A DNA stretch of 64,000 nt from Arctopsyche grandis (Eukaryota; Arthropoda; Insecta; Trichoptera; Hydropsychidae), in assembly GCF_051622035.1 (NCBI RefSeq), contig NC_135367.1, positions 28,040,001-28,104,000 of the forward strand. Reading direction: 5' to 3'. Position 1 is the stretch's first letter, and the number at the start of each line of letters is the position of its first letter. Shown here in pieces: positions 1-64,000 of this stretch. The translations under genes and the position numbers were made by a program. The notes under the pieces are model-generated. The model searched no databases. It was not told where the DNA came from and saw only the letters and a list, made by a program, of their open reading frames with translations.

Positions 1-1678
1 TAGTTTTTTTTATAATAAATACATATGTATATGTATGTACTTGTATATGCAATTAATTAATTAATCCATTCAAATGCTCAAGAAAAAACTTTTTTTAATT
101 TTAACTAAGTTTTTGGTTAGAAACTTCAAATTGAAATGTTAACATTTATGAACTTATTCGAATTTGGTCAGTTTATTTATCAGATTGGTCAGTTAATAAT
201 TTTGATGGTATGCCTTATTGATTTATTGTAGATATCAAATATATGAAATTTGAGTTTACGGACGATGAATTGTTCCGATAAATTGTCAAAATAATTTGTA
301 AGCAGTTTTTTTCGGGTTAAATACATAGTATAAATCATAATCTTCAATTACACATATACGATTGTACTTAATAATAAAAATATTCGTAAGATACTAAATT
401 TATAAGGTGAAAACACGCAGTTTGTAATGCAGATTGATGGACAAATAAATATTATATATTATAAGCCAATTTAAATTATTTTATATAAGACAGCATTCCG
501 TAGGCGACATTTTCAAATAAAAAAATAATGAGATATATTGTATGTTGCTAGTTAAATAATTTAAATTTATAACGTGTAATTATTTTGGCGCGTTTTGACG
601 TAACCATAAATACACACTTCTATTAAATTAAATATTGATACATTGTTATTAATTCAGAATGGTACAAAAACTTTCAGAGATCAGTTATTAAAATCCCATA
701 GCTATGTTCAAAACCTTTCGTATCATAAATTAAAATTAAAATTGTATATTTTGCAACTAATAAAGCGCCTAGAATTGATAAATATTTAATATAAATACGA
801 CAAATTTTCATTTATAAAACAATCAAATCGGGAAATACTCATTCAATATTTAACATTTGAAGCAACACGAAAATATCATCAAGAACTTTTTTTGTAATGT
901 AATTGCACATTAAAACTTAATCAACATTGTACGTGCAACGACAATGTTAATGATAATGATTTTCAACATCTTGATGCAAAATGTGTCAATGCGATAAGAT
1001 AAACTATTTATGTACATATACTCGAGTTTATATATGCACGTAAATAAACAAACAATCATCCATCAATTACTTGTAAGTGATTGTAGAATTTTGTTTGGGA
1101 AATATGTACGTACTGCCATTTGAATAATTCTCGGAACTATTGTCCTAATTTCGATCAAATGCGATTGAACATTAAAAAACAACGTAAATATTAGTTTATC
1201 GTGTGATGTTTTCCAAAAATTGATTTAGGGATGAATCAAATAATGAAATCCACGACAAACCTGTATTGAATATTGCATAAGAATTGATACAGACTCTGCC
1301 AAAAGTTCAAATAACCAAATGATTTGAGGGTTTTAGAATGTACCGAAGTATTGGAGATCTATAGTAATGGAAGATATGACGATAATGTAGCAGTTGATAT
1401 TATCTTTAGCAGGAAATATTGGAAGCAGTAAAACTTTGAAGAAGAACAAAATTAGAAATTGCATAGTATAATATATGTTTTGAGCTGAACTCTTCTAACT
1501 GTCTTGAAGATTTTTTGATTATTCGATATTTAAAAAAAATATACATATAACAAGACTTAAGTCATTATTTCATTTCTGCTGTAAAACATTACACAAATAC
1601 TTTTATATAAATTTGTTTTAAACATACAAAGAATCGTTTCTTTGCATACAACTGAATCGATAGTCATTGACACTACAT
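1..1678. other. AT-rich intergenic DNA, no gene seen
   Basis: No coding region, RNA gene or clear repeat could be recognised on either strand. This stretch lies downstream (minus strand) of the UGT first-exon array, so C-terminal UGT exons might be expected here. I saw none of the expected glycine-rich UDP-sugar-binding motifs, so those exons, if shared, lie beyond position 1. Confidence 0.5.
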
Positions 1679-2725
1679 CAGTGCTACTCAAACTATGGTC
1701 CGCGGCCCATTACTGGTCCGTGGACAGGCGGTAGCCGGTCCGCGGAGGAAGACGCAATTAAAAAAATAAAACAATAGCTTATGTCAGAACTATTTCAAAA
1801 TATAGACTGGGTGGCCAAACTATCTTATTTGACAGATATTTTTTGCATATTGAATGACCTAAACTTATCCATGCAAGGAAAAATGTCATCTTGTTTCACA
1901 ATGGCAGAAAATACAGATGGGTTTAAACGAAAACTAAAAACATGGAAGATTCGTATTTCAAAAGATTGCTTTGACATGTTTCACAATTTGACTGATATTA
2001 TTTACGAAGGAGGAGAGGAGTTTAATATGACGTCTTTGCGCGATATAATCAGTTGTAATTTGACAAATTTATCAGACCGATTCGATTTCAATTTTCCACC
2101 AGATGACGATCCACGAAAGGGAAAAGGATGGATATGAAATCTATTTTTGCCATGGAATTATGATGTGTCACCTGATTTGAAAGATAAACTAATTGATTTG
2201 ACTGCAAATCAAGAATTAAAATAATGTTTTGAAACAACAACTTCACTTGCAGGCTTTTGGATCAAATTAAAAGTAGACTTCCCATATATTTATGAACTTG
2301 CAGTGAAAACTCTTTTACAATTTGCATCAAATTACCTTTGCGAGACTGGTTTATCAACCATGAGTATACATAATTAAAACAAAACATAGTAATAGTGTGG
2401 ATATTTATGATCCATTACGTGTGGCATTGTCTTCGATTAAACCACGACTAGATAAGTTGTCTAATAACAAACAAGCTCATATGTATGTCTCATTATTTTC
2501 GTATTTTCATTTTTTATCTTTGTATAACTATATACATATTGTACTTCTTTGAAATTCAATAAAATAAATTTTACTGCTTAGATTTTATTTTATTTTATTT
2601 GTTTAGAAGTTTTCAACCATATACATACATATTTAACCTTTTTATTTTAAAATATGATGCTGGTCCGTGAGAATTACTGAAAAATATATACTGGTCCGCC
2701 AGCTGAAAAAGTTTGAGTAGCACTG
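1679..2725 (+). mobile_element. hAT transposon copy, internally deleted and decayed
   Basis: The element is bounded by 16-bp terminal inverted repeats, CAGTGCTACTCAAACT on the left and its exact reverse complement on the right. It is flanked by a perfect 8-bp target duplication, CACTACAT (1671-1678 and 2726-2733), the size expected for hAT elements. Inside on the plus strand are two pieces of a transposase resembling the ZBED5/FAM200-like hAT group. The first (1781-2137) contains WVAKLSYLTDIF and LNLSMQGK. The second (about 2160-2490) is a C-terminal dimerisation region with LLQFASNYLCETG. The frame is broken by stops near 2222 and 2375, and the N-terminal part with its zinc finger is missing. 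The element is therefore non-autonomous. Confidence 0.9.
1781..2490 (+). pseudogene. hAT transposase remnant
   Basis: An open stretch of 118 codons (1781-2137) matches the middle of ZBED-type hAT transposases. After it, coding similarity continues through an in-frame TAA near 2222 to the hAT C-terminal dimerisation motif at about 2270-2350. A further stop and frame change follow near 2375, and the rest ends near 2490 with a PRLDKLSNNKQAH-like tail. The missing N-terminus and several breaks rule out a working transposase. It lies entirely inside the hAT element at 1679-2725 and is not a host gene. Confidence 0.8.
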
Positions 2726-3456
2726 CACTACATATATATGTAGTGTATAAGAAATTCAAACATAAAATGTCCTTTCAAAAAATTTGAAGGATTTTCGGAT
2801 CATAAGAAATCCCCAATTTCATCTGCGACGTACATAGAAAAAGTAATGAGAATTTTATAAAAACATGTAGCGATGTTGTATTATGTTTAAGTCATATCAA
2901 AACAAAAGGAGATGAACCAACGATATCTTTATGAGATTTTATAATAAACCATGTCGTGAGTTTATTGTCGGTGAGTATACTAGTGAGATTATAATTTCGC
3001 TGACCCAAGCAGTGAGCACGGATAGAATTACGAATTCACTTCTCAATGAATTTGTAATTCGAATAACAACGTACTACTAACACTAACAACCTGATTTTAT
3101 ATAAAATAAAACCAACCCTAACTCAACCTAACCTAACCTAACCTTAAATAAATAAAAACAACTAGCTTAACCTAACCATACATAAATAAGCGTTGGCTGC
3201 CAAGATATTATGATGTGTTTGCTTCCGCAACCAGTTCCACACACGTGGTATAAAAAAAAACAAATCCAAACAGATACCCAGTGAAAATGTAACTTGTCAT
3301 GATTTCACTGAATCATGAGTGACATTTTAATTTCATTGCTGTTATAATGTAATTTCACTGTCACAAATATGTACATATGTACAAGGAAGGCATCATCTTG
3401 ATATTATAATGAAACTGCTTTCAGTCGATAGTTTTAAATTACAAAATAAATCTGCT
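2726..3456. other. AT-rich spacer with short CCTAA-rich tract
   Basis: No gene is visible. Near 3115-3180 there are several CCTAA units in loose array (the reverse complement of the insect telomere unit TTAGG), a small interstitial telomere-like patch. The stretch adjoins the splice donor of UGT exon E1. Confidence 0.5.
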
Positions 3457-3462
3457 ACTTAC

Positions 3463-4293
3463 ATTAGGAAGAGGCTTATTCGGCATAATGTGCATGCTGC
3501 CCATATAAATAATATTTGGAACAACTGGTCTAATTTCTCCCAAAATTGGATGAACGTTCATGAACAACATATCAGCATCCCGTGTGATTTCATCGACTGA
3601 TCTGGTATTCATTCCAAAGATTTTTTTGGCAGATGCGTCAAACAATGAAACCAATTCAATATAATAGATATATATGTACTTTAAATCGTAGAAAATTGCG
3701 TATAGCCTTTGCCAAAAGTCTAAATCTCCAAATTGTTTTGATGCAACGTCAGGATACAGAATCGGATTCGAAGGATTTCCAAACGCATCGAAGATTTGAA
3801 CAAGCACACCGAATGACGATATGAGGATCATGCTACAGTTGAAGTGATCTTTTAATGGAAAGACTGCAGGTAAAAGTATTTCGAAAAAGCACAAATCAAT
3901 TTTTTCCTCCGGATCGTGGATTAAGCATTGCATGGCAGGGGTTTTGAGCTGATTTTCACCAATCATTATCAGTGTCTTGAAAAATTCTTTGTACAATTTG
4001 TACATTATAGGATTATTGTTTTTTAATCTGAATCTAAGGTAGTTCTCATTCCATGTTTTGTATGAGACATCGCCTACGTCTATTTCTGTCAGTGTTGGAA
4101 TCCTTTCTTCGTATGCAACTGGATTAGTGGTCATCGAAACTACGTGATGTCCTCGTTTGGCCAAAGTTGACATCAAAGCCCTAAATACTACTTGATGACT
4201 TATGAATGGTGTAGGGAAAATTCCTAGGATTCTGGCACCAGAATAAAAACCCACAGCAAAAAACACAAGGTAAATATAAGGGAACTTAAAAAT
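3463..4293 (-). CDS. UGT N-terminal exon E1 (start codon lost)
   Basis: This is a UDP-glycosyltransferase N-terminal exon for the acceptor-binding half of a membrane-bound detoxification enzyme. The minus strand reads through SGARILGIFPTPFISHQ, a DPEEKIDLCFFE segment and ILISSFGVLVQIFDAFGNP to LPN, then a GTAAGT donor at 3462-3457. From the position matching the ATG of neighbour E2, the exon is 831 bp, an exact codon multiple like its siblings. That codon is ATT here (4293-4291), whereas E2 has ATG with nearly identical flanks. No in-frame ATG lies before the mature domain. It is either a recent loss of start or uses another start. No downstream UGT exon is present, so it should splice to exons outside the window. 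Confidence 0.75.
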
Positions 4294-5187
4294 TTTGAAT
4301 CGTTTTAATGTGAGAGATTAGAAGCAACTGACATCTTAATACATATTTACACACATATATAGAGTTGTAATAATAACTATGTTGCATTTTGATCTTTGCG
4401 ATTGAACTTTATACGGACTTAAATAGTATTTCAAGTCTTACGACAGACATTTCAATAAAAAACAAGATGAATTATAGTTTGCATTAAGGAGACAAATGAT
4501 TGTCATTTTACTACAAATGCATTTACATACTTTTAAAAGTCTTGATCGTAATAAGATAAATGATTTTTTATAATAATATTTTTCTTGTTTTTGAAACTTA
4601 TGCTGCCTACTGTTTACTATTTTGGCAATGAATAGTTGAATTGATCAATTAACTCTAGGCATATCATCGCCCGTATTTTTGAATCAATAACTTATAAAAT
4701 TGTTTTAAAATCGTTCACAAAATTGACAAGCCTTCAACCATAAACAAAATGACACGAGTCAGGTTTGTGAAAACATACAAAGTTTATTGAATTGTTTTAT
4801 AGATTGAGAAAAATAAAATACGCTATCAACGAATTGGCATCAATTGTAGGGGTCATCAACTTTCCACTATACATACATGTTTGTATTTTTAATGATAAAT
4901 TAGTATGCATTTGATGGCCTTACAAAGTTACGGATATAATTTGAATTATTGCGTGAACGGTATTTTATTATTAGAAACATTATATGTGATGACAAAGTTA
5001 TGTTGAAATGCCACTGATACATTTCTAGCCGTATTCAAAAGTTATATGCGGAGTTAGTGATGTTGTACTAGTCTAAAGTAGTAATAATAAATAATATATA
5101 CAGCGAGTCGTCATGTGAGATAAATAATATTAATATTAATCTGCTTTACATTTTAACACGTTTATCAAAACAATATGAGTACTCGCT
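4294..5187. repeat. Tandem duplication unit, copy 1 (spacer E1-E2)
   Basis: This spacer is nearly identical to 6025-6916. The duplicated block extends on both sides into exon sequence: roughly 4190-5470 matches 5930-7200, an offset of about 1.74 kb. It holds no gene of its own, but it should contain whatever promoter drives exon E1. Confidence 0.85.
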
Positions 5188-5193
5188 ACTTAC

Positions 5194-6024
5194 TGATGGA
5201 AGAGGTTTGTTAGGTCTAATGTGCATATTTCCCAGGTAAATAATTCCAGGAACAGTGGGTTTGATCGATCCGAGAAGTGGTGACTCGTTTAAAAACATCA
5301 TATCGGCATCTTTTCGAATTTCATCCACAGGTCTGCAGTTTTCGCCAAAGATTCTTCTCGCATAAAAATCAATCATTGGTAACCATATCATACTATAACG
5401 GTATCTGTAGTTGAGGTCATGGATCACCGAATTCAACCTGTTCCAAAAGGTTAAGTCGCCCATGTACGAAGTGAGAAAATCCGGATAGAGAATCGGATTG
5501 GAAGGATTTCCGAAAGCCTCGAAATCTTGCAGTCCTGCTGTCATGGAAGATATGAGGATCATGCTGCAGTTGAAATGGTCCTTGATTGGAAAAGCCGTCG
5601 GAACAAAAACTTCGAACAAACACAAGTCGAATTTTTCAGACGGATCGTTCAGTAAACTTTTCATCGCAGACGTTTTCATTTGAATTTCCAACAAATCAGC
5701 CACGAATGTGATGTATTCTTGATATACAGAGATGCCTTTTGTTTTCTTCTCTTTTACGTCAACCAATTTGAATTCTTTATTGAATTTCTCGTAAGATATA
5801 TCGTGAACGTCTATCTGTGTCAGGTTTGGTATTTTTTCCTCATATTTGACTGGGTCAGTCGTCATGGTGACAACATGATGTCCTCTTCTCGCCAAAGCTT
5901 CCATGAAATAACGAAATACGACTTGATGACTTATGGATGGTGTAGGGAAAATTCCTAGGATTCTAGCACCAGAAGAAAAACCCACAGCAAAAAACACAAG
6001 GTAAATATAAGATAACGTAAACAT
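5194..6024 (-). CDS. UGT N-terminal exon E2
   Basis: This intact 831-bp exon (277 codons) starts at ATG 6024-6022 and ends at a TCA|GTAAGT donor (5193-5188) in phase 0. It encodes a hydrophobic signal peptide (about residues 1-19) and then ARILGIFPTPSISHQ. The His of the SISHQ motif (about residue 33) is at the position of the catalytic base in GT1-family UGTs. FDLCLFEVFVPTAFPIKDHF and LYPDFLTSYMGDLTFWNRL segments follow. Role: the acceptor-recognising half of an ER-lumen UDP-glycosyltransferase that would glycosylate small lipophilic compounds. The sugar-donor half is not encoded here. Its first part is almost the same as E1 and its second half almost the same as E3, so it looks like a chimera from unequal crossing-over. 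Confidence 0.88.
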
Positions 6025-6916
6025 TTTGAATCGTTTTAATGTGAGAGATTAGAAGCAACTGACATCTTAACACATATTTACACACATATATAGAGTTGTA
6101 ATAATTACTATGTTGCATTTTGATCTATTTGATTGTACTTTATACGGACGTAAATAGTATTTCAAGTCTTACGACAGACATTTCAATAAAAAACAAGATG
6201 AATTATAGTTTGCATTAAGGAGACAAATGATTCTCATTTTACTACAAATGCATTTACATACTTTTAAAAGTCTTGATCGTAATAAGATAAATGATTTTTT
6301 ATAATAATATTTTTCTAGTTTTGAAAACTTGTGCTGCCTACTGTTTACTATTTTGGCAATGAATAGTTGAATTGCTCAATTAACTCTAGGCATATCATCG
6401 CCCGTATTTTTGAATCAATAACTTATAAAATTGTTTTAAAATCGTTCACAAAATTGACAAGCCTTCAACCATAAACAAAATGACACGAGTCAGGTTTGTG
6501 AAAACATACAAAGTTTATTGAATTGTTTTATAGATTGAGAAAAATAAAATACGCTATCAACGAATTGGCATCAATTGTAGGGGTCATCAACTTTCCACTA
6601 TACATACATGTTTGTATTTTTAATGATAAATTAGTATGCATTTGATGGCCTTACAAATTACGGATATAATTTGAATTATTGCGTGGACGGTATTTTATTA
6701 TTAGAAACATTATATGTGATGACAAAGTTATGTTGAAATGCCACTGATAATTTCTAGCCGTATTCAAAAATTATATGCGGAGTTAGTGATGTTGTACTAG
6801 TCTAAAGTAGTAATAATAAATAATATATACGCCGAGTCGTCATGTGAGATAAATAATATTAATATTAAGCTGCTTTACATTTTAACACGTGTATCAAAAC
6901 AATATGAGTACTCGCT
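6025..6916. repeat. Tandem duplication unit, copy 2 (spacer E2-E3)
   Basis: This is the second copy of the block at 4294-5187, with only scattered substitutions and small indels. The high identity of non-coding sequence points to a recent duplication. No gene is contained. Confidence 0.85.
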
Positions 6917-6922
6917 ACGTAC

Positions 6923-7374
6923 TGATGGAAGAGGTTTGTTAGGCCTAATGTGCATATTTCCCAGGTAAATAATTCCAGGAACAGTGGGTTTGATCGATCC
7001 GAGAAGTGGTGACTCGTTTAAAAACATCATATCGGCATCTTTTCGAATTTCATCCACAGGTCTGCAGTTTTCGCCAAAGATTCTTCTCGCATAAAAATCA
7101 ATCATTGGTAACCATATCATACTATAACGGTATCTGTAGTTGAGGTCATGGATCACCAAATTCAACCTGTTCCAAAAGCTTAAGTCGCCCGTGTACGGAG
7201 ACATCATGTTGTCATGGTGACAACAAGATGTCCTCTTCTCGCCAAAGCTTCCATGAAAGAACGAAATACGACTTGATGACTTATCGAAGGCGTGGGAAAT
7301 ATTCCGAGGATTCTTGCTCCATTTGAAAGCCCTATAATACAGCACACAAGATAGATAAAACGACACGGAAACAT
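6923..7374 (-). pseudogene. UGT N-terminal exon E3, internal deletion
   Basis: The first part (ATG at 7374-7372; FIYLVCCIIGLSNGARILG and on to VVTMTT) and the last part (GDLSFWNRLNLVIHDL to LPSV) of a UGT exon are joined directly near 7203. About 130 codons of the middle are missing. The joint changes frame and gives an immediate TGA in the N-terminal frame. The donor is GTACGT, not the GTAAGT of its siblings. The 3' half is almost identical to E2, while the signal peptide is closer to E12. The joint lies at the right edge of the duplicated block, so duplication and deletion are probably one event. Not functional. Confidence 0.85.
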
Positions 7375-8773
7375 TTTGAGAACGTTTTCGGACTGGTTGT
7401 AACACGCGAGTGATGATTTTAGCATTGGATTTATAATTTATTTATAAATTGATACGATTTATATCAAATAGATAATAATGTCATGGTTATGAAATTAGTG
7501 TTGAAATAATTACGCGATCATTTATATTATAATATAATTTTTAGTAGTTTAGATCAGCTTTTCTCAACCTGGGTCAACATGGCCCCCCTTGGAGGTCCAA
7601 ACTCTCTCAGGAGAGAGGGTTTGGACCTTCTATTACATACAAAACTTCGTTGGTTATTGAGGGGTAATTGTCTTAATCGTGTTGTTATACTTTGGAACAG
7701 TATTGTGTTATTTATGAATGACAACCAATTTTGGGAAAATATGGTTGGTACAATACGCGATACATTTTATTTATCAGATAGATATATTTAAGAAATTTAA
7801 TTTTTAAACGAACAAGGAAAATGTTGTAATCTGATTGATTGAAAATATAATAAACATGGCAGCTAAATATGGGGTCAATTATTAATGTTAGTAACTTGCC
7901 ATTTATTTTAGTAAAAACTAAAAAAAATGGCAGTAACTTTTTTATATATAAATTAATCAATTAATAAAGTCTGTGAATATTTTTAATAGGCTCTTCAGAA
8001 TGTCCGTTTTGTAGCATGAGAAAATCACGTGTTTTAATTTGAAAAAAAGTTTCTTTGTATTTAATAACACAATAGAACTTCATCGTATTAAATGACGATC
8101 CAACTGACAAAATAAACATTGTATATAATTACTGAATAAAAATTATAATACCTGATATATTTAAAATTATTTAAAGTTATTCATCAATTAATTACAGCCC
8201 GTAATTTTCGACGATTCAAAGCAAATATATCATTGTTTTGATAATATTATTTGTTTTTATCATGAAATTAAACGTTTAAATTTGAACTATAGACTAAAAA
8301 TACTAATAATATAATGGAAAAGTGTCACGTAAAAAAACTGATTTTACCATAACTAGTTAACGTACAATAATTCACTTTAATCAATATATGCATACGTAAA
8401 TCAATTTCAAGGCTTTTAGAAGTTATTCGTATGACGTTAAACGATTTTAAACAATAGTCAGTAAAATTCTAAAATAATAGAAAAAGCATAAAAACTCGTT
8501 GTCAAAGTGTCAAGTTAATGATATATGAAACTATCATCCATTGCAGGTCAATGTGTAATGACTTTTAGACAGCTCCTACTTAGAATTTTATTTTTTACTT
8601 ATCGGTTTCCCTGATAGGTCTTTGACATAAATTTAATATAAAAAAAAAATAGCTCTGATCATAAGATATGGTTTTTTATCTATTTGAAATTAAGTAACAC
8701 GTATAAATTAAAAGTAACACGTCAGGTATTCAAAAATTTCGAATTATATCAAAGAGAATAAAAAAATAAGGAT
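7375..8773. other. AT-rich spacer; hAT-like terminus near 7555
   Basis: No gene is recognised. Around 7555-7600 the text CAGCTTTTCTCAACCTGGG resembles a hAT/Charlie-type terminal repeat, but I found no partner end. The short inverted pair GGTCCAAACTCTC / GAGAGGGTTTGGACC lies at about 7592-7628. The rest is AT-rich. Confidence 0.4.
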
Positions 8774-8779
8774 ACTCAC

Positions 8780-9257
8780 ACATGAAAGAGGTTTTTTATG
8801 TTTCATATGAAGATTTCCCGTATAAACAATCCCAAAAAGGGTAAGTCGAATTCTCCTTGGCAATATTTGCACATTAAAAACAACATATCTGCGTTTGCTC
8901 TAATTTCATCCATAGGTCTGGAATTTTCATCAACGATGTTCCTCGCGTCTGCATTTATTATAAGAACCCATTTCATTTAGTAGCGATATATATGGCTTAG
9001 ATCGTGAAACATCAAATGAAGCCTTTGCCAAAAATTGAGCTCTCAAAATAACGGTGTCAAGTAATCAAGGCATAAAGTGGGATGTGCAGAGCTTCCGAAT
9101 GTGTCAAAATCTTGAATACTTTCGGTCAATGATGATATTACTGACCCTGATTGGTAAACGCGATTGGAATCAAAGCTTTAAATAAACACAAGTAGAACTT
9201 TTCAGACGGATCGTTTCATTTCAGGTGTGTTCAATTGAAATTCTTCCACTTATATTT
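8780..9257 (-). pseudogene. UGT N-terminal exon E4, 3' fragment
   Basis: The minus strand matches the last three fifths of a UGT first exon, from the PSEKF region to the end, followed by a GTGAGT donor (8779-8774). Several indels and stops break the frame. The remaining 5' part of the same exon lies at 10275-10546. The two are separated by about 1 kb of a dispersed repeat, so the exon was split by an insertion. Confidence 0.8.
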
Positions 9258-10274
9258 ACTTTATCTATGTACGTAGTAACAATAGATTAAGTTTTATGCG
9301 AAAATTCGAACTCGAGATTTTGATTGATTCGAACTCAGAATCCATTACTGATCAAGTTTTCATGATCTAGAAAAAATGTGTGTGTGTGTGTATTTTGGGG
9401 ATTTTTTGAACACCATTAGTCCTATCGAACTAAAACTTAGTATCAGTTACTGAAATTCTTACCGATACGACGTAATTTTTTTTAAATTTTTAAATTGACC
9501 GGAAATGGTACCTCCCCTTATAGGTATCCTCTTTTTTTAAGTTTTTGAATTAAATTAACACCCAAACAACTGATTCGGATTGAAATTTTATAAATATAAT
9601 ATAAATAATAATTATTATACATAACTCTATATTTTTTAAATATTTTTATCTGAACCGGAAGTAGTACTTTTACTCTAGAGAATCGAGGTTTTTTATGTTT
9701 TTCTCAGAAACCTTTCAGTGTATTGAACTGAAATTTCATAGCTACAAGTTTAAGCTTCATACCAAGTTATGTATAAAATTTGGTAAGCATCTCTCAACTT
9801 AAAGTGGCAGTGAACTTTTGTTTTATTTTTCTTCGACTATTTTTTTCGACACCGTAAACATCTGTGCTCGTCACAAAAATATTCAAGTATAATTCTTGTA
9901 TCAATGTGATGAAAATAAAAAAAAAATACTAAATTAAACCGGGATTTTTTCCTATTCAAAAGGTCAAAAATGTTGTGCCCACCACTCTATCCACACCCCT
10001 AAACGTATCAAGCTGAAAATTTATATTTGTTTTTTTTTTATGTGCTAACTAAGAGCTGATAAGGGTTTGGTCAGAATTCGTAGACCGGAAGCAGTATGTT
10101 TTTTTAAAACAATTTCATTATTTTATTTTGACCTTTTAAATTATTTTAATCTTTTTGTTATTTATTGTGTATAATACTGATAGTGATATTAATTAATAAA
10201 AAAAAATTGAACGAAATCCGACAACCGGAAGTAGAACTTTTTTATACATTTTTTGAAATATATCTATCGTATCC
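9258..10274. repeat. Dispersed repeat H, copy 1 (inside UGT exon E4)
   Basis: This stretch of about 1 kb shares long blocks with 15120-15615 and 18975-19562. Common text includes TTTTTTGAACACC, GTCCTATCGAACTGAAACTT-like sequence, and repeated ACCGGAAGT-type words followed by AGTACTTTT or GGCAGTTTAC. It has no recognisable coding capacity. Its ends here coincide with the break in UGT pseudo-exon E4. Class unknown. Confidence 0.7.
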
Positions 10275-10546
10275 GCAAAGTTGAAAACTTTATTTAATTT
10301 CTCGTATGATATATACATACATACGAGTATATCGTTTACGTCTATTTATGGACAGGTTTGGTATTTATTCATCAGACCTGACTGGATCGGTTGTTATTGC
10401 AATTATGCTATGTCCTCGTCTTGCCGAAGCCTCAAACAAAGAGCTTGGTGATTTATATAACGCGTTGAAAATATACCAAGGATTCTGACTTCATTTGAAA
10501 ACACCACAGAATACTACAAAAGGTATAAATAAAAAAACGGCAACAT
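10275..10546 (-). pseudogene. UGT N-terminal exon E4, 5' fragment
   Basis: From a former ATG at 10546-10544, the minus strand shows a signal-peptide-like start and then VRILGIF, matching the start of the other UGT exons. Further on, the sequence matching RRGHHVVTMTTDPVKYEE is damaged. It ends where repeat H begins. It is the missing front of the fragment at 8780-9257. Confidence 0.78.
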
Positions 10547-10817
10547 TTCGAGAACCGATTCTGAATGGTTGTGCAAAACCAATGATGTTTGAAAAGACAA
10601 TTTATATTGTCATCGTGTTTTTAAAAAAAATATAGCTGAATTACGTTGGAAAGTGTGCTGGTGAACTTAATTACTTAATTCAATAGACATAATGTGTACA
10701 AGTTATTAGAACGGGTTCAAAAAAGGATGTCGAACTAAGATGTACATATGTTTGTACAATCAGTAGGTGCAAAGAATGTCTCTGTTCAATAATAAAAAAA
10801 TTTATAAGAGTACTTAC

Positions 10818-11651
10818 TGATGGAAGAGGTTTAATAGGTCTGATATGCATGCTTCCCATGTAAACGATTCCAGGAACAGTAGGTCTGATTCCTCCTAAAA
10901 GTGGATGTACATTCAAAAACAGCATATCAGCTTCCTTTTGGATTTTATCCACGGATCGAACACTTTCACCAAACATTTTTTTCGCATTATTGTCTAATAG
11001 TGGAACCAGTTGAAAATAATACATGAATCTGTATCTGATATCCAAATACGTCAAGTGCAACCTCTGCCAAAAGTCCAAATCACCCAAATACAAAGCGGTG
11101 AAATCAGGATACAGAACCGGATTTGAAGGGTTTCCAAACGAGTCGAAATCTTGCAGACTTCCAGACAATGACGATATAAGGATCAAACTGCAGTTGAAAC
11201 GATCTTTGATTGGATTTATATGAGGAGCCAGAGCTTCAAAGAAACACAAGTCGAATCTTTCTGATGGATCGTTCAGCAGTTTTTGCATCGCTGGAGTATT
11301 CATCTGCATCTCAATTATTGAAGACATCACTGTATAGAACAATCTGATTAGTTCTGTAGGTGTTGTATCGCTTTCATGTATTTTGATGAAGTCGAACTTT
11401 TTATTCCATTCTGTATAAGAAATTTCTTCAACGTCTATTTTGGTCAGGGTTGGGATCTTTTCTTTGTAGATTTTCGGGTTGGGTGTCATTGTAACAACGT
11501 GGTGTCCTCGTTTTGCCAAATTCTCCATCAAAGAACAGAAAACTAATTGATGGCTTATAGATGGTGTTGGAAAAATGCCGAGTATTCTACTGGAGCTATT
11601 CACAGCTCCTAATACACAACATGCGAGAAAAACTATATGAAAACACACCAT
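10818..11651 (-). CDS. UGT N-terminal exon E5
   Basis: This intact 834-bp exon (278 codons) ends at TCA|GTAAGT (donor 10817-10812). I place the start at ATG 11651-11649, giving MVCFHIVFLACC. This matches the start and length of E6 and E7, although the frame is open further upstream to 11738. A signal peptide of about 19 residues precedes SSRILGIFPTPSISHQ (His about residue 34). The exon carries the segments RFDLCFFEALAPHINPIKD and DLDFWQRLHLTYLDIRYRF. It would form the acceptor-binding half of an ER UDP-glycosyltransferase after splicing to C-terminal exons not present in this window. It belongs to the same subgroup as E6, E7 and E8. Confidence 0.88.
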
Positions 11652-12077
11652 CGCGAATATTATTCGCATGGAAACTCGAAGGCAAATGACGTGGTAGTAC
11701 ATGAGTAGTTTCCTTTTAAATGGAATTATATTTAACATATGTATTTGTGAATATAGGTGTGTGAGATTATATTATGAGCTAAACTGGTACGTTTAGTCAA
11801 GGTTCAAATGGGTACATACATATATTTATATATGTATACATAAATTGATATATTTATATATGTATTATAATTGCCGGTCATTACTATGACATGAGAAACA
11901 CTTGCGATTATATGCAATTATTTCGTTACAAAAATAAAAATTACTTCCTATACAAAAAACTTAGACAATTATTTTAATCGATCCTATCGAAATTATTTGA
12001 ATTTAATACTAAAACGCACAAGACTTTTGTTCCACTGTCCTTATAAAGGTTGTTGAGACACTTGAACCGTATTTAAC
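11652..12077. other. AT-rich upstream spacer of E5
   Basis: The spacer contains TATATGTATACATA-type simple repeats and no gene. It probably includes the promoter of exon E5, but no core promoter could be called with confidence. Confidence 0.4.
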
Positions 12078-12549
12078 ATATAATATATATAAAAACGGAC
12101 CCAATGCATGTGGGTATGTATGTGGTGGACGCGTTGACAAGTATAGGGATTTGAAAAAAATAAATTTTAGAATATCAGGAGTATACGTTATGCATAGGGA
12201 TTTGGCGTGACGACCGATCGTGTTGAGGAGACGCGAAGAATTAGAGTAGCGGGGAGGTGGGGGGGTGTAGAGCGTCTGACATGTGCTCCTGATATTATAT
12301 TGAGCAACTGACTTGGAACGAATGACGGTTGCGCGGGAACGAACACACATATATATGTACATCAACGAAGACACACACACACACATACACATTCATTCAT
12401 CATATCGACGTGGAAGAACGGTCCATTAATATGCGCGCGCGCCTATAAATTACGTTACACCATATTTATATATAACATACAACTTTATTTTAATACGTGT
12501 ATCAATTCCTTTCCAAAGCCACCCGTTGAAATCAACAGGCACAACACTA
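12078..12549 (+). mobile_element. Helitron family B, copy 1 (non-autonomous)
   Basis: It begins near ATATATAAAAACGGAC. It ends with a CCCGTTGAAATCAACAGGC hairpin followed by ACAACACTAG at 12549, with T as the next base. That is the CTAG end after a hairpin typical of Helitrons. The centre has the words GAGCGTCTGACATGTGCT and CGAAGACACACACACAC, shared with the copies at 12550 and 18011. No Rep/helicase coding is present. Confidence 0.72.
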
Positions 12550-12980
12550 GTTATATATAAAAACGGACGCGATGTATGATCGTGGGTATGTGGCGGACGC
12601 GTCAACCAGAATGGAGATTAAAAAAAAAACAAATTCTAGAATTTCATGTGTATATGTTGTGCCTTGAGATATTTAATAAAATAAATACACGCGCACAATC
12701 AATCACCGTAAAGTGGTCCGCGTGGACTAAAACGTTTGACCAATTAGAGCAATATTCTGACCAATGGGTGAATTTTGAGCATCCACTTTAGGGATGTGGC
12801 GTGACGACTGATCGGGAGTGGGGGAGGGGAATGGAGCGTCTGACATGTGCTGCTGATATTGGGCACCTGACTTGGAATGGGTGACGTCAGCGTCAGACGC
12901 GTTGCGCGGGAGCGTACACACATGCACACATCCACGAAGACACACACGAATGCAAATTCATTCATCATTTTCAAAACTGT
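12550..12980 (+). mobile_element. Helitron family B, copy 2 (truncated, in tandem)
   Basis: It starts directly after the CTAG end of copy 1 with the same ATATATAAAAACGGAC head. It repeats the GGAGCGTCTGACATGTGCT and CGAAGACACACAC blocks and loses similarity near 12980. It has no 3' hairpin of its own. The head-to-tail placement resembles the tandem arrays Helitrons can form. Confidence 0.62.
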
Positions 12981-13697
12981 GTGCTTTTCACTGCTTGACT
13001 ACGTATATTTAATTATCTAGCGAATACACATGCTGTCCGTACGCGGTTAATGTTCCCGAAAGGAATAACAAGTTGAAATTCGTAACAAGTACATATTTAT
13101 AATATATGTATAGTCGGCCTAAAAACTAAATGAATGCGACATTATATCCAAGAACATATTATTAGTGAGCAAAATAAAATATAACCTAATCTAAAATTTT
13201 AGGTAATACGGACGTACGTAATTGTAATTGTTAGATTAATGTTAATTATTATCTATTTAGTATCAACTCAACAATAACAAGTTCATATATGTATAGTCGG
13301 CCTAAAAAAATAATGAATGCTACATTATGTCGAAGAACATAAGTTGTGTACACACTTACTAGACAGTGTAAACTGATTCGAGATTTGACGCTCTTACTGT
13401 GAAATATATGTACATAGTTAAGAGTAATAGAGCGTATATCTAATTGGTTCGTAAATTTAGTAAAATAATTGAATCGGAAAAACAAAATATAGCCGTATAA
13501 TATAATACCTGAAATTATAACAATAATATTGGAATGGTTTCAATATTAAAATACTATTTATAATTTCACTGAATCATGAAACTTAATATTTTAATACCAT
13601 AATAATAATAATCCTTTGTTGTGACAGCAACAATGCTATCAACTAACCAATTTTTAATATTCATATAAATTGAATGTAATATAAACAAATAAAGGCA
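12981..13697. repeat. Downstream flank of E6, duplicated near 15.7 kb
   Basis: Blocks such as AACAAGTTCATATATGTATA, AGTCGGCCTAAAAA and GAGCGTATATCTAATTGGTTC recur at 15708-16513. The flank therefore belongs to the E6/E7 tandem duplication. No gene is present. Confidence 0.65.
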
Positions 13698-13703
13698 ACT
13701 TAC

Positions 13704-14537
13704 AGACGGGAGAGGCATAGTAGGTTTGATATGTAAGCTTCCCATATAAACAATCCCCGGAACAGCAGGTCTAATTGCTCCGAAAATTGGATGCAGATTT
13801 AAAAACAACATATCGACATCTTTTTGGATTTCATCTACAGATCTAATATTTTCACCAAAAACTTTTTTCATCCTTTCATCTAGCAATGGCACCATTTTGA
13901 AATAGTACATGTGCCTGTACATGACATCTAAATATGTCAAATGTAACCTCTGCCAAAAGTTTAAATCATCCATATACGGAGACATCATACCAGCATACAG
14001 AACCGGATTTGAAGGATTTCCGAGTGCGTCAAAATCTTGCAAGGTTCCCGATAAAGATGATATCAGGATCAAGCTGCAGTTGAAATGATCCTTGATTGGG
14101 TTCACATGAGGAGCTACACTTTCGAAGAAACACAAGTCAAACTTTTCTGATGGATCGTTCAGCAACTTTTGCATCTTTGGAGTCTTCATCTGCATCTGTA
14201 CCATCGAACACATCAGTCTGTAGTATTTTTCCATGAACTTTTTTGGTGATTTGGTTTCTTCGTTTATTTTAACGAAGTCGAACTGCTGCTTCCATACTTT
14301 GTATGAAAGTTCGTGTACGTCTATTTGTGTTAGAGTTGGTATTTTTTCTTTATAAATTATTGGGTCGGTTGTCATCGTGACGACGTGATGTCCACGTTTA
14401 GCCAAATTCTCCATTAAGGCACTGAAAACTATCTGATGGCTTATAGATGGGGTGGGAAAAATCCCTAGTATTCTGCTAGATCCATTCACAGATCCTACAA
14501 CACAACACGCGAGAAAAATTAAACGAAAATTAACCAT
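13704..14537 (-). CDS. UGT N-terminal exon E6
   Basis: This intact 834-bp exon starts at ATG 14537-14535 and ends in phase 0 before GTAAGT (13703-13698). A signal peptide (MVNFRLIFLACCVVGSVNG) is followed by SSRILGIFPTPSISHQIVF (His34), KRGHHVVTMTTDP, EKFDLCFFESVAPHVNPIKD and DDLNFWQRLHLTYL. The product would be the lumenal acceptor-binding half of a UGT. It is very similar to E7 in coding and flanking sequence, so the two arose by a recent tandem duplication of about 2.8 kb. No C-terminal exon lies between them. Confidence 0.88.
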
Positions 14538-15119
14538 TCTGAATCTTATTCAGTTAGATACTAACGTTTGATTAACGTTTTATTTACCTATATATGTATG
14601 TCTGCTTTTTATCTACGTTATATCTATACGTTTTATCAATGATATGGGTGCAAGGTTGGATTTTTTAGTGACCCTAGAGAGTTTTTTCATTAAATCGACA
14701 CTGTTGTACACAGCCTAGTGATAACAGCTTAAAAAAATTTGTACCATGTGAAATGGCACACGACGATTTTCAAATAAAAAATTATTACACGAAAACAATA
14801 TAAAAATAAACCATTTTTTTTATAGTGAGCATTGCAGAAAGACTGAGGTATTGCCTAATATTTTAAAGTAAATATATATGAATTAAAACTTTTATTAAAG
14901 TTGGGAAATTTGTGATGATAAAAAGATGATATTCATCAAATATTCTGTGTTTTTAAAATGAAACTGCAGAATTTTGCAACGGTGAAACATTGCATGAAAC
15001 TGAAGAGAATTAAGAGAAGTCAAGAAGCATTCTTCGTTTTGGAAAAATAATAAATATAATTCTGAATAGTGGGTGATGATTTTACAATACTTTATCTAGT
15101 AACAATACATGAAGTTTTG
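14538..15119. other. Upstream region of E6, duplicated upstream of E7
   Basis: The first ~200 bp (CTAACGTTTGATTAACGTTT, then CAAGGTTGGATTTTTTAGTG) match the region just upstream of E7 closely, so a shared promoter is likely. The remainder is AT-rich with no gene. Confidence 0.55.
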
Positions 15120-15615
15120 TGATCATGTGAAATTTCGAATGAAAGATTTTGGCTGATTCAAAACTCAGAATCGATCCCTGATCACGTTTCCGAGATTTAG
15201 AAGAAATGTGTATGTGTATGTAAGAACATAACAAGAACATTTTTTGAACACCTTAGTCCTATAGAACTGAAACTTGATACCTGCCTATATATGTAGGTGT
15301 CCTCTTTTTTGATATTTAGATTAAATTATCTCCCAAACCGCTCAATCGTTCAGAATGATTTTTTTATACATGTAATAGAAATTGAAATTTTATGAATTAA
15401 TTTTTTTACCTCAGCCGGAAGTAGTAATTTTACTGTAGAGAATTGAGGTTTTTTTATGTTTTTTTCAGAAACCTTTCGGTGTGTTAAAATAAAATTTCAT
15501 ATTTAGAGTTTAAGCTTAATACAAAGTTACATATAAAATTTGATGAATACCCATGAACCGAAAGTGGCAGTTTACTCTTTTTCGATTTTTCTTCTACTAA
15601 TTTTTTAAATATTTT
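15120..15615. repeat. Dispersed repeat H, copy 2
   Basis: It matches repeat H at 9258-10274 in the same orientation: a GATTCAAAACTCAGAATC start, then GTCCTATAGAACTGAAACTT, CCGGAAGTAGTAATTTTACT and a TTTAAGCTTAATAC block. It is shorter than copy 1 and non-coding. Confidence 0.7.
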
Positions 15616-16513
15616 AAATATGTATGTATGCTCTTTACGAGAAAGTTCAAGTAAAATCTATAATCTAATATTAGTAAATTTATACAATAACTACCAGTGC
15701 GAAGTATGTATGTACATGTTCATGAAAGGAATAATAAGTTAACATTCATAACAAGTTCATATATGTATGTTTAGTCGGCGTAAAAACTGAATGATTGCGA
15801 AATTATATCGAAGAACATATGTTTTATTAATGAGTAAAATAAAATATAGCCTAACCTAACCTAACCTAAAATTTTAAGTAATTTGGATATACGTACGTTG
15901 CATTATTGTTAATTATTATCAATTTCGTATCAATTCAACAATAAATTAGTTATTTGAAAACAACCAGTTATATTCTTGAGCATTAAATTCATTGGAAGAA
16001 CAACGTGAAACTTTGGTCAGCTATCAAACCACATAAATTTCATTCATTTTCACATATTTACTAGTCCACAGCAGCAAGTGTATGCATTTGCGCGTCAGTA
16101 TATACTTTCTCTGGTAAAAGTATCTGCAAAATCCCAAGCTTTAGTTAAAAATCTAGGCTTTTGTACACACTTATAAGTCAGTGTATACTAATTTGAGATT
16201 TGACGCTATTACTGTGAGATATACGAAGTTCATAGTAATAGAGCGTATATCTAATTGGTTCGCAAATTTAGTAAAAGTTTTGAATCGGAAAACCAAAATA
16301 AAACCGTACAATATAATACCTGAATTCTCAACAATAATATTGGAAAGGATTCAATAGCAAGATTCTATTTATACACAATCGTTTTCACTGAATCGTGGAA
16401 CCTAATATTTTAATAACATGATAATAATTCTTTGTTGTGACAGCAACAATGCTTTCAACTAACCAATTATTAATATTCATATAAATTGAATGTAATATAA
16501 ACAAATAAAAGCA
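15616..16513. repeat. Downstream flank of E7, with (CCTAA) patch
   Basis: This is the counterpart of the E6 downstream flank at 12981-13697. It contains a short run of CCTAA units at about 15849-15869. No gene is present. Confidence 0.6.
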
Positions 16514-16519
16514 ACTTAC

Positions 16520-17353
16520 AGACGGAAGAGGCATTGTAGGTCTAATATGCAAGCTTCCCATATAAACGATCCCAGGAACAGTAGGTCTAATTTCTCCGAA
16601 AATTGGATGCACATTTAAAAACAACATATCGACATCTTTTTGGATTTCATCTACGGATCTTATATTTTCACCGAAAACTTTTTTCATCCTTTCGTCTAGC
16701 AATGGGACCATTTTGAAATAGTACAAGTATCTGTATACGATATCTAAATATGACAAATGTAACCTCTGCCAAAAGTTTAAATCATCCATATACGGAGACA
16801 TCATATCAATATACAACACCGGATTTGAAGGATTTCCGAGTGCGTCAAAATCTTGCAAGGTTCCCGTTAAAGATGATATCAGGATCAAGCTGCAGTTGAA
16901 ATGATCCTTGATTGGGTTCACATGAGGAGCTACACTTTCGAAGAAACACAAGTCGAACCTTTCTGATGGATCGTTCAGCAACTTTTGCATCTTTGGAGTC
17001 TTCATCTGCATCTCTACTATGGAACACATCAGTGTGTAGTATTTTTCCATGATATTTGTAGGTGATGTGGCTTCTTCAGTTAATTTGACGAAGTTGAACT
17101 GCTGCTTCCAAAATTTGTATGAAATTTGTTGTACGTCTATTTGGTTTAGAGTTGGTATTTTTTCTTTGTATACTATTGGGTTGGGTGTCATCGTGACGAC
17201 GTGGTGTCCTCGTTTTGCCAAATTCTCCATTAAAGCACTGAAAACTATCTGATGGCTTATAGATGGGGTGGGAAATATCCCAAGTATTCTGCTGGATCCA
17301 TTCACAGATCCTACAACACAACACGCGAGAAATATGAATCGAAAATTGACCAT
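16520..17353 (-). CDS. UGT N-terminal exon E7
   Basis: This intact 834-bp exon runs from ATG 17353-17351 to the GTAAGT donor at 16519-16514, phase 0. It has the same layout as E6: a signal peptide of about 19 residues, SSRILGIFPTPSISHQ with His34, ERFDLCFFESVAPHVNPI, and a C-terminal stretch ending PTVPGIVYMGSLHI and LPSV. Differences from E6 cluster around residues 55-100, the region expected to shape acceptor choice in UGTs. That is consistent with divergence of substrate range after duplication, but this is inference. It probably splices to shared exons outside the window. Confidence 0.88.
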
Positions 17354-17532
17354 TCCGAATCTTAATCAGTTAGATACTAACGTTTGATTAACGTTTTATT
17401 TACCTATATATGTATGTCTGTTTTTTTATCTACGTTATATCTATACGTTTTATCAATGATATGGGTGCAAGGTTGGATTTTTTAGTGACCCTAGTGAGTT
17501 TTTTCATTAAATCGACACTGCTGTACACAGCC

Positions 17533-17610
17533 TACAACACAACACGCGAGAAATATGAATCGAAAATTGACCATTCCGAATCTTAATCAGTTAGATACTA
17601 ACGTTCGAGT
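17533..17610 (-). pseudogene. Orphan duplicate of the E7 5' end
   Basis: About 78 bp repeat the stretch 17305-17385 almost exactly. They include the ATG and signal-peptide codons of E7 plus its immediate 5' flank (TTCCGAATCTTAATCAGTTA). No exon body follows, so it is a stray first-exon tip 0.2 kb upstream of E7. Confidence 0.75.
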
Positions 17611-17639
17611 AACATTTTATCACGGGAAGCAGACACTTT

Positions 17640-18010
17640 ATAAATTGAATTGTACTACATGTCTGATATGGGTTCAAGGTTGGATCTGTTAGTGACCCAA
17701 GACATTTTTTGTCATTAAATCGCCGATGCTGTACATAATAGCCTCATAATAAAAATTTAAAAATATTTTGTAACATGTTAAATGGCACATGACAATTTTT
17801 AATTAAAAATGTATTACATAAAATCAATATGAATATAAACCAAACTTTTATCTGAGTGAGCATTGCAAAGTAGTGAATAATATTTTTAAGTAAATATATG
17901 TACATACATAAATACATATGTATATACACATATGCATATGAATTTAAGCTTTTAATAAAATTTGGGAAACGTGTGATGATAAAAAGACGGTATACGTTAA
18001 ATATTATGCA
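17640..18010. other. AT-rich spacer
   Basis: This is a second, more diverged copy of the E6/E7 upstream sequence (GGTTCAAGGTTGGATCTGTTAGTGACCC), followed by AT-rich DNA. No gene was seen. Confidence 0.45.
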
Positions 18011-18640
18011 CTAGTGTTTTGCCCGTTGGTTTCAACGGGTGGTTCCGGAAAGGAATTGATACACGAATTAAAATAAAGTTATATGTTATCTAATATATAA
18101 TTTCGAAAGAGACTTTATACATACATATATGTAAGTATGTAAGTATCTTTGGTTGGGAACTTCGTAAACAAAACAATATTTCTACGACGACAATTCAATT
18201 GGTTGAATATTATATTTTTTTCGATTCAAATAAATTTAATAAAAAAACAAACGAATATTTTCTATGAGATTCGCCATGTTTACTCTGTTTATATTACAAA
18301 TACTGAGCGAAGCCTGGTAAAACAACTAGTAAAATAAAGTGTGCGCATTATACGCTCACCAATCCAACCCGTTCATCCGTTCAAAATAATGAATGAAAGT
18401 GTGTGTGTGTCTTCGTGGATGTGAGTATGTGCGTACGCTTTCGTGCAATGCATCTGACACTGACTACACCCGTCGCTCGGAACTCAATATCACGAGCACA
18501 TGTCAGACGCACGACATTCCCCACTTCCTCGCCTCCTCGCGTCTCCTCGACACGACTGATCGACGTGTCCGCCACATATCTACATACATACATACATACA
18601 TACATACATACACCGCGACCGTTTTTATATACATATAATA
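18011..18640 (-). mobile_element. Helitron family B, copy 3, interrupted by Helitron A
   Basis: On the minus strand, the head (ATATAAAAACGGTCGCGG) lies near 18640. The GACATGTGCTCGTGATATTG and CACGAAGACACACACACAC blocks follow. The end is an ACCCGTTGAAACCAACGGGC hairpin and CACTAG at 18011. A complete Helitron A (18089-18329) is inserted in opposite orientation between an A and a T. Removing it restores contiguity with copy 1 (AACTTTATTTTAA text). Confidence 0.75.
18089..18329 (+). mobile_element. Helitron family A, copy 1 (241 bp)
   Basis: It starts TCTAATATATAATTTCGAAA and ends GAGCGAAGCCTGGTAAAACA then ACTAG. It is inserted precisely between A (18088) and T (18330). The TC start, the CTAG end and AT insertion without target duplication are Helitron hallmarks. 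It is non-coding. Confidence 0.82.
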
Positions 18641-18644
18641 TATA

Positions 18645-18974
18645 TTATTTTTTTAAATGAAACTGCAGAAAGTATCACGAAACATTGCAACGCTGAAACA
18701 TTACATGACACTGAAGAGAATTACCTCACAGTCCTGACCAGTTTCTTACCTTAACGTACGGAAGTTTCACTTTGTATGTAGTGTGAATTTTACAGTCAAA
18801 TCAGCTGTATTTTATTCAGAGACATTACGCATGCATTAAGATGCAAAATTAATTTCGATTTACCTTAGAGGTTATAAATATTTTATTAAAATCTTAAAAC
18901 AGAATATTAAATTAAATTTCATTAAAAATATATCTATAGCGTATTTTGAATAATAAAAAAGTCCTTCATAAAAG
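18645..18974. other. AT-rich spacer
   Basis: Nothing recognisable beyond AT-rich DNA. AAACTGCAGAA / GAAACATTGCA text is shared with about 14960-15000, a remnant of the E6/E7 flank. Confidence 0.4.
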
Positions 18975-19562
18975 AGATACCAAAAAACATTCTTTGGGGT
19001 ATTTTGGAGATTTTTTGAACACCGTTAGTCCTATCGAACTGAAACTTAGTATCGGTTACTGAAATTCTTACCGATATGACGTAATTTTTTTTTAAATTTT
19101 TAAATTGACCGGAAATGGTACCTCTCCTTATAGGTATCCTCTTTTTTTTAAGTTTTTGAATTCAATTATCAACCAAACCGCTAACTGAATCGGACTGAAA
19201 TTTTTTAAATGTAATATAAATAATAATTATTATACATAACTCTATGTTTTTTAAATATTTTTATCTGAACCGGAAGTAGTACTTTTACTCTAGAGAATCA
19301 AGGTTTTTATGTTTTTCTAAAAAACCTTTTGGTTTATTGAACTGAAATTTCATATCTAGAAGTTTAAGCTTAATACCAAGTTATTTATAAAATTTGGTAA
19401 GCATCCGTCAACCGGAAGTGGCAGTTTACTCTTGCTCAATTTTTCTTCCACTATTTTTTCATTAAATTTTATAAACCGAAAGTGGGATTTTTTCCTCAAA
19501 AATGTTGTCGCCACTACTCTGTCCACACCCCTTAACGTATCAAGCTGAACATTTATATTTGT
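18975..19562. repeat. Dispersed repeat H, copy 3 (abuts UGT exon E8)
   Basis: It is close to copy 1 over most of its length (GTCCTATCGAACTGAAACTT, TTAAATTGACCGGAAATGGT, AACCGGAAGTAGTACTTTTA). Its right end meets pseudo-exon E8 exactly where the exon's 3' quarter is missing. Confidence 0.75.
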
Positions 19563-20200
19563 ATCTTCACCGAATATATTTTATATTTTCACCGAAAACT
19601 CTTTTCGTGTTTGCATCTAATAGTGGAACATATTTGAAATAGTACGAATATCTATACATTATATGTAAGTATGTCAAATAAAGCCTTTGCCAGAAATTCA
19701 AGCCATCCGAATACGTAGACATCAAATCAGGATATAGAATCGGATGTGAAGGATTTCCGAGTGAATCGAAATCTTGTAGAGCAGCAGACAAGGACGATAT
19801 CAGGATTAAACTGCAGTTGAAACGATCTCTGATTGGAATTACGTGAGGAGGCATGCTTTCTAGGAAACACAAGTCAAATCTTTCCGATGATCGGTCAACA
19901 ACTTTCGCATGCCTGGAGTTTTCATCTGCTTTTCCACTATTGAACACATCACTGTGAAATATTTTTCAGTGATCTTTGTATATGTTGGAGCTTCTTTGAT
20001 GATTTTAACAAAGCTGAAGTTTTCATTCCATTCTGCGTAATAAAGTTCTCCTACGTCTATTTTGGTTAGATTTGGGATATTTTCTTTATAGATTTGGGGA
20101 TCCGTGGTCATTGTAACAACGTGGTGTCCTCGTTTAGCCAAATTTTCCATTAAAGCACTGAATTCTATTTGGTGGCTTATCAAAGGTGTGGGGATAAGCC
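19563..20200 (-). pseudogene. UGT N-terminal exon E8 (truncated, frameshifted)
   Basis: The minus strand resembles E5-E7 from PTPLISHQIEFSALMENLAK to the FGENI region. The signal peptide and the ARILGIF segment are missing upstream, and the final quarter with the splice donor is missing downstream, where repeat H begins. A single-base deletion near 19890 shifts the frame just before SSERFDLCFLESMPPHVIPI. Three separate lesions make this a pseudogene. Confidence 0.85.
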
Positions 20201-20204
20201 ACAC

Positions 20205-21239
20205 TTAAGCATTAAGTTTTTTCTGAATCATCAATTTATTTTACCAATATAAGTATATAAGAGGCAACAGATCCATATGTAAAAAGTTGGGATATTAAGA
20301 ATTAATGCAAAAATTTAATAATGCTGGATAAAAAATAACGTAATAACCGTTTGGATATTTACAAAAAGTTAAACTTTCAACACAAATCATTCTTCTTGAT
20401 ATTTTAACATTGTATGACAGGAAAAATACCTGGAATGTATTCAAATATGATGTTGTTATAAATTTTGAAATTAATGATGGGGAAAATACAATTAAAAACG
20501 TATTGTGTCGTATTATGGTGTCGAGAAATCTTTGCAATGACGTTTTACAGATAAATTGATGCAGAAATTAGTATTTACATATGAAGATATACATACATAT
20601 ATATAACAAAAAAAAAAAAAAATGCTTATACTAATCTGCGACGTTAGAAATAATATCTTTCATAGTGGAAATAATCAAATAAGGTAAAAAAAAAAATACA
20701 TGTCTGGATGTGTATGTTTTGTAATTTACTATACTGGCGATATTTCAAGCTGTTTTTGTATTTATGTATCATATAAATAAAAATATATTTCGTAATTAAA
20801 ATTGAATACTTTTATATGCGTAATGTCATATTTTCTCTTGAAAACTAGACAAACGATTTAGTCGAAACTTTTTTATTTCCCTATTTCTGAGATAAAATTA
20901 TTATATCATGGGTCTCAACCAAGGGAAAACTATTAATTATGGGGTTAAGCTATTTTTGTAATTTATTAAATTTGAATATCATGTATTTTGTATCCTGCTC
21001 GTACACACGCAAGTAAAACCATGTACGAGCAGGATGCAAGCTGTGTGCAAGCAGTAATAAGGCCATGGGACTTGAGATAACACATTATGAATGTTGGAAA
21101 TGAATGATCCTCTTTCTAATCACTTCAAGTGATCAAATGACGTTTAAGCTTATCTGAGTTGATTCAAGATTGACATAAGTCAAAATCGCTAATGGAACAT
21201 AAAACGTTTAAATATACATAGATATTTAAAATGGAAAAA
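20205..21239. other. Spacer, duplicated downstream of E10
   Basis: AT-rich DNA with no gene. From about 20830, words such as GGGTCTCAACCAAGGGAAAA and the hairpin-forming pair TCCTGCTCGTACA / TGTACGAGCAGGA have counterparts at 23680-24150. This marks the E9/E10 duplication unit. Confidence 0.5.
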
Positions 21240-21245
21240 ACTTAC

Positions 21246-22076
21246 CGATGGAAGAGATTTGTTGGGTTTGATGTGCAAGCCACCTATGTAAATTATAGCA
21301 GGAACTATTGGTCTGATATGATCGAAGTACAAGTGCACGTTCAAAAATAACATATCGGCATCGCTTCCGATTTCATTGATCGATCTGCTATTATCTCCGA
21401 AGTATTTGGTGGCAGCATCATCAATCAGAGGTAAGAATATGTATTTGTACATTGATTTGTACACAACATATTCAAGAACAACATAGAACTTCTGCCACAA
21501 GTTCAGATCACCATGGTAAGGTGGCATCAATCCCGGGTACAGAATGGGATTAGAAGGGTTTCCGAAAATTTCAAAGTGCTGCAGGTCTCCAGAATAGGAC
21601 GATATGAGGATCAAACTGCAGTTGAATACGTCTTTAATTGGGTACATGTTAGCAGTCATGGCTTCGATGAAGCAAAGGTCGAATTTTTCATTTGGGTCAT
21701 GTAGCAAACGCTTCATATCAGGACTGTTTAGTTGCAAGTTTGTTATTTGCAAAAGCGCGTCGTATAGGTTGTAAGTTAAATCAATGGGTGATGTACTTTC
21801 TTCTTTTATTTTGGTAAAGTTCATAATTCTTTGCCATATTGGGTAGGATATGTTGTGTACGTTTATCTGGGTAAAGTTTGGGATGCTTTCTGCTAGGTCG
21901 TAGGAGTCGGTGGTCATAGTGACTACATGGTGTCCTCTTTGGGCCAGGTTCACCATCAAACATTCAAACACTTTTTGGTGACTTATTGCAGGTACTGGAA
22001 AAACTCCCAGTATTCTAGCACTGTTCGTTGTTACTATAGCGTAGCACACGGTTACTAAGATACTGAACTGCTTCAT
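21246..22076 (-). CDS. UGT N-terminal exon E9
   Basis: This intact 831-bp exon ends in phase 0 before GTAAGT (21245-21240). I chose ATG 22076-22074 (MKQFSILVTVCYAI) because the sister exon E10 starts there. The open frame extends eight codons further upstream. Signal peptide, then SARILGVFPVPAISHQKVF (His33), QRGHHVVTMTTD, EKFDLCFIEAMTANMYPIKD and GDLNLWQKFYVVLEYVVY. E9 and E10 form a distinct subgroup (PVPAISHQ in place of PTPSISHQ). The expected role is the acceptor-binding half of a UGT, completed by C-terminal exons outside the window. Confidence 0.88.
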
Positions 22077-22261
22077 GTTTTTGTATATGAAAATCACTCA
22101 AAAAGTAATTGCTCTTTCAGAACGTCAAAACACTAATTTGATCACTTAATTTGCAATTCTATATACACTGTGATGTCATAAGCATAATATTGTTATAAGT
22201 TTACTGCATATTCAATATAATTTTCATAGAAATGTGACATTTTAAGTCGTATCACGACATA

Positions 22262-22420
22262 GGGTCCAATTATATAAGATCCAACGACAAACGTTCCACG
22301 AAAGAAGATCCACCTAATAGAATGTCCACCTGGATCACTTATCAGGTCGACATTCTATCGGGTGGATCTTTTTTCGTGGAACCTTTGTCGTTGGATCTTA
22401 TATCATTGGACCTTATGTCG
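22262..22420. repeat. Inverted pair of ~15-bp phrase repeats
   Basis: The sequence reads as an imperfect hairpin. Its left arm (GGTCCAATTATATAAGATCC and on) pairs with a right arm ending CTTATATCATTGGACC. Each arm is itself a tandem run of about 15-bp phrases of the form TTnnnTCGTnGGAnC. Short tandem units continue past the arm at 22420-22436. Confidence 0.75.
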
Positions 22421-22469
22421 TGGAACCATTTTCAGTGTATTTATACATACATAAAAGTGATAAGATTGG

Positions 22470-22562
22470 TTGACGGACTATTCACCGAGTGGACACTTGG
22501 CCGACGGACACTAGGCTGATGGACACTTGGCCGAACGGGCATTAGACCGACGGATATTTGAC
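22470..22562. repeat. Minisatellite, ~15-bp units
   Basis: Five to six units of the type GGACACTTGGCCGAC occur in direct tandem with substitutions (GGACACTAGGCTGAT, GGGCATTAGACCGAC, GGATATTTGACCGAAT). They lie 50 bp from the inverted phrase repeat at 22262 and share its period. Confidence 0.75.
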
Positions 22563-23780
22563 CGAATGAAATTTTAAATTGCTTAAGTTTATCAGCAATA
22601 TCATACCTTGAAGTGGTTTCTGAATAGTGTATGAATCTATTTTTAATTAGTTTTAAACGATTTCAACACATAATTATTTTTTTTAATCGTTTTATATACA
22701 TATGTAAGAAAATATGCGCTTTTTTCAAAATTTATTGAAATATAGAATTGTTTAAATATAATATTTGTATTTAGTAAATACTAGACGATAAAAACGATAC
22801 TCATTAAGGCATTTAATTGGCACCTAAAAAAGGTATGTGTGCGTGTCATAATTGAATTTTGTTGTTTTTTTTAGTTTTATATCCTTTTTTAATCTATCCC
22901 TCATTTATTTTACATATCCATTTAGTCAAAAATCCGCGCACGATAAGGCTGTAGTAAAATTTTTACTCCAACTTTTCTTTTACTGTATAATAAAGACGTT
23001 TTACTGTATAATGGTTTGGGTTGCTGATCTATATTCTTCTGTATATAGAATGTTATATTCGTAAATAATTGAGTCGTTATATTAAAAAGTGGCGGAAGTC
23101 CAATTTTCAAATCCAAAAACACTGTTTCTGTTTGACGTAATTCGCAAATTGTTCTCAGTTATTTTAATTCGATATGTCCAGTATCTCGGAAACGCAAAAT
23201 ATACGTATTACAGGCCACCAGTATTTTTAAATATTGTTAAACGTAAATTATTATAGTTTATATTTTCCGAAATATGTATTGAAATGAGAAAATGTAGACT
23301 TATGCCACATTCAAATATACTGACTCAATTATAAAAATAATATGTATTTTCAAGAAAGGAAATGAAAATTTGATGAAATTCTAATATTTTTCAATTATTT
23401 TTAAGCCGTGTAGTATTTGCTTTGTACGACTGGCTTAAAATGTACAAATCAAATCTCTTCATTAATATCATATTTAATAAAACGTAAAGTAACTTTTCAA
23501 TTTTTGATTGGATTATCGAGTAAACAGAATTGCAAACCTCTAAATCAACCATTAGTCTAAGCAACCCATACATATAACCAATATTGAATAAACTTCATGT
23601 AAGAAATTAGTTAGCAGACCATTGCATCATCTTGTATGTATAAACATATATATGTTTTTCAGTTTTTTTTTTTCAAAAATTAGAGAGGATTTCGGCCGAA
23701 ACTTTTTATTTTCCCTTAAAAATTCTAATTTAATGGGTCTTGGTCTTAGGGAAAACTCATTTATATGATTTAATTACCTT
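22563..23780. other. AT-rich spacer
   Basis: No gene recognised. The last ~100 bp (GGTCTTGGTCTTAGGGAAAA) correspond to the flank downstream of E9 and belong to the E9/E10 duplication. Confidence 0.45.
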
Positions 23781-23786
23781 GTAATT

Positions 23787-24057
<271 letters not shown>

Positions 24058-24356
24058 CCTGCGTTTGTATCCCTCTCAAACACATTCAAGTAATACTATG
24101 TGTGAGAAAGACGCAAGTTGGCGTGTGTGCAAGCAGAATGCAGGGTAGAGACCTACCAGCATTAACAAAATAAGCATTAATTTAAGCATCAGCTTAAGGA
24201 ATTGAGATTAAGAATTATGTAAACTTGGTCATAGGTACTGATATATAAACTTATACGAGTAGATGTGAGATTGACATAAGTTGGTTGGGTAATTTTTAAA
24301 ATCACTTTTGGAGCATAAAACGTTTGAATATGCATATTAACAAAGAACAAACTTAC

Positions 24357-25189
24357 CAATGGAAGAGATTTGTTGGGTTTGATGTGCAAGCCACCCATGT
24401 AAATGATAGCAGGAACTATTGGTCTGATATGATCGAAGTACAGGTGCACGTTCAAAAATAACATATCGGCATCGCTTTCAATTTCATTGATTAATCTGCT
24501 ATTATTTCCGAAGTATTTGCTGGCAGCATCCTCAGGATCGGAGGTAAGAATATGTGGTTGTATAATAATTTGTACCCAACATATTGGAGAACAACAAAAA
24601 ACCTCTGCCACAAGTTCAGATCACCATGGTAAGGTGGCATCAATCCCGGGTACAAAATAGGATCAGAAGGGTTCCCGAACATTTCAAAGTGCTGCAGGTC
24701 TCCAGAAAAAGACGATATGAGGATCAAGCTGCAGTTAAAGATGTCTTTGATTGGATACATGCCGGGAGCCATGGCTTCGATGAAGCATAGGTCGAATTTT
24801 TCATTTGGGTCATGCAACAAACGCTTCATCTCAGGACTGTTCAGTTGCAAGTTTGTTATTTTCAAAAGCGTGTCGTACAGGTTAAAAATTAAATGAATGG
24901 GAAATAGGTTTTTCTGTTTAATTTTGACGAAGTTCATAGAGCTGCCCCATACTCGGTATGACATGTCGTGTACGTTTATCTGGGTCAAGTTTGTGATGTC
25001 TTCTGTCAGTTCGTAGGAGTTGGTGGTCATGACGACTACATGGTGTCCCCTTTGAGCTAAGTTCACCATTAAACATTCAAACACTTTTTGGTGACTTATT
25101 GAAGGCACTGAAAAAACTCCTAATATTCGAGCACTGTTCGTTTTAACTATGAAGTAGTACACGATTAATAAGATACTGATCTGCTTCAT
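24357..25189 (-). pseudogene. UGT N-terminal exon E10 (2-nt frameshift)
   Basis: From ATG 25189-25187 to the GTAAGT donor at 24356-24351 the exon measures 833 bp, two more than E9 and not a codon multiple. The first 200 or so codons read well: SARILGVFSVPSISHQKVF, EKFDLCFIEAMAPGMYPIKD, GDLNLWQRFFVVLQ. Near 24531-24542, extra bases relative to E9 shift the frame. The remaining sequence (SRLINEIESDADMLFLNVH) continues in another frame to the donor. Otherwise it is undamaged, so the lesion is recent, unless it is an assembly error. Confidence 0.8.
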
Positions 25190-25290
25190 CTTTTATATAT
25201 GGAAATCACTCATAAAATAAGTAATTGTTCTTCCAGAGCGTGAAAGCACTATTTTGCACTTCTAGATAATTGTGATGTCATAAGCATATT

Positions 25291-25774
25291 ACACTGTTCG
25301 ACACGAAAAATGGTTCATAGACGAGATATGACTTTTCTTATAGATAAATAAATATTGGAATATATAGTCGGGTATTTTATCTTTCATTTTTAGTACTTTT
25401 CAGCTTTCATTTATCTCTAAGTAGTCGTCCAGTTCAAATCAAAAGTCAAAAGTACGTATTTTCACTTGGGATTTTTTCCCACTGTTAATACGATTTTATA
25501 TTGAGTATTTTCTATTAAAACATGTTTATTGGAATAGTGTTTTGGCCACACTATTTTTTTTTCGTTTAAAACGGTTAAAAGATTTTGAGACGTTGACCGA
25601 ACAACACCAAGATATAGAAAAATTGCGTGGTTTAAAATCACATACATTTATCTCCGAATCTAGAGCCAATCAACATTTTTTATTTCCAGATTCGTGTTCA
25701 CTAGGTATAGATCTATAAGAAAAGTCATAACTCGTCTCTGAACCAAAAAAAAATCGTCATTTGTCGAACAGTGT
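25291..25774. mobile_element. TIR element family G, copy 1
   Basis: It is bounded by inverted ACACTGTTCGACA / TGTCGAACAGTGT ends. It contains GGGTATTTTATCTTTCATTT, CAAATCAAAAGTCAAAAGTA and CCGAACAACACCAAGATATA, words also present at 37692-38136 and 50011-50354. No transposase is present. The flanks suggest a short TTA or TATT target duplication, not decisive. Confidence 0.72.
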
Positions 25775-26154
25775 TATTAGTGTGTAATATAATGCGTTTT
25801 CAATATCACGATTGATTTCTTGGAAGCGCTACATTTTTAGTGTACATACATATGTATTTATTTGACTCTAAAATAAAATAAACCATGTTTTAAGTCGAAG
25901 AAAGTCGTTCTTAGGACCTTAGAACTAACCATTATTTACACACATATTATACACACATTGTAAATAAATCATCCTTTCAGCTTCGGTCTCTCCGATTTTA
26001 ATCTATAAAATATGACTTTTTTTAACTCTCGACCATTTTCCAGGTTAGTTGAAAAGCAAAAGCAAAACGGTTAGTATCTTATTTATAATAACAACAAAGT
26101 ACTGCTAATTAAATACAGCATTTTTAACAAAGCAAGCTTGAAACATTTACTTAC

Positions 26155-26979
26155 TGATGGTAGAGCTTTGTTGGGCAAAATATGCATACTGCCCATGAAA
26201 ATAATTCCAGGAACGACAGGTCTGATTTCACCCAAAAGTGGTTGTATGTTCAGGAATAACATGTCGGCATCATTTTCAATTTCATTGATTGGTCTGACGT
26301 TCGTTCCGAATATATTTCTCGCATATTCTTCATATACGGGAAGAAGCTTCCAATAGTACAGATATCTATAAGTGAGATCGTGGATGATACAGTCAAGTCT
26401 CTGCCAGAAATCCAGGTCTCCCAAGTACGGAGAGATAATATCCGGGTAAAGAATTGGATTAGTGGGATTCCCAAGTGCGTCAAAGTTTTGAAGAGTTCCA
26501 GACATGGACGAAATGAGGATCATATTACAGCCAAAGCGGTCCTTGAACGGAAAAGATAATGGAACCAGGGCTTCGAAGAAGCACAGGTCAAACTTTTCAT
26601 TTGAATTATTCAGCAAATTTTGCATCTCAGGTGTGTTGAATTGTATGTTGGCTATGTGCAACATCAATGAGTAGAACTTAATGACCAAAGTCATTGGTCC
26701 AGGATTTTCCTCTCTCATTTTAACGAAGTTGAAGAATTTGTTCCATTCTGTATAGGATATTTCATGCACGTCTATTTGTGATAAGTTTGGTATGGTTTCT
26801 TTGACTGGATCTGGAGTCATCGTTACGATTTCGTGTCCTCTCTTCGCCAAATCAATCATCAGTGCTCTGAAAACCACCTGATGACTTATAGAAGGTGTTG
26901 GGAAAATTCCGAGGATTCTGGCTCCATTTGAAATCCCCAAAACACAACACAAGAGTAATAAAAAACGACACTGAACCAT
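26155..26979 (-). CDS. UGT N-terminal exon E11
   Basis: This intact 825-bp exon (275 codons) starts at ATG 26979-26977 and ends in phase 0 before GTAAGT (26154-26149). Signal peptide MVQCRFLLLLCCVLGISNG is followed by ARILGIFPTPSISHQVVF (His33), KRGHEIVTMTPDP (two codons shorter here than its neighbours), EKFDLCFFEALVPLSFPF and GDLDFWQRLDCIIHDL. It encodes the acceptor-binding half of a UGT. It is the last exon before an 18-kb repeat-rich gap in the array. Confidence 0.88.
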
Positions 26980-29900
26980 TTCGAGATGGAATTCAAGTGA
27001 CCGACACGAATAAACTGAAGTTTCATCGAGTTAGTAAATGATTTTATAACTGGATAAGTTTCAATAATTATATGATATTAATTTTCAAGGCTTTGCTGAA
27101 TCATTAAGTCGATATTATTGTCATGTATTTATATAATAATTAGATTTTATATACATATACATACATACATACATACAAACAAACCAAAGTTGGACACTGA
27201 CGAACGGATTTGTCTATCGTAGCTGATTTTCAAATTTAGCCAACAAATATGGAATCATTGGAGAGCCATTTTAATCATTGGAGAGCCTATTTGATAAAGT
27301 CACTGTATTTCAATGAGACTTTTTGACTCTGATTTTAGTTAGAATTATTGTTCTCATTACAAAATTACGTAGTTTATTGTTCAAATATGATTTGAAAAGT
27401 AACATCAAATCCGTATTTCTAAGAAGAGATACAGTCAAAATCAAAAGCAAACTATTAATTATTAGAATCATACCTATACATACATATATTATGTACAGTG
27501 CAATGTCAATAAAAAAAAATTCGAGGACATACAGTATTGTACATTCGTTTTAATCTAGCTTGTATTTATTATGCAATGATTATAGAGCTTTGAAATTAAA
27601 ATAAACAAAAACACACGTTAGGATTTGAACTGTGCTTAAAACATAAATTATGTATTATGTTGCGTGTTTCATCTCATTATATGTACATATATGTAATGGT
27701 ATAGATTCATAATAATCACTTTGCATTCGTATAACAGACAATCATGTAACCAGGAAAGGACCGGTTAACCAGTATATGTACATATTATGATGTGAAAAAC
27801 GGTCACTTAATGGTACCGCAATCATTTTAATGCCATTGTTGTTCACTGCCTTGAATGTGTTAAAATAGCATTATTTGTATAATACGAGTGTATATGTATG
27901 CATGTAAAAAAAGCGTTTCATTTATCGAATATTCTAGCTGTATTTTTTTTTTGACTCACAAAGGTTTTTTTCCCTCTCATAACATTTTGCGATAAATGAG
28001 GTACATGGATGGGAAATATCCTGTTTGTCACGTTGAGTGCAAAAATTTGCTTGAAACACGATTTTCCCTATTCAAAGAGAGAGATACGTATTTTATCTGA
28101 TTTTCAATTGGATCTTGTGTGTAAGAAAAAAAAAGAAAAATATATACGAATGGAAGTATATACATATGTATATATGTATGTATTTCTTTCATTTTATTCG
28201 ATTTCATGCGCGCGCGTCAAGAAATGTTTTGAAAAACAAATATATACATATATACATATGTATGAGACTTATTTTTTAAATCAAATTAACGACATTTGAA
28301 TTTTGTTTTTCCTATTTATGATTTTTTAGTTACGAGATTATCCGTTTTATATAAATCATTTATTTTATTTGTCGATAAGATTACTTCCACATACAAACAT
28401 ACGTACATACATATGTACAAATATTAACATATGTTTTTTTTTTACATTCAAACCAATGAAATAAATTCAGTTTCAAAGGATAAAGATATCAAAATTTTTA
28501 CATTTACAAATGTACATACATATGTATATACAAACATAAATATTTATTTCCCTTTCGGGTTATTATATTGTTTATTATTATTTTGTTGTTATATTGTTAT
28601 TTTATTGCTCTTTTCTTTATTATATTCAGTATTTATAAAACCGGTGTGACAGTTTGGGCAACCTGTCAGGTCACAATGGTCATATTATTGTTATTATTAT
28701 TATAAAAATAATAAACATCTAAATAAATATGGCCAGGCCATTTTATACGTATACATAATTGCATTTTTTTCTATGAGAAAAATAATAATTTGATAAAATT
28801 TTGATTGAAAAATGAAAATTTAGTTTCATTATCGAATCGCGGATATGTTTTTAAAATTGAATAGAATTTGAAATTCAGAGATCATGAATTAACAGGTATT
28901 TTAAGTATTTGCTGAAATTAATTATTATTTCACTTCAATTTATTATTTGAAATATTTGAAAATATTTGAAAACAGTAGTTTTCACTGCGGTTTTAATACA
29001 TATGTACGTATTTAAGATTTTCGACATTTTTGAACGCCGATTTTTATAATAATTAATGATCTTTAGTAATAATATAATATAGGATGATACATTAATATGT
29101 TCGATTATGAAATATTAAATAAAAAACCCATTTAACACAACAAAAATAATATTTATTTTATAGTAAATTAAAATGAAGGTCTTTCGATGTTAATATTAAA
29201 AAATCATTTTGTCCAAGTGTTAACCGTTATGTTTAAACCGGAAGTTATTCACGAGGTTGCATTACGGTATATTCTCTGTTACCGCTGCAATTTCTTTTAC
29301 GCTATTATTATCATAAAATTTCGCTAAATGTTACTGACTATTTAAACTGTTGCCGTTTTAAAATTTAATTTTTTTTTATTAAGTGATAATATAATACTAG
29401 AGCATATTTTTTTGAACAAAAATAGAATTTTAATATGCATGTACATTACATTTATAAAATTAAATAAAGTGAAGTTAATTTTTGGAAAATATTTAAATTT
29501 AATTTGATTTTATGCTTGTTAGAAATGTATAAAATTAAATTTAAATTTATAAGATATTATATACAAAAGTTGCAAAGTCCCTTTCAAAATTATATTAGAT
29601 GAATGAAGGTATTCTGATAAGAATATTTGTTTTTTACATGCTTTTGGAAATCTGTTTTTTTATAATTTAACTCCATGAATTGATTTTTTACTTTATCTAT
29701 GTACATACAAATGTAGTATATACAAATACACTTACAAATGTATATAATAATATATATTTTATTTGTTTAAAACCATTATAATCTTTGTTTTTACTGTTAT
29801 TTTGCTGTTAAATAGATAAGTATTAATTATACAGGTGCGAAAAATACATATTTTTGATTTCCACAAGTGGATCTCTTGGAAAACATGCAACTGAAACGTT

Positions 29901-30170
29901 AAATAACAAAATTCAAACAGTGTACTTTGCCTTAAACCAATTGATTTATCTCGAATTCTATAAATTTAAGTCTTTCATTAAGACTTGGGAAATAAAGATT
30001 TTGCATTTTTCATTCCGGGTCATTAATAGATATTAAACTGTTATAAAAAATGCTATGTAAATACTGTTATGTACCTCGCTAATCAATGGAGCTCCCACAA
30101 TAATCAAATTCACTTTCTCACATTCATATACGTTAGTACACAAGTATTAATTGGAAACTGAAACATTCCC
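26980..30170. other. AT-rich intergenic region
   Basis: No gene or UGT exon was seen. The stretch is dominated by A/T runs and ACATATGTATGTA-type motifs. A short hairpin, TGTGACAG...CTGTCAGGTCACA, lies at about 28646-28677. Confidence 0.45.
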
Positions 30171-30179
30171 TTATCAAAA

Positions 30180-30504
30180 CGCGTCGAGAAACGGGAACGG
30201 GAACGGGAATTGCATTCGTTATTGTACGATGGAACGACGAAACTTTCAGGATTTATTTTATGCATGTCCGGGAAACTTACTGTGAAAAAAATTGGCCAAA
30301 AACGGGAACGGAAACGGGAAAAACGGGAATGAGTGGTATTGCAACGCAATAATTTCAAATGTTTTCACGTGGCGACCTGCGTTGTTAGGGTAAAATAAAC
30401 AAAAAATTTAATAATTTCAAATGTGTTCGATGCCTGCGTTTTTCCGACAAATGGGAACGGAACGAGAACGGGAAATGGAACGGGAATTGCATGGGTTCAG
30501 CTAG
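30180..30504 (+). mobile_element. Helitron family C, copy 1 (5'-truncated)
   Basis: It ends GCATGGGTTCAGCTAG at 30504, with T next. It carries the purine-rich AACGGGAACGGGAAC runs and the word TTTATGCATGTCCGGGAAAC, shared with the complete copy at 48145-48527. No clear 5' terminus is visible. Confidence 0.65.
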
Positions 30505-30639
30505 TATCAAAATAAAAAGTCATCTACCTATGTATATAATAGCTCAAAAATTAAAATATCAATGTGAAAATAAATTTATATGCTCGTATGAATATTAAAT
30601 ATAAGCTTTTGGATTGAAGTCGATTACGTGTAAATATAT

Positions 30640-30850
30640 ATGTAGGTACAACGAGAGCTCTATAGGTTTTCGATTTAGGCAGAGGCGTCCCGCGGCGCGA
30701 GGTGTATCTTTTCTTCGAGATTCCTCATCTCGACCACCACAGGGGCGCTACGTGCCGTCGCCTCTATGGAAGCAATTAGTCTTCAGTACACGGGGGTGGG
30801 GAGAAATAAAGGGAGAGAGGTGAAGCCACCTCACAGACATACGATTAGTG
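30640..30850. other. GC-rich island of unknown nature
   Basis: About 200 bp (CGTCCCGCGGCGCGAGGTG, ACACGGGGGTGGGGAG) stand out from AT-rich surroundings. It is directly followed by CAGCGGTGGTCAACCTG, a hAT-like terminus. No convincing coding sequence. Confidence 0.35.
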
Positions 30851-31539
30851 TATGCCAGCGGTGGTCAACCTGTTGAAACTTGAACTCTATATATGTAAAA
30901 CCTATAACTTAATTTTGATTTTGAAATAAATAAAGTCAAATTGAAATCATTTTTGCCAATGTTTAAAATTTGACAACCCGATACTAAATGAAGCAAACTA
31001 TATTGATTTTTTTTTTCTGTGTAGATAACTTAATAAAACTCTGAATGCAACTTTTTATGTTAAATATATCAAAATATGTCTTGTTAGGCGACTTTTTATA
31101 AAAAAGTGCTCAGTTTGAAGGTTTTTATTTCTTATGTATTTATATCGCGTTTCATAATATTATGATATAAAAAATAATTACAACTAAAAATAATATAAAG
31201 GTTAAGAAAAATCTTTGAAGTTTGAATGACAACAACTATGAATAACAATAACATTTACTAGGTTAGACTTCAGTTAGATATATCAGTTTCACTCTGAAGA
31301 AACTATACACACCGGTGAGATAAGATGTATCTGAAATAGTTTGAGTCTCATTTATCGATCGGTACAGACCTTATTTATTTACAAATTGAAACTCACCCGA
31401 GTTCTAAGAGACGTTAACCGCCAAATGTGAAATCTGACACAATTGGCCATAATACAACATTTAGACGCACTTCGCGCCACGAGATTTTGTACGTTAATCT
31501 TCAATATATATGAGAGATAAAATTAAAAATATATATATG

Positions 31540-31935
31540 AGAGATAATGAGAACCTATAAAGCAAATTTTATAAAATATAGAGTAAAAAAGAAAAAGTTA
31601 TGGGCGTTTAAACAATTAAAATCGGACATAGCGAGAGGATGGCGAAAAGGGAAAAAACGATCGGAAGAGTGTGGATAAATACGGATGGATACAATGTGGA
31701 TAATAGATGTCATCGAGAGCGATGATGGAGTATTTTCAAACGTGTCTATAACGATTATTTTTCACCGATATAATGGCGGATTTGATTTCTTACCCAACCT
31801 AACCTAACCTAACCTAACCTAACCAAACCGAGCAAAATGGCAAAGTTTGAAAGCGATCAGATAATAACCCAAATTTCTTCAGACGAAATCGGACGAAAAA
31901 ATCAAAAGCGAGCTAATAAAAGGCTAGCAAAATAA
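31540..31935 (+). mobile_element. Helitron-like repeat F, 3' end type
   Basis: It contains GCGATCAGATAATAACCCAA and ends GAGCTAATAAAAGGCTAG at about 31932. The same end occurs reversed at 44292 and, decayed, at 61200. A run of CCTAA units (telomere-type) lies inside at 31795-31826. Helitron assignment rests on the shared CTAG terminus only. Confidence 0.45.
31795..31826. repeat. Interstitial (CCTAA)n, telomere-type
   Basis: About six units of CCTAA in perfect tandem, the complement of the insect telomere repeat TTAGG. Isolated inside repeat F. Confidence 0.85.
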
Positions 31936-33451
31936 AATGATTTGATTTGCGTTTGTGTTGCGAAATAATAATTACGTACCGTGATAAACGTCACCGTATC
32001 CGAGATTCTGGATATTTGTTACGCATTGTATACGATATTTTATCTCCAACGTAATGGCAGACGATACATTAACGTATATTGATGACCAAAATGAGCAATA
32101 TGGCAAAGTATGAAAACGATCGGATAAGAGATAAAAATGACCACTAACACGAAAGCCATGTGAAACGTAAAGGAGGTAAGTAAAAAGGTATTTTGGAAGA
32201 TTGTTTCGGCTATAATAAATAAATTTCGGCTATAATATAAAGTCTGCAATTCATTTATTATATTGTTACGATAACATTTACATACTTTAAAATATGAATA
32301 ATACATTATATCAGAATATTCATTAATCTTCAATTGAATCTGAAAATTATATGAAATTCTAAATATTTAATTAAGCAGTTGAATAATAACAATAAATCAA
32401 ACTATAGTTTTTTTGGTGTTTTATTTCTTCTGATGTGGTTTTGGTTTTATTTTTCGAATTAAAAATTGTAAGGAAGTACTATGTACATATGCATGTTATA
32501 TTTGAATTAACATCAATTTTTTAAAAGAAAATATAACATAATTAACATCAAATTTTTAGAAGTAAATACCATTTTTTTGGTTTTTGGTTTGCTCATATAC
32601 ATATTTATCCAGATATTCGAATACATATTAAAATGCACATTTTATAATTTAATAATTTTAGTTACAAGCAAGTAAAACTTGTGAGGAAAATGGAATTAGA
32701 TCAATTTGCCAACTCGAACAGGTGATTCGGATCAATCAAATCTTGACTTACTCATTAAAATCATCGATATTTCTACTGGAAAATAATCGCTTAACCAGCA
32801 AAGTACTATGTTGTGCCAAATTTAATCTAAATATTTCTATTTTGATCAAAACTAGACTTCGAAACCGTCCTCGAATATTATACTAAAATTTTTAAGACTT
32901 GATCAATTATTAAGAGTGGCTTTACTAATACACATTTTTTACGACCGAAAACACTCACCACAGTTGGGCACCACTGTGCGTACGTACAATTTATAAATAC
33001 ATATTGGGCCGGAGCGAAAAATGTAAATTTTGGATTTTAAATTGTAAATTTTGATATATCAATGAAACGCTTAAATTTCCTGTGCCTCAAATCAATCGAT
33101 TTATTTCGACAAAAAATTGTGATAGGATAATATCAATAATACAGTAGTATATTTTTCAAAAACAAGATTTGTTGGAGCTGAAAATTTGGAAAAAAATTAT
33201 ATTATGTATATGCAATTCGTCAAAATATGACATTTTGGAATGCTTAAATTTCATTATATTCGTGAATTTTTTCGACATTTTTTGTATTTAAAATCATAGC
33301 AGATAATCTCAAATAAGCTATGAATAGCTTCATATTCAAAATAATGACGTAAACACGAAAAATTCAAATTCGCATATGTTGTAACATTGAAAGGACGTAA
33401 AAAAAATCTTTATTTTTATTAAATTAATTCTTATTTAACTATATAATATTA

Positions 33452-33590
33452 CTAGTGTTTTTACCCGGCTTCCCTCGGTATTTGTAATATAAACCGCTTA
33501 AACATGGCCAATCTAATAATAGTAAAATTTTTATTAAATTTATTTGAATATTCGTTTATTTTTCTACGAACCAACAATAGATTACAATAT
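33452..33590 (-). mobile_element. Helitron family A fragment (3' end)
   Basis: The minus strand ends GGAAGCCGGGTAAAAACACTAG at 33452, like the other A copies. The neighbouring AAACATGGCCAATCTAAT text also matches. Similarity fades near 33590. Confidence 0.6.
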
Positions 33591-33698
33591 ACATAATTCA
33601 ATTCAAGGTCTTTAGTAATATTACTGAAAGTATTGCTGTGCATAACATGACATTGACAATTACTTTTATCGTCTAAAAAATATAAATTTCCATTAATA

Positions 33699-35010
33699 TC
33701 TACATAATATATAATTTCGAAAGAGAATTTGTATATGTATATGTATGTAACCTTTGTTGGTTGGTTCGTAGACAACTTATATATTTTTTTTCTATTCATA
33801 GGCGCCAATTTGATTTTTTTCGATTCAAAGAATTCGAAGTCCCCGGGGGCGAAGGCGTCGAGAGCAAAGGCTCCGGGGGGTGCCGAGGGCGAAGGCGCTG
33901 GGGGGGCCGCCGGATTTTGGTATATACATTTAAAGTGTACTCTCGATTATCCGGGTGCGGATTATCCGTGCTTGAAAAATATAAATTATTTTTTTTAAAT
34001 TAAATTATTTTTAAATTTTGTTCTTATATGATAATGAGACGCACTGATTGATTGCGACTGTAAACATGCGTGTTATTTGAAACAAATGATGTCACATAGA
34101 AATTATTTTCGTTCCCTTTTTAAATGTACATATTTTACTATTGCGTCAATTCTTTCAGTCGCTTTTGATCATCGAAGAAGTAACAAGTGCGTGTATTCAG
34201 AGCAGATTTTTTCGAACATACGTATGTTAAATTATTATCAAATATAATACTTTGTGTGTGAAATTATTTTATTTGCTATCAACTCGAAAATATTTCAGAT
34301 TTACATACCTGTTCGAAATATAGTTAAACAAAAAAATAAGTTAGAGGCTTTCGCGAGAGATTGTGACGTTCTGCAGGTCCTTCGAAACGAAAAAGTATGA
34401 AAATGTCAAGATACGAAGATTTGGATGCAATTATACTCATATAGTTAAATAAAAAATGAGCAGAAGGAATAGTTATTAGCGCTCAAATGTGTATGGAAAC
34501 AGTCAAGTTTTTCCATGAAAAATTAGGATTAGTAGACAATTTTAATGCTTCGTCTGGCTGGTTGACTACATTTTTTTAATATTTTGGCAACATTAATATT
34601 AACTATTGGTATTAACGTCACACATCTGCTTAACTATAAGCGTTTTTCTTAATAAATAATGAGTATTAAAATTATGAAACAAAAGTTTGTGTTGTTTATA
34701 TGATATTATACCCGAAACTAAGTCAAAATTTGTTGATTCGGATTATCCGTGTTTTTCAATTATCCGTGCCCTCCCTCCCCAGAATTAGCCTGGATAATCG
34801 AGAGTATACTGTAATTTCGAAAGAGACTTTGTATATATGTTTGTTTGTTCGTGACAGTCAATTTAATTTAAAACAAATGAGTAGGTATTTAAATAAATTT
34901 ATATAAAATAAAACTATTCAAATAAATTTAATAAAATATTTACTATTAGATTAGTCATGTTTAAACGGTTTATATTACAAATGCCGAGCGAAGCCGGGTA
35001 AAACCACTAG
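33699..35010 (+). mobile_element. Helitron family A, copy 2, carrying a Tigger element
   Basis: It begins TCTACATAATATATAATTTC and ends CCGAGCGAAGCCGGGTAAAA then CCACTAG at 35010, with T next. A pogo/Tigger-type element (33933-34812) interrupts it. A second head-like word, AATTTCGAAAGAGACTTTGT, follows the insertion, so the Helitron carries two 5'-type ends, as does copy 3. A strikingly GC-rich block (33840-33915) lies in the first part. Confidence 0.75.
33933..34812 (+). mobile_element. Tigger/pogo-type element, decayed
   Basis: The terminal inverted repeats share TACTCTCGATTATCC (left 33938, right reverse-complemented at about 34795-34808). TA dinucleotides flank both ends, as expected for the Tc1/mariner superfamily. 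A plus-strand remnant near 34397-34580 reads like the CENP-B-type DNA-binding part of a jerky/Tigger transposase (KFFHEKLGL, NASSGWLT). It has stops and no DDE domain. Confidence 0.82.
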
Positions 35011-36424
35011 TAAAATATATACGTATTTAAAAAAAATTATTATATCAAAAACTTGCGTATTTTATATAAAAATTTTATTAATGTAAATTTTTAAAAACAT
35101 GAACAATATTGTATTTCTTGACCTAAATGCAATGCGAAACAGAAACGAAATGTAATTGGCTATTTTAAAAATACTGTAAGCATTTTAAAAATAAATTTGT
35201 AATTTTTTTCGATACGAATCAATGGTTTCGAATTGAAGATTTTTTTACTCAAAGTTTCCTTGATATGACGCAACATTTCCAAAAGGCATACAATTTGCAT
35301 TTTTCGCTGCGACCTAATATAAATATGTACACACAACGTAGTTTCCCACCCCGTTTTCAGAGTGAAAGCAGACTTTCCCCCGTATAAACTTCTCACCATG
35401 GAAATGTCAATAGGAAAAACCGACACTAACCTCATACCCTCCCTCCCCTCAGCCTGTAGACATATTTTCATCTCGCGAGTGTATTTTCGTCGCCGTTTGA
35501 CTTTGTGAGCGTTAATTGTGGCACAACGTTCGTTCGTTTGCCCGTTGTCAGCCTCTTTGAAGTGTTGTAGTTTGAGAGGCGATGTTAATTTGTGTACACA
35601 ACGGGATTTGTTTGTGGTTTCACTTTAAGCGATTAATTCCAAGTTACCTCAAGCAATGTACGGCACAAACACACGCAGTTGACTCAATTAGACGAAGCGC
35701 GAAACTACATATGATCTATGTATGTATGTAGCTACATGTCTGAGTGGAAATTTTGCTGGCACTAGTTTTTAAAATGCCTTTGCCTCTCCCCCACCTTCTT
35801 AATCTGAAAAAAATCGATGGATTATATTGCAGACAATCATTATTTCAACCGTTCAATCGACCGATGTTGCTTTTTTGTTGGAAAATCATCATAGTTTTAT
35901 ATGAAAAAGATGATTTATTTAATCTCACAATATTGAAACTGCACTCCTTTTTTACCGAGTGATAATTTTCAATTTAATCATTTCAATATTATATTTTAAC
36001 ATAAATATATATATATTTTCGTCTCTTTGCATTTTTCAAAACAAAGGATAATTGCAAACTTCATATAACCTTTTATGTACAATACGTTTTACGTTTCACT
36101 TACGATTACAATTCAGGAAAAAGTTTGCCTCTTATCCGATCGTCTTCGTACTTTGCCATATTGCTCATTTTGGTCATCAACATAAGTAAATGGATCCTCC
36201 GCCATTACGATAGAGATAAAATACCGTTTAAGAAGTTTTTCCTATCCGAACATTTTTAATTTCGGTGACAGTTGGTAATCATTAATTTTATAAATAGATG
36301 GCGGTAGTAAAAAAAAATATTGGTGTTTTTATTAAAAATAATAATTTTTAGAGGTGGCTCGAAAAAGTGGTCGAAAATTGGACTTCGAGATTGCGCTTTA
36401 TTCAAATCAGCCACGTCCATTATT
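35011..36424. other. Intergenic region
   Basis: Mostly AT-rich, with a moderately GC-rich, apparently non-repetitive part at 35300-35700. A minus-strand copy of repeat F text (CCGATCGTCTTCGTACTTTG) lies at about 36110-36215. No gene called. Confidence 0.4.
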
Positions 36425-36429
36425 CTATT

Positions 36430-36904
36430 TATTTATTTTTATTTTTTTATTTTACATAGATATATGTATGTGCATATACCAGGAAGGTTTGACAGGAAGA
36501 CCCCAATGCGCCTTCCTGGACAAATAATTGCAAGCAATGCAGCATTTTATTATTACATAACTCACTGTATTTCCAGAAGCTGAAGAACACGAATAAACAA
36601 TTAATTAATTAATTAATTACATAATTAATTCATTGTTACATCTATGGATTTAGATTTTTGTACATAATTTTTACAAATTATACACACAATAAATACAAAA
36701 GATTTTTGACAACAGGAAAGATGATTTTTTGCCAATTTTGAGGAACCGTTTCAACAATGATCAGATAAAATTGGCAAACTCTGATAAGAAACGATCGATT
36801 TAGAGTCACAAATACCCCCAAATCTAACCAGCAGAATGGCGGATCGAACCCACTGATCACTTGGTGCTAAACATACACGCTACCATTAAGCCATACTGCT
36901 GGCT
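36430..36904 (-). mobile_element. tRNA-derived SINE, full-length copy
   Basis: Read on the minus strand, the head near 36904 (AGCCAGCAGTATGGCTTAAT) holds a tRNA-like A-box region and a GGGTTCGATCC B box (36851-36841). The family's body word ATCAGAGTTTGCCAATTTTA follows. The tail GTCCAGGAAGGCGCATTGGG leads into an A/T-rich 3' end near 36430. Other copies at 38997, 59612 and 61440 share the same order. Confidence 0.78.
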
Positions 36905-37691
36905 AAAAACTTACTAAACCATATTCATTTTTGTTTCTTTTTGTATTTTTAAAATATTACACATATGTACATACATATGTACAAATCTCTTATTTTAAAA
37001 AAGGATTAAGTCCAAAATTAATTTGTTATAATTGAGACCTACCTTTTATATGCCCGAAAACACAAGATTCACTTAATTTCATCATTACATTAAAAGATAA
37101 ACAAATTTACAATAGTTGCTTGCTTATTAGTGTCTACATATGATATTCCAATATCTATATCTTATCTTAAGAAATATGTATATAATAATATTAATCGCAT
37201 TGACAAAGAATATTCCCTATTGCATCACGACACTGTTAAATAAAAATTTGCTCGTGACACGTGACCGCGCATCGAACACGTGCAAATTTACACACGCGTA
37301 TGTACATACATATATACCTATATATCGCGCACGATAAAAAAATAATAAAAAATAAATGTAGATTCATACTGTACGAAGGTGCCGCCACTGACCGAATTGA
37401 AATAATTTATTCATACGCACGAGCCGAGGTTTCAGGTGCGATCGATATTGGAAACAAGTCAAATCATCGTCATTTTTTTTATCTTTTCATCAGAGGCATT
37501 GAAATTTTGAGTTATTGAACGACATCCAACAAGACAATCTCTCGTAAAATATTACAGTTTAAGCGTGTTTAAAATTGCTGAAAAAAATCTGGTCAATAAA
37601 CTCCTAATAAACTTAAACGCCAATAATATACTTCTTGTTATGTATGTACATATGTTAAGTTTAAATTTTTATAGAATCAGTTTCATTACAT

Positions 37692-38136
37692 ACACTTTTC
37701 GACAAATGACGACTTTTTTTTTGGTTCAGAGACGAGATATGACTTTTCTTATACATAGATCTATGACCAGTGAACACGAATCTGGTAATAAAAAATGTTG
37801 ATTGTCTCGAGATTCCGATATATGTATGTATATGTGTTTTTTTAAATCGCGCGATTTTTCTATATCTTGGTGTTGTTCGGTCGATGTCTCAAAATCTGTC
37901 AATTTTTTGTTCAAAATGAATATTGGAATCTATAGCCGGGTATTTTATCTTTCATTTGTAGTACTTTTCAGCTTTGAAATCTCTCTAAGTAGTCTTCCAG
38001 TTCAAATCAAAAGTCAAAAGTACGTATTTTCACTTGGGATTTTTTCCCACTGTTAATACTATTTTATATTGAGTATTTTCTATTGAAAAATGTAAATTGG
38101 GTTAGTGTTCGGGCCATTTTTCGTGTCGAACAATGT
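37692..38136. mobile_element. TIR element family G, copy 2
   Basis: Ends ACACTTTTCGACA and TGTCGAACAATGT. The interior matches copy 1 at 25291 and copy 3 at 50011 in part (GGTATTTTATCTTTCATTTG, CCAAGATATAG reversed). Non-coding. Confidence 0.7.
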
Positions 38137-38295
38137 TATTGATATACTATCAAGACTATAAAAAGTCTATTGAGATTAGTTTAATGCTATATATGAGTCA
38201 ATGAATGACACGTGATAACACAGCTGCAGCATTTTTAATGCGTGCTGGCCGATTATATTATAAAAAATAAGACTATATAAAAAATGTTATATATA

Positions 38296-38696
38296 TCTAA
38301 TATATAATTTCGAAAGAGACTTTGTATGTAAATATTGTTGGTTGGAAAATGGTTGAGAACTTCAAAAACAAGTCAAAATTTCCATGACGACATGGGGACG
38401 GAGGACGGGGGGCGCCGGGGGCGAAAACTCGGAGGGCGCCGGGGGAGCCGCTGGATTCTGGTATAATATATAATACATCTAATAAAAGAGACTTTGTAAG
38501 TTTGTAACTATAGTTCGTTGGAAATTGAAAACAAGTCACTTTCTATGAGGATTCAATTGGTTGAATATATATTTTTTTCGATTCAAATAAATTTAATAAA
38601 ATAACAAATGAATATTTACGATTAGATTCGCCATGTTTAAGCTGTTTCTATTGAAAAATGTTACAAATACTGAGCGAAGCCGGGTGAAACAACTAG
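38296..38696 (+). mobile_element. Helitron family A, copy 3 (401 bp)
   Basis: Starts TCTAATATATAATTTCGAAA and ends TGAGCGAAGCCGGGTGAAAC then AACTAG, with A before and T after. A second head-like TCTAATAAAAGAGACTTTG lies inside at about 38479. A GC-rich block (38395-38457) precedes it. Confidence 0.8.
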
Positions 38697-38996
38697 TAAT
38701 ACATAGAAATACTAAAATATAAAAAAATAGATATACATACATATATGTACATATGTATTATAAAAGGAAATTTAAAAAATGTGGTAAAATATAAAAAAAA
38801 TATTATTTAGTATGATTAAGATTCCAACCAAAATTATGATCCCGGCATAAATTAATGTAATTAAATATATTACTTAAAGCATTGGGTCGCCCAAGGATGA
38901 AAAGATATAAAGGCTTAAAAAGAAAACTTAAAAGCCTTGTAAAAAGGACCACTAGCCTATATTGTCCGTTATATCGATGACTTATTTTCATTCAAA

Positions 38997-39375
38997 CCAG
39001 CAGAATAGACTTATGCTTAGCATATAATGCTTTCAAAAAAGTGGTCACGGGTTCAAATCTCATTGATTTCTACTGGCCAGACCTCGGATTTGTGACTCCA
39101 GGTCGATCTTTTCCTATCGGAGTTTGCCAATTTATCTGATTTTCATTGAAACCGTTACAACAAATTGGCAACCTTACTCATTTTCTCGCAAATCAGTTTT
39201 TAGCAAACTCGAATTTCACTGAATTCACTGAATAGACGTCTCTTTGGATGTTAATTGATATGTATTTACATTGTATAATACTAATAATGCATGTTTTAAA
39301 TGTAGAGTGTTTTTGGCCAGGAAGCCGCGTTGGGGTTACTGGTTAAGCCTTCCTGTTGTAAATTAAAAATAAATT
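38997..39375 (+). mobile_element. tRNA-derived SINE, full-length copy
   Basis: Head CCAGCAGAATAGACTTATGC, B-box-like GGGTTCAAATC (39050), body TCGGAGTTTGCCAATTTATC and tail GGCCAGGAAGCCGCGTTGGG followed by A/T-rich sequence. Same architecture as the copy at 36430-36904, opposite strand. Confidence 0.75.
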
Positions 39376-41280
39376 CATCATGAATGTGCTTCAACCTTAT
39401 GAGTAAATTCATTTCAACCCGGTATTGAGTTCGATGTTCGAAATGAAAATTCGCAAAGACAAGCAGGACGAAAGAGGATGATGTAATAATAGGAGGTTTT
39501 AACGTGAACGTCCTTGTCTGTAGACTCGACCGGTTCTAAATTATTATCTCATTTTCCGGATGAACCGGGTACGGCTTTTAATTAGCGGTCCGGGTTTGTC
39601 CGGCCCGTATGAGGTGATCAAACGCGTACATATCCCTTTTCAAGTGCGGAAAATGTGGAAAACTCTCATAGAGGCGTTTTCCGCTTCGATTAACTGTACC
39701 ACGGCTCGACCAAGAACAATCAATACATTTTTATTTAATAAAATAGGGGAAACACTTGAGTACTTTAGAACCTACATACATATATATAAAAATAAACAAT
39801 TATATTAACTGTAGTATACAGTTTGAGAATGCTCATGATGTGAAACATCTCACTTAAAATACCATGATTTATGATTATGCAAATATGTATATAATTTCAA
39901 TCTTTTGTATATTTTGAATTTTGAATTTAAATTGAAATAATAGTCAGTGAATCAGATAATTTACCAAAATGCACACATTTGGTTATACCAGTCAGTGCAG
40001 TGCTAACATTTTATTTTAATTTACATAACTTAGTAGATTAAGGATTTTTTTTTGGAAAATGCATTAAATGTATTGTTATTATCTCGACACGTTCGGATAG
40101 GTTTCGACACATCCAGACTAACATATGTTATGCTGCATCCGCATTGCACGCACTCTAATAAAGCCCATGGTTTGCATTTTGATCACACATTGTGTCATTG
40201 CGTGTGGTCAAGCAGGATGTGTAAAAAAGTCAGTTATAAAATCAGTTTTCCCAAAGACGAACCCAATTTCATTGTGATGCGAAAGTCCTAATTTTCGAGA
40301 TATTGAAAAATATTTGAAGAATTTGATTTGATACATTTATCAAATACATATGTACATATGTACTTGTTCGAGACAAAGATCGACTATTTGCTAAGTTTGA
40401 CAGTTAAGAGAATGTTGCCTGTCGTCAATTAAGATCATTAAACCATATACGAATTTTTTGCACCTAGCAAAATTTGGCAGATGGTAATAAGCGGTTCGAC
40501 GATGAACCAGTTGGCTTGTAACTTGCACCCGGGAAAGACGTTACAAATCTTTCCTCGCCATGAAATGGCGCCCGTGCACATTATACTTATCACGCAATAA
40601 ACTTTCTTCAAACCACTTGTGATCTTCATTTGCCTACCATGAGATCACCACTATCCCATACCAACTACACTACACGAAACGACACCTTATCAACACGCTG
40701 AACTGGATTAAGGTCACACACCACGTGATGACCATGCGGCAATCGGCATAAGGATCGAGCTACCCACACACCCCCATTGAAGGACGCAACTCTTCATCTA
40801 AATAAATAAATAAATCTGCATCACACGTGCATCTCGTGAATCAGGAGGTGAGTTACGAACGTCTCTGCACAAGATCGCGCGGGTCAACCAATCTTCATCG
40901 TGTCTGGACCGGATGCGGCCGGACACGTGGTTGATCGCTCCCCGTCGCAACAATACATGTATCAAATCAAATCGAATAGTACATACGTACATGTATCAAA
41001 TGTATGTATGTATTATTTGCCCGGAGCAAGAAATGCAAATTTTAGATTTTCCACGATAAAATTCCTTCGAATCATAGGAGCAATGAAAATTAAAATACAA
41101 TTGATTTTGGAGTTATGTTAATTATAAATTATTATGAATGATTACAGATTTTTTATTATTAATTATTGATTATTTATAAAGAATCTGACATATGTATTAT
41201 TAATATCTGTATTTTTCTGGCTGAAATAAATTAGCATTGATACTGACTTTTTATTAAAGATACTGTCAATTTTTTTTAAA
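39376..41280. other. Intergenic region, no gene supported
   Basis: Moderately GC-rich pieces occur at 39440-39720 and 40440-40960. The second ends in (AAAT)n-like sequence near 40798-40816, which suggests an unclassified retroelement tail. No protein family was recognised. Confidence 0.35.
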
Positions 41281-41293
41281 TATTTTTATCCTT

Positions 41294-41354
41294 GGGGGTG
41301 GGGGGGGGGGGGGGTTATATGTCTAGGGGGTATGTGTGCAGGGGGTAGGGGGTT
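41294..41354 (+). repeat. G-rich tract, G-quadruplex candidate
   Basis: A run of about 17 G with one break is followed by further GGGGG blocks (TAGGGGGTATG, CAGGGGGTAGGGGG). At least four G-runs lie within 60 bp. Confidence 0.85.
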
Positions 41355-41554
41355 TAGTTATGCACTGTTCGATTTAGTGATGTTTTAGTTTTAATTATTT
41401 TCTTTTTAATTTGTTTGTACCATATTTATGTAATTTGTAAAAATCTATAATTGGGCTCAGATGTTATTTTGTTTAATTTACTCTTTATTTTTATGCATTT
41501 TTACATACCTTTTATACAGTTCACATGGTTTTCGTGTAAGTGGTAATTTTTTAT

Positions 41555-41750
41555 GGGTCTACGTGACGAGACAGAATGTTAAATTACAGAAAACACAAAT
41601 ATCAAAAGGCAAAGATCGAAAATTGAAAGATCTTAAGTCGAAAGATAAAAAAAATGGTGCATGGTAAACGGTACATACTCAAGTACATACTCACTTAATT
41701 TGCGCGAGCAGGATACAACAGGAACAAGAGGAACATGCTTTTCCTCCCGG
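41555..41750. mobile_element. Foldback element K, half copy
   Basis: It matches one arm of the 400-bp foldback element at 59879-60278, from GGGTCTACGTGACGAGACAG to ACATGCTTTTCCTCCCG. It stops at the arm/loop border, where another hairpin element begins. Confidence 0.8.
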
Positions 41751-41879
41751 CTTAAACTAATGTAATTAAATATATTACTAAGAGGTATGGGCCGCTTTTA
41801 GATCATCGCATACATACATACATACCAAGGCGGCCCATACCTCTTAGTAATATATTTAATTACATTAGTTTAAGCCGGG
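41746..41879. repeat. Perfect 50-bp inverted repeat (family E)
   Basis: Arms 41746-41795 and 41830-41879 are exact reverse complements, with a 34-bp loop of CATA repeats. Related arms occur near 38855 (minus the second arm) and 49200-49290, next to the shared word AAAATTATGATCCC. Confidence 0.92.
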
Positions 41880-42264
41880 ATCATAATTTTGATTGAAACC
41901 CCAATCATTGAAATCATTTTGATTGAAATTTTAATCCCACACATTTGTACATTTGTTGTTGAAATATTGTTTTAATTGCCTTTTTATTTTAATAAATTAA
42001 TTTTATTTAATTAATTATATATCTATTTAATTATTTATTATATTTCAGTACATTATTTGTTTATATACATTTATTTTACTTGAGTTTTTTTTATTATACA
42101 TAGTTTTTTTACTAAAGCTTTTATATACATTTATTTTGTTACATGAGTTTTGTTACTGAAGTTTTTTATATACGTTTATTTTTCATTACTCAAGTTTTTT
42201 ATATACATTTATTTTTATATATCTTATTACATCTGTTGTTTGTTGATTTTTCAATAAATAAATA

Positions 42265-42476
<212 letters not shown>

Positions 42477-42479
42477 GTA

Positions 42480-44640
42480 GGTGTGTTCTTTAAATTTGAC
42501 ATTGAGATTATGTAGTGAGTTCGTCGACACTGATTACAAAAGGGTTCAAAAGTAGACCACACAATTAGCCAAATTTTAATGACTAAGTACGAGCATGCGT
42601 ACCGATATTCAATTTCATACATATGCATATACCCATTAGATATAAGTATGGTTGGAAGGGTAGGCAGGGATGCCATACATAGCAAGTAATAGGCAAACGT
42701 TGGCAAATTATTTCCAAGTGCGCAATTCGTGTGGCGGTAGGCGTGTCGTTAAATGAAAGGCAGCCATTGTGGCATGCCGGGCGTGAACGGAAACAATTAT
42801 CGGTCGCGCGTCCCCAAGTTCGGGAACAACTGGAAAGTTTCACGGGCGAATTCGCCCTTGTGAATATTTGTTTTCCCTCTGCGTATTGTTAATCAAACGC
42901 AACGCGACACATGCTCCGATCGTATACCGGCTATAACGAGCTACCGTCCTACATACAACGAGCGTATCGTTACGCCAACTTGCAAACCTCGTAAACCCCA
43001 CCGTTGATCATAAATAAATATTTTCAAAATTTAAAACTATTTCATAATCCAACTATACATATGTATTTAACCAGCAACGTGGACTAGTGATAAGCATATT
43101 GTTGCGTAGGGGTGGGTGGGGGATCCAAGTAACAGGCGAAAGTCGCTTCACAACATTTTATTTTTCGTCCACTGCTTGTAAAATTCTATTACGTTTGTGG
43201 GTGTCGTGCGAGCGAGTAAAATTGCAGATTAAGATCGGAAAATATCTTGGATACAGTGAAAATTTATTGATTCACTGACGCGTAGAGTTTAATTTAAAAA
43301 TTATGAACTATTAGCTCAACTTATGTATGTCTTCGACAGGTTTGAGTCTCATTCCGTCACCTCCGCCCCACGTGTCTCATCCAGTTGTCTCTTGTGTACG
43401 TTAAAACTGAGGCAATGTCCATTTATTCAAAGTATTGTTGCGTAGGGGTAGGTGGAGGATCCAAATAAAAGGCCAAAGTCGCTTCACAGCATTTATTGGG
43501 TGATTAAGGAGATCCACGCATAGCTAGTGCTCCGTTCAGAATGTCTTGATATGGGGTTTGCTACAAATGATTGCAAAACACCCGGCTGCATGCTCATTTC
43601 GATTGAATTTTAACTGTTTGAATTTCAGCATGTACGAAAGAAAAGATATTCATAGGGTTGCGCTGATGACATTTCGATGTACACTGATGATTGGCAATTC
43701 TTAAAATTGAGTTGGATCTTTCTGGCAAGTTTAAAATGGCAAAAGCCGAGACAAAAGTATGAAATGAGCATGCAGCGAAATAAGCATGCGCCCGCTTGGT
43801 TTGCAATCGTTTGTAGCGCAGGGCTTGATATGGTCTAAGTACCTCCTTATAAAGGACAGGTCGCTCAGGGCATCTTCTTCGACACGTTTGTTTACCTATT
43901 GCTATAGTCACGTACCAGATATGTGGTCTCACGGTCTCGGGGAAGTCAGTTCTGAGAATTCTAGTGGGAAGTGGCTGGATGCTGTTACCGACCACTAAGT
44001 CCATCCATTGTTTAGCCGACTTGCACTTAGTCTGGAGATAATCCTCGAAAACAAATTATAACGGTCGCAGGAACGCACGCTCGTCCAGATTCTGGGAAAT
44101 AGCGATGCCTAATCCGAGGGTCTCCTTTGCTTCACTCGAAACCACTTCAGCCGCCTGATAATTCCGATTGCGGCGTATGTTACAATATTATGTTTTCGAG
44201 CGAAGTGGTCACAGTTCGATTTCCTTGGTTTGTGACTCCAAGTCGATCGATTCCTTTCAGAGTTTGCCAATTTTTCTGATTTTATTATTACTAGTCTCTT
44301 ATTAGCTCGTTTTCTATTTTTACGTCTGACAAAATTTGGTTTCTTATCCGATCGTTTTCTAACCGTTTGTTTTGTTTGTTGACCGGGGTTTGTTTATGCA
44401 TAAATATGGGTATTGGGTATTGTAATTTAAACATACACTTTTGCTTACGTCACGCGATGTAAAAATACGAATTATTCATATTATCTAATTCCGATTCCGA
44501 TTCTGGCTTCGAGGTTGATTTCGGGTTTTATAATTTTATTATTATTTTTTATTGCATAATTTAATTGGCATAACCGATTCCCAATTTCTGTTTCAGTTAC
44601 GATTCCGATTAATCATATCCTATGTAGATGTAGCTTTATT
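42480..44640. other. Intergenic region upstream of E12 donor side
   Basis: No UGT C-terminal exon was found. Two related 60-80 bp segments (GTTGCGTAGGGGTGGGTGG at 43103 and GTTGCGTAGGGGTAGGTGG at 43436) may be retroelement remnants. A SINE body fragment lies at about 44200-44285. The reversed CTAG end of repeat F is at 44289-44350. Confidence 0.4.
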
Positions 44641-44790
44641 TTAAATCATGTATAAATCCGAAAGCATCAGTTGAAATTTCAACGGCATAAAACTAGTAAA
44701 TATGTATGTAAAGGTCATCGAAACAGTTACTGTTTGTACCCGATCAATTCTGAGTAACAGTGAATTTGAAAGGAAAAAATATCTACTTAC

Positions 44791-45621
44791 CGATTTAAGT
44801 TGTTTGTTTGGCTTGATATGTATCAGTCCCAGATAAACAATCCCAGGAACAGTAGGTCTGATCATTCCTAGAAGTGGTGGCATATTTAAAAACATCATAT
44901 CAGCATCTTTTCGGATTTCATCTACAGGTCTGGTATTATGACCAAAAGTTCTTTTGGCATAGAAGTCAATGATATTTACCCATTTGGTATTATAAAGGTA
45001 TCTGTATTTTATATCGTGGAACAGCAAATCCATCCGTTGCCAAAAGTCGGCATCGCCAAAATGCCGGGTGAGGAAATCCGGATACAGAATGGGATGTGCA
45101 GGGTTTCCAAATGCATCAAAGTCGTGTATACATCCGGTATGTGACGAAATTAGGATCATGCTGCAGTTGAAACGGTCTTTGATTGGATAAGCTGTTGGAA
45201 TTGAAGCTTCGAAGAAACACAAGTCGAACTTCTCAGACGGATCATTCAGCAGACGTCTCATCTCAGGTATGTTCATCTGAATTTCCGTCATGCCACTCAT
45301 GAATATGTTGTACTCTTCAAATAAAGCGATCAATGGTGTGTTCCTCTCTTTTATCTCGACAAAGTTGAAAGCTGCGTTCCATTTCTCATATGATATATCA
45401 TGTACGTCTATTTGTGTCAGAGTTGGTATTTCTTCCTCATACTTGACTGGATCAGTAGTCATGGTGACTACGCGATGTCCTCGCTTTGCCAAAGCCTCCA
45501 TTAAAGGACTAAATGTTACTTGGTGACTTATTGAAGGTGTGGGAAATATTCCGAGGATTCTGGCACCATTTGAAAACCCCACAATACAGCACACAACATA
45601 GATAAAACGATGAAGCAACAT
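44791..45621 (-). CDS. UGT N-terminal exon E12
   Basis: This intact 831-bp exon (277 codons) runs from ATG 45621-45619 to the GTAAGT donor at 44790-44785, phase 0. Signal peptide MLLHRFIYVVCCIVGFSNG, ARILGIFPTPSISHQVTF (His33), KRGHRVVTMTTDP, EKFDLCFFEASIPTAYPIKD and DADFWQRMDLLFHDIKYRYL. The last codons read QLKS in place of LPS. It is the most upstream member of the array, 18 kb from E11, and no donor-domain exon lies in between. It is either the outermost alternative first exon or a gene whose other exons I failed to see. Closest to E2/E3 by eye. Confidence 0.86.
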
Positions 45622-48144
45622 TTCGAGAATGTTTTAGAGCGAGAGGCAAAACGCGACTGATGATTGAAATTGTGAGATAGTTAGAACGTGGGTGTGTTGT
45701 GAAAAATTATATCATATTCGAGGTATTATACTTAAAAAAAACTATAAATGTTTTGTTATCATTTGTTAAAAATAGCAATAGATAAGATCACATCAGCTGT
45801 TAGTATGTACTCTAGAGATATTAAATTATAACTAAAAAAAACGTACTGTCCAAAAAGATTTAAGTATAACTAATTATATGTAAACCTGTATGAAGTAACC
45901 TGATTAGGATCTGTCGGCACGCGCTAAGAAATTACGTATAAACAGAGAAAAGTTATAATAATAATAGAAGTGTCTTTAGGCGTCATATTGTTGTAAAGTG
46001 ACGAATGTCCACAGACCTTTTCAAACAATTTTATGTCTGATAAAAACTTCTCTGTTTGTTTATAATACTCGCAAGATGAGCAAGTGCATCGTTGAAAATT
46101 GCACGATGCATTAAAAAACACACAATAGACAACATGGGATACATTTTTATAAGTAAATTGATCATTTAAGTGACATATTATTCAATTAACATCGTATTTT
46201 GACAGTTTTTAAAAGCGTCATGGCAATCGCCCACATTCTACATACAATTTCAGGGGCGGCACCAGCAAAATGTAAAAATATTTTTCAATAAATATAAAAA
46301 CATTTCTCTTGGTAGCGCCGAATACTCAATTATATTAAGAATCAATTATTGAAGTTTAATTAATATAAACATCGTTCATTTTATATTATACATATTTTTG
46401 TTGAAGCTACATATACTTTTCACATTAATTTAAGAGTTCCCAAGGACAGACAAATACAAAAAAAGTGGATAAAAATAATCCGCCAACCGAGAAAAGAAAC
46501 GAATTAGCCACCAACCCCCATCAAAATAAAACAAAATAAAACAAAATAAAACAAAATAAAACTTTAATTTCTGTAGTGAATATGTGATGACCCTGATTAT
46601 ATTCGATGCATTGTAGCGTAGCTATGGAGACGTACCGCGTATTATTGACATAAGCAGAGAATTGGTAAAGGCACTCCTATTATTATAACATTTCTCTGCA
46701 TATAAACGTCATTCGACTTTTGGCCGAAACACCACTTTTTTCGATTTAACACCACGCTATTTAACATTAATTTTAAGAATCATTATATAACCTACGAGTG
46801 AAGTAAAAATATATAAGAGAGATAAAGAAAGCCTATAATGCACATTTTATAAAAAATATAGTGAAAAAAGAAAGAAGTTAATTATTGGATTATTTTGGCC
46901 TATTTGTGTGGTAGCCTGCGCTCATCATTATTTTCATAATGAAAAATGATGTATGAGTTAATGTATGAGAAAAATGATGTATTAGAAAAATGATAATTCT
47001 CTCTTCCATTTGGGCCTCGCAGGGATGTTTTGAACACATATGCGGCTGGTTCTCATATTCTATTGGTGCTGGCTATAGGTGCAAGACATTCCCTACTTTG
47101 TATTTTATTATTTGATATTTTTACTTTATCTGCTATTTTTATAATGCTATTTTTAATGATTATGTATAAATGTATTTTTTTCTGTGTACATATGTATGTG
47201 TATATTTTTATTTTTCTCATCTCTTTGTGTTTTTTCAACCATTGTAGCGCATTAAAGACTGCTGTAATGCCACATATAATAGATAGACTAATTTCCTTTC
47301 ACTAAACTGAACCAACACCTTTCCAGACCAAACAGAAAGCATTTTAAAAACACACCCCTTTTAAGACACATACAAACACACACACATAGTACAGATAGAA
47401 AACTCGAAACAGCACCTTTTAATCCCACAAACTAGCAAGATCCAACTAGAGACGAGACGAGGTCTGAAACGGGCAAACGTGTCGATCAATCGACTAGCAC
47501 GTATTACCTCCATCTTCCACTCAACCCCCTAGAGAGGCCAACAACGTCTCTATTAGGGTTGCTCACTTATCGCCTCGCTCTCACCCCGCTATTTATATTT
47601 ATGGGGTTGCTTACGCGGCTCACTTGCTGCGGCTTGTCTAGAGTGTGGACTTGCCCCGATGCTAGTATATACATACGTACGTATTTCGGTATACGTATAC
47701 GATATGATATATTGTAGTATGTGGCCAAACCCGAGAAGTTTCCCCGCACGCAAATACCACTCTGGAGTGATCTTAGTGTAGCCTTCGTCCGTGAAATGAG
47801 CCCTGAGTGTGTTTCCATCCGAGCCACATCCGCAACGTACGCGGAAATGCGACCGGTATTGTGGAAACCTCTCCAGTGGTGGAAAATTCGGTTAAATCGT
47901 CTAAATTTAACATACAAAATATATCTTGAGGGGCTTTTTTTTATTTGGAAATGTGTATTTTTGATAAATGTGTGTAAAGTCACGGCACTGATTTGGATAT
48001 ATCTATCTATTACAGACTGATTTTTATCTATTGACAGGTAGACTGTCGGTGCAAATATTATACATCAATTAAAAATCATACTTGATGCACTGTTTGATCA
48101 AATTTATCGAAAAAATCTTATATATCTATACATTATACTATGTA
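45622..48144. other. Intergenic region with a repeat shared with 59.4 kb
   Basis: At 46480-46708, text such as CCGAGAAAAGAAACG, ATATGTGATGACCCTGATTA and GAGACGTACCGCGTATTATT is the reverse complement of 59395-59610. A short (AAAACAAAAT)n array lies at 46516-46561. A GC-richer part at 47390-47900 has no recognised gene. Confidence 0.45.
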
Positions 48145-48527
48145 TCTATTTATATAAAATTGAATGTCTGTTTGTCTGTCTGTCTTGTATAAGCTCCTAA
48201 ACCACTCAACCGATTGCGATGAAAGTTTCAGGATTTGTTATATGCATGTCCTGAAAGATTATTGTGAAAAAAAAAACGGGAAAAACCTCTTAATAATAAT
48301 ATTCGTAATTACGATTTTACCGACGCGAAAGTTTGAAGCGCCATTGTGTAGTCAAGGAAATGTGTTCGTTGGTAACCACGTTACAGTTGGTTTATGACGA
48401 CACGGCGTTGAAGAGTCGTTAGTAGAGCTCTAACCATCACTTGAAACGGGAACGGGAAAGCAACGGGATCGGGAACGGGAATTGCATGCCTTATTCTGGC
48501 ATTGCAACGCATGCTGGGTTCAGCTAG
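48145..48527 (+). mobile_element. Helitron family C, copy 2 (383 bp, complete ends)
   Basis: Starts TCTATTTATATAAAATTGAA TGTCTGTTTGTCTG and ends GCATGCTGGGTTCAGCTAG, with A before and T after. A GCATGCC...CGCATGC hairpin precedes the end. Non-coding. A second head-like ATATATAAAAATGAATGTTT follows at about 48538, suggesting a tandem partner. Confidence 0.82.
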
Positions 48528-48649
48528 TATACAGATGTATATATAAAAATGAATGTTTGTGTAATATGTTAATAAACTATGCAAATTCGCAGCCTTCAAC
48601 TCAAGACTTAGACAGAAGATGTGATTTGGAAGGACCTATACATAAAAAG

Positions 48650-50010
48650 TCGAATAAAGTTTGCCTCTTATCCGATCGTTTTCATACTATGCCATATTGC
48701 TCATTTTGGTCATCAATATAAGTTCATGGATCCTCCGCTATTAAAATAGTGCAAAAATATCGTGTAAGACGCGTTTGAAATCTGCCCGGTGAGATAGTCG
48801 TTGACGTTTATCCAGCGTTTGTTTATTAATTTTAAACATAGATTCGTACTGTCTTTTTGGACAGTACGATTTTTACAGTTTGTGTATTTAAATATTTGTA
48901 GCTCAAGAATAGTGTATAAGTTAATGTATTACAAATAAGATATATAAAATAAAAAAAACTCAATAAAAACAAAACTGTAGTAAAAAAATAAATGTATTTT
49001 GTAAAACTGTAGTAATAAAATAATGTACTAAAATATAAATAAAATAAAAAGGCAAATTTAAACAATATTTCAACAACAAATGTACAAATTTTATGATTAA
49101 TATATTTTTCAACAAATGTGGGATTTCATGATTAATATTTCAATATTAATATTCACAAGAGTTTTCAATGATTAGGGTTTCAATCAAAATTATGATCCCA
49201 GCATAAATTAATGTAATTAAATATATTAATGTATATAAGAGGTTTGGGCCGCATGTGATGATATATACGTACGTATTTGATGATATTAAAGCGGCCCAAA
49301 CACATAAGTATTTTCAAACGTGTCTAATACGATATTTTTTCACCATCGTAATGGCGGATGATACCTTTACTTATATTGATGACCAAATGAGCAATATGGC
49401 AAAGTATGAAAACGATCGGATAAGAGATAATAAGAGATATAAAAAAGACGTCTTAATGTGAAACGTAAAGGAGGTTTGTGAAAAGTATACCTTTAGGGTA
49501 GTATAGAGAGTGGTTTAGGAGTTATCAGTGCTCACTTTGCACCGGTCACAAATAAAAATGCAAATTGGCATTCCAGGCGTTTATGCATCCGATAAAAGTT
49601 TAAGGGTTGGTTTTTCCCCCGCCTCCACCTCCCCCATCCTCCTTATTTCTCTCTGATTAATTCATATTCATATCAGAGGGGTGGGCGGGAGTCGAGTGAA
49701 AGTAAGCCGGAGCGGTGAAAGTTTGCACGGACGAGACCAGCAGGTGAATCAACATACCTGCCCGCATAATAAAAAAAACAAACAAGCAAATAAACGGATT
49801 TCAGGCTGGCAAAGGGTTCAGCGACATCGTGTCATTGATGCTGCAATCGAATGATTAGAAAAAATATACATAAACTTACATAATATTATGTACCTCGCTT
49901 ATCAATGTTGTCATCTAACCAGTAGGGATAAGACACACCATTGATTTGTGGCACACCTAATTTAATAAGTAGCACCATTGGAAAAAAAATCCTTTTGTGA
50001 TAAATCCTTG
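48650..50010. other. Intergenic region with repeats F and E
   Basis: Repeat F text is found reversed at 48655-48800 and forward at 49325-49480 (GAGCAATATGGCAAAGTATG, AACGATCGGATAAGAG). A related family E hairpin is at 49200-49300. A perfect small hairpin, CGTACTGTCTTTTTGGACAGTACG, lies at 48846-48869. 49540-49860 looks unique; no gene called. Confidence 0.45.
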
Positions 50011-50354
50011 AAAATACGTACTTTTGACTTTTGATTTAAACTGGACGACTACTTAGAGAGATTTGAAAGCTGAAAAGTACTACAAATAAAAGATAAAATA
50101 CCCGACTGACTATAGATTCCAATATTCATTTTGAACAGAAAATTGACAGATTTTGATACATCGACCGAACAACACCAAGATATAAAAAAATCACGCGATT
50201 TAAAAAACACATACATATATGTATGTATCTACGAATCTCGAGCCAATCGACATTTTTTATTACCAGATTCGTGTTCACTGGGCATAGATCTACATATAAG
50301 AAATGTCATATCCCGTCTCTGAACCAAAAAAAGTCGTCATTTGTCGAACAGTGT
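50011..50354. mobile_element. TIR element family G, copy 3 (truncated)
   Basis: It keeps the right end TGTCGAACAGTGT and the shared interior (CGAACAACACCAAGATATA, AGATTCGTGTTCACTGGGCA). The left terminus is missing. Confidence 0.68.
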
Positions 50355-50414
50355 AATTGTCGTTTTATACAAATATATTTTTTGTTTTATTATATAGCGT
50401 TTCATTGTATAAAT

Positions 50415-50600
50415 ATTAAGAAATGTAAATAGGTTTTTGAGCTGTTTTTCCTATTATGCTGTATTAAATTAACATACTAACAATATTAAATTAAAATTGT
50501 TACATAGAAAATCAGTAGATCAGTAGCTATTAAAATAGATATAAGATGTATTGTGAACATACATAATTAAGTAATAAAAAAAGCATTTAAAAATCAAATC
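50415..50600 (+). repeat. LINE-type 3' tail, inverted relative to 51497-51680
   Basis: GTAAATAGGTTTTTGAGCTG, TTTTTCCTATTATGCTG and CAGTAGCTATTAAA recur in opposite orientation at 51497-51680. That second segment is the 3' region of the LINE split by the BEL/Pao element. Confidence 0.7.
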
Positions 50601-51409
50601 ATTGTATAAATATTGTAAATAATTATAAATTATGCTAAAGGATTAAAATATTTTTATTTTAAATATTATGAATAAGCATAACGTGTACTAAAATTGATTA
50701 TAACATAAAAAATGGTAAGAATGAAAAAAAATAAATGCAATAAACACTAATACTAATTTTAATACTAAAAATCAGAGGCCAAACGACCTCTATTGAGTGT
50801 ATGTACATATAATAAATACCTATACGTTTACATATATGATTCAATTATAAACAATAATAATAAAAACAATTTAAAAAATATTTTTTGTATACATACAGTA
50901 TAACCAAAAAATGGTATTGTTGATTAAATTTTATAATATATGTATGTTGTATTCATGAACTTAAATTTAAAAAAAAAATTGTATAGATTCATGAATAAAA
51001 TAAAACATGTCAAATCTTTTAAATAACAAATGCGTTCAAATCAAAGCATACAAATAAGTAATCTATATACATATGTATATATTAAATAGTTTTACGTTTC
51101 TTTAGAACCTATTGACGGATTTTATTAAATAAATAAATAATTAATAGAAAAAGTCCAAGCGGCATCTATTGAAGACTAGACAAAGTATTTGTTGCATATT
51201 TTTACAACGACACGATTACATGTGCAATTGATAAATACATAAACAGTACGTAACGTGTAGTATTGATGCATATGCATTTGCATACTATTCAGTAAATACA
51301 CATCAACTAAGCAATGATTCACGTGATTGTCATTACATATATCAATGAGAAATGATAATGAATATTAGAAATGTGTCTATTTTTATTATTTACTAGTCAC
51401 CACGTGCAC

Positions 51410-51697
51410 GAAATCGTGCTCTTGATAAAAATTGAATCAGTGTAACGCCTGTACGAACAATCACCATTAGTTTTGATTTTTAAATGCTTTTTATTATTAC
51501 TAAATTATGTTCACACTATGTACATCTTATATCTAATTTAATAGCTACTGATCTAATGATCATTTTCTATTTTACAATTTTAATTTAATTTTGTTTGTAA
51601 TCATAGTATTATATTATTCTAATGTTTATGTTCAGCATAATAGGAAAAAGAGCTCAAAAACCTATTTACAATAATTCTTATAAATGCTCATAATACA
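51410..51697 (-). mobile_element. Jockey-type LINE, 3' untranslated part (left of insertion)
   Basis: This is the continuation of the LINE coding remnant at 58374-59010 once the BEL/Pao element is discounted. The TSD base pattern (ATACA) marks the joint. The text is non-coding and has a second copy at 50415-50600. Confidence 0.6.
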
Positions 51698-51928
51698 TGT
51701 TCCGACTTTTGTAATGACGTGTGGCAAACAGTCTTATTAACTGATTGTCGATTGGCATTATTGACGAGTTGGCATTAGTGTCGGCCCAAGCGGAAATACG
51801 CGACGGTCGACAGAGTCACCGAGTAGACGGCGTACGGACAGCTTGTGTTCCGTACGCTCCGCTGGCCCACCACGTGCAAATTTTACATTTCAATAAACTA
51901 CATCAAACCATTATCGAAGTCTTTTCCA
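51698..51928 (+). repeat. BEL/Pao 5' LTR (231 bp)
   Basis: Starts TGTTCCGACTTTTG and ends GAAGTCTTTTCCA. It differs from the 3' LTR by a 2-bp indel and a few substitutions only. Preceded by ATACA (51693-51697), repeated after the 3' LTR. Confidence 0.95.
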
Positions 51929-52465
51929 TGATGGTCATTTCGAACCGGACACCAGTAACCTAGGCCACAACACCAAACGGACAAACCAATAGGAAAAAAC
52001 GTGGTCGAGAAAAAATGGATGTCAATTAAGAAATCGGTATCGTTCCTTTGTTACTATCCATACCTTTCCAATACTAATAACATGTTTGCTTCTATTTCAG
52101 CAATATATTGATTGATGTACAGAGGTACATGACCGCGTGATTGACGCAGAAAATATATAAATAAAAACATAACCTACAAAGACGCATGGGACACAGAGGT
52201 AATCCAAAATTATCGGAACGATCACATAAACATCGTAAAGGATATTCAAGTAAGTGAATGTATTCAATCTCAGGCAATCTGTTCAAAAGGCAATCATGTG
52301 GGTAGGTCAGTTTTAAAATATGTTTTAAAGTATAACAATTAATTAACGCGATTGTATAAAATAATATCGCGCTACGAAGGAATGTTTCATCGGTCGCATC
52401 GAATTTCGTATTAAAAGTGTAAAATCAGATGTAGTGTAAAATTAGCAAAGCACGTGGAGAATTAT

Positions 52466-52745
52466 ACTTGTAGCCCCAAAGTGGATTAAATCAAGTACAT
52501 ACCGGTATATTCATATCGGTAGATCTTTGTTTCTTAATGTGTGTAGAAACACCCTCCCCCCCCCCCCCTTCCACGATAAATGTGGAATTACACTTGTAGC
52601 CCCAAAGTGGATTAAATCAAGTACATACCGGCATATTCATACATCGGTAGATCTCTTTGTTTCATAATGTGTGATGAAACAGTGGTGATTTAAAATAAAT
52701 CACAAGACTTGTAGCCCCAAAGTGGTTTAAATCAAGCACCCACCA
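52466..52745 (+). repeat. Three direct repeats in the BEL/Pao leader
   Basis: The word ACTTGTAGCCCCAAAGTGG starts at 52466, 52592 and 52707. The first two are followed by ATTAAATCAAGTACATACCG and a GGTAGATCT block. A 13-base C tract lies at 52556-52568. They sit between the primer-binding site and the gag start. Confidence 0.88.
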
Positions 52746-52931
52746 ATTTAGGGTTGTAATTTCTTCCAAAATATGTTGGATAGATTCTGGTGATAATAGT
52801 TAAAGTAGAATATTAAGATTCACGGTTAATCATTGAATATTATTACCTTATCTCTACGAATAGTTCAATTGACAGCTATAGTAGAGAACAACTGTATTTA
52901 TGAGACGAAATAGTGCAACTTTCTGAAACAA

Positions 52932-55900
52932 ATGTCAAGTGCTGAAAACGAGGAAATAGAAGCTTCGACTTCCAAGTCGCATAAAGGTCGAAATCCAACT
53001 AGGGACGTAGAACCTATTAGAGACAGGTCAAGCTCTAGAATACATCAGACTCGAAGTCAGACTCAATCGATAGAAATATTAGCGAAGGAAAATAAAGTAG
53101 AAGTCATAATGACGTCAATAGAATTAAGGTATTCAGGCGCGGTACAAAGACTAAAAGGAAAAATAGATAAATCCTCCGAATTAGATGAAGGACAGTATCA
53201 AACCATTAAAGAAGCATACGATTATGTCCGAAAACTCCATTACGAGTATTTAGATAACCTTACAGACATACCGAAAGCGGCCAAAATAGACGAAGAGTAC
53301 GATGCAATTACAATAACAGTTAAAAATCTTAAAGCAGCATTAGATTGCCAATCCTTTCAAGATAGTAAACTAAAGGTAGAGCAAGCAACAATTAAATTTG
53401 CTAGAGATAAGTTACCGACGTTAACCATTCCCACATTTCAGGGAGATCCATCTGAATGGCAATCGTTTCAACAAGCTTTTAAGAATATAATAGGAAACAA
53501 AACGGAATATTCGAATGTCACGAAATTGCAATATTTGCATCAATCCTTAATCGGTCCCGCTTTGGCAGCTGTATCAGGTTTAGATATTAGCTCAGACAAT
53601 TACGAAATAGCTTGGAGTATTTTAGACAAGCAATATAATTTACCAAGACTTAATCTCAAAACTAGGATTAATTCACTTTGTGACTTAAAATTAATCACAA
53701 GAGAATCACATATCGAATTGAGAAATCTATTGAATCAGGTAACAGTGTGTATTAAAAACATTGAATCGTTGGGTTACGCGAGAGAAATTTTAGATCCATG
53801 GGTAACATGTTTAGTTCTAAGGAAATTACCTTTTAATATAGTAAGAGACTGGGAAATATCGCTGGTTAGCAGAGAAATGCCACCATATGAAAGTTTAGAG
53901 ACATTCTTGCAGAATAGATGTAATGTATTACAATCTACTGCATCTGTAACTACGGTGAAGGAATTCCCTCATAGTCGTCAAAGAATCATGAGAACTCATG
54001 TCGCGAACAAAAACCCATCAAGTAAGGTAAACGCATGCGCATTCTGTCGAAATAATCATTTCATAGGCAAATGTGATAAATTCAAAGCAAAATCCAGTAT
54101 GGAAAGAAATGAATTCGTTAAATCTAATAACATGTGTTTTAAATGTTTAAATTCATCGCATAAGATAACAAATTGCAAGTCTAACTATAATTGCTTAAGG
54201 TGCAAACAAAACCATCACACTTTGTTGCATCAGGACGATACATTTAGTTCCAATAATACGGGAAGGAAGTCAATTAATGCTCATTCTACTCATTTCTCTC
54301 AAAGGGAGATAATTTTACCGACGGTACAAGTAGACATTATAACGTCCAATGGAACGGTCGTTAAGGGTCGCACATTATTAGATTCCGGCTCACAAGTCAA
54401 CTATGTTACCACATCTTTCGCTAAGAAGAATAACTTCAAATTAGAGAAAATCTCTCAAAAAATTGTAGGTATCGCTAATCAAGAAAGTAGCATTCGTCAC
54501 ATCACCAAGGTGACCATAAGGTCTTCAACCACTAATTACTCAACCAAAGTGTTGTGTTTGGTATTACCAGAAATTACTGGCGAAATTCCAACTGTGAAAC
54601 TGGATCAACAGTTAATTTCAATACCAGCGGGAATCAAGTTATCAGATCCCCTTTGGAATAAACCGACGCCAATCGATTTATTGCTCGGCGCCGAGATTTG
54701 CGTTCATGCTATGAAAGCAGGAACCATCCAGTTAGGAAAAGGTATGCCTATCTTAAAGGATACCGAATTCGGATGGACAATAGTTGGTCCATATCCCGAA
54801 GTAAATAATGCTCCAGGGAAGAGCCACATAGGCTTAAGTCAATTAGACAGTCACATTCAAAACTTTTGGATGATAGACCAGGTTCCTATGGTAAAACATC
54901 AATCTCTTGAGGAGAAAAGATGTGAGGAACATTTCCAAGCACACACATCACGAGATAAAAACGGTAGATTTTGTGTAGCTTTACCATATAAAAATTCCCC
55001 GATAGTATTAGGAAGTTCATTGCACATTGCGGAGAAAAGACACAAAACTTTGGAAAGACGTTTTTTAGCCAATAATAATTTAAAAATGGAATACAATAAA
55101 GTTTTAGAAGAGTACATAAATTTAGGACATATGTCAGAGTGTGAACCTCCGGAGGCACATGAGGTTCATTGTTATTTACCTCATCACGTCGTGGTTAAGG
55201 AGTCTAGCCTTACCACTAAATATCGTGTAGTTTTTGATGCGTCCGCAAAGACAACGTCCAATATCTCACTAAATAATATTTTGATGGTGGGACCTAGTGG
55301 CCAATCAGATTTGTTAAGTTTACTACTCAACTTTCGACTCCATAAATACGTGATTACTGCGGATATTAAGCAGATGTACCGACAGATTCAAATAGCAGAG
55401 AAAAACAAAAATGTACAATTAAATCATAATTCGTTATGGTGGGACGGCCCTAGTTGGTTGAAATTAGACGAATCACGATGGCCTCGAAGACCTCCTGAGA
55501 TCACAATAGATCTTCCAGAGAGAAGGGTAGTCACTAACGCTACCCTTGTGAGGGAAAATAATTGGATAGATAAATATTCTCATCTTCCAAGACTCCTTCG
55601 AGTTTTATCATATGTTCGTCGGCCACTAAGGAATAAACAATTAAACGTTAAAGAAAATAACGAACCGTCCGCTTTAGAATTAAAAGATGCTTTAAATAAT
55701 TTGATAAGGTTATCGCAAATGGAATCATTTCCATTGGAATATCGTTTGCTGAGCAAGGGACATCCAATTCCCAGTAGCAGTAAATTAGCTAAATTGTCCC
55801 CTCTATTCCACGAGAATTTAATTTGTGTTGGAAGTAGACTTCCTCTGGGAACAACTCTATCAACGTCACCCATTATCTTGTCAAATAAGCATAAACTTAC

Positions 55901-57107
55901 ACACATGATTGTCCGAGATGCGCACTTGAGATATATTCACTTGGGTACTCAAGCCTTACTGTCGTTATTGCGGCAGACCTATTGGCCATTGGCCGGACAT
56001 AATACTGTCAAAGGAGTGGTGCGTTCATGTGTCATTTGTTTCAGAAATAAACCACTGTCACACAATAGATTAATGGGATTACTCCCGCTTGAACGTACCA
56101 CTGCGAATTTTCCTTTCAGTCATGTGGGGATAGATTTCGCAGGACCTTTTCCTGTGAAGAGTGGTTGCAATAAGAATTCTAAGATAATTAAGGGTTACGT
56201 TTGTGTCTTTGTGTGTTTTTCCAGTAAGGCAGTTCACTTGGAACTTGTCGGAGACTTAACGAGTTCAAATTTCTTAAATTGTTTAAGAAGATTCGTAGCC
56301 AGACGTGGCAGGCCCAATACGATATATTCCGACAATGCTACTAATTTTGTCGGTGCAAGTCGTGAACTCGTTAATTTAGTAAAATTAATTTACGAACGTC
56401 CTCATGAGGAGAAGCTACTACGGTATGTAGCCTCCGAAGGGATTCGTTGGAAGTTTAACCCGCCAAGGGCGCCTCACATGGGAGGGCTGTGGGAAGCAGC
56501 GGTTAAATCCATGAAGATTCATTTAAACAAGGTGTTAAAGGCCACCACCTTAAATTTCGAATCATTTTGTACGGTATTGACTCAAATAGAAGCTTGCATG
56601 AATTCCCGTCCTCTTAGTCCCTTGTCTTCGGATCCACTAGACCTTTTACCCCTCACACCTGGACATTTCTTAATTGGCAGATCCTTACTCGCTCTTCCAA
56701 TGGAGGTTAAATATAACACTAATGTCCATGCCAATCTGCTTCAGATACAATTGACCACAGCAGCATTTTGGAAACGTTGGTCGGCGGAATATTTACATTC
56801 TTTGCAGTTACGACACAAATGGAAGAAGGACTCGAGCAACAATCTGAGTGTGGGTCAAATGGTCCTGTTAAAGGAGGAACACATGCTGCCAACCCGATGG
56901 GTCTTGGGTCGAGTCACTAAATTGTATCCCGGACCAGATGGCAGAGTTCGAGTCGTCGACGTCTTTACTGCCAGCGGAGAGTTTCGTCGGTCCAGTCATC
57001 TAGTGGCGCCATTGCCGATTCTACCACAAGGACCACTTGACAGGAAGGAAGATCAGCAAGAGGGAGGAGAAACAGCAGCTTCAATTCCGTCAACTTCGGT
57101 AGCTTAG
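52932..57107 (+). CDS. BEL/Pao gag-pol polyprotein with in-frame RT/RNase H deletion
   Basis: This open frame of 1391 codons starts at ATG 52932. An N-terminal gag-like region (DUF1759-type, PTLTIPTFQGDPSEWQSF near residue 165) comes first. Zinc knuckles of CxxC type follow (about 368-430), then an aspartic protease with LLDSGSQVNYVT (about 482). The start of reverse transcriptase includes YRVVFDASAK and TADIKQMYRQI (about 770-820). Near residue 829 the text jumps to LWWDGPSWL, normally found after RNase H. The RT YxDD catalytic region and RNase H, several hundred residues, are therefore absent without loss of frame. The integrase is retained: an HHCC zinc site (about 997-1038) and D, D, E residues in GIDFAGPF, YSDNATNF and GGLWEAAVK. 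A DUF5641-like end closes the protein. Confidence 0.92.
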   Translation: MSSAENEEIEASTSKSHKGRNPTRDVEPIRDRSSSRIHQTRSQTQSIEILAKENKVEVIMTSIELRYSGAVQRLKGKIDKSSELDEGQYQTIKEAYDYVRKLHYEYLDNLTDIPKAAKIDEEYDAITITVKNLKAALDCQSFQDSKLKVEQATIKFARDKLPTLTIPTFQGDPSEWQSFQQAFKNIIGNKTEYSNVTKLQYLHQSLIGPALAAVSGLDISSDNYEIAWSILDKQYNLPRLNLKTRINSLCDLKLITRESHIELRNLLNQVTVCIKNIESLGYAREILDPWVTCLVLRKLPFNIVRDWEISLVSREMPPYESLETFLQNRCNVLQSTASVTTVKEFPHSRQRIMRTHVANKNPSSKVNACAFCRNNHFIGKCDKFKAKSSMERNEFVKSNNMCFKCLNSSHKITNCKSNYNCLRCKQNHHTLLHQDDTFSSNNTGRKSINAHSTHFSQREIILPTVQVDIITSNGTVVKGRTLLDSGSQVNYVTTSFAKKNNFKLEKISQKIVGIANQESSIRHITKVTIRSSTTNYSTKVLCLVLPEITGEIPTVKLDQQLISIPAGIKLSDPLWNKPTPIDLLLGAEICVHAMKAGTIQLGKGMPILKDTEFGWTIVGPYPEVNNAPGKSHIGLSQLDSHIQNFWMIDQVPMVKHQSLEEKRCEEHFQAHTSRDKNGRFCVALPYKNSPIVLGSSLHIAEKRHKTLERRFLANNNLKMEYNKVLEEYINLGHMSECEPPEAHEVHCYLPHHVVVKESSLTTKYRVVFDASAKTTSNISLNNILMVGPSGQSDLLSLLLNFRLHKYVITADIKQMYRQIQIAEKNKNVQLNHNSLWWDGPSWLKLDESRWPRRPPEITIDLPERRVVTNATLVRENNWIDKYSHLPRLLRVLSYVRRPLRNKQLNVKENNEPSALELKDALNNLIRLSQMESFPLEYRLLSKGHPIPSSSKLAKLSPLFHENLICVGSRLPLGTTLSTSPIILSNKHKLTHMIVRDAHLRYIHLGTQALLSLLRQTYWPLAGHNTVKGVVRSCVICFRNKPLSHNRLMGLLPLERTTANFPFSHVGIDFAGPFPVKSGCNKNSKIIKGYVCVFVCFSSKAVHLELVGDLTSSNFLNCLRRFVARRGRPNTIYSDNATNFVGASRELVNLVKLIYERPHEEKLLRYVASEGIRWKFNPPRAPHMGGLWEAAVKSMKIHLNKVLKATTLNFESFCTVLTQIEACMNSRPLSPLSSDPLDLLPLTPGHFLIGRSLLALPMEVKYNTNVHANLLQIQLTTAAFWKRWSAEYLHSLQLRHKWKKDSSNNLSVGQMVLLKEEHMLPTRWVLGRVTKLYPGPDGRVRVVDVFTASGEFRRSSHLVAPLPILPQGPLDRKEDQQEGGETAASIPSTSVA

Positions 57108-58144
57108 TTTAACCCGAAGACACTACCCCCAACTCATATTACTTATTAGATGTAATCATGAGTTTAAATCATTCAATGTTAATAGTAGTACTCCGTAATT
57201 CACTTTAATTGTGTTGTGTGTATAATTTAAGCTATTTTCATTTTAACATTCGGCAGTATATATCTCCGAATTTAATCTAATCATTTTGTCTTTATAATAT
57301 AAGACTTGTCTCATGTCATCACTCGGAAGGATTATATCCGAGTTTAAAATAAACTGTTCAAATTTGACAGTTAAAATTAGATTCATGATTTGTTAATGTT
57401 AGTCTCCAAGCCACACTTAATGGAGCATCTTAAATTATTTCATGTCTACTTAATTATAACCTGCCGGGAGTCATCCGCAGGTCTTATGTTTCTTGTTATG
57501 AAAACATAAGTTAACTCTTACTGTTTATAGTATTTATGTGAATCATAGAATAAGTAAATATTATAATACTGAACATTTCGATGTTTAACGTAGAGACATC
57601 TATAATCATAGTTCGCCTTCATTTCCTGCTTGTAGGAATGAATGAATGACTTTCCAATTTACTTTTAATTTAGCAATGTTTGTGCTACTTGTTGATGAAA
57701 TCAAGTTAACTTAGGAGCATTACACTCACTAATCAAGTTTAGTTGATCGGTAATAGCTGATCTGTCTTGACAACTGTAACAGTGTCAACATTGTATTGTC
57801 TAAGTTAACATCAAGATGAGGAATGCTTAAGTTTTAAACCATATACAGTCCACTCTCTCTTCTTTAAAGTAAACTTATCTTGTAATGCTTATTCACAGCT
57901 TCAAAGGAGATTTCAAAAATTTTAATGTAAATAGAAACAACATTCACCAGAGGTATACCTATAAGTTGAAATATTACTGAACCAATAAATTGATTTTATC
58001 CTCACACTGGATGAGGCAAAGGTTTCATTATTCACCCTCTATTTAATTATTTTAAGAGCTATGATTTATTGTAAACGACTCGTCAGTAATGCTGTAACTC
58101 TGTAGAATAACTGTATTGTTCAACAGTTTTCCTATGTGGGACTA
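57108..58144 (+). other. BEL/Pao 3' non-coding region
   Basis: About 1 kb between the gag-pol stop and the 3' LTR, with no coding frame of note. A classic purine tract next to the LTR is weak (GTGGGACTA). Confidence 0.7.
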
Positions 58145-58373
58145 TGTTCCGACTTTTGTAATGACGTGTGGCAAACAGTCTTATTAACTGATTGTCGATT
58201 GGCATTATTGACGAGTTGGCATTAGTGTCGGCCCAAGCGGAAATACGCGACGGTCGACAGAGTTCGAGCAGACGGCGTACGGACAACTTGTGTTCCGTAC
58301 GCTCCGCTGAACCACCACGTGCAAATTTTACATTTCAATAAACTACATCAAACCATTATCGAAGTCTTTTCCA
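58145..58373 (+). repeat. BEL/Pao 3' LTR (229 bp)
   Basis: Same ends as the 5' LTR. Followed at 58374-58378 by ATACA, the target duplication. Confidence 0.95.
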
Positions 58374-59010
58374 ATACATCTAATACATAATATTAATTAA
58401 AGAATATCTAAAGTCGACGACCCAAAGCAGATTGTGTTTAGGTAATCTTTGTTTATAGTACCTGAAGGGACTCTTCACAAGTGTGTTAGTATGGTTATTA
58501 GTGATTCTGTCATAGAATCTACTGGTTAGTTTGTTAGTAATGTCTGTAACAAACGGAATATTGTTTATGGCATGCAGTTTTTTCAAGTTATTATATATGG
58601 GTGTATTAAAAATATTTTTAGGGATTTATTTTGTGTTATTTGGAGCTTGGAAAGGTTAGTATTCGAGGCGTTATTCCATACAGGTGAAGCATAGGTTAAT
58701 AATGGTAATATGAGCGCGCGATATAATTTTATTTTATTTTGAGTTGATAAAGAACTATGGCGATTAAATTTTGGGTATATTGAGGATATACCCCGCATCG
58801 CCTTGCATTTCGCTGCCTCAATGTGAGGTGCCCATCTCATTTTTTTATCGAACGTCACTCCTAAATAATTTATTACTGACTGCCATTTCGGACTTTCCCC
58901 AGAGGGGATTTTCAGATTTGAACTTGGCTTATGCTTTCTAACACTAAAGAATATGGCGTCTGTTTTGGTTTGATTAATTTGAATTTTCCATTTAGTGTTC
59001 CAGATCATCA
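58374..59010 (-). pseudogene. Jockey-type LINE reverse transcriptase, C-terminal fragment
   Basis: The minus strand encodes the region after the RT catalytic core of a non-LTR retrotransposon: NQTKTDAIFFSVRKH, NYLGVTFDKKMRWAPHI, IKLYRALILPLLTYASPVW. A frame change near 58585 leads into IPFVTDITNKLTSRFYDRIT and SPFRYYKQRLPKHNLLW, the usual end of such proteins. It is 5'-truncated, as LINE copies often are. The BEL/Pao element interrupts it just after the coding end; the tail continues at 51697. Confidence 0.85.
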
Positions 59011-59394
59011 GTGGGACGTGTGACGAAATAAGCATTTTATATATGTACCTATATATAGGTAGATATAAGATATTATAGATTGTACGTGCATACTTTTTCA
59101 TTAGTGTATACTGGTTTAGAGTATCGTTGGGTCTGCATAAGTTACAGAAAGTTCTCCGTTAACTTTAGAAAGCGACGAAGGCCAACTCTTCGTCGCCTTA
59201 GTTATAATGTATAATGTGTAATTAACAACTTTCGATATGAGGCGAGTTTACTAAATATGCAAAATGTATGTACTATAAAGTATAATATACTTTATCATCG
59301 CACGTAAGACATGTGTATGAATTGAATCAATTGAGTTGTATACAAAATTATATGTTTGTATATTTGAATTGATTCGTTAGTAGTTGAATCAGAG

Positions 59395-59610
59395 AAATGT
59401 TATAATAATAGAAGTGCCTTTACGAATAAATAAATTGTGTCATTAATACGCGGTACGTCTCCGTAACTACGCTACAACGCACGGAATATAATTAGGGTCA
59501 TCACATATTCACTAAAAAAATTAATTTTTTATTTTGATATATGTAGATTTATTTAAAATTTGAGTATATGGTTGTGTTGGTTGTTGGTGGCCAATCCGTT
59601 TCTTTTCTCA
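59395..59610 (-). repeat. Dispersed repeat J, inverted relative to 46480-46708
   Basis: Reverse-complement copy of the 46.5-kb segment, including ACGCGGTACGTCTCC, GGGTCATCACATATTCAC and CGTTTCTTTTCTC. The outer end, CAGAGAAATGTTATAATAATAG, also occurs in altered form near 45941. It may be a terminal repeat of a small DNA element. Confidence 0.65.
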
Positions 59611-59611
59611 G

Positions 59612-60445
59612 TTGGCCAGCAGCATAGCTCGGTCGTTAAGCTTCTGCTTAGCGTCGAGAAGGCGCCAGGTTCGATCCCAGGGCTGGGCCTCCAATGAAAA
59701 TGAATTTGTCAGAGTGTGCTGTTGCTTTTGTGACTTCAGTTTGATCGTTTCCTATCAGAGTTTGCTAATTTTCTCTGATTTCATTGTTGAAACGGTTTCC
59801 GGATAAATTGGCTAAAATCCCTCCTATACGATATGTCACCTATAATTTGTTATTAATTAATGTGCAATACAAATTGATCGGTCTCCGTGACGAGACAGAA
59901 TGTTAAATTACAGAAAGCGCAAATATCGGAAGGCAATGATCGAAAATCGAAAGATCTTAAGTCGAAAGATCAAAAAAAAAAAAAAAAGGTGCATGGTAAA
60001 CGGTACATACTCACTTAATTTTCGCGAGCAGGATACAACAAGAACAAGAGGAACATGCTTTTCCTCCCGTATTAATGTGCGCGTGCAGAATACGAGAGGA
60101 AAAGCATGTTCCTCTTGTTCCTGTTGTATCCTGCTCGCGCAAATTAAGTGAGTATGTACCGTTTACCATGCACCATTTTTTTTTGATCTTTCGACTTAAG
60201 ATCTTTCGATTTTCGATCTTTGCCTTCCGATATTTGTGTTTTCTGTAATTTAACATTCTGTCTCGTCACGTAGACCCCAAATTGATAGATGTCTCATTGA
60301 TTTGCGAGTTATTCAGTGTCTCGTAATTAAGTGATTTATATAAAAATGCTGCATTGTAATTATAGTTTGTAATTGGCCAGGAAGGCGCATTGGGGTTTAC
60401 CTGAAGGCCTTCCTGGTATATGTTTATATAAAAAATAAATAAATA
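59612..60445 (+). mobile_element. tRNA-derived SINE, interrupted by foldback element
   Basis: The head has A-box-like TAGCTCGGTCG (59625) and B box GGTTCGATCCC (59668). The body TATCAGAGTTTGCTAATTTT follows, then, beyond the insertion at 59879-60278, the tail GGCCAGGAAGGCGCATTGGG and an AAATAAATAAATAAA end. Confidence 0.8.
59879..60278. mobile_element. Foldback element K (400 bp) with 8-bp TSD
   Basis: Almost the whole element is one inverted repeat with arms of about 180 bp (GTGACGAGACAGAATGTTAA to ACATGCTTTTCCTC) around a short loop. An 8-bp target duplication, AAATTGAT, flanks it (59871-59878 and 60279-60286). No coding capacity. The 8-bp duplication is compatible with hAT mobilisation. 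Confidence 0.9.
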
Positions 60446-60446
60446 A

Positions 60447-60492
60447 ATGTATCAATTAGTTCCTGAAACCATTTCAACGGGCACAATACTAG
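60447..60492 (+). mobile_element. Helitron family B, 3' end fragment
   Basis: CCATTTCAACGGGCACAATACTAG followed by T, preceded by TGTATCAATTAGTTCC, matches the 3' end of copies B1 and B3. Confidence 0.6.
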
Positions 60493-60499
60493 TTTTTTT

Positions 60500-61305
60500 T
60501 TATGTAGCAGGAATTCCCTGACGCTCTACAAAGGTCTCTCTACAAAGGTTGAGCAGAAGAAAAAGCATTATAATTGGATAGTGTCGAGAGGCAATCTTTC
60601 GATTAACACACGCCTCGACCCCAACACTTCGCTTTAGAGACACGCACACGTCCATTACTCGTTTCGAACACATATTTAATTCATTCGGTTGTAAAATTTT
60701 ACTGCGACGACCCGCGTTTTGGCGCCAAATTGAATTATCCGCGTCAAGGTTCGCACACTGTCTCTACTCTTGCGTACACATATGTATGTATGTACGGTTG
60801 GAGCGCGCGTCACCTTTATTACGAGCGTGTGCGGCTGTCGTTAACCGAAATTGCCTTTTTACGAGAGGACAACACTGCGACACACGCGCCCCCTATACAC
60901 ATCGCCTTAATTTGTAGGGCCGTGGACGATTTCCTTCATCGTTCTCGTCCTTCTACTTGACGGATGCGACTACGACAACTTTGCATTATGCTCCACTGTC
61001 GGCAATTTACTTACATAAATTCTCCAGTCTCACTTTTACTACAAATATTATATTTTAATAAGCATCGTTTGCTTCTAAAATGCCATCAGTTCACAAATTA
61101 TGTATACTAAACGACTCCTATAGTACACGTTTTTCTTTGAACTCATACAGTACATTTAATTAAATAAAATTGAATATTTACAACCCTATTCTATATTTTT
61201 ACTATCCTCTTATCAGCTCGCTTTCGAATTTTTCGTCTGACAAATTTTGGGTTCTTATACGATCGAAAAATAAAAGTGGATAAATTTTCAACTATAATAT
61301 TAAAA
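60500..61305. other. Intergenic, GC-richer, unassigned
   Basis: 60505-61010 is richer in G+C and includes CGCGTTTTGGCGCCAAATTG, but no domain or paired terminal repeat was found. A decayed repeat F end occurs at about 61200-61265. Confidence 0.35.
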
Positions 61306-61309
61306 GCCG

Positions 61310-61433
61310 GTTTTAAAAACCAAAATAGACGCCATATTTTTAAGTGTTAGAAAGCATAAGCCAAGTTCAGATCTGAAAATCCCTTCTGGAGAAAGTCTGA
61401 AATGGCAGTCAGTAATAAAATATTTAGGAGTAA
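61310..61433 (+). pseudogene. Jockey-type LINE fragment
   Basis: The plus strand encodes DAIFLSVRKHKPSS and SLKWQSVIKYLGV, the same family and protein region as the minus-strand copy at 58374-59010. Only about 40 codons survive. Confidence 0.75.
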
Positions 61434-61435
61434 TG

Positions 61436-61611
61436 AAATCAGAGAAAAGCGGCAAACTCTGATAGGAAACGATCGACATTTAGCACAAATATCCAGGTCT
61501 GACCAGCAGCACTACAGATATACTCGGAATAATTCTTTCAATAGAGGTCGCTCATGGGATCGAACCTGGCGCCTCTCGGTTTTAGGCAGAAGCTTAACGA
61601 CCGAGCTATGA
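61436..61611 (-). mobile_element. tRNA-derived SINE, 5' half
   Basis: On the minus strand: A-box-like TAGCTCGGTCG (61609-61599), B box GGTTCGATCCC (61566-61556), body CTATCAGAGTTTGCCGCTTT. It ends directly against the LINE fragment. Confidence 0.75.
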
Positions 61612-62235
61612 ATTCGCATTGTATAAAAATGCATCTATTAATTGTTTTATTGTATTGTATCTATATTAGTATAATCGTCGCTTATGAGCGATCTGTAAAG
61701 GCAATGCACATGTTATATTGAAATAAATAAATAAAGTGACCATTTTAGGATCTTGTTGTCAGAAAATATACACGGTACAGTAAATGAAACTCGTTGAGTG
61801 GCTTAAAACAACCTTTACTTGCCGGAGTGCCGCAACGGTCTAAGCGTCACTGTTCCGTCACCTTACATGTTGCCAACCTCATAATTTATTCTACTCATGC
61901 ATGCCAACTTAAATATTCACACATGCATTCTTCTAGATTATAAAACAATGTAAATCCTATATACATTTGAAAAAAGGAAAATAAAGTTTTTTATCATATT
62001 ATATTAAAAAATAAAACAATACGAAAATAATTTTATCTATTTACTTATTATATTACAACATCGGAAGTACAATTAAAAAATGAGAGTCTATTGTTCAACT
62101 GTCTATGTATTATACATACGTATGATATTTATAGTGATTATATTCCAAATACATACATATTAAATGTATGTATGTATGTATGTAGATACAGAAACTAAAT
62201 ATAAAATAATAGATTAAGTGGATCAAAAAAACTGA

Positions 62236-64000
62236 TTGGGATGCAAATATGCGATTCAATTGAATCTGATTGCATCAATGAATGAAATTTATCAACGTAA
62301 ATTTCATAATACAAAAAAACTGGATAAGATAAATATTGTGCAACACGTCTTAGTGTTTCGTTTAAATAGAAAGATTTTGGGATTCATTTCAACACATTAC
62401 TCTACTTCGCTAAGCATCGTCATGAGGGACTATAAAATTGAAGACTCGGATTGGTTGACGATTTTGTTGAATCAAGACGAGTACGATGAGAAAGAAATCG
62501 AAGAAGCGTTTGAATTTGCCCGATACCATTTTATGGAAGTGAGTATAAAATCAAAACCATTAGTACCATTTTTCCTACTAGAACATGTGTATACATGTAT
62601 TTCGATGATCTGTAGATTCACCTAAAAGACGATTTCCTTCAACTGAAATGGGAATTCTTTATCAGACTGATTCAGTCCGATGATCTGAACGCGTATACCG
62701 AAAATATTGTTTTCGAAAGTGTATCTGGAATTCAAACAGCTGAAGCCTGAAACTAGTTTGCACATTCTTTTAGAATACGTGAGATTGCCGCTTTTATCTG
62801 CAGAGGTAAAACCACCAAAATAATTTTTTAATTATATTTAATTGACCATTAGAATTGCTATATGTATTATTTTATGCTCTATGCTTTCAGTATTTGATGT
62901 CAGATGTGGAACCCAACTCTTTCCCGTCGACTAAAAGTCACCCATTTTTTTTGGAATTTATAAGTACAGAATAGCGCTATTATATATATGATGTAGGTAG
63001 GTACATAGGTAGTTTGTACTTATAATACACCCGATTAAATTTTCATCGGGTCTATCACTATATTACAGGTCTGTTATTGGTTAGATATTGCTTACGTCAC
63101 GCCATATAAAAAATACATAACGGTAATTTGATTGAATGCGGTGTAGAACAAATTATACAATTAAATGTTAATATTAAATTAATTATATTTTAAAGGTATT
63201 TGAAAATAATACGACCGCGATGCGGATCGAACACAGAATCGACACATTTCTTTTATTTTTTTATTTATTTAATAATTTAATATGCCATAACCCATACGAG
63301 ATGAAAAGAAAAATAACACTAGTTAATTAATTAATTCTTAAACATTCTCAGGTGATATCTTATAATTTGAAAGACGGTGCAATGTCAACGATGTCACCAT
63401 TACAGGAAGCACGATCTAATGCTGGGGTTGTTGTTATTGGAGAAGGACGATCAACCATAGTTTATGCGATAGGTGGTATGGGAAAAGATGAGGTAGCTGT
63501 AAAAACTGTTGAAAGGTCAGTTTGAAAACTTGAAACTTAATTAATACTCAGTCGAATCATTCATGGAAATGATGAATTCTTAATACCGAATGAAATGTTT
63601 TAAAATCACTCAATGACTCGCACCCAAACAATTACAGATGGGATGCAGTAAATTGCAGATGGTCTTATGTGATGCCAATGATAACAAGCAGGGATGGAGC
63701 TGGAGTTGTTTCAGTTGGAGATTCAACATTTATGTAGCTGGAGGTGGAGTCGTGGAAAAATATTATTCCAGTCTTGAAGTTTACAATATAAAAGCTGATC
63801 GTTGGGAAGCAAAATCATCAATGAATAGTGCTAGGAATTATTGTAGCGTGTGTGTTTTTTTTTTTATATTTATTAATAATATCAACTTTCGTACTATATG
63901 TATTTATACAAAATATAAATTAATTAAACATATACATATGTAGTTAACGGTGGCTGGATAACACATTTACGCAATTGGAGGCTATACAACAGATTTTGGA
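62236..64000 (+). pseudogene. BTB-BACK-Kelch (KLHL10-like) gene, probably a pseudogene
   Basis: Exons are recognisable by protein motifs with good splice sites. About 62236-62538 ends the BTB/BACK border (EFARYHFME|GTGAGT). 62616-62805 is BACK (DDFLQLKW, LIQSDDLNAYTENIVFESV, LLEYVRLPLLSAE). 62891-62974 begins YLMSDVEPNSFP. 63352-63515 is a kelch repeat (YAIGGMGKDEVAVKTVER). 63638-63847 is a kelch repeat (WSYVMPMITSRDGAG, VYNIKADRWEAKSSM). A further repeat starts at 63944 (HIYAIGGYTTDFG). Such proteins are substrate adaptors for Cullin-3 ubiquitin ligases. Damage: frameshift in the BACK exon near 62710-62730, stop at 62972, one-base shift near 63730, stop at 63959. It runs past the window end. 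Confidence 0.78.

Follow-up and report, generated by a model that had tools for sequence, protein, structure and literature searches.

An insect locus with twelve open UGT first exons and one C-terminal exon set, laid out like vertebrate UGT1A

How could a row of UGT N-terminal exons give rise to enzymes if no C-terminal exons lie between them? This question is raised by a 64,000-nucleotide stretch of the Arctopsyche grandis genome (hereafter the window; C13:28,040,001-28,104,000, C13 being contig NC_135367.1, in a 475.7-Mb assembly). We analysed the window together with flanking sequence to the left of its position 1, and 134 kb was read around the array. TTAGG repeats are abundant in this genome, which fits many arthropods.

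Searches with tblastn located 15 UGT first-exon copies or pieces in the window, all on the minus strand, and these matches led us to reject chance similarity. Eight copies are full-length and open (A5-A12) and seven are broken or partial. A first-pass annotation of the same DNA had reported twelve copies in the window. The presence of many minus-strand N-terminal UGT exons was borne out, but the count was not: twelve is the number of open first exons in the whole array (array A), and four of them (A1-A4) lie outside the window, to the left of position 1. The twelve share one orientation and are spread over about 53 kb. In window coordinates, the copies are as follows:

44791..45621, minus strand: first exon A12, the most distal open copy; 277 aa, ATG, donor GTAAGT
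26155..26979, minus strand: first exon A11; 275 aa, ATG, donor GTAAGT
24237..25252, minus strand: broken first-exon copy; matches in two frames, donor GTAAGT retained
21246..22076, minus strand: first exon A10; 277 aa, ATG, donor GTAAGT
19570..20198, minus strand: broken first-exon copy; matches in two frames
17521..17586, minus strand: first-exon fragment (tblastn); signal-peptide part, 22 aa
16520..17353, minus strand: first exon A9; 278 aa, ATG, donor GTAAGT
13704..14537, minus strand: first exon A8; 278 aa, ATG, donor GTAAGT
10818..11651, minus strand: first exon A7; 278 aa when started at the ATG aligned with the other copies, donor GTAAGT
10238..10558, minus strand: first-exon fragment; N-terminal part, broken frames
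8750..9348, minus strand: broken first-exon copy; three frames
6854..7441, minus strand: broken first-exon copy; GTACGT at the donor position
5194..6024, minus strand: first exon A6; 277 aa, ATG, donor GTAAGT
3463..4293, minus strand: first exon A5; open over 277 aa with ATT at the start-codon position, donor GTAAGT
1042..1449, minus strand: degraded first-exon remnant; about 30% protein identity

Spacing and similarity vary along the array: A12 and A11 are about 18 kb apart, A9 and A8 share 88% protein identity, and A7 has additional in-frame ATGs upstream of the aligned one. All six copies scanned matched Pfam UDPGT from model positions 9-10 to 263-268 of 499. No match to solved structures was obtained at E 0.001 when a single first exon was compared. 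Ten of the 12 array copies carry Glu at a position of possible importance for catalysis, where A1 and A2 carry Ala. The donor is GTAAGT in 11 of the open first exons and GTGAGT in one, and in 12/12 it is a phase-0 donor placed at one common codon, as the first-pass annotation had described. The annotation had also put the donors in the right places, although the positions it gave (5193 and so on) are those of the first intron base; the last exon bases in the window are 3463, 5194, 10818, 13704, 16520, 21246, 26155 and 44791.

Ordinary tandem UGT genes would have their own C-terminal exons behind each first exon, and array A does not have this arrangement. HMMs built from e2, e3 and e4 exons of this genome found no match in the window at E≤1, in line with the earlier claim that no C-terminal exon separates the copies, and the same HMMs did recover C-terminal exons and broken pieces elsewhere. 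The best window match of an approximate consensus probe for a C-terminal exon reached only E 0.70. We therefore rejected tandem genes with undetected C-terminal exons, since the HMMs were empty between the first exons, and also assembly gaps as the cause of their absence, since there is no N anywhere in the 134 kb. A common C-terminal set had been predicted beyond position 1, and leftward extension of the sequence indeed led through A1-A4 to one complete three-exon set on the same strand, 7-10 kb outside the window (set A):

C13:28,032,512-28,032,734, minus strand: constant exon e2, with phase-0 acceptor TTTTTTTCAG followed by GAC
C13:28,030,395-28,030,614, minus strand: constant exon e3
C13:28,030,029-28,030,308, minus strand: constant exon e4

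Set A encodes a membrane anchor as well as sequence of the UGT donor domain. When the 11 ATG-bearing first exons were joined to e2-e4 in silico, continuous frames of 508-519 aa resulted. The product predicted for A12, the one that was scanned, matched UDPGT (PF00201) in a single stretch from 9 to 495 of 499 (E 2e-82) and would thus contain both the N-terminal and the C-terminal UGT domain; its constant part matched human UGT2B15 (E 1.7e-34).

At this locus a series of intact first exons, all pointing the same way, is combined with one constant set and no constant exon in between, and the phases are compatible (phase-0 donors throughout, a phase-0 acceptor, 11 open joined frames). This layout supports the UGT1A-like shared C-terminus put forward in the first-pass annotation, with splice junctions that are predicted from sequence. 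We consider it very probable that this is a variable/constant UGT locus working like vertebrate UGT1A, in which alternative first exons share one constant set. Each first exon would contribute a signal peptide together with the N-terminal domain that binds the aglycone, and the sugar-donor domain, membrane anchor and tail would come from the three constant exons. Each first exon would have a separate start site, and a transcript started at one of them would traverse the later ones. These later exons could not be included, as they are predicted to lack a 3′ splice site, and splicing would connect the donor of the leading exon to the e2 acceptor. Acceptor specificity would then depend on promoter choice, with an unchanged donor domain.

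Alternatively, only A1 might make an enzyme, and A2-A12 might be orphaned N-terminal exons, products of partial duplication on their way to becoming pseudogenes. A1 adjoins e2 at a distance of 124 bp and is the sole copy directly beside it, and this explanation would also account for the seven broken or partial window copies and for the ATG lost in A5. It is at odds with the 11 frames of 268-279 codons that are still open, with ATG and donor, despite synonymous differences of mostly 0.5-0.8. A crude simulation that allowed substitutions alone left 0.25% of frames free of stops at 0.2 changes per site, 0/2000 at 0.3 and 1/2000 at 0.5. Moreover, pN (0.05-0.43) was below pS (0.19-0.83) in 66/66 pairs. 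On these grounds we regard an enzyme from A1 alone as improbable.

Two further explanations, both very improbable in our judgement, concern how the exons are used. One has them as mutually exclusive internal exons in a transcript unit driven by one distal promoter. This would suit A3, whose ATG lies only about 108 bp from the A4 donor, so that a separate promoter would have hardly any space. Internal exons require an acceptor, however, and the best acceptor-like score within 80 bp before the 12 ATGs, on a simple score of our own, was 0-10 compared with 12-13 for the three true e2 acceptors. An own ATG and a signal-peptide-like start, found in 11 of the 12 open first exons, also argue against internal exons, as does an initiator-like motif (TCAKTY) at a near-fixed distance, 30-45 bp upstream of the ATG, in 10 of 15 first exons on C13 (a range picked post hoc, among related copies); the motif is absent from -45 to -30 in A2, A8, A9, A10 and C2. 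Reading on into the intron might instead give a short secreted N-terminal protein without a donor domain from each first exon, and every intact frame does extend beyond its donor (363 aa at 10680-11771, for example). Yet the GTAAGT or GTGAGT donor is retained in 12/12, the read-on tails are dissimilar except in recent duplicates, and a UGT N-terminal domain on its own has no sugar-donor site. Coding constraint, initiator-like motifs and the lack of acceptor-like sites before the ATGs together favour promoter-chosen alternative first exons.

Vertebrate UGT1 and zebrafish Ugt1 and Ugt2 are described as tandem variable first exons on one strand with one constant set (PMC1885805, PMC2819257). As in array A, the first exons of these clusters encode the signal peptide and acceptor domain, the constant set supplies the donor domain and membrane anchor, and pseudogenes occur among the variable exons. 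In these vertebrate clusters each first exon has a separate promoter, and a conserved motif occurs upstream at a constant position, to be compared with the initiator-like motif of array A. There are three constant exons in array A, compared with four in UGT1 (PMC1885805) and five in zebrafish Ugt2, and splicing has been cloned in zebrafish whereas it is predicted here. Clustered protocadherins likewise combine variable first exons with constant exons in common, and chemoreceptor genes do so with alternative N-terminal exons; both encode proteins unrelated to UGTs (PMC2819257, PMC1885805, PMC8956072). Among insects, UGT321, UGT328 and UGT352 of Anoplophora glabripennis have a long first exon and then three short exons, like array A, but they are described as tandem genes, and shared constant exons are not mentioned in the accessible text (PMC5105290). 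Alternative exon usage is cited for Bombyx mori UGT46A1/UGT46A2 (PMC9209448), with two forms only as opposed to 12 open first exons.

Published work has presented the variable/constant layout of UGT genes as specific to vertebrates (PMC1885805). Here it occurs in an insect, beside a cluster grown by whole-gene duplication. Among the matches listed in our literature search there was no insect UGT first-exon array of this size; most subscription journals lie outside the coverage of that search, and absence in print is unproven. If splicing is confirmed, the locus would represent a convergent solution: duplication confined to the acceptor domain and its upstream region would broaden the range of detoxification, and the donor domain and membrane anchor would be the same in every product. 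One locus could then yield many enzymes with different targets, and UGT counts based on the C-terminal signature would score it as one gene.

The contrast case in the same genome is a cluster on C6, which has grown by whole-gene duplication: it has seven complete C-terminal sets, each behind N-terminal exon matches. Smaller groups of two or three first exons per set were read at two loci (set C on C13, and C3 at 9.71 Mb), and a third such locus, C3 at 16.88 Mb, comes from the search only. The three first exons that have a common set at C3 9.71 Mb are not grouped together in the tree. Downstream of the array, constant sets A, B and C follow one another on one strand, all with phase-0 e2 acceptors, and set A shares 49% identity with B and 54% with C. 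Array-A transcripts that passed set A could in principle join B or C, which would combine the acceptor domains with three donor domains, but we think such combinatorial use unlikely.

The 12 array first exons form one tree group (support 94/90, just below the tool's starred threshold), and their closest relatives are one another, at their own locus, which indicates that the array arose separately from the vertebrate one. It would have grown by duplication of units comprising one first exon and short flanks, with copies subject to birth, death and recombination. One recombined segment can be traced in the window:

4200..5470, no strand assigned: A5 upstream region and 5′ end, plus A6 3′ end; resembles about 5930-7200

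Over most of its length this segment is 93-100% identical per 80-bp window to its counterpart. The recombination ends fall inside first exons, whereas gene conversion is reported not to predominate in vertebrate Ugt1. Decay is also under way, as seen from A5, which lacks an ATG, and from the broken or partial copies in the window.

We read an assembly of 475,669,232 bases in 189 contigs, in which the window corresponds to C13:28,040,001-28,104,000 (C13 is NC_135367.1). Its UGT gene structure and its TTAGG repeats are compatible with an insect genome. A tblastn search with ten window frames as queries recovered 15 copies or pieces of a UGT first exon in the window, every one on the minus strand. 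Eight are open and full-length (A5-A12 of the first-exon array that we call array A), and seven are broken or partial:

1042-1449, minus strand, broken or partial first-exon copy (tblastn)
6854-7441, minus strand, broken or partial first-exon copy (tblastn)
8750-9348, minus strand, broken or partial first-exon copy (tblastn)
10238-10558, minus strand, broken or partial first-exon copy (tblastn)
17521-17586, minus strand, broken or partial first-exon copy (tblastn)
19570-20198, minus strand, broken or partial first-exon copy (tblastn)
24237-25252, minus strand, broken or partial first-exon copy (tblastn)

The first-pass annotation had the kind of feature and the coordinates right, but the twelve intact copies that it placed in the window come down to eight. 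Its phase-0 donor at one common codon is present in all eight, each with GTAAGT. The ATG is kept in seven of them and is replaced by ATT in A5. All six copies scanned against Pfam matched UDPGT, from 9-10 to 263-268 of 499.

The C-terminal exons (e2, e3 and e4) were sought in the window in several ways. A C-terminal consensus sequence gave nothing better than E 0.70, and phmmer with this consensus found no match among 2811 window frames. We then built HMMs on this genome's own exons (12 e2, 11 e3 and 11 e4) and searched 17,276 open stretches from the C13, C6 and C3 regions with filters off. C-terminal exons of these regions took the top ranks, and several broken pieces were also detected in C6, whereas the window had no match at E<=1, in line with the first-pass annotation.

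A common C-terminal set had been predicted beyond position 1, and one was found there on the same strand, after four further open first exons (A1-A4), in a stretch of C13 (27,990,001-28,124,000) that is free of N:

C13 28,032,859, minus strand, last base of first exon A1
C13 28,035,327, minus strand, last base of first exon A2
C13 28,037,911, minus strand, last base of first exon A3
C13 28,038,844, minus strand, last base of first exon A4
C13 28,032,512-28,032,734, minus strand, e2 of set A
C13 28,030,395-28,030,614, minus strand, e3 of set A
C13 28,030,029-28,030,308, minus strand, e4 of set A

Array A thus comprises 12 open first exons (11 with an ATG) and one constant set, spanning 55.6 kb. 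Two more sets are found still further to the left: B, which has a single first exon (B1), and C, which has two (C1 and C2). The donors of array A are GTAAGT in 11 of 12 cases and GTGAGT in one, and the e2 acceptor, TTTTTTTCAG|GAC, is also phase 0. Joined in silico to e2-e4, the 11 first exons that have an ATG all gave open frames, of 508-519 aa. The joined A12 product, the one scanned of these 11, matched UDPGT from 9 to 495 of 499 in a single stretch (E 2e-82), and its constant part matched human UGT2B15 (E 1.7e-34). A hydrophobic segment is present in the constant tail, whose last residues, KPKKS, we take to be an ER-retrieval signal. On this reading of the sequence, the array A first exons would be spliced to e2 of set A.

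Amino-acid identity among the 12 first exons is 35-88% (mean 51%, 66 pairs), with non-synonymous differences of 0.05-0.43, synonymous differences of 0.19-0.83 and pN < pS in all 66 pairs. In a crude simulation with substitutions only, the share of sequences left without a stop was 17.9% at 0.05 changes per site, and it was 4% at 0.1 and 0.25% at 0.2; at 0.3 and 0.5, 0/2000 and 1/2000 stayed free of stops. That eleven frames are still open with ATG and donor at such divergence points to selection. The ISHQ histidine is conserved in all 15 C13 first exons (array A, B1, C1 and C2); the position that we assume to be the acidic partner of the catalytic dyad is Glu in 12, Ala in A1 and A2, and Leu in C1.

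An initiator-like TCAKTY lies 30-45 bp upstream of the ATG in 10 of these 15 first exons, nine times at -38 to -42, and is absent from -45 to -30 in A2, A8, A9, A10 and C2. In 2000 first-order Markov resamples the mean was 0.51 and the maximum 4, a difference whose significance is overstated because the range was fixed post hoc, the sequences share ancestry, and a recombined upstream stretch is common to A5 and A6. By a simple score made for this analysis, the best acceptor-like sequences in the 80 bp upstream of the 12 array ATGs reached 0-10, compared with 12-13 for three true e2 acceptors. Taken together, the motif placement and the low acceptor-like scores fit promoter choice, in which the first exon that starts a transcript would be the only one able to be retained. 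A3 is awkward for promoter choice: A3 and A4 are arranged head to tail (C13:28,037,911-28,039,674) with only ~108 bp from the A4 donor to the A3 ATG, so any A3 promoter would overlap the A4 exon.

In a midpoint-rooted tree of 21 first exons of C13 and C3, the 12 of array A form one group (support 94/90, slightly below the starred threshold; recovered in 96% of bootstrap trees), C1 pairs with C2 (96/95), and B1 falls outside the array A group. Among the best candidates of a genome-wide protein search, those with at least 40% identity lie at the C13 locus, save a 54-aa stretch on contig C4 (44%). Recent duplications copied a single first exon together with short flanking sequence:

13344-14717 and 16159-17534, recent duplicate pair, 90.6% identity
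21182-22189 and 24298-25291, recent duplicate pair, 84.4% identity

The segments ~4200-5470 and ~5930-7200 are 93-100% identical per 80-bp window across most of their length, yet the A5 and A6 proteins are only 57% identical. Since the ends of the ~4200-5470 segment fall within first exons, we infer that an upstream region and signal peptide recombined with another binding domain, by conversion or unequal crossing-over. Long (TA)n arrays occur at 23794-24057 (132 copies) and 42254-42476 (112 copies).

Elsewhere in the genome, N-terminal exon matches, some with stops, precede every C-terminal unit of the C6 cluster (3.78-3.88 Mb): seven complete e2-e3-e4 sets, a further set whose e4 is split, and a partial e2. 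On C3 at 9.71-9.73 Mb, three plus-strand first exons precede one set, and three minus-strand genes further on each have their own. There, exon sharing appears older or less certain than in array A, because one of the three plus-strand donors (GTGAGT, GTAAGT and GTTGGT) is the weak GTTGGT and the first exons form no common group in the tree. At C3:16,878,659-16,888,848, searches pointed to a possible further shared-exon locus, with a single C-terminal set preceded by three UGT first exons.

For Ugt1, Gcnt2 and Ugt2a, the variable/constant organisation has been termed vertebrate-specific, and the variable exons are reported to have promoters of their own, a motif conserved upstream, and limited gene conversion save in dog (PMC1885805); zebrafish variable exons were cloned, each spliced separately (PMC2819257). 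For insects, alternative exon usage in Bombyx UGT46A1/A2 is cited, and truncated UGT33F28 transcripts are described, in PMC9209448. Four-exon beetle UGTs are presented as tandem genes (PMC5105290). Beetle chemoreceptors have C-terminal exons in common, and exon sharing goes unmentioned for a 14-gene UGT array in the accessible portions of the same source (PMC8956072). The accessible portions of PMC7079503, PMC8010143, PMC2633020 and PMC11087754 contain no comparable first-exon array, and PMC7697561 contains none of the exon or splicing terms sought in it. By its structure, array A is very probably a genuine UGT locus with variable first exons, with an organisation convergent on UGT1A and presumed splicing and promoter choice; the C3 tree result lowers our confidence very slightly. 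Judged by the number of constant exons, it is not a member of UGT1.

The window also contains a BEL/Pao-like retroelement (51697-58373) with a plus-strand frame of 1397 aa (52914-57107) that matches DUF1759, Integrase_H2C2 and DUF5641; a reverse transcriptase was unmatched in this frame at E 0.001 (Pfam). Direct repeats of 232 bp with 97% identity, probably LTR sequence, bracket the element (51697-51928 and 58144-58373). A Kelch motif scores above the Pfam cut-off in the plus-strand frame 63617-63943; this frame is probably an exon of a gene that adjoins the window at its right edge. Beyond this edge, C13:28,121,056-28,121,957 is a GC-rich short-period repeat with long frames on both strands in AT-rich surroundings.
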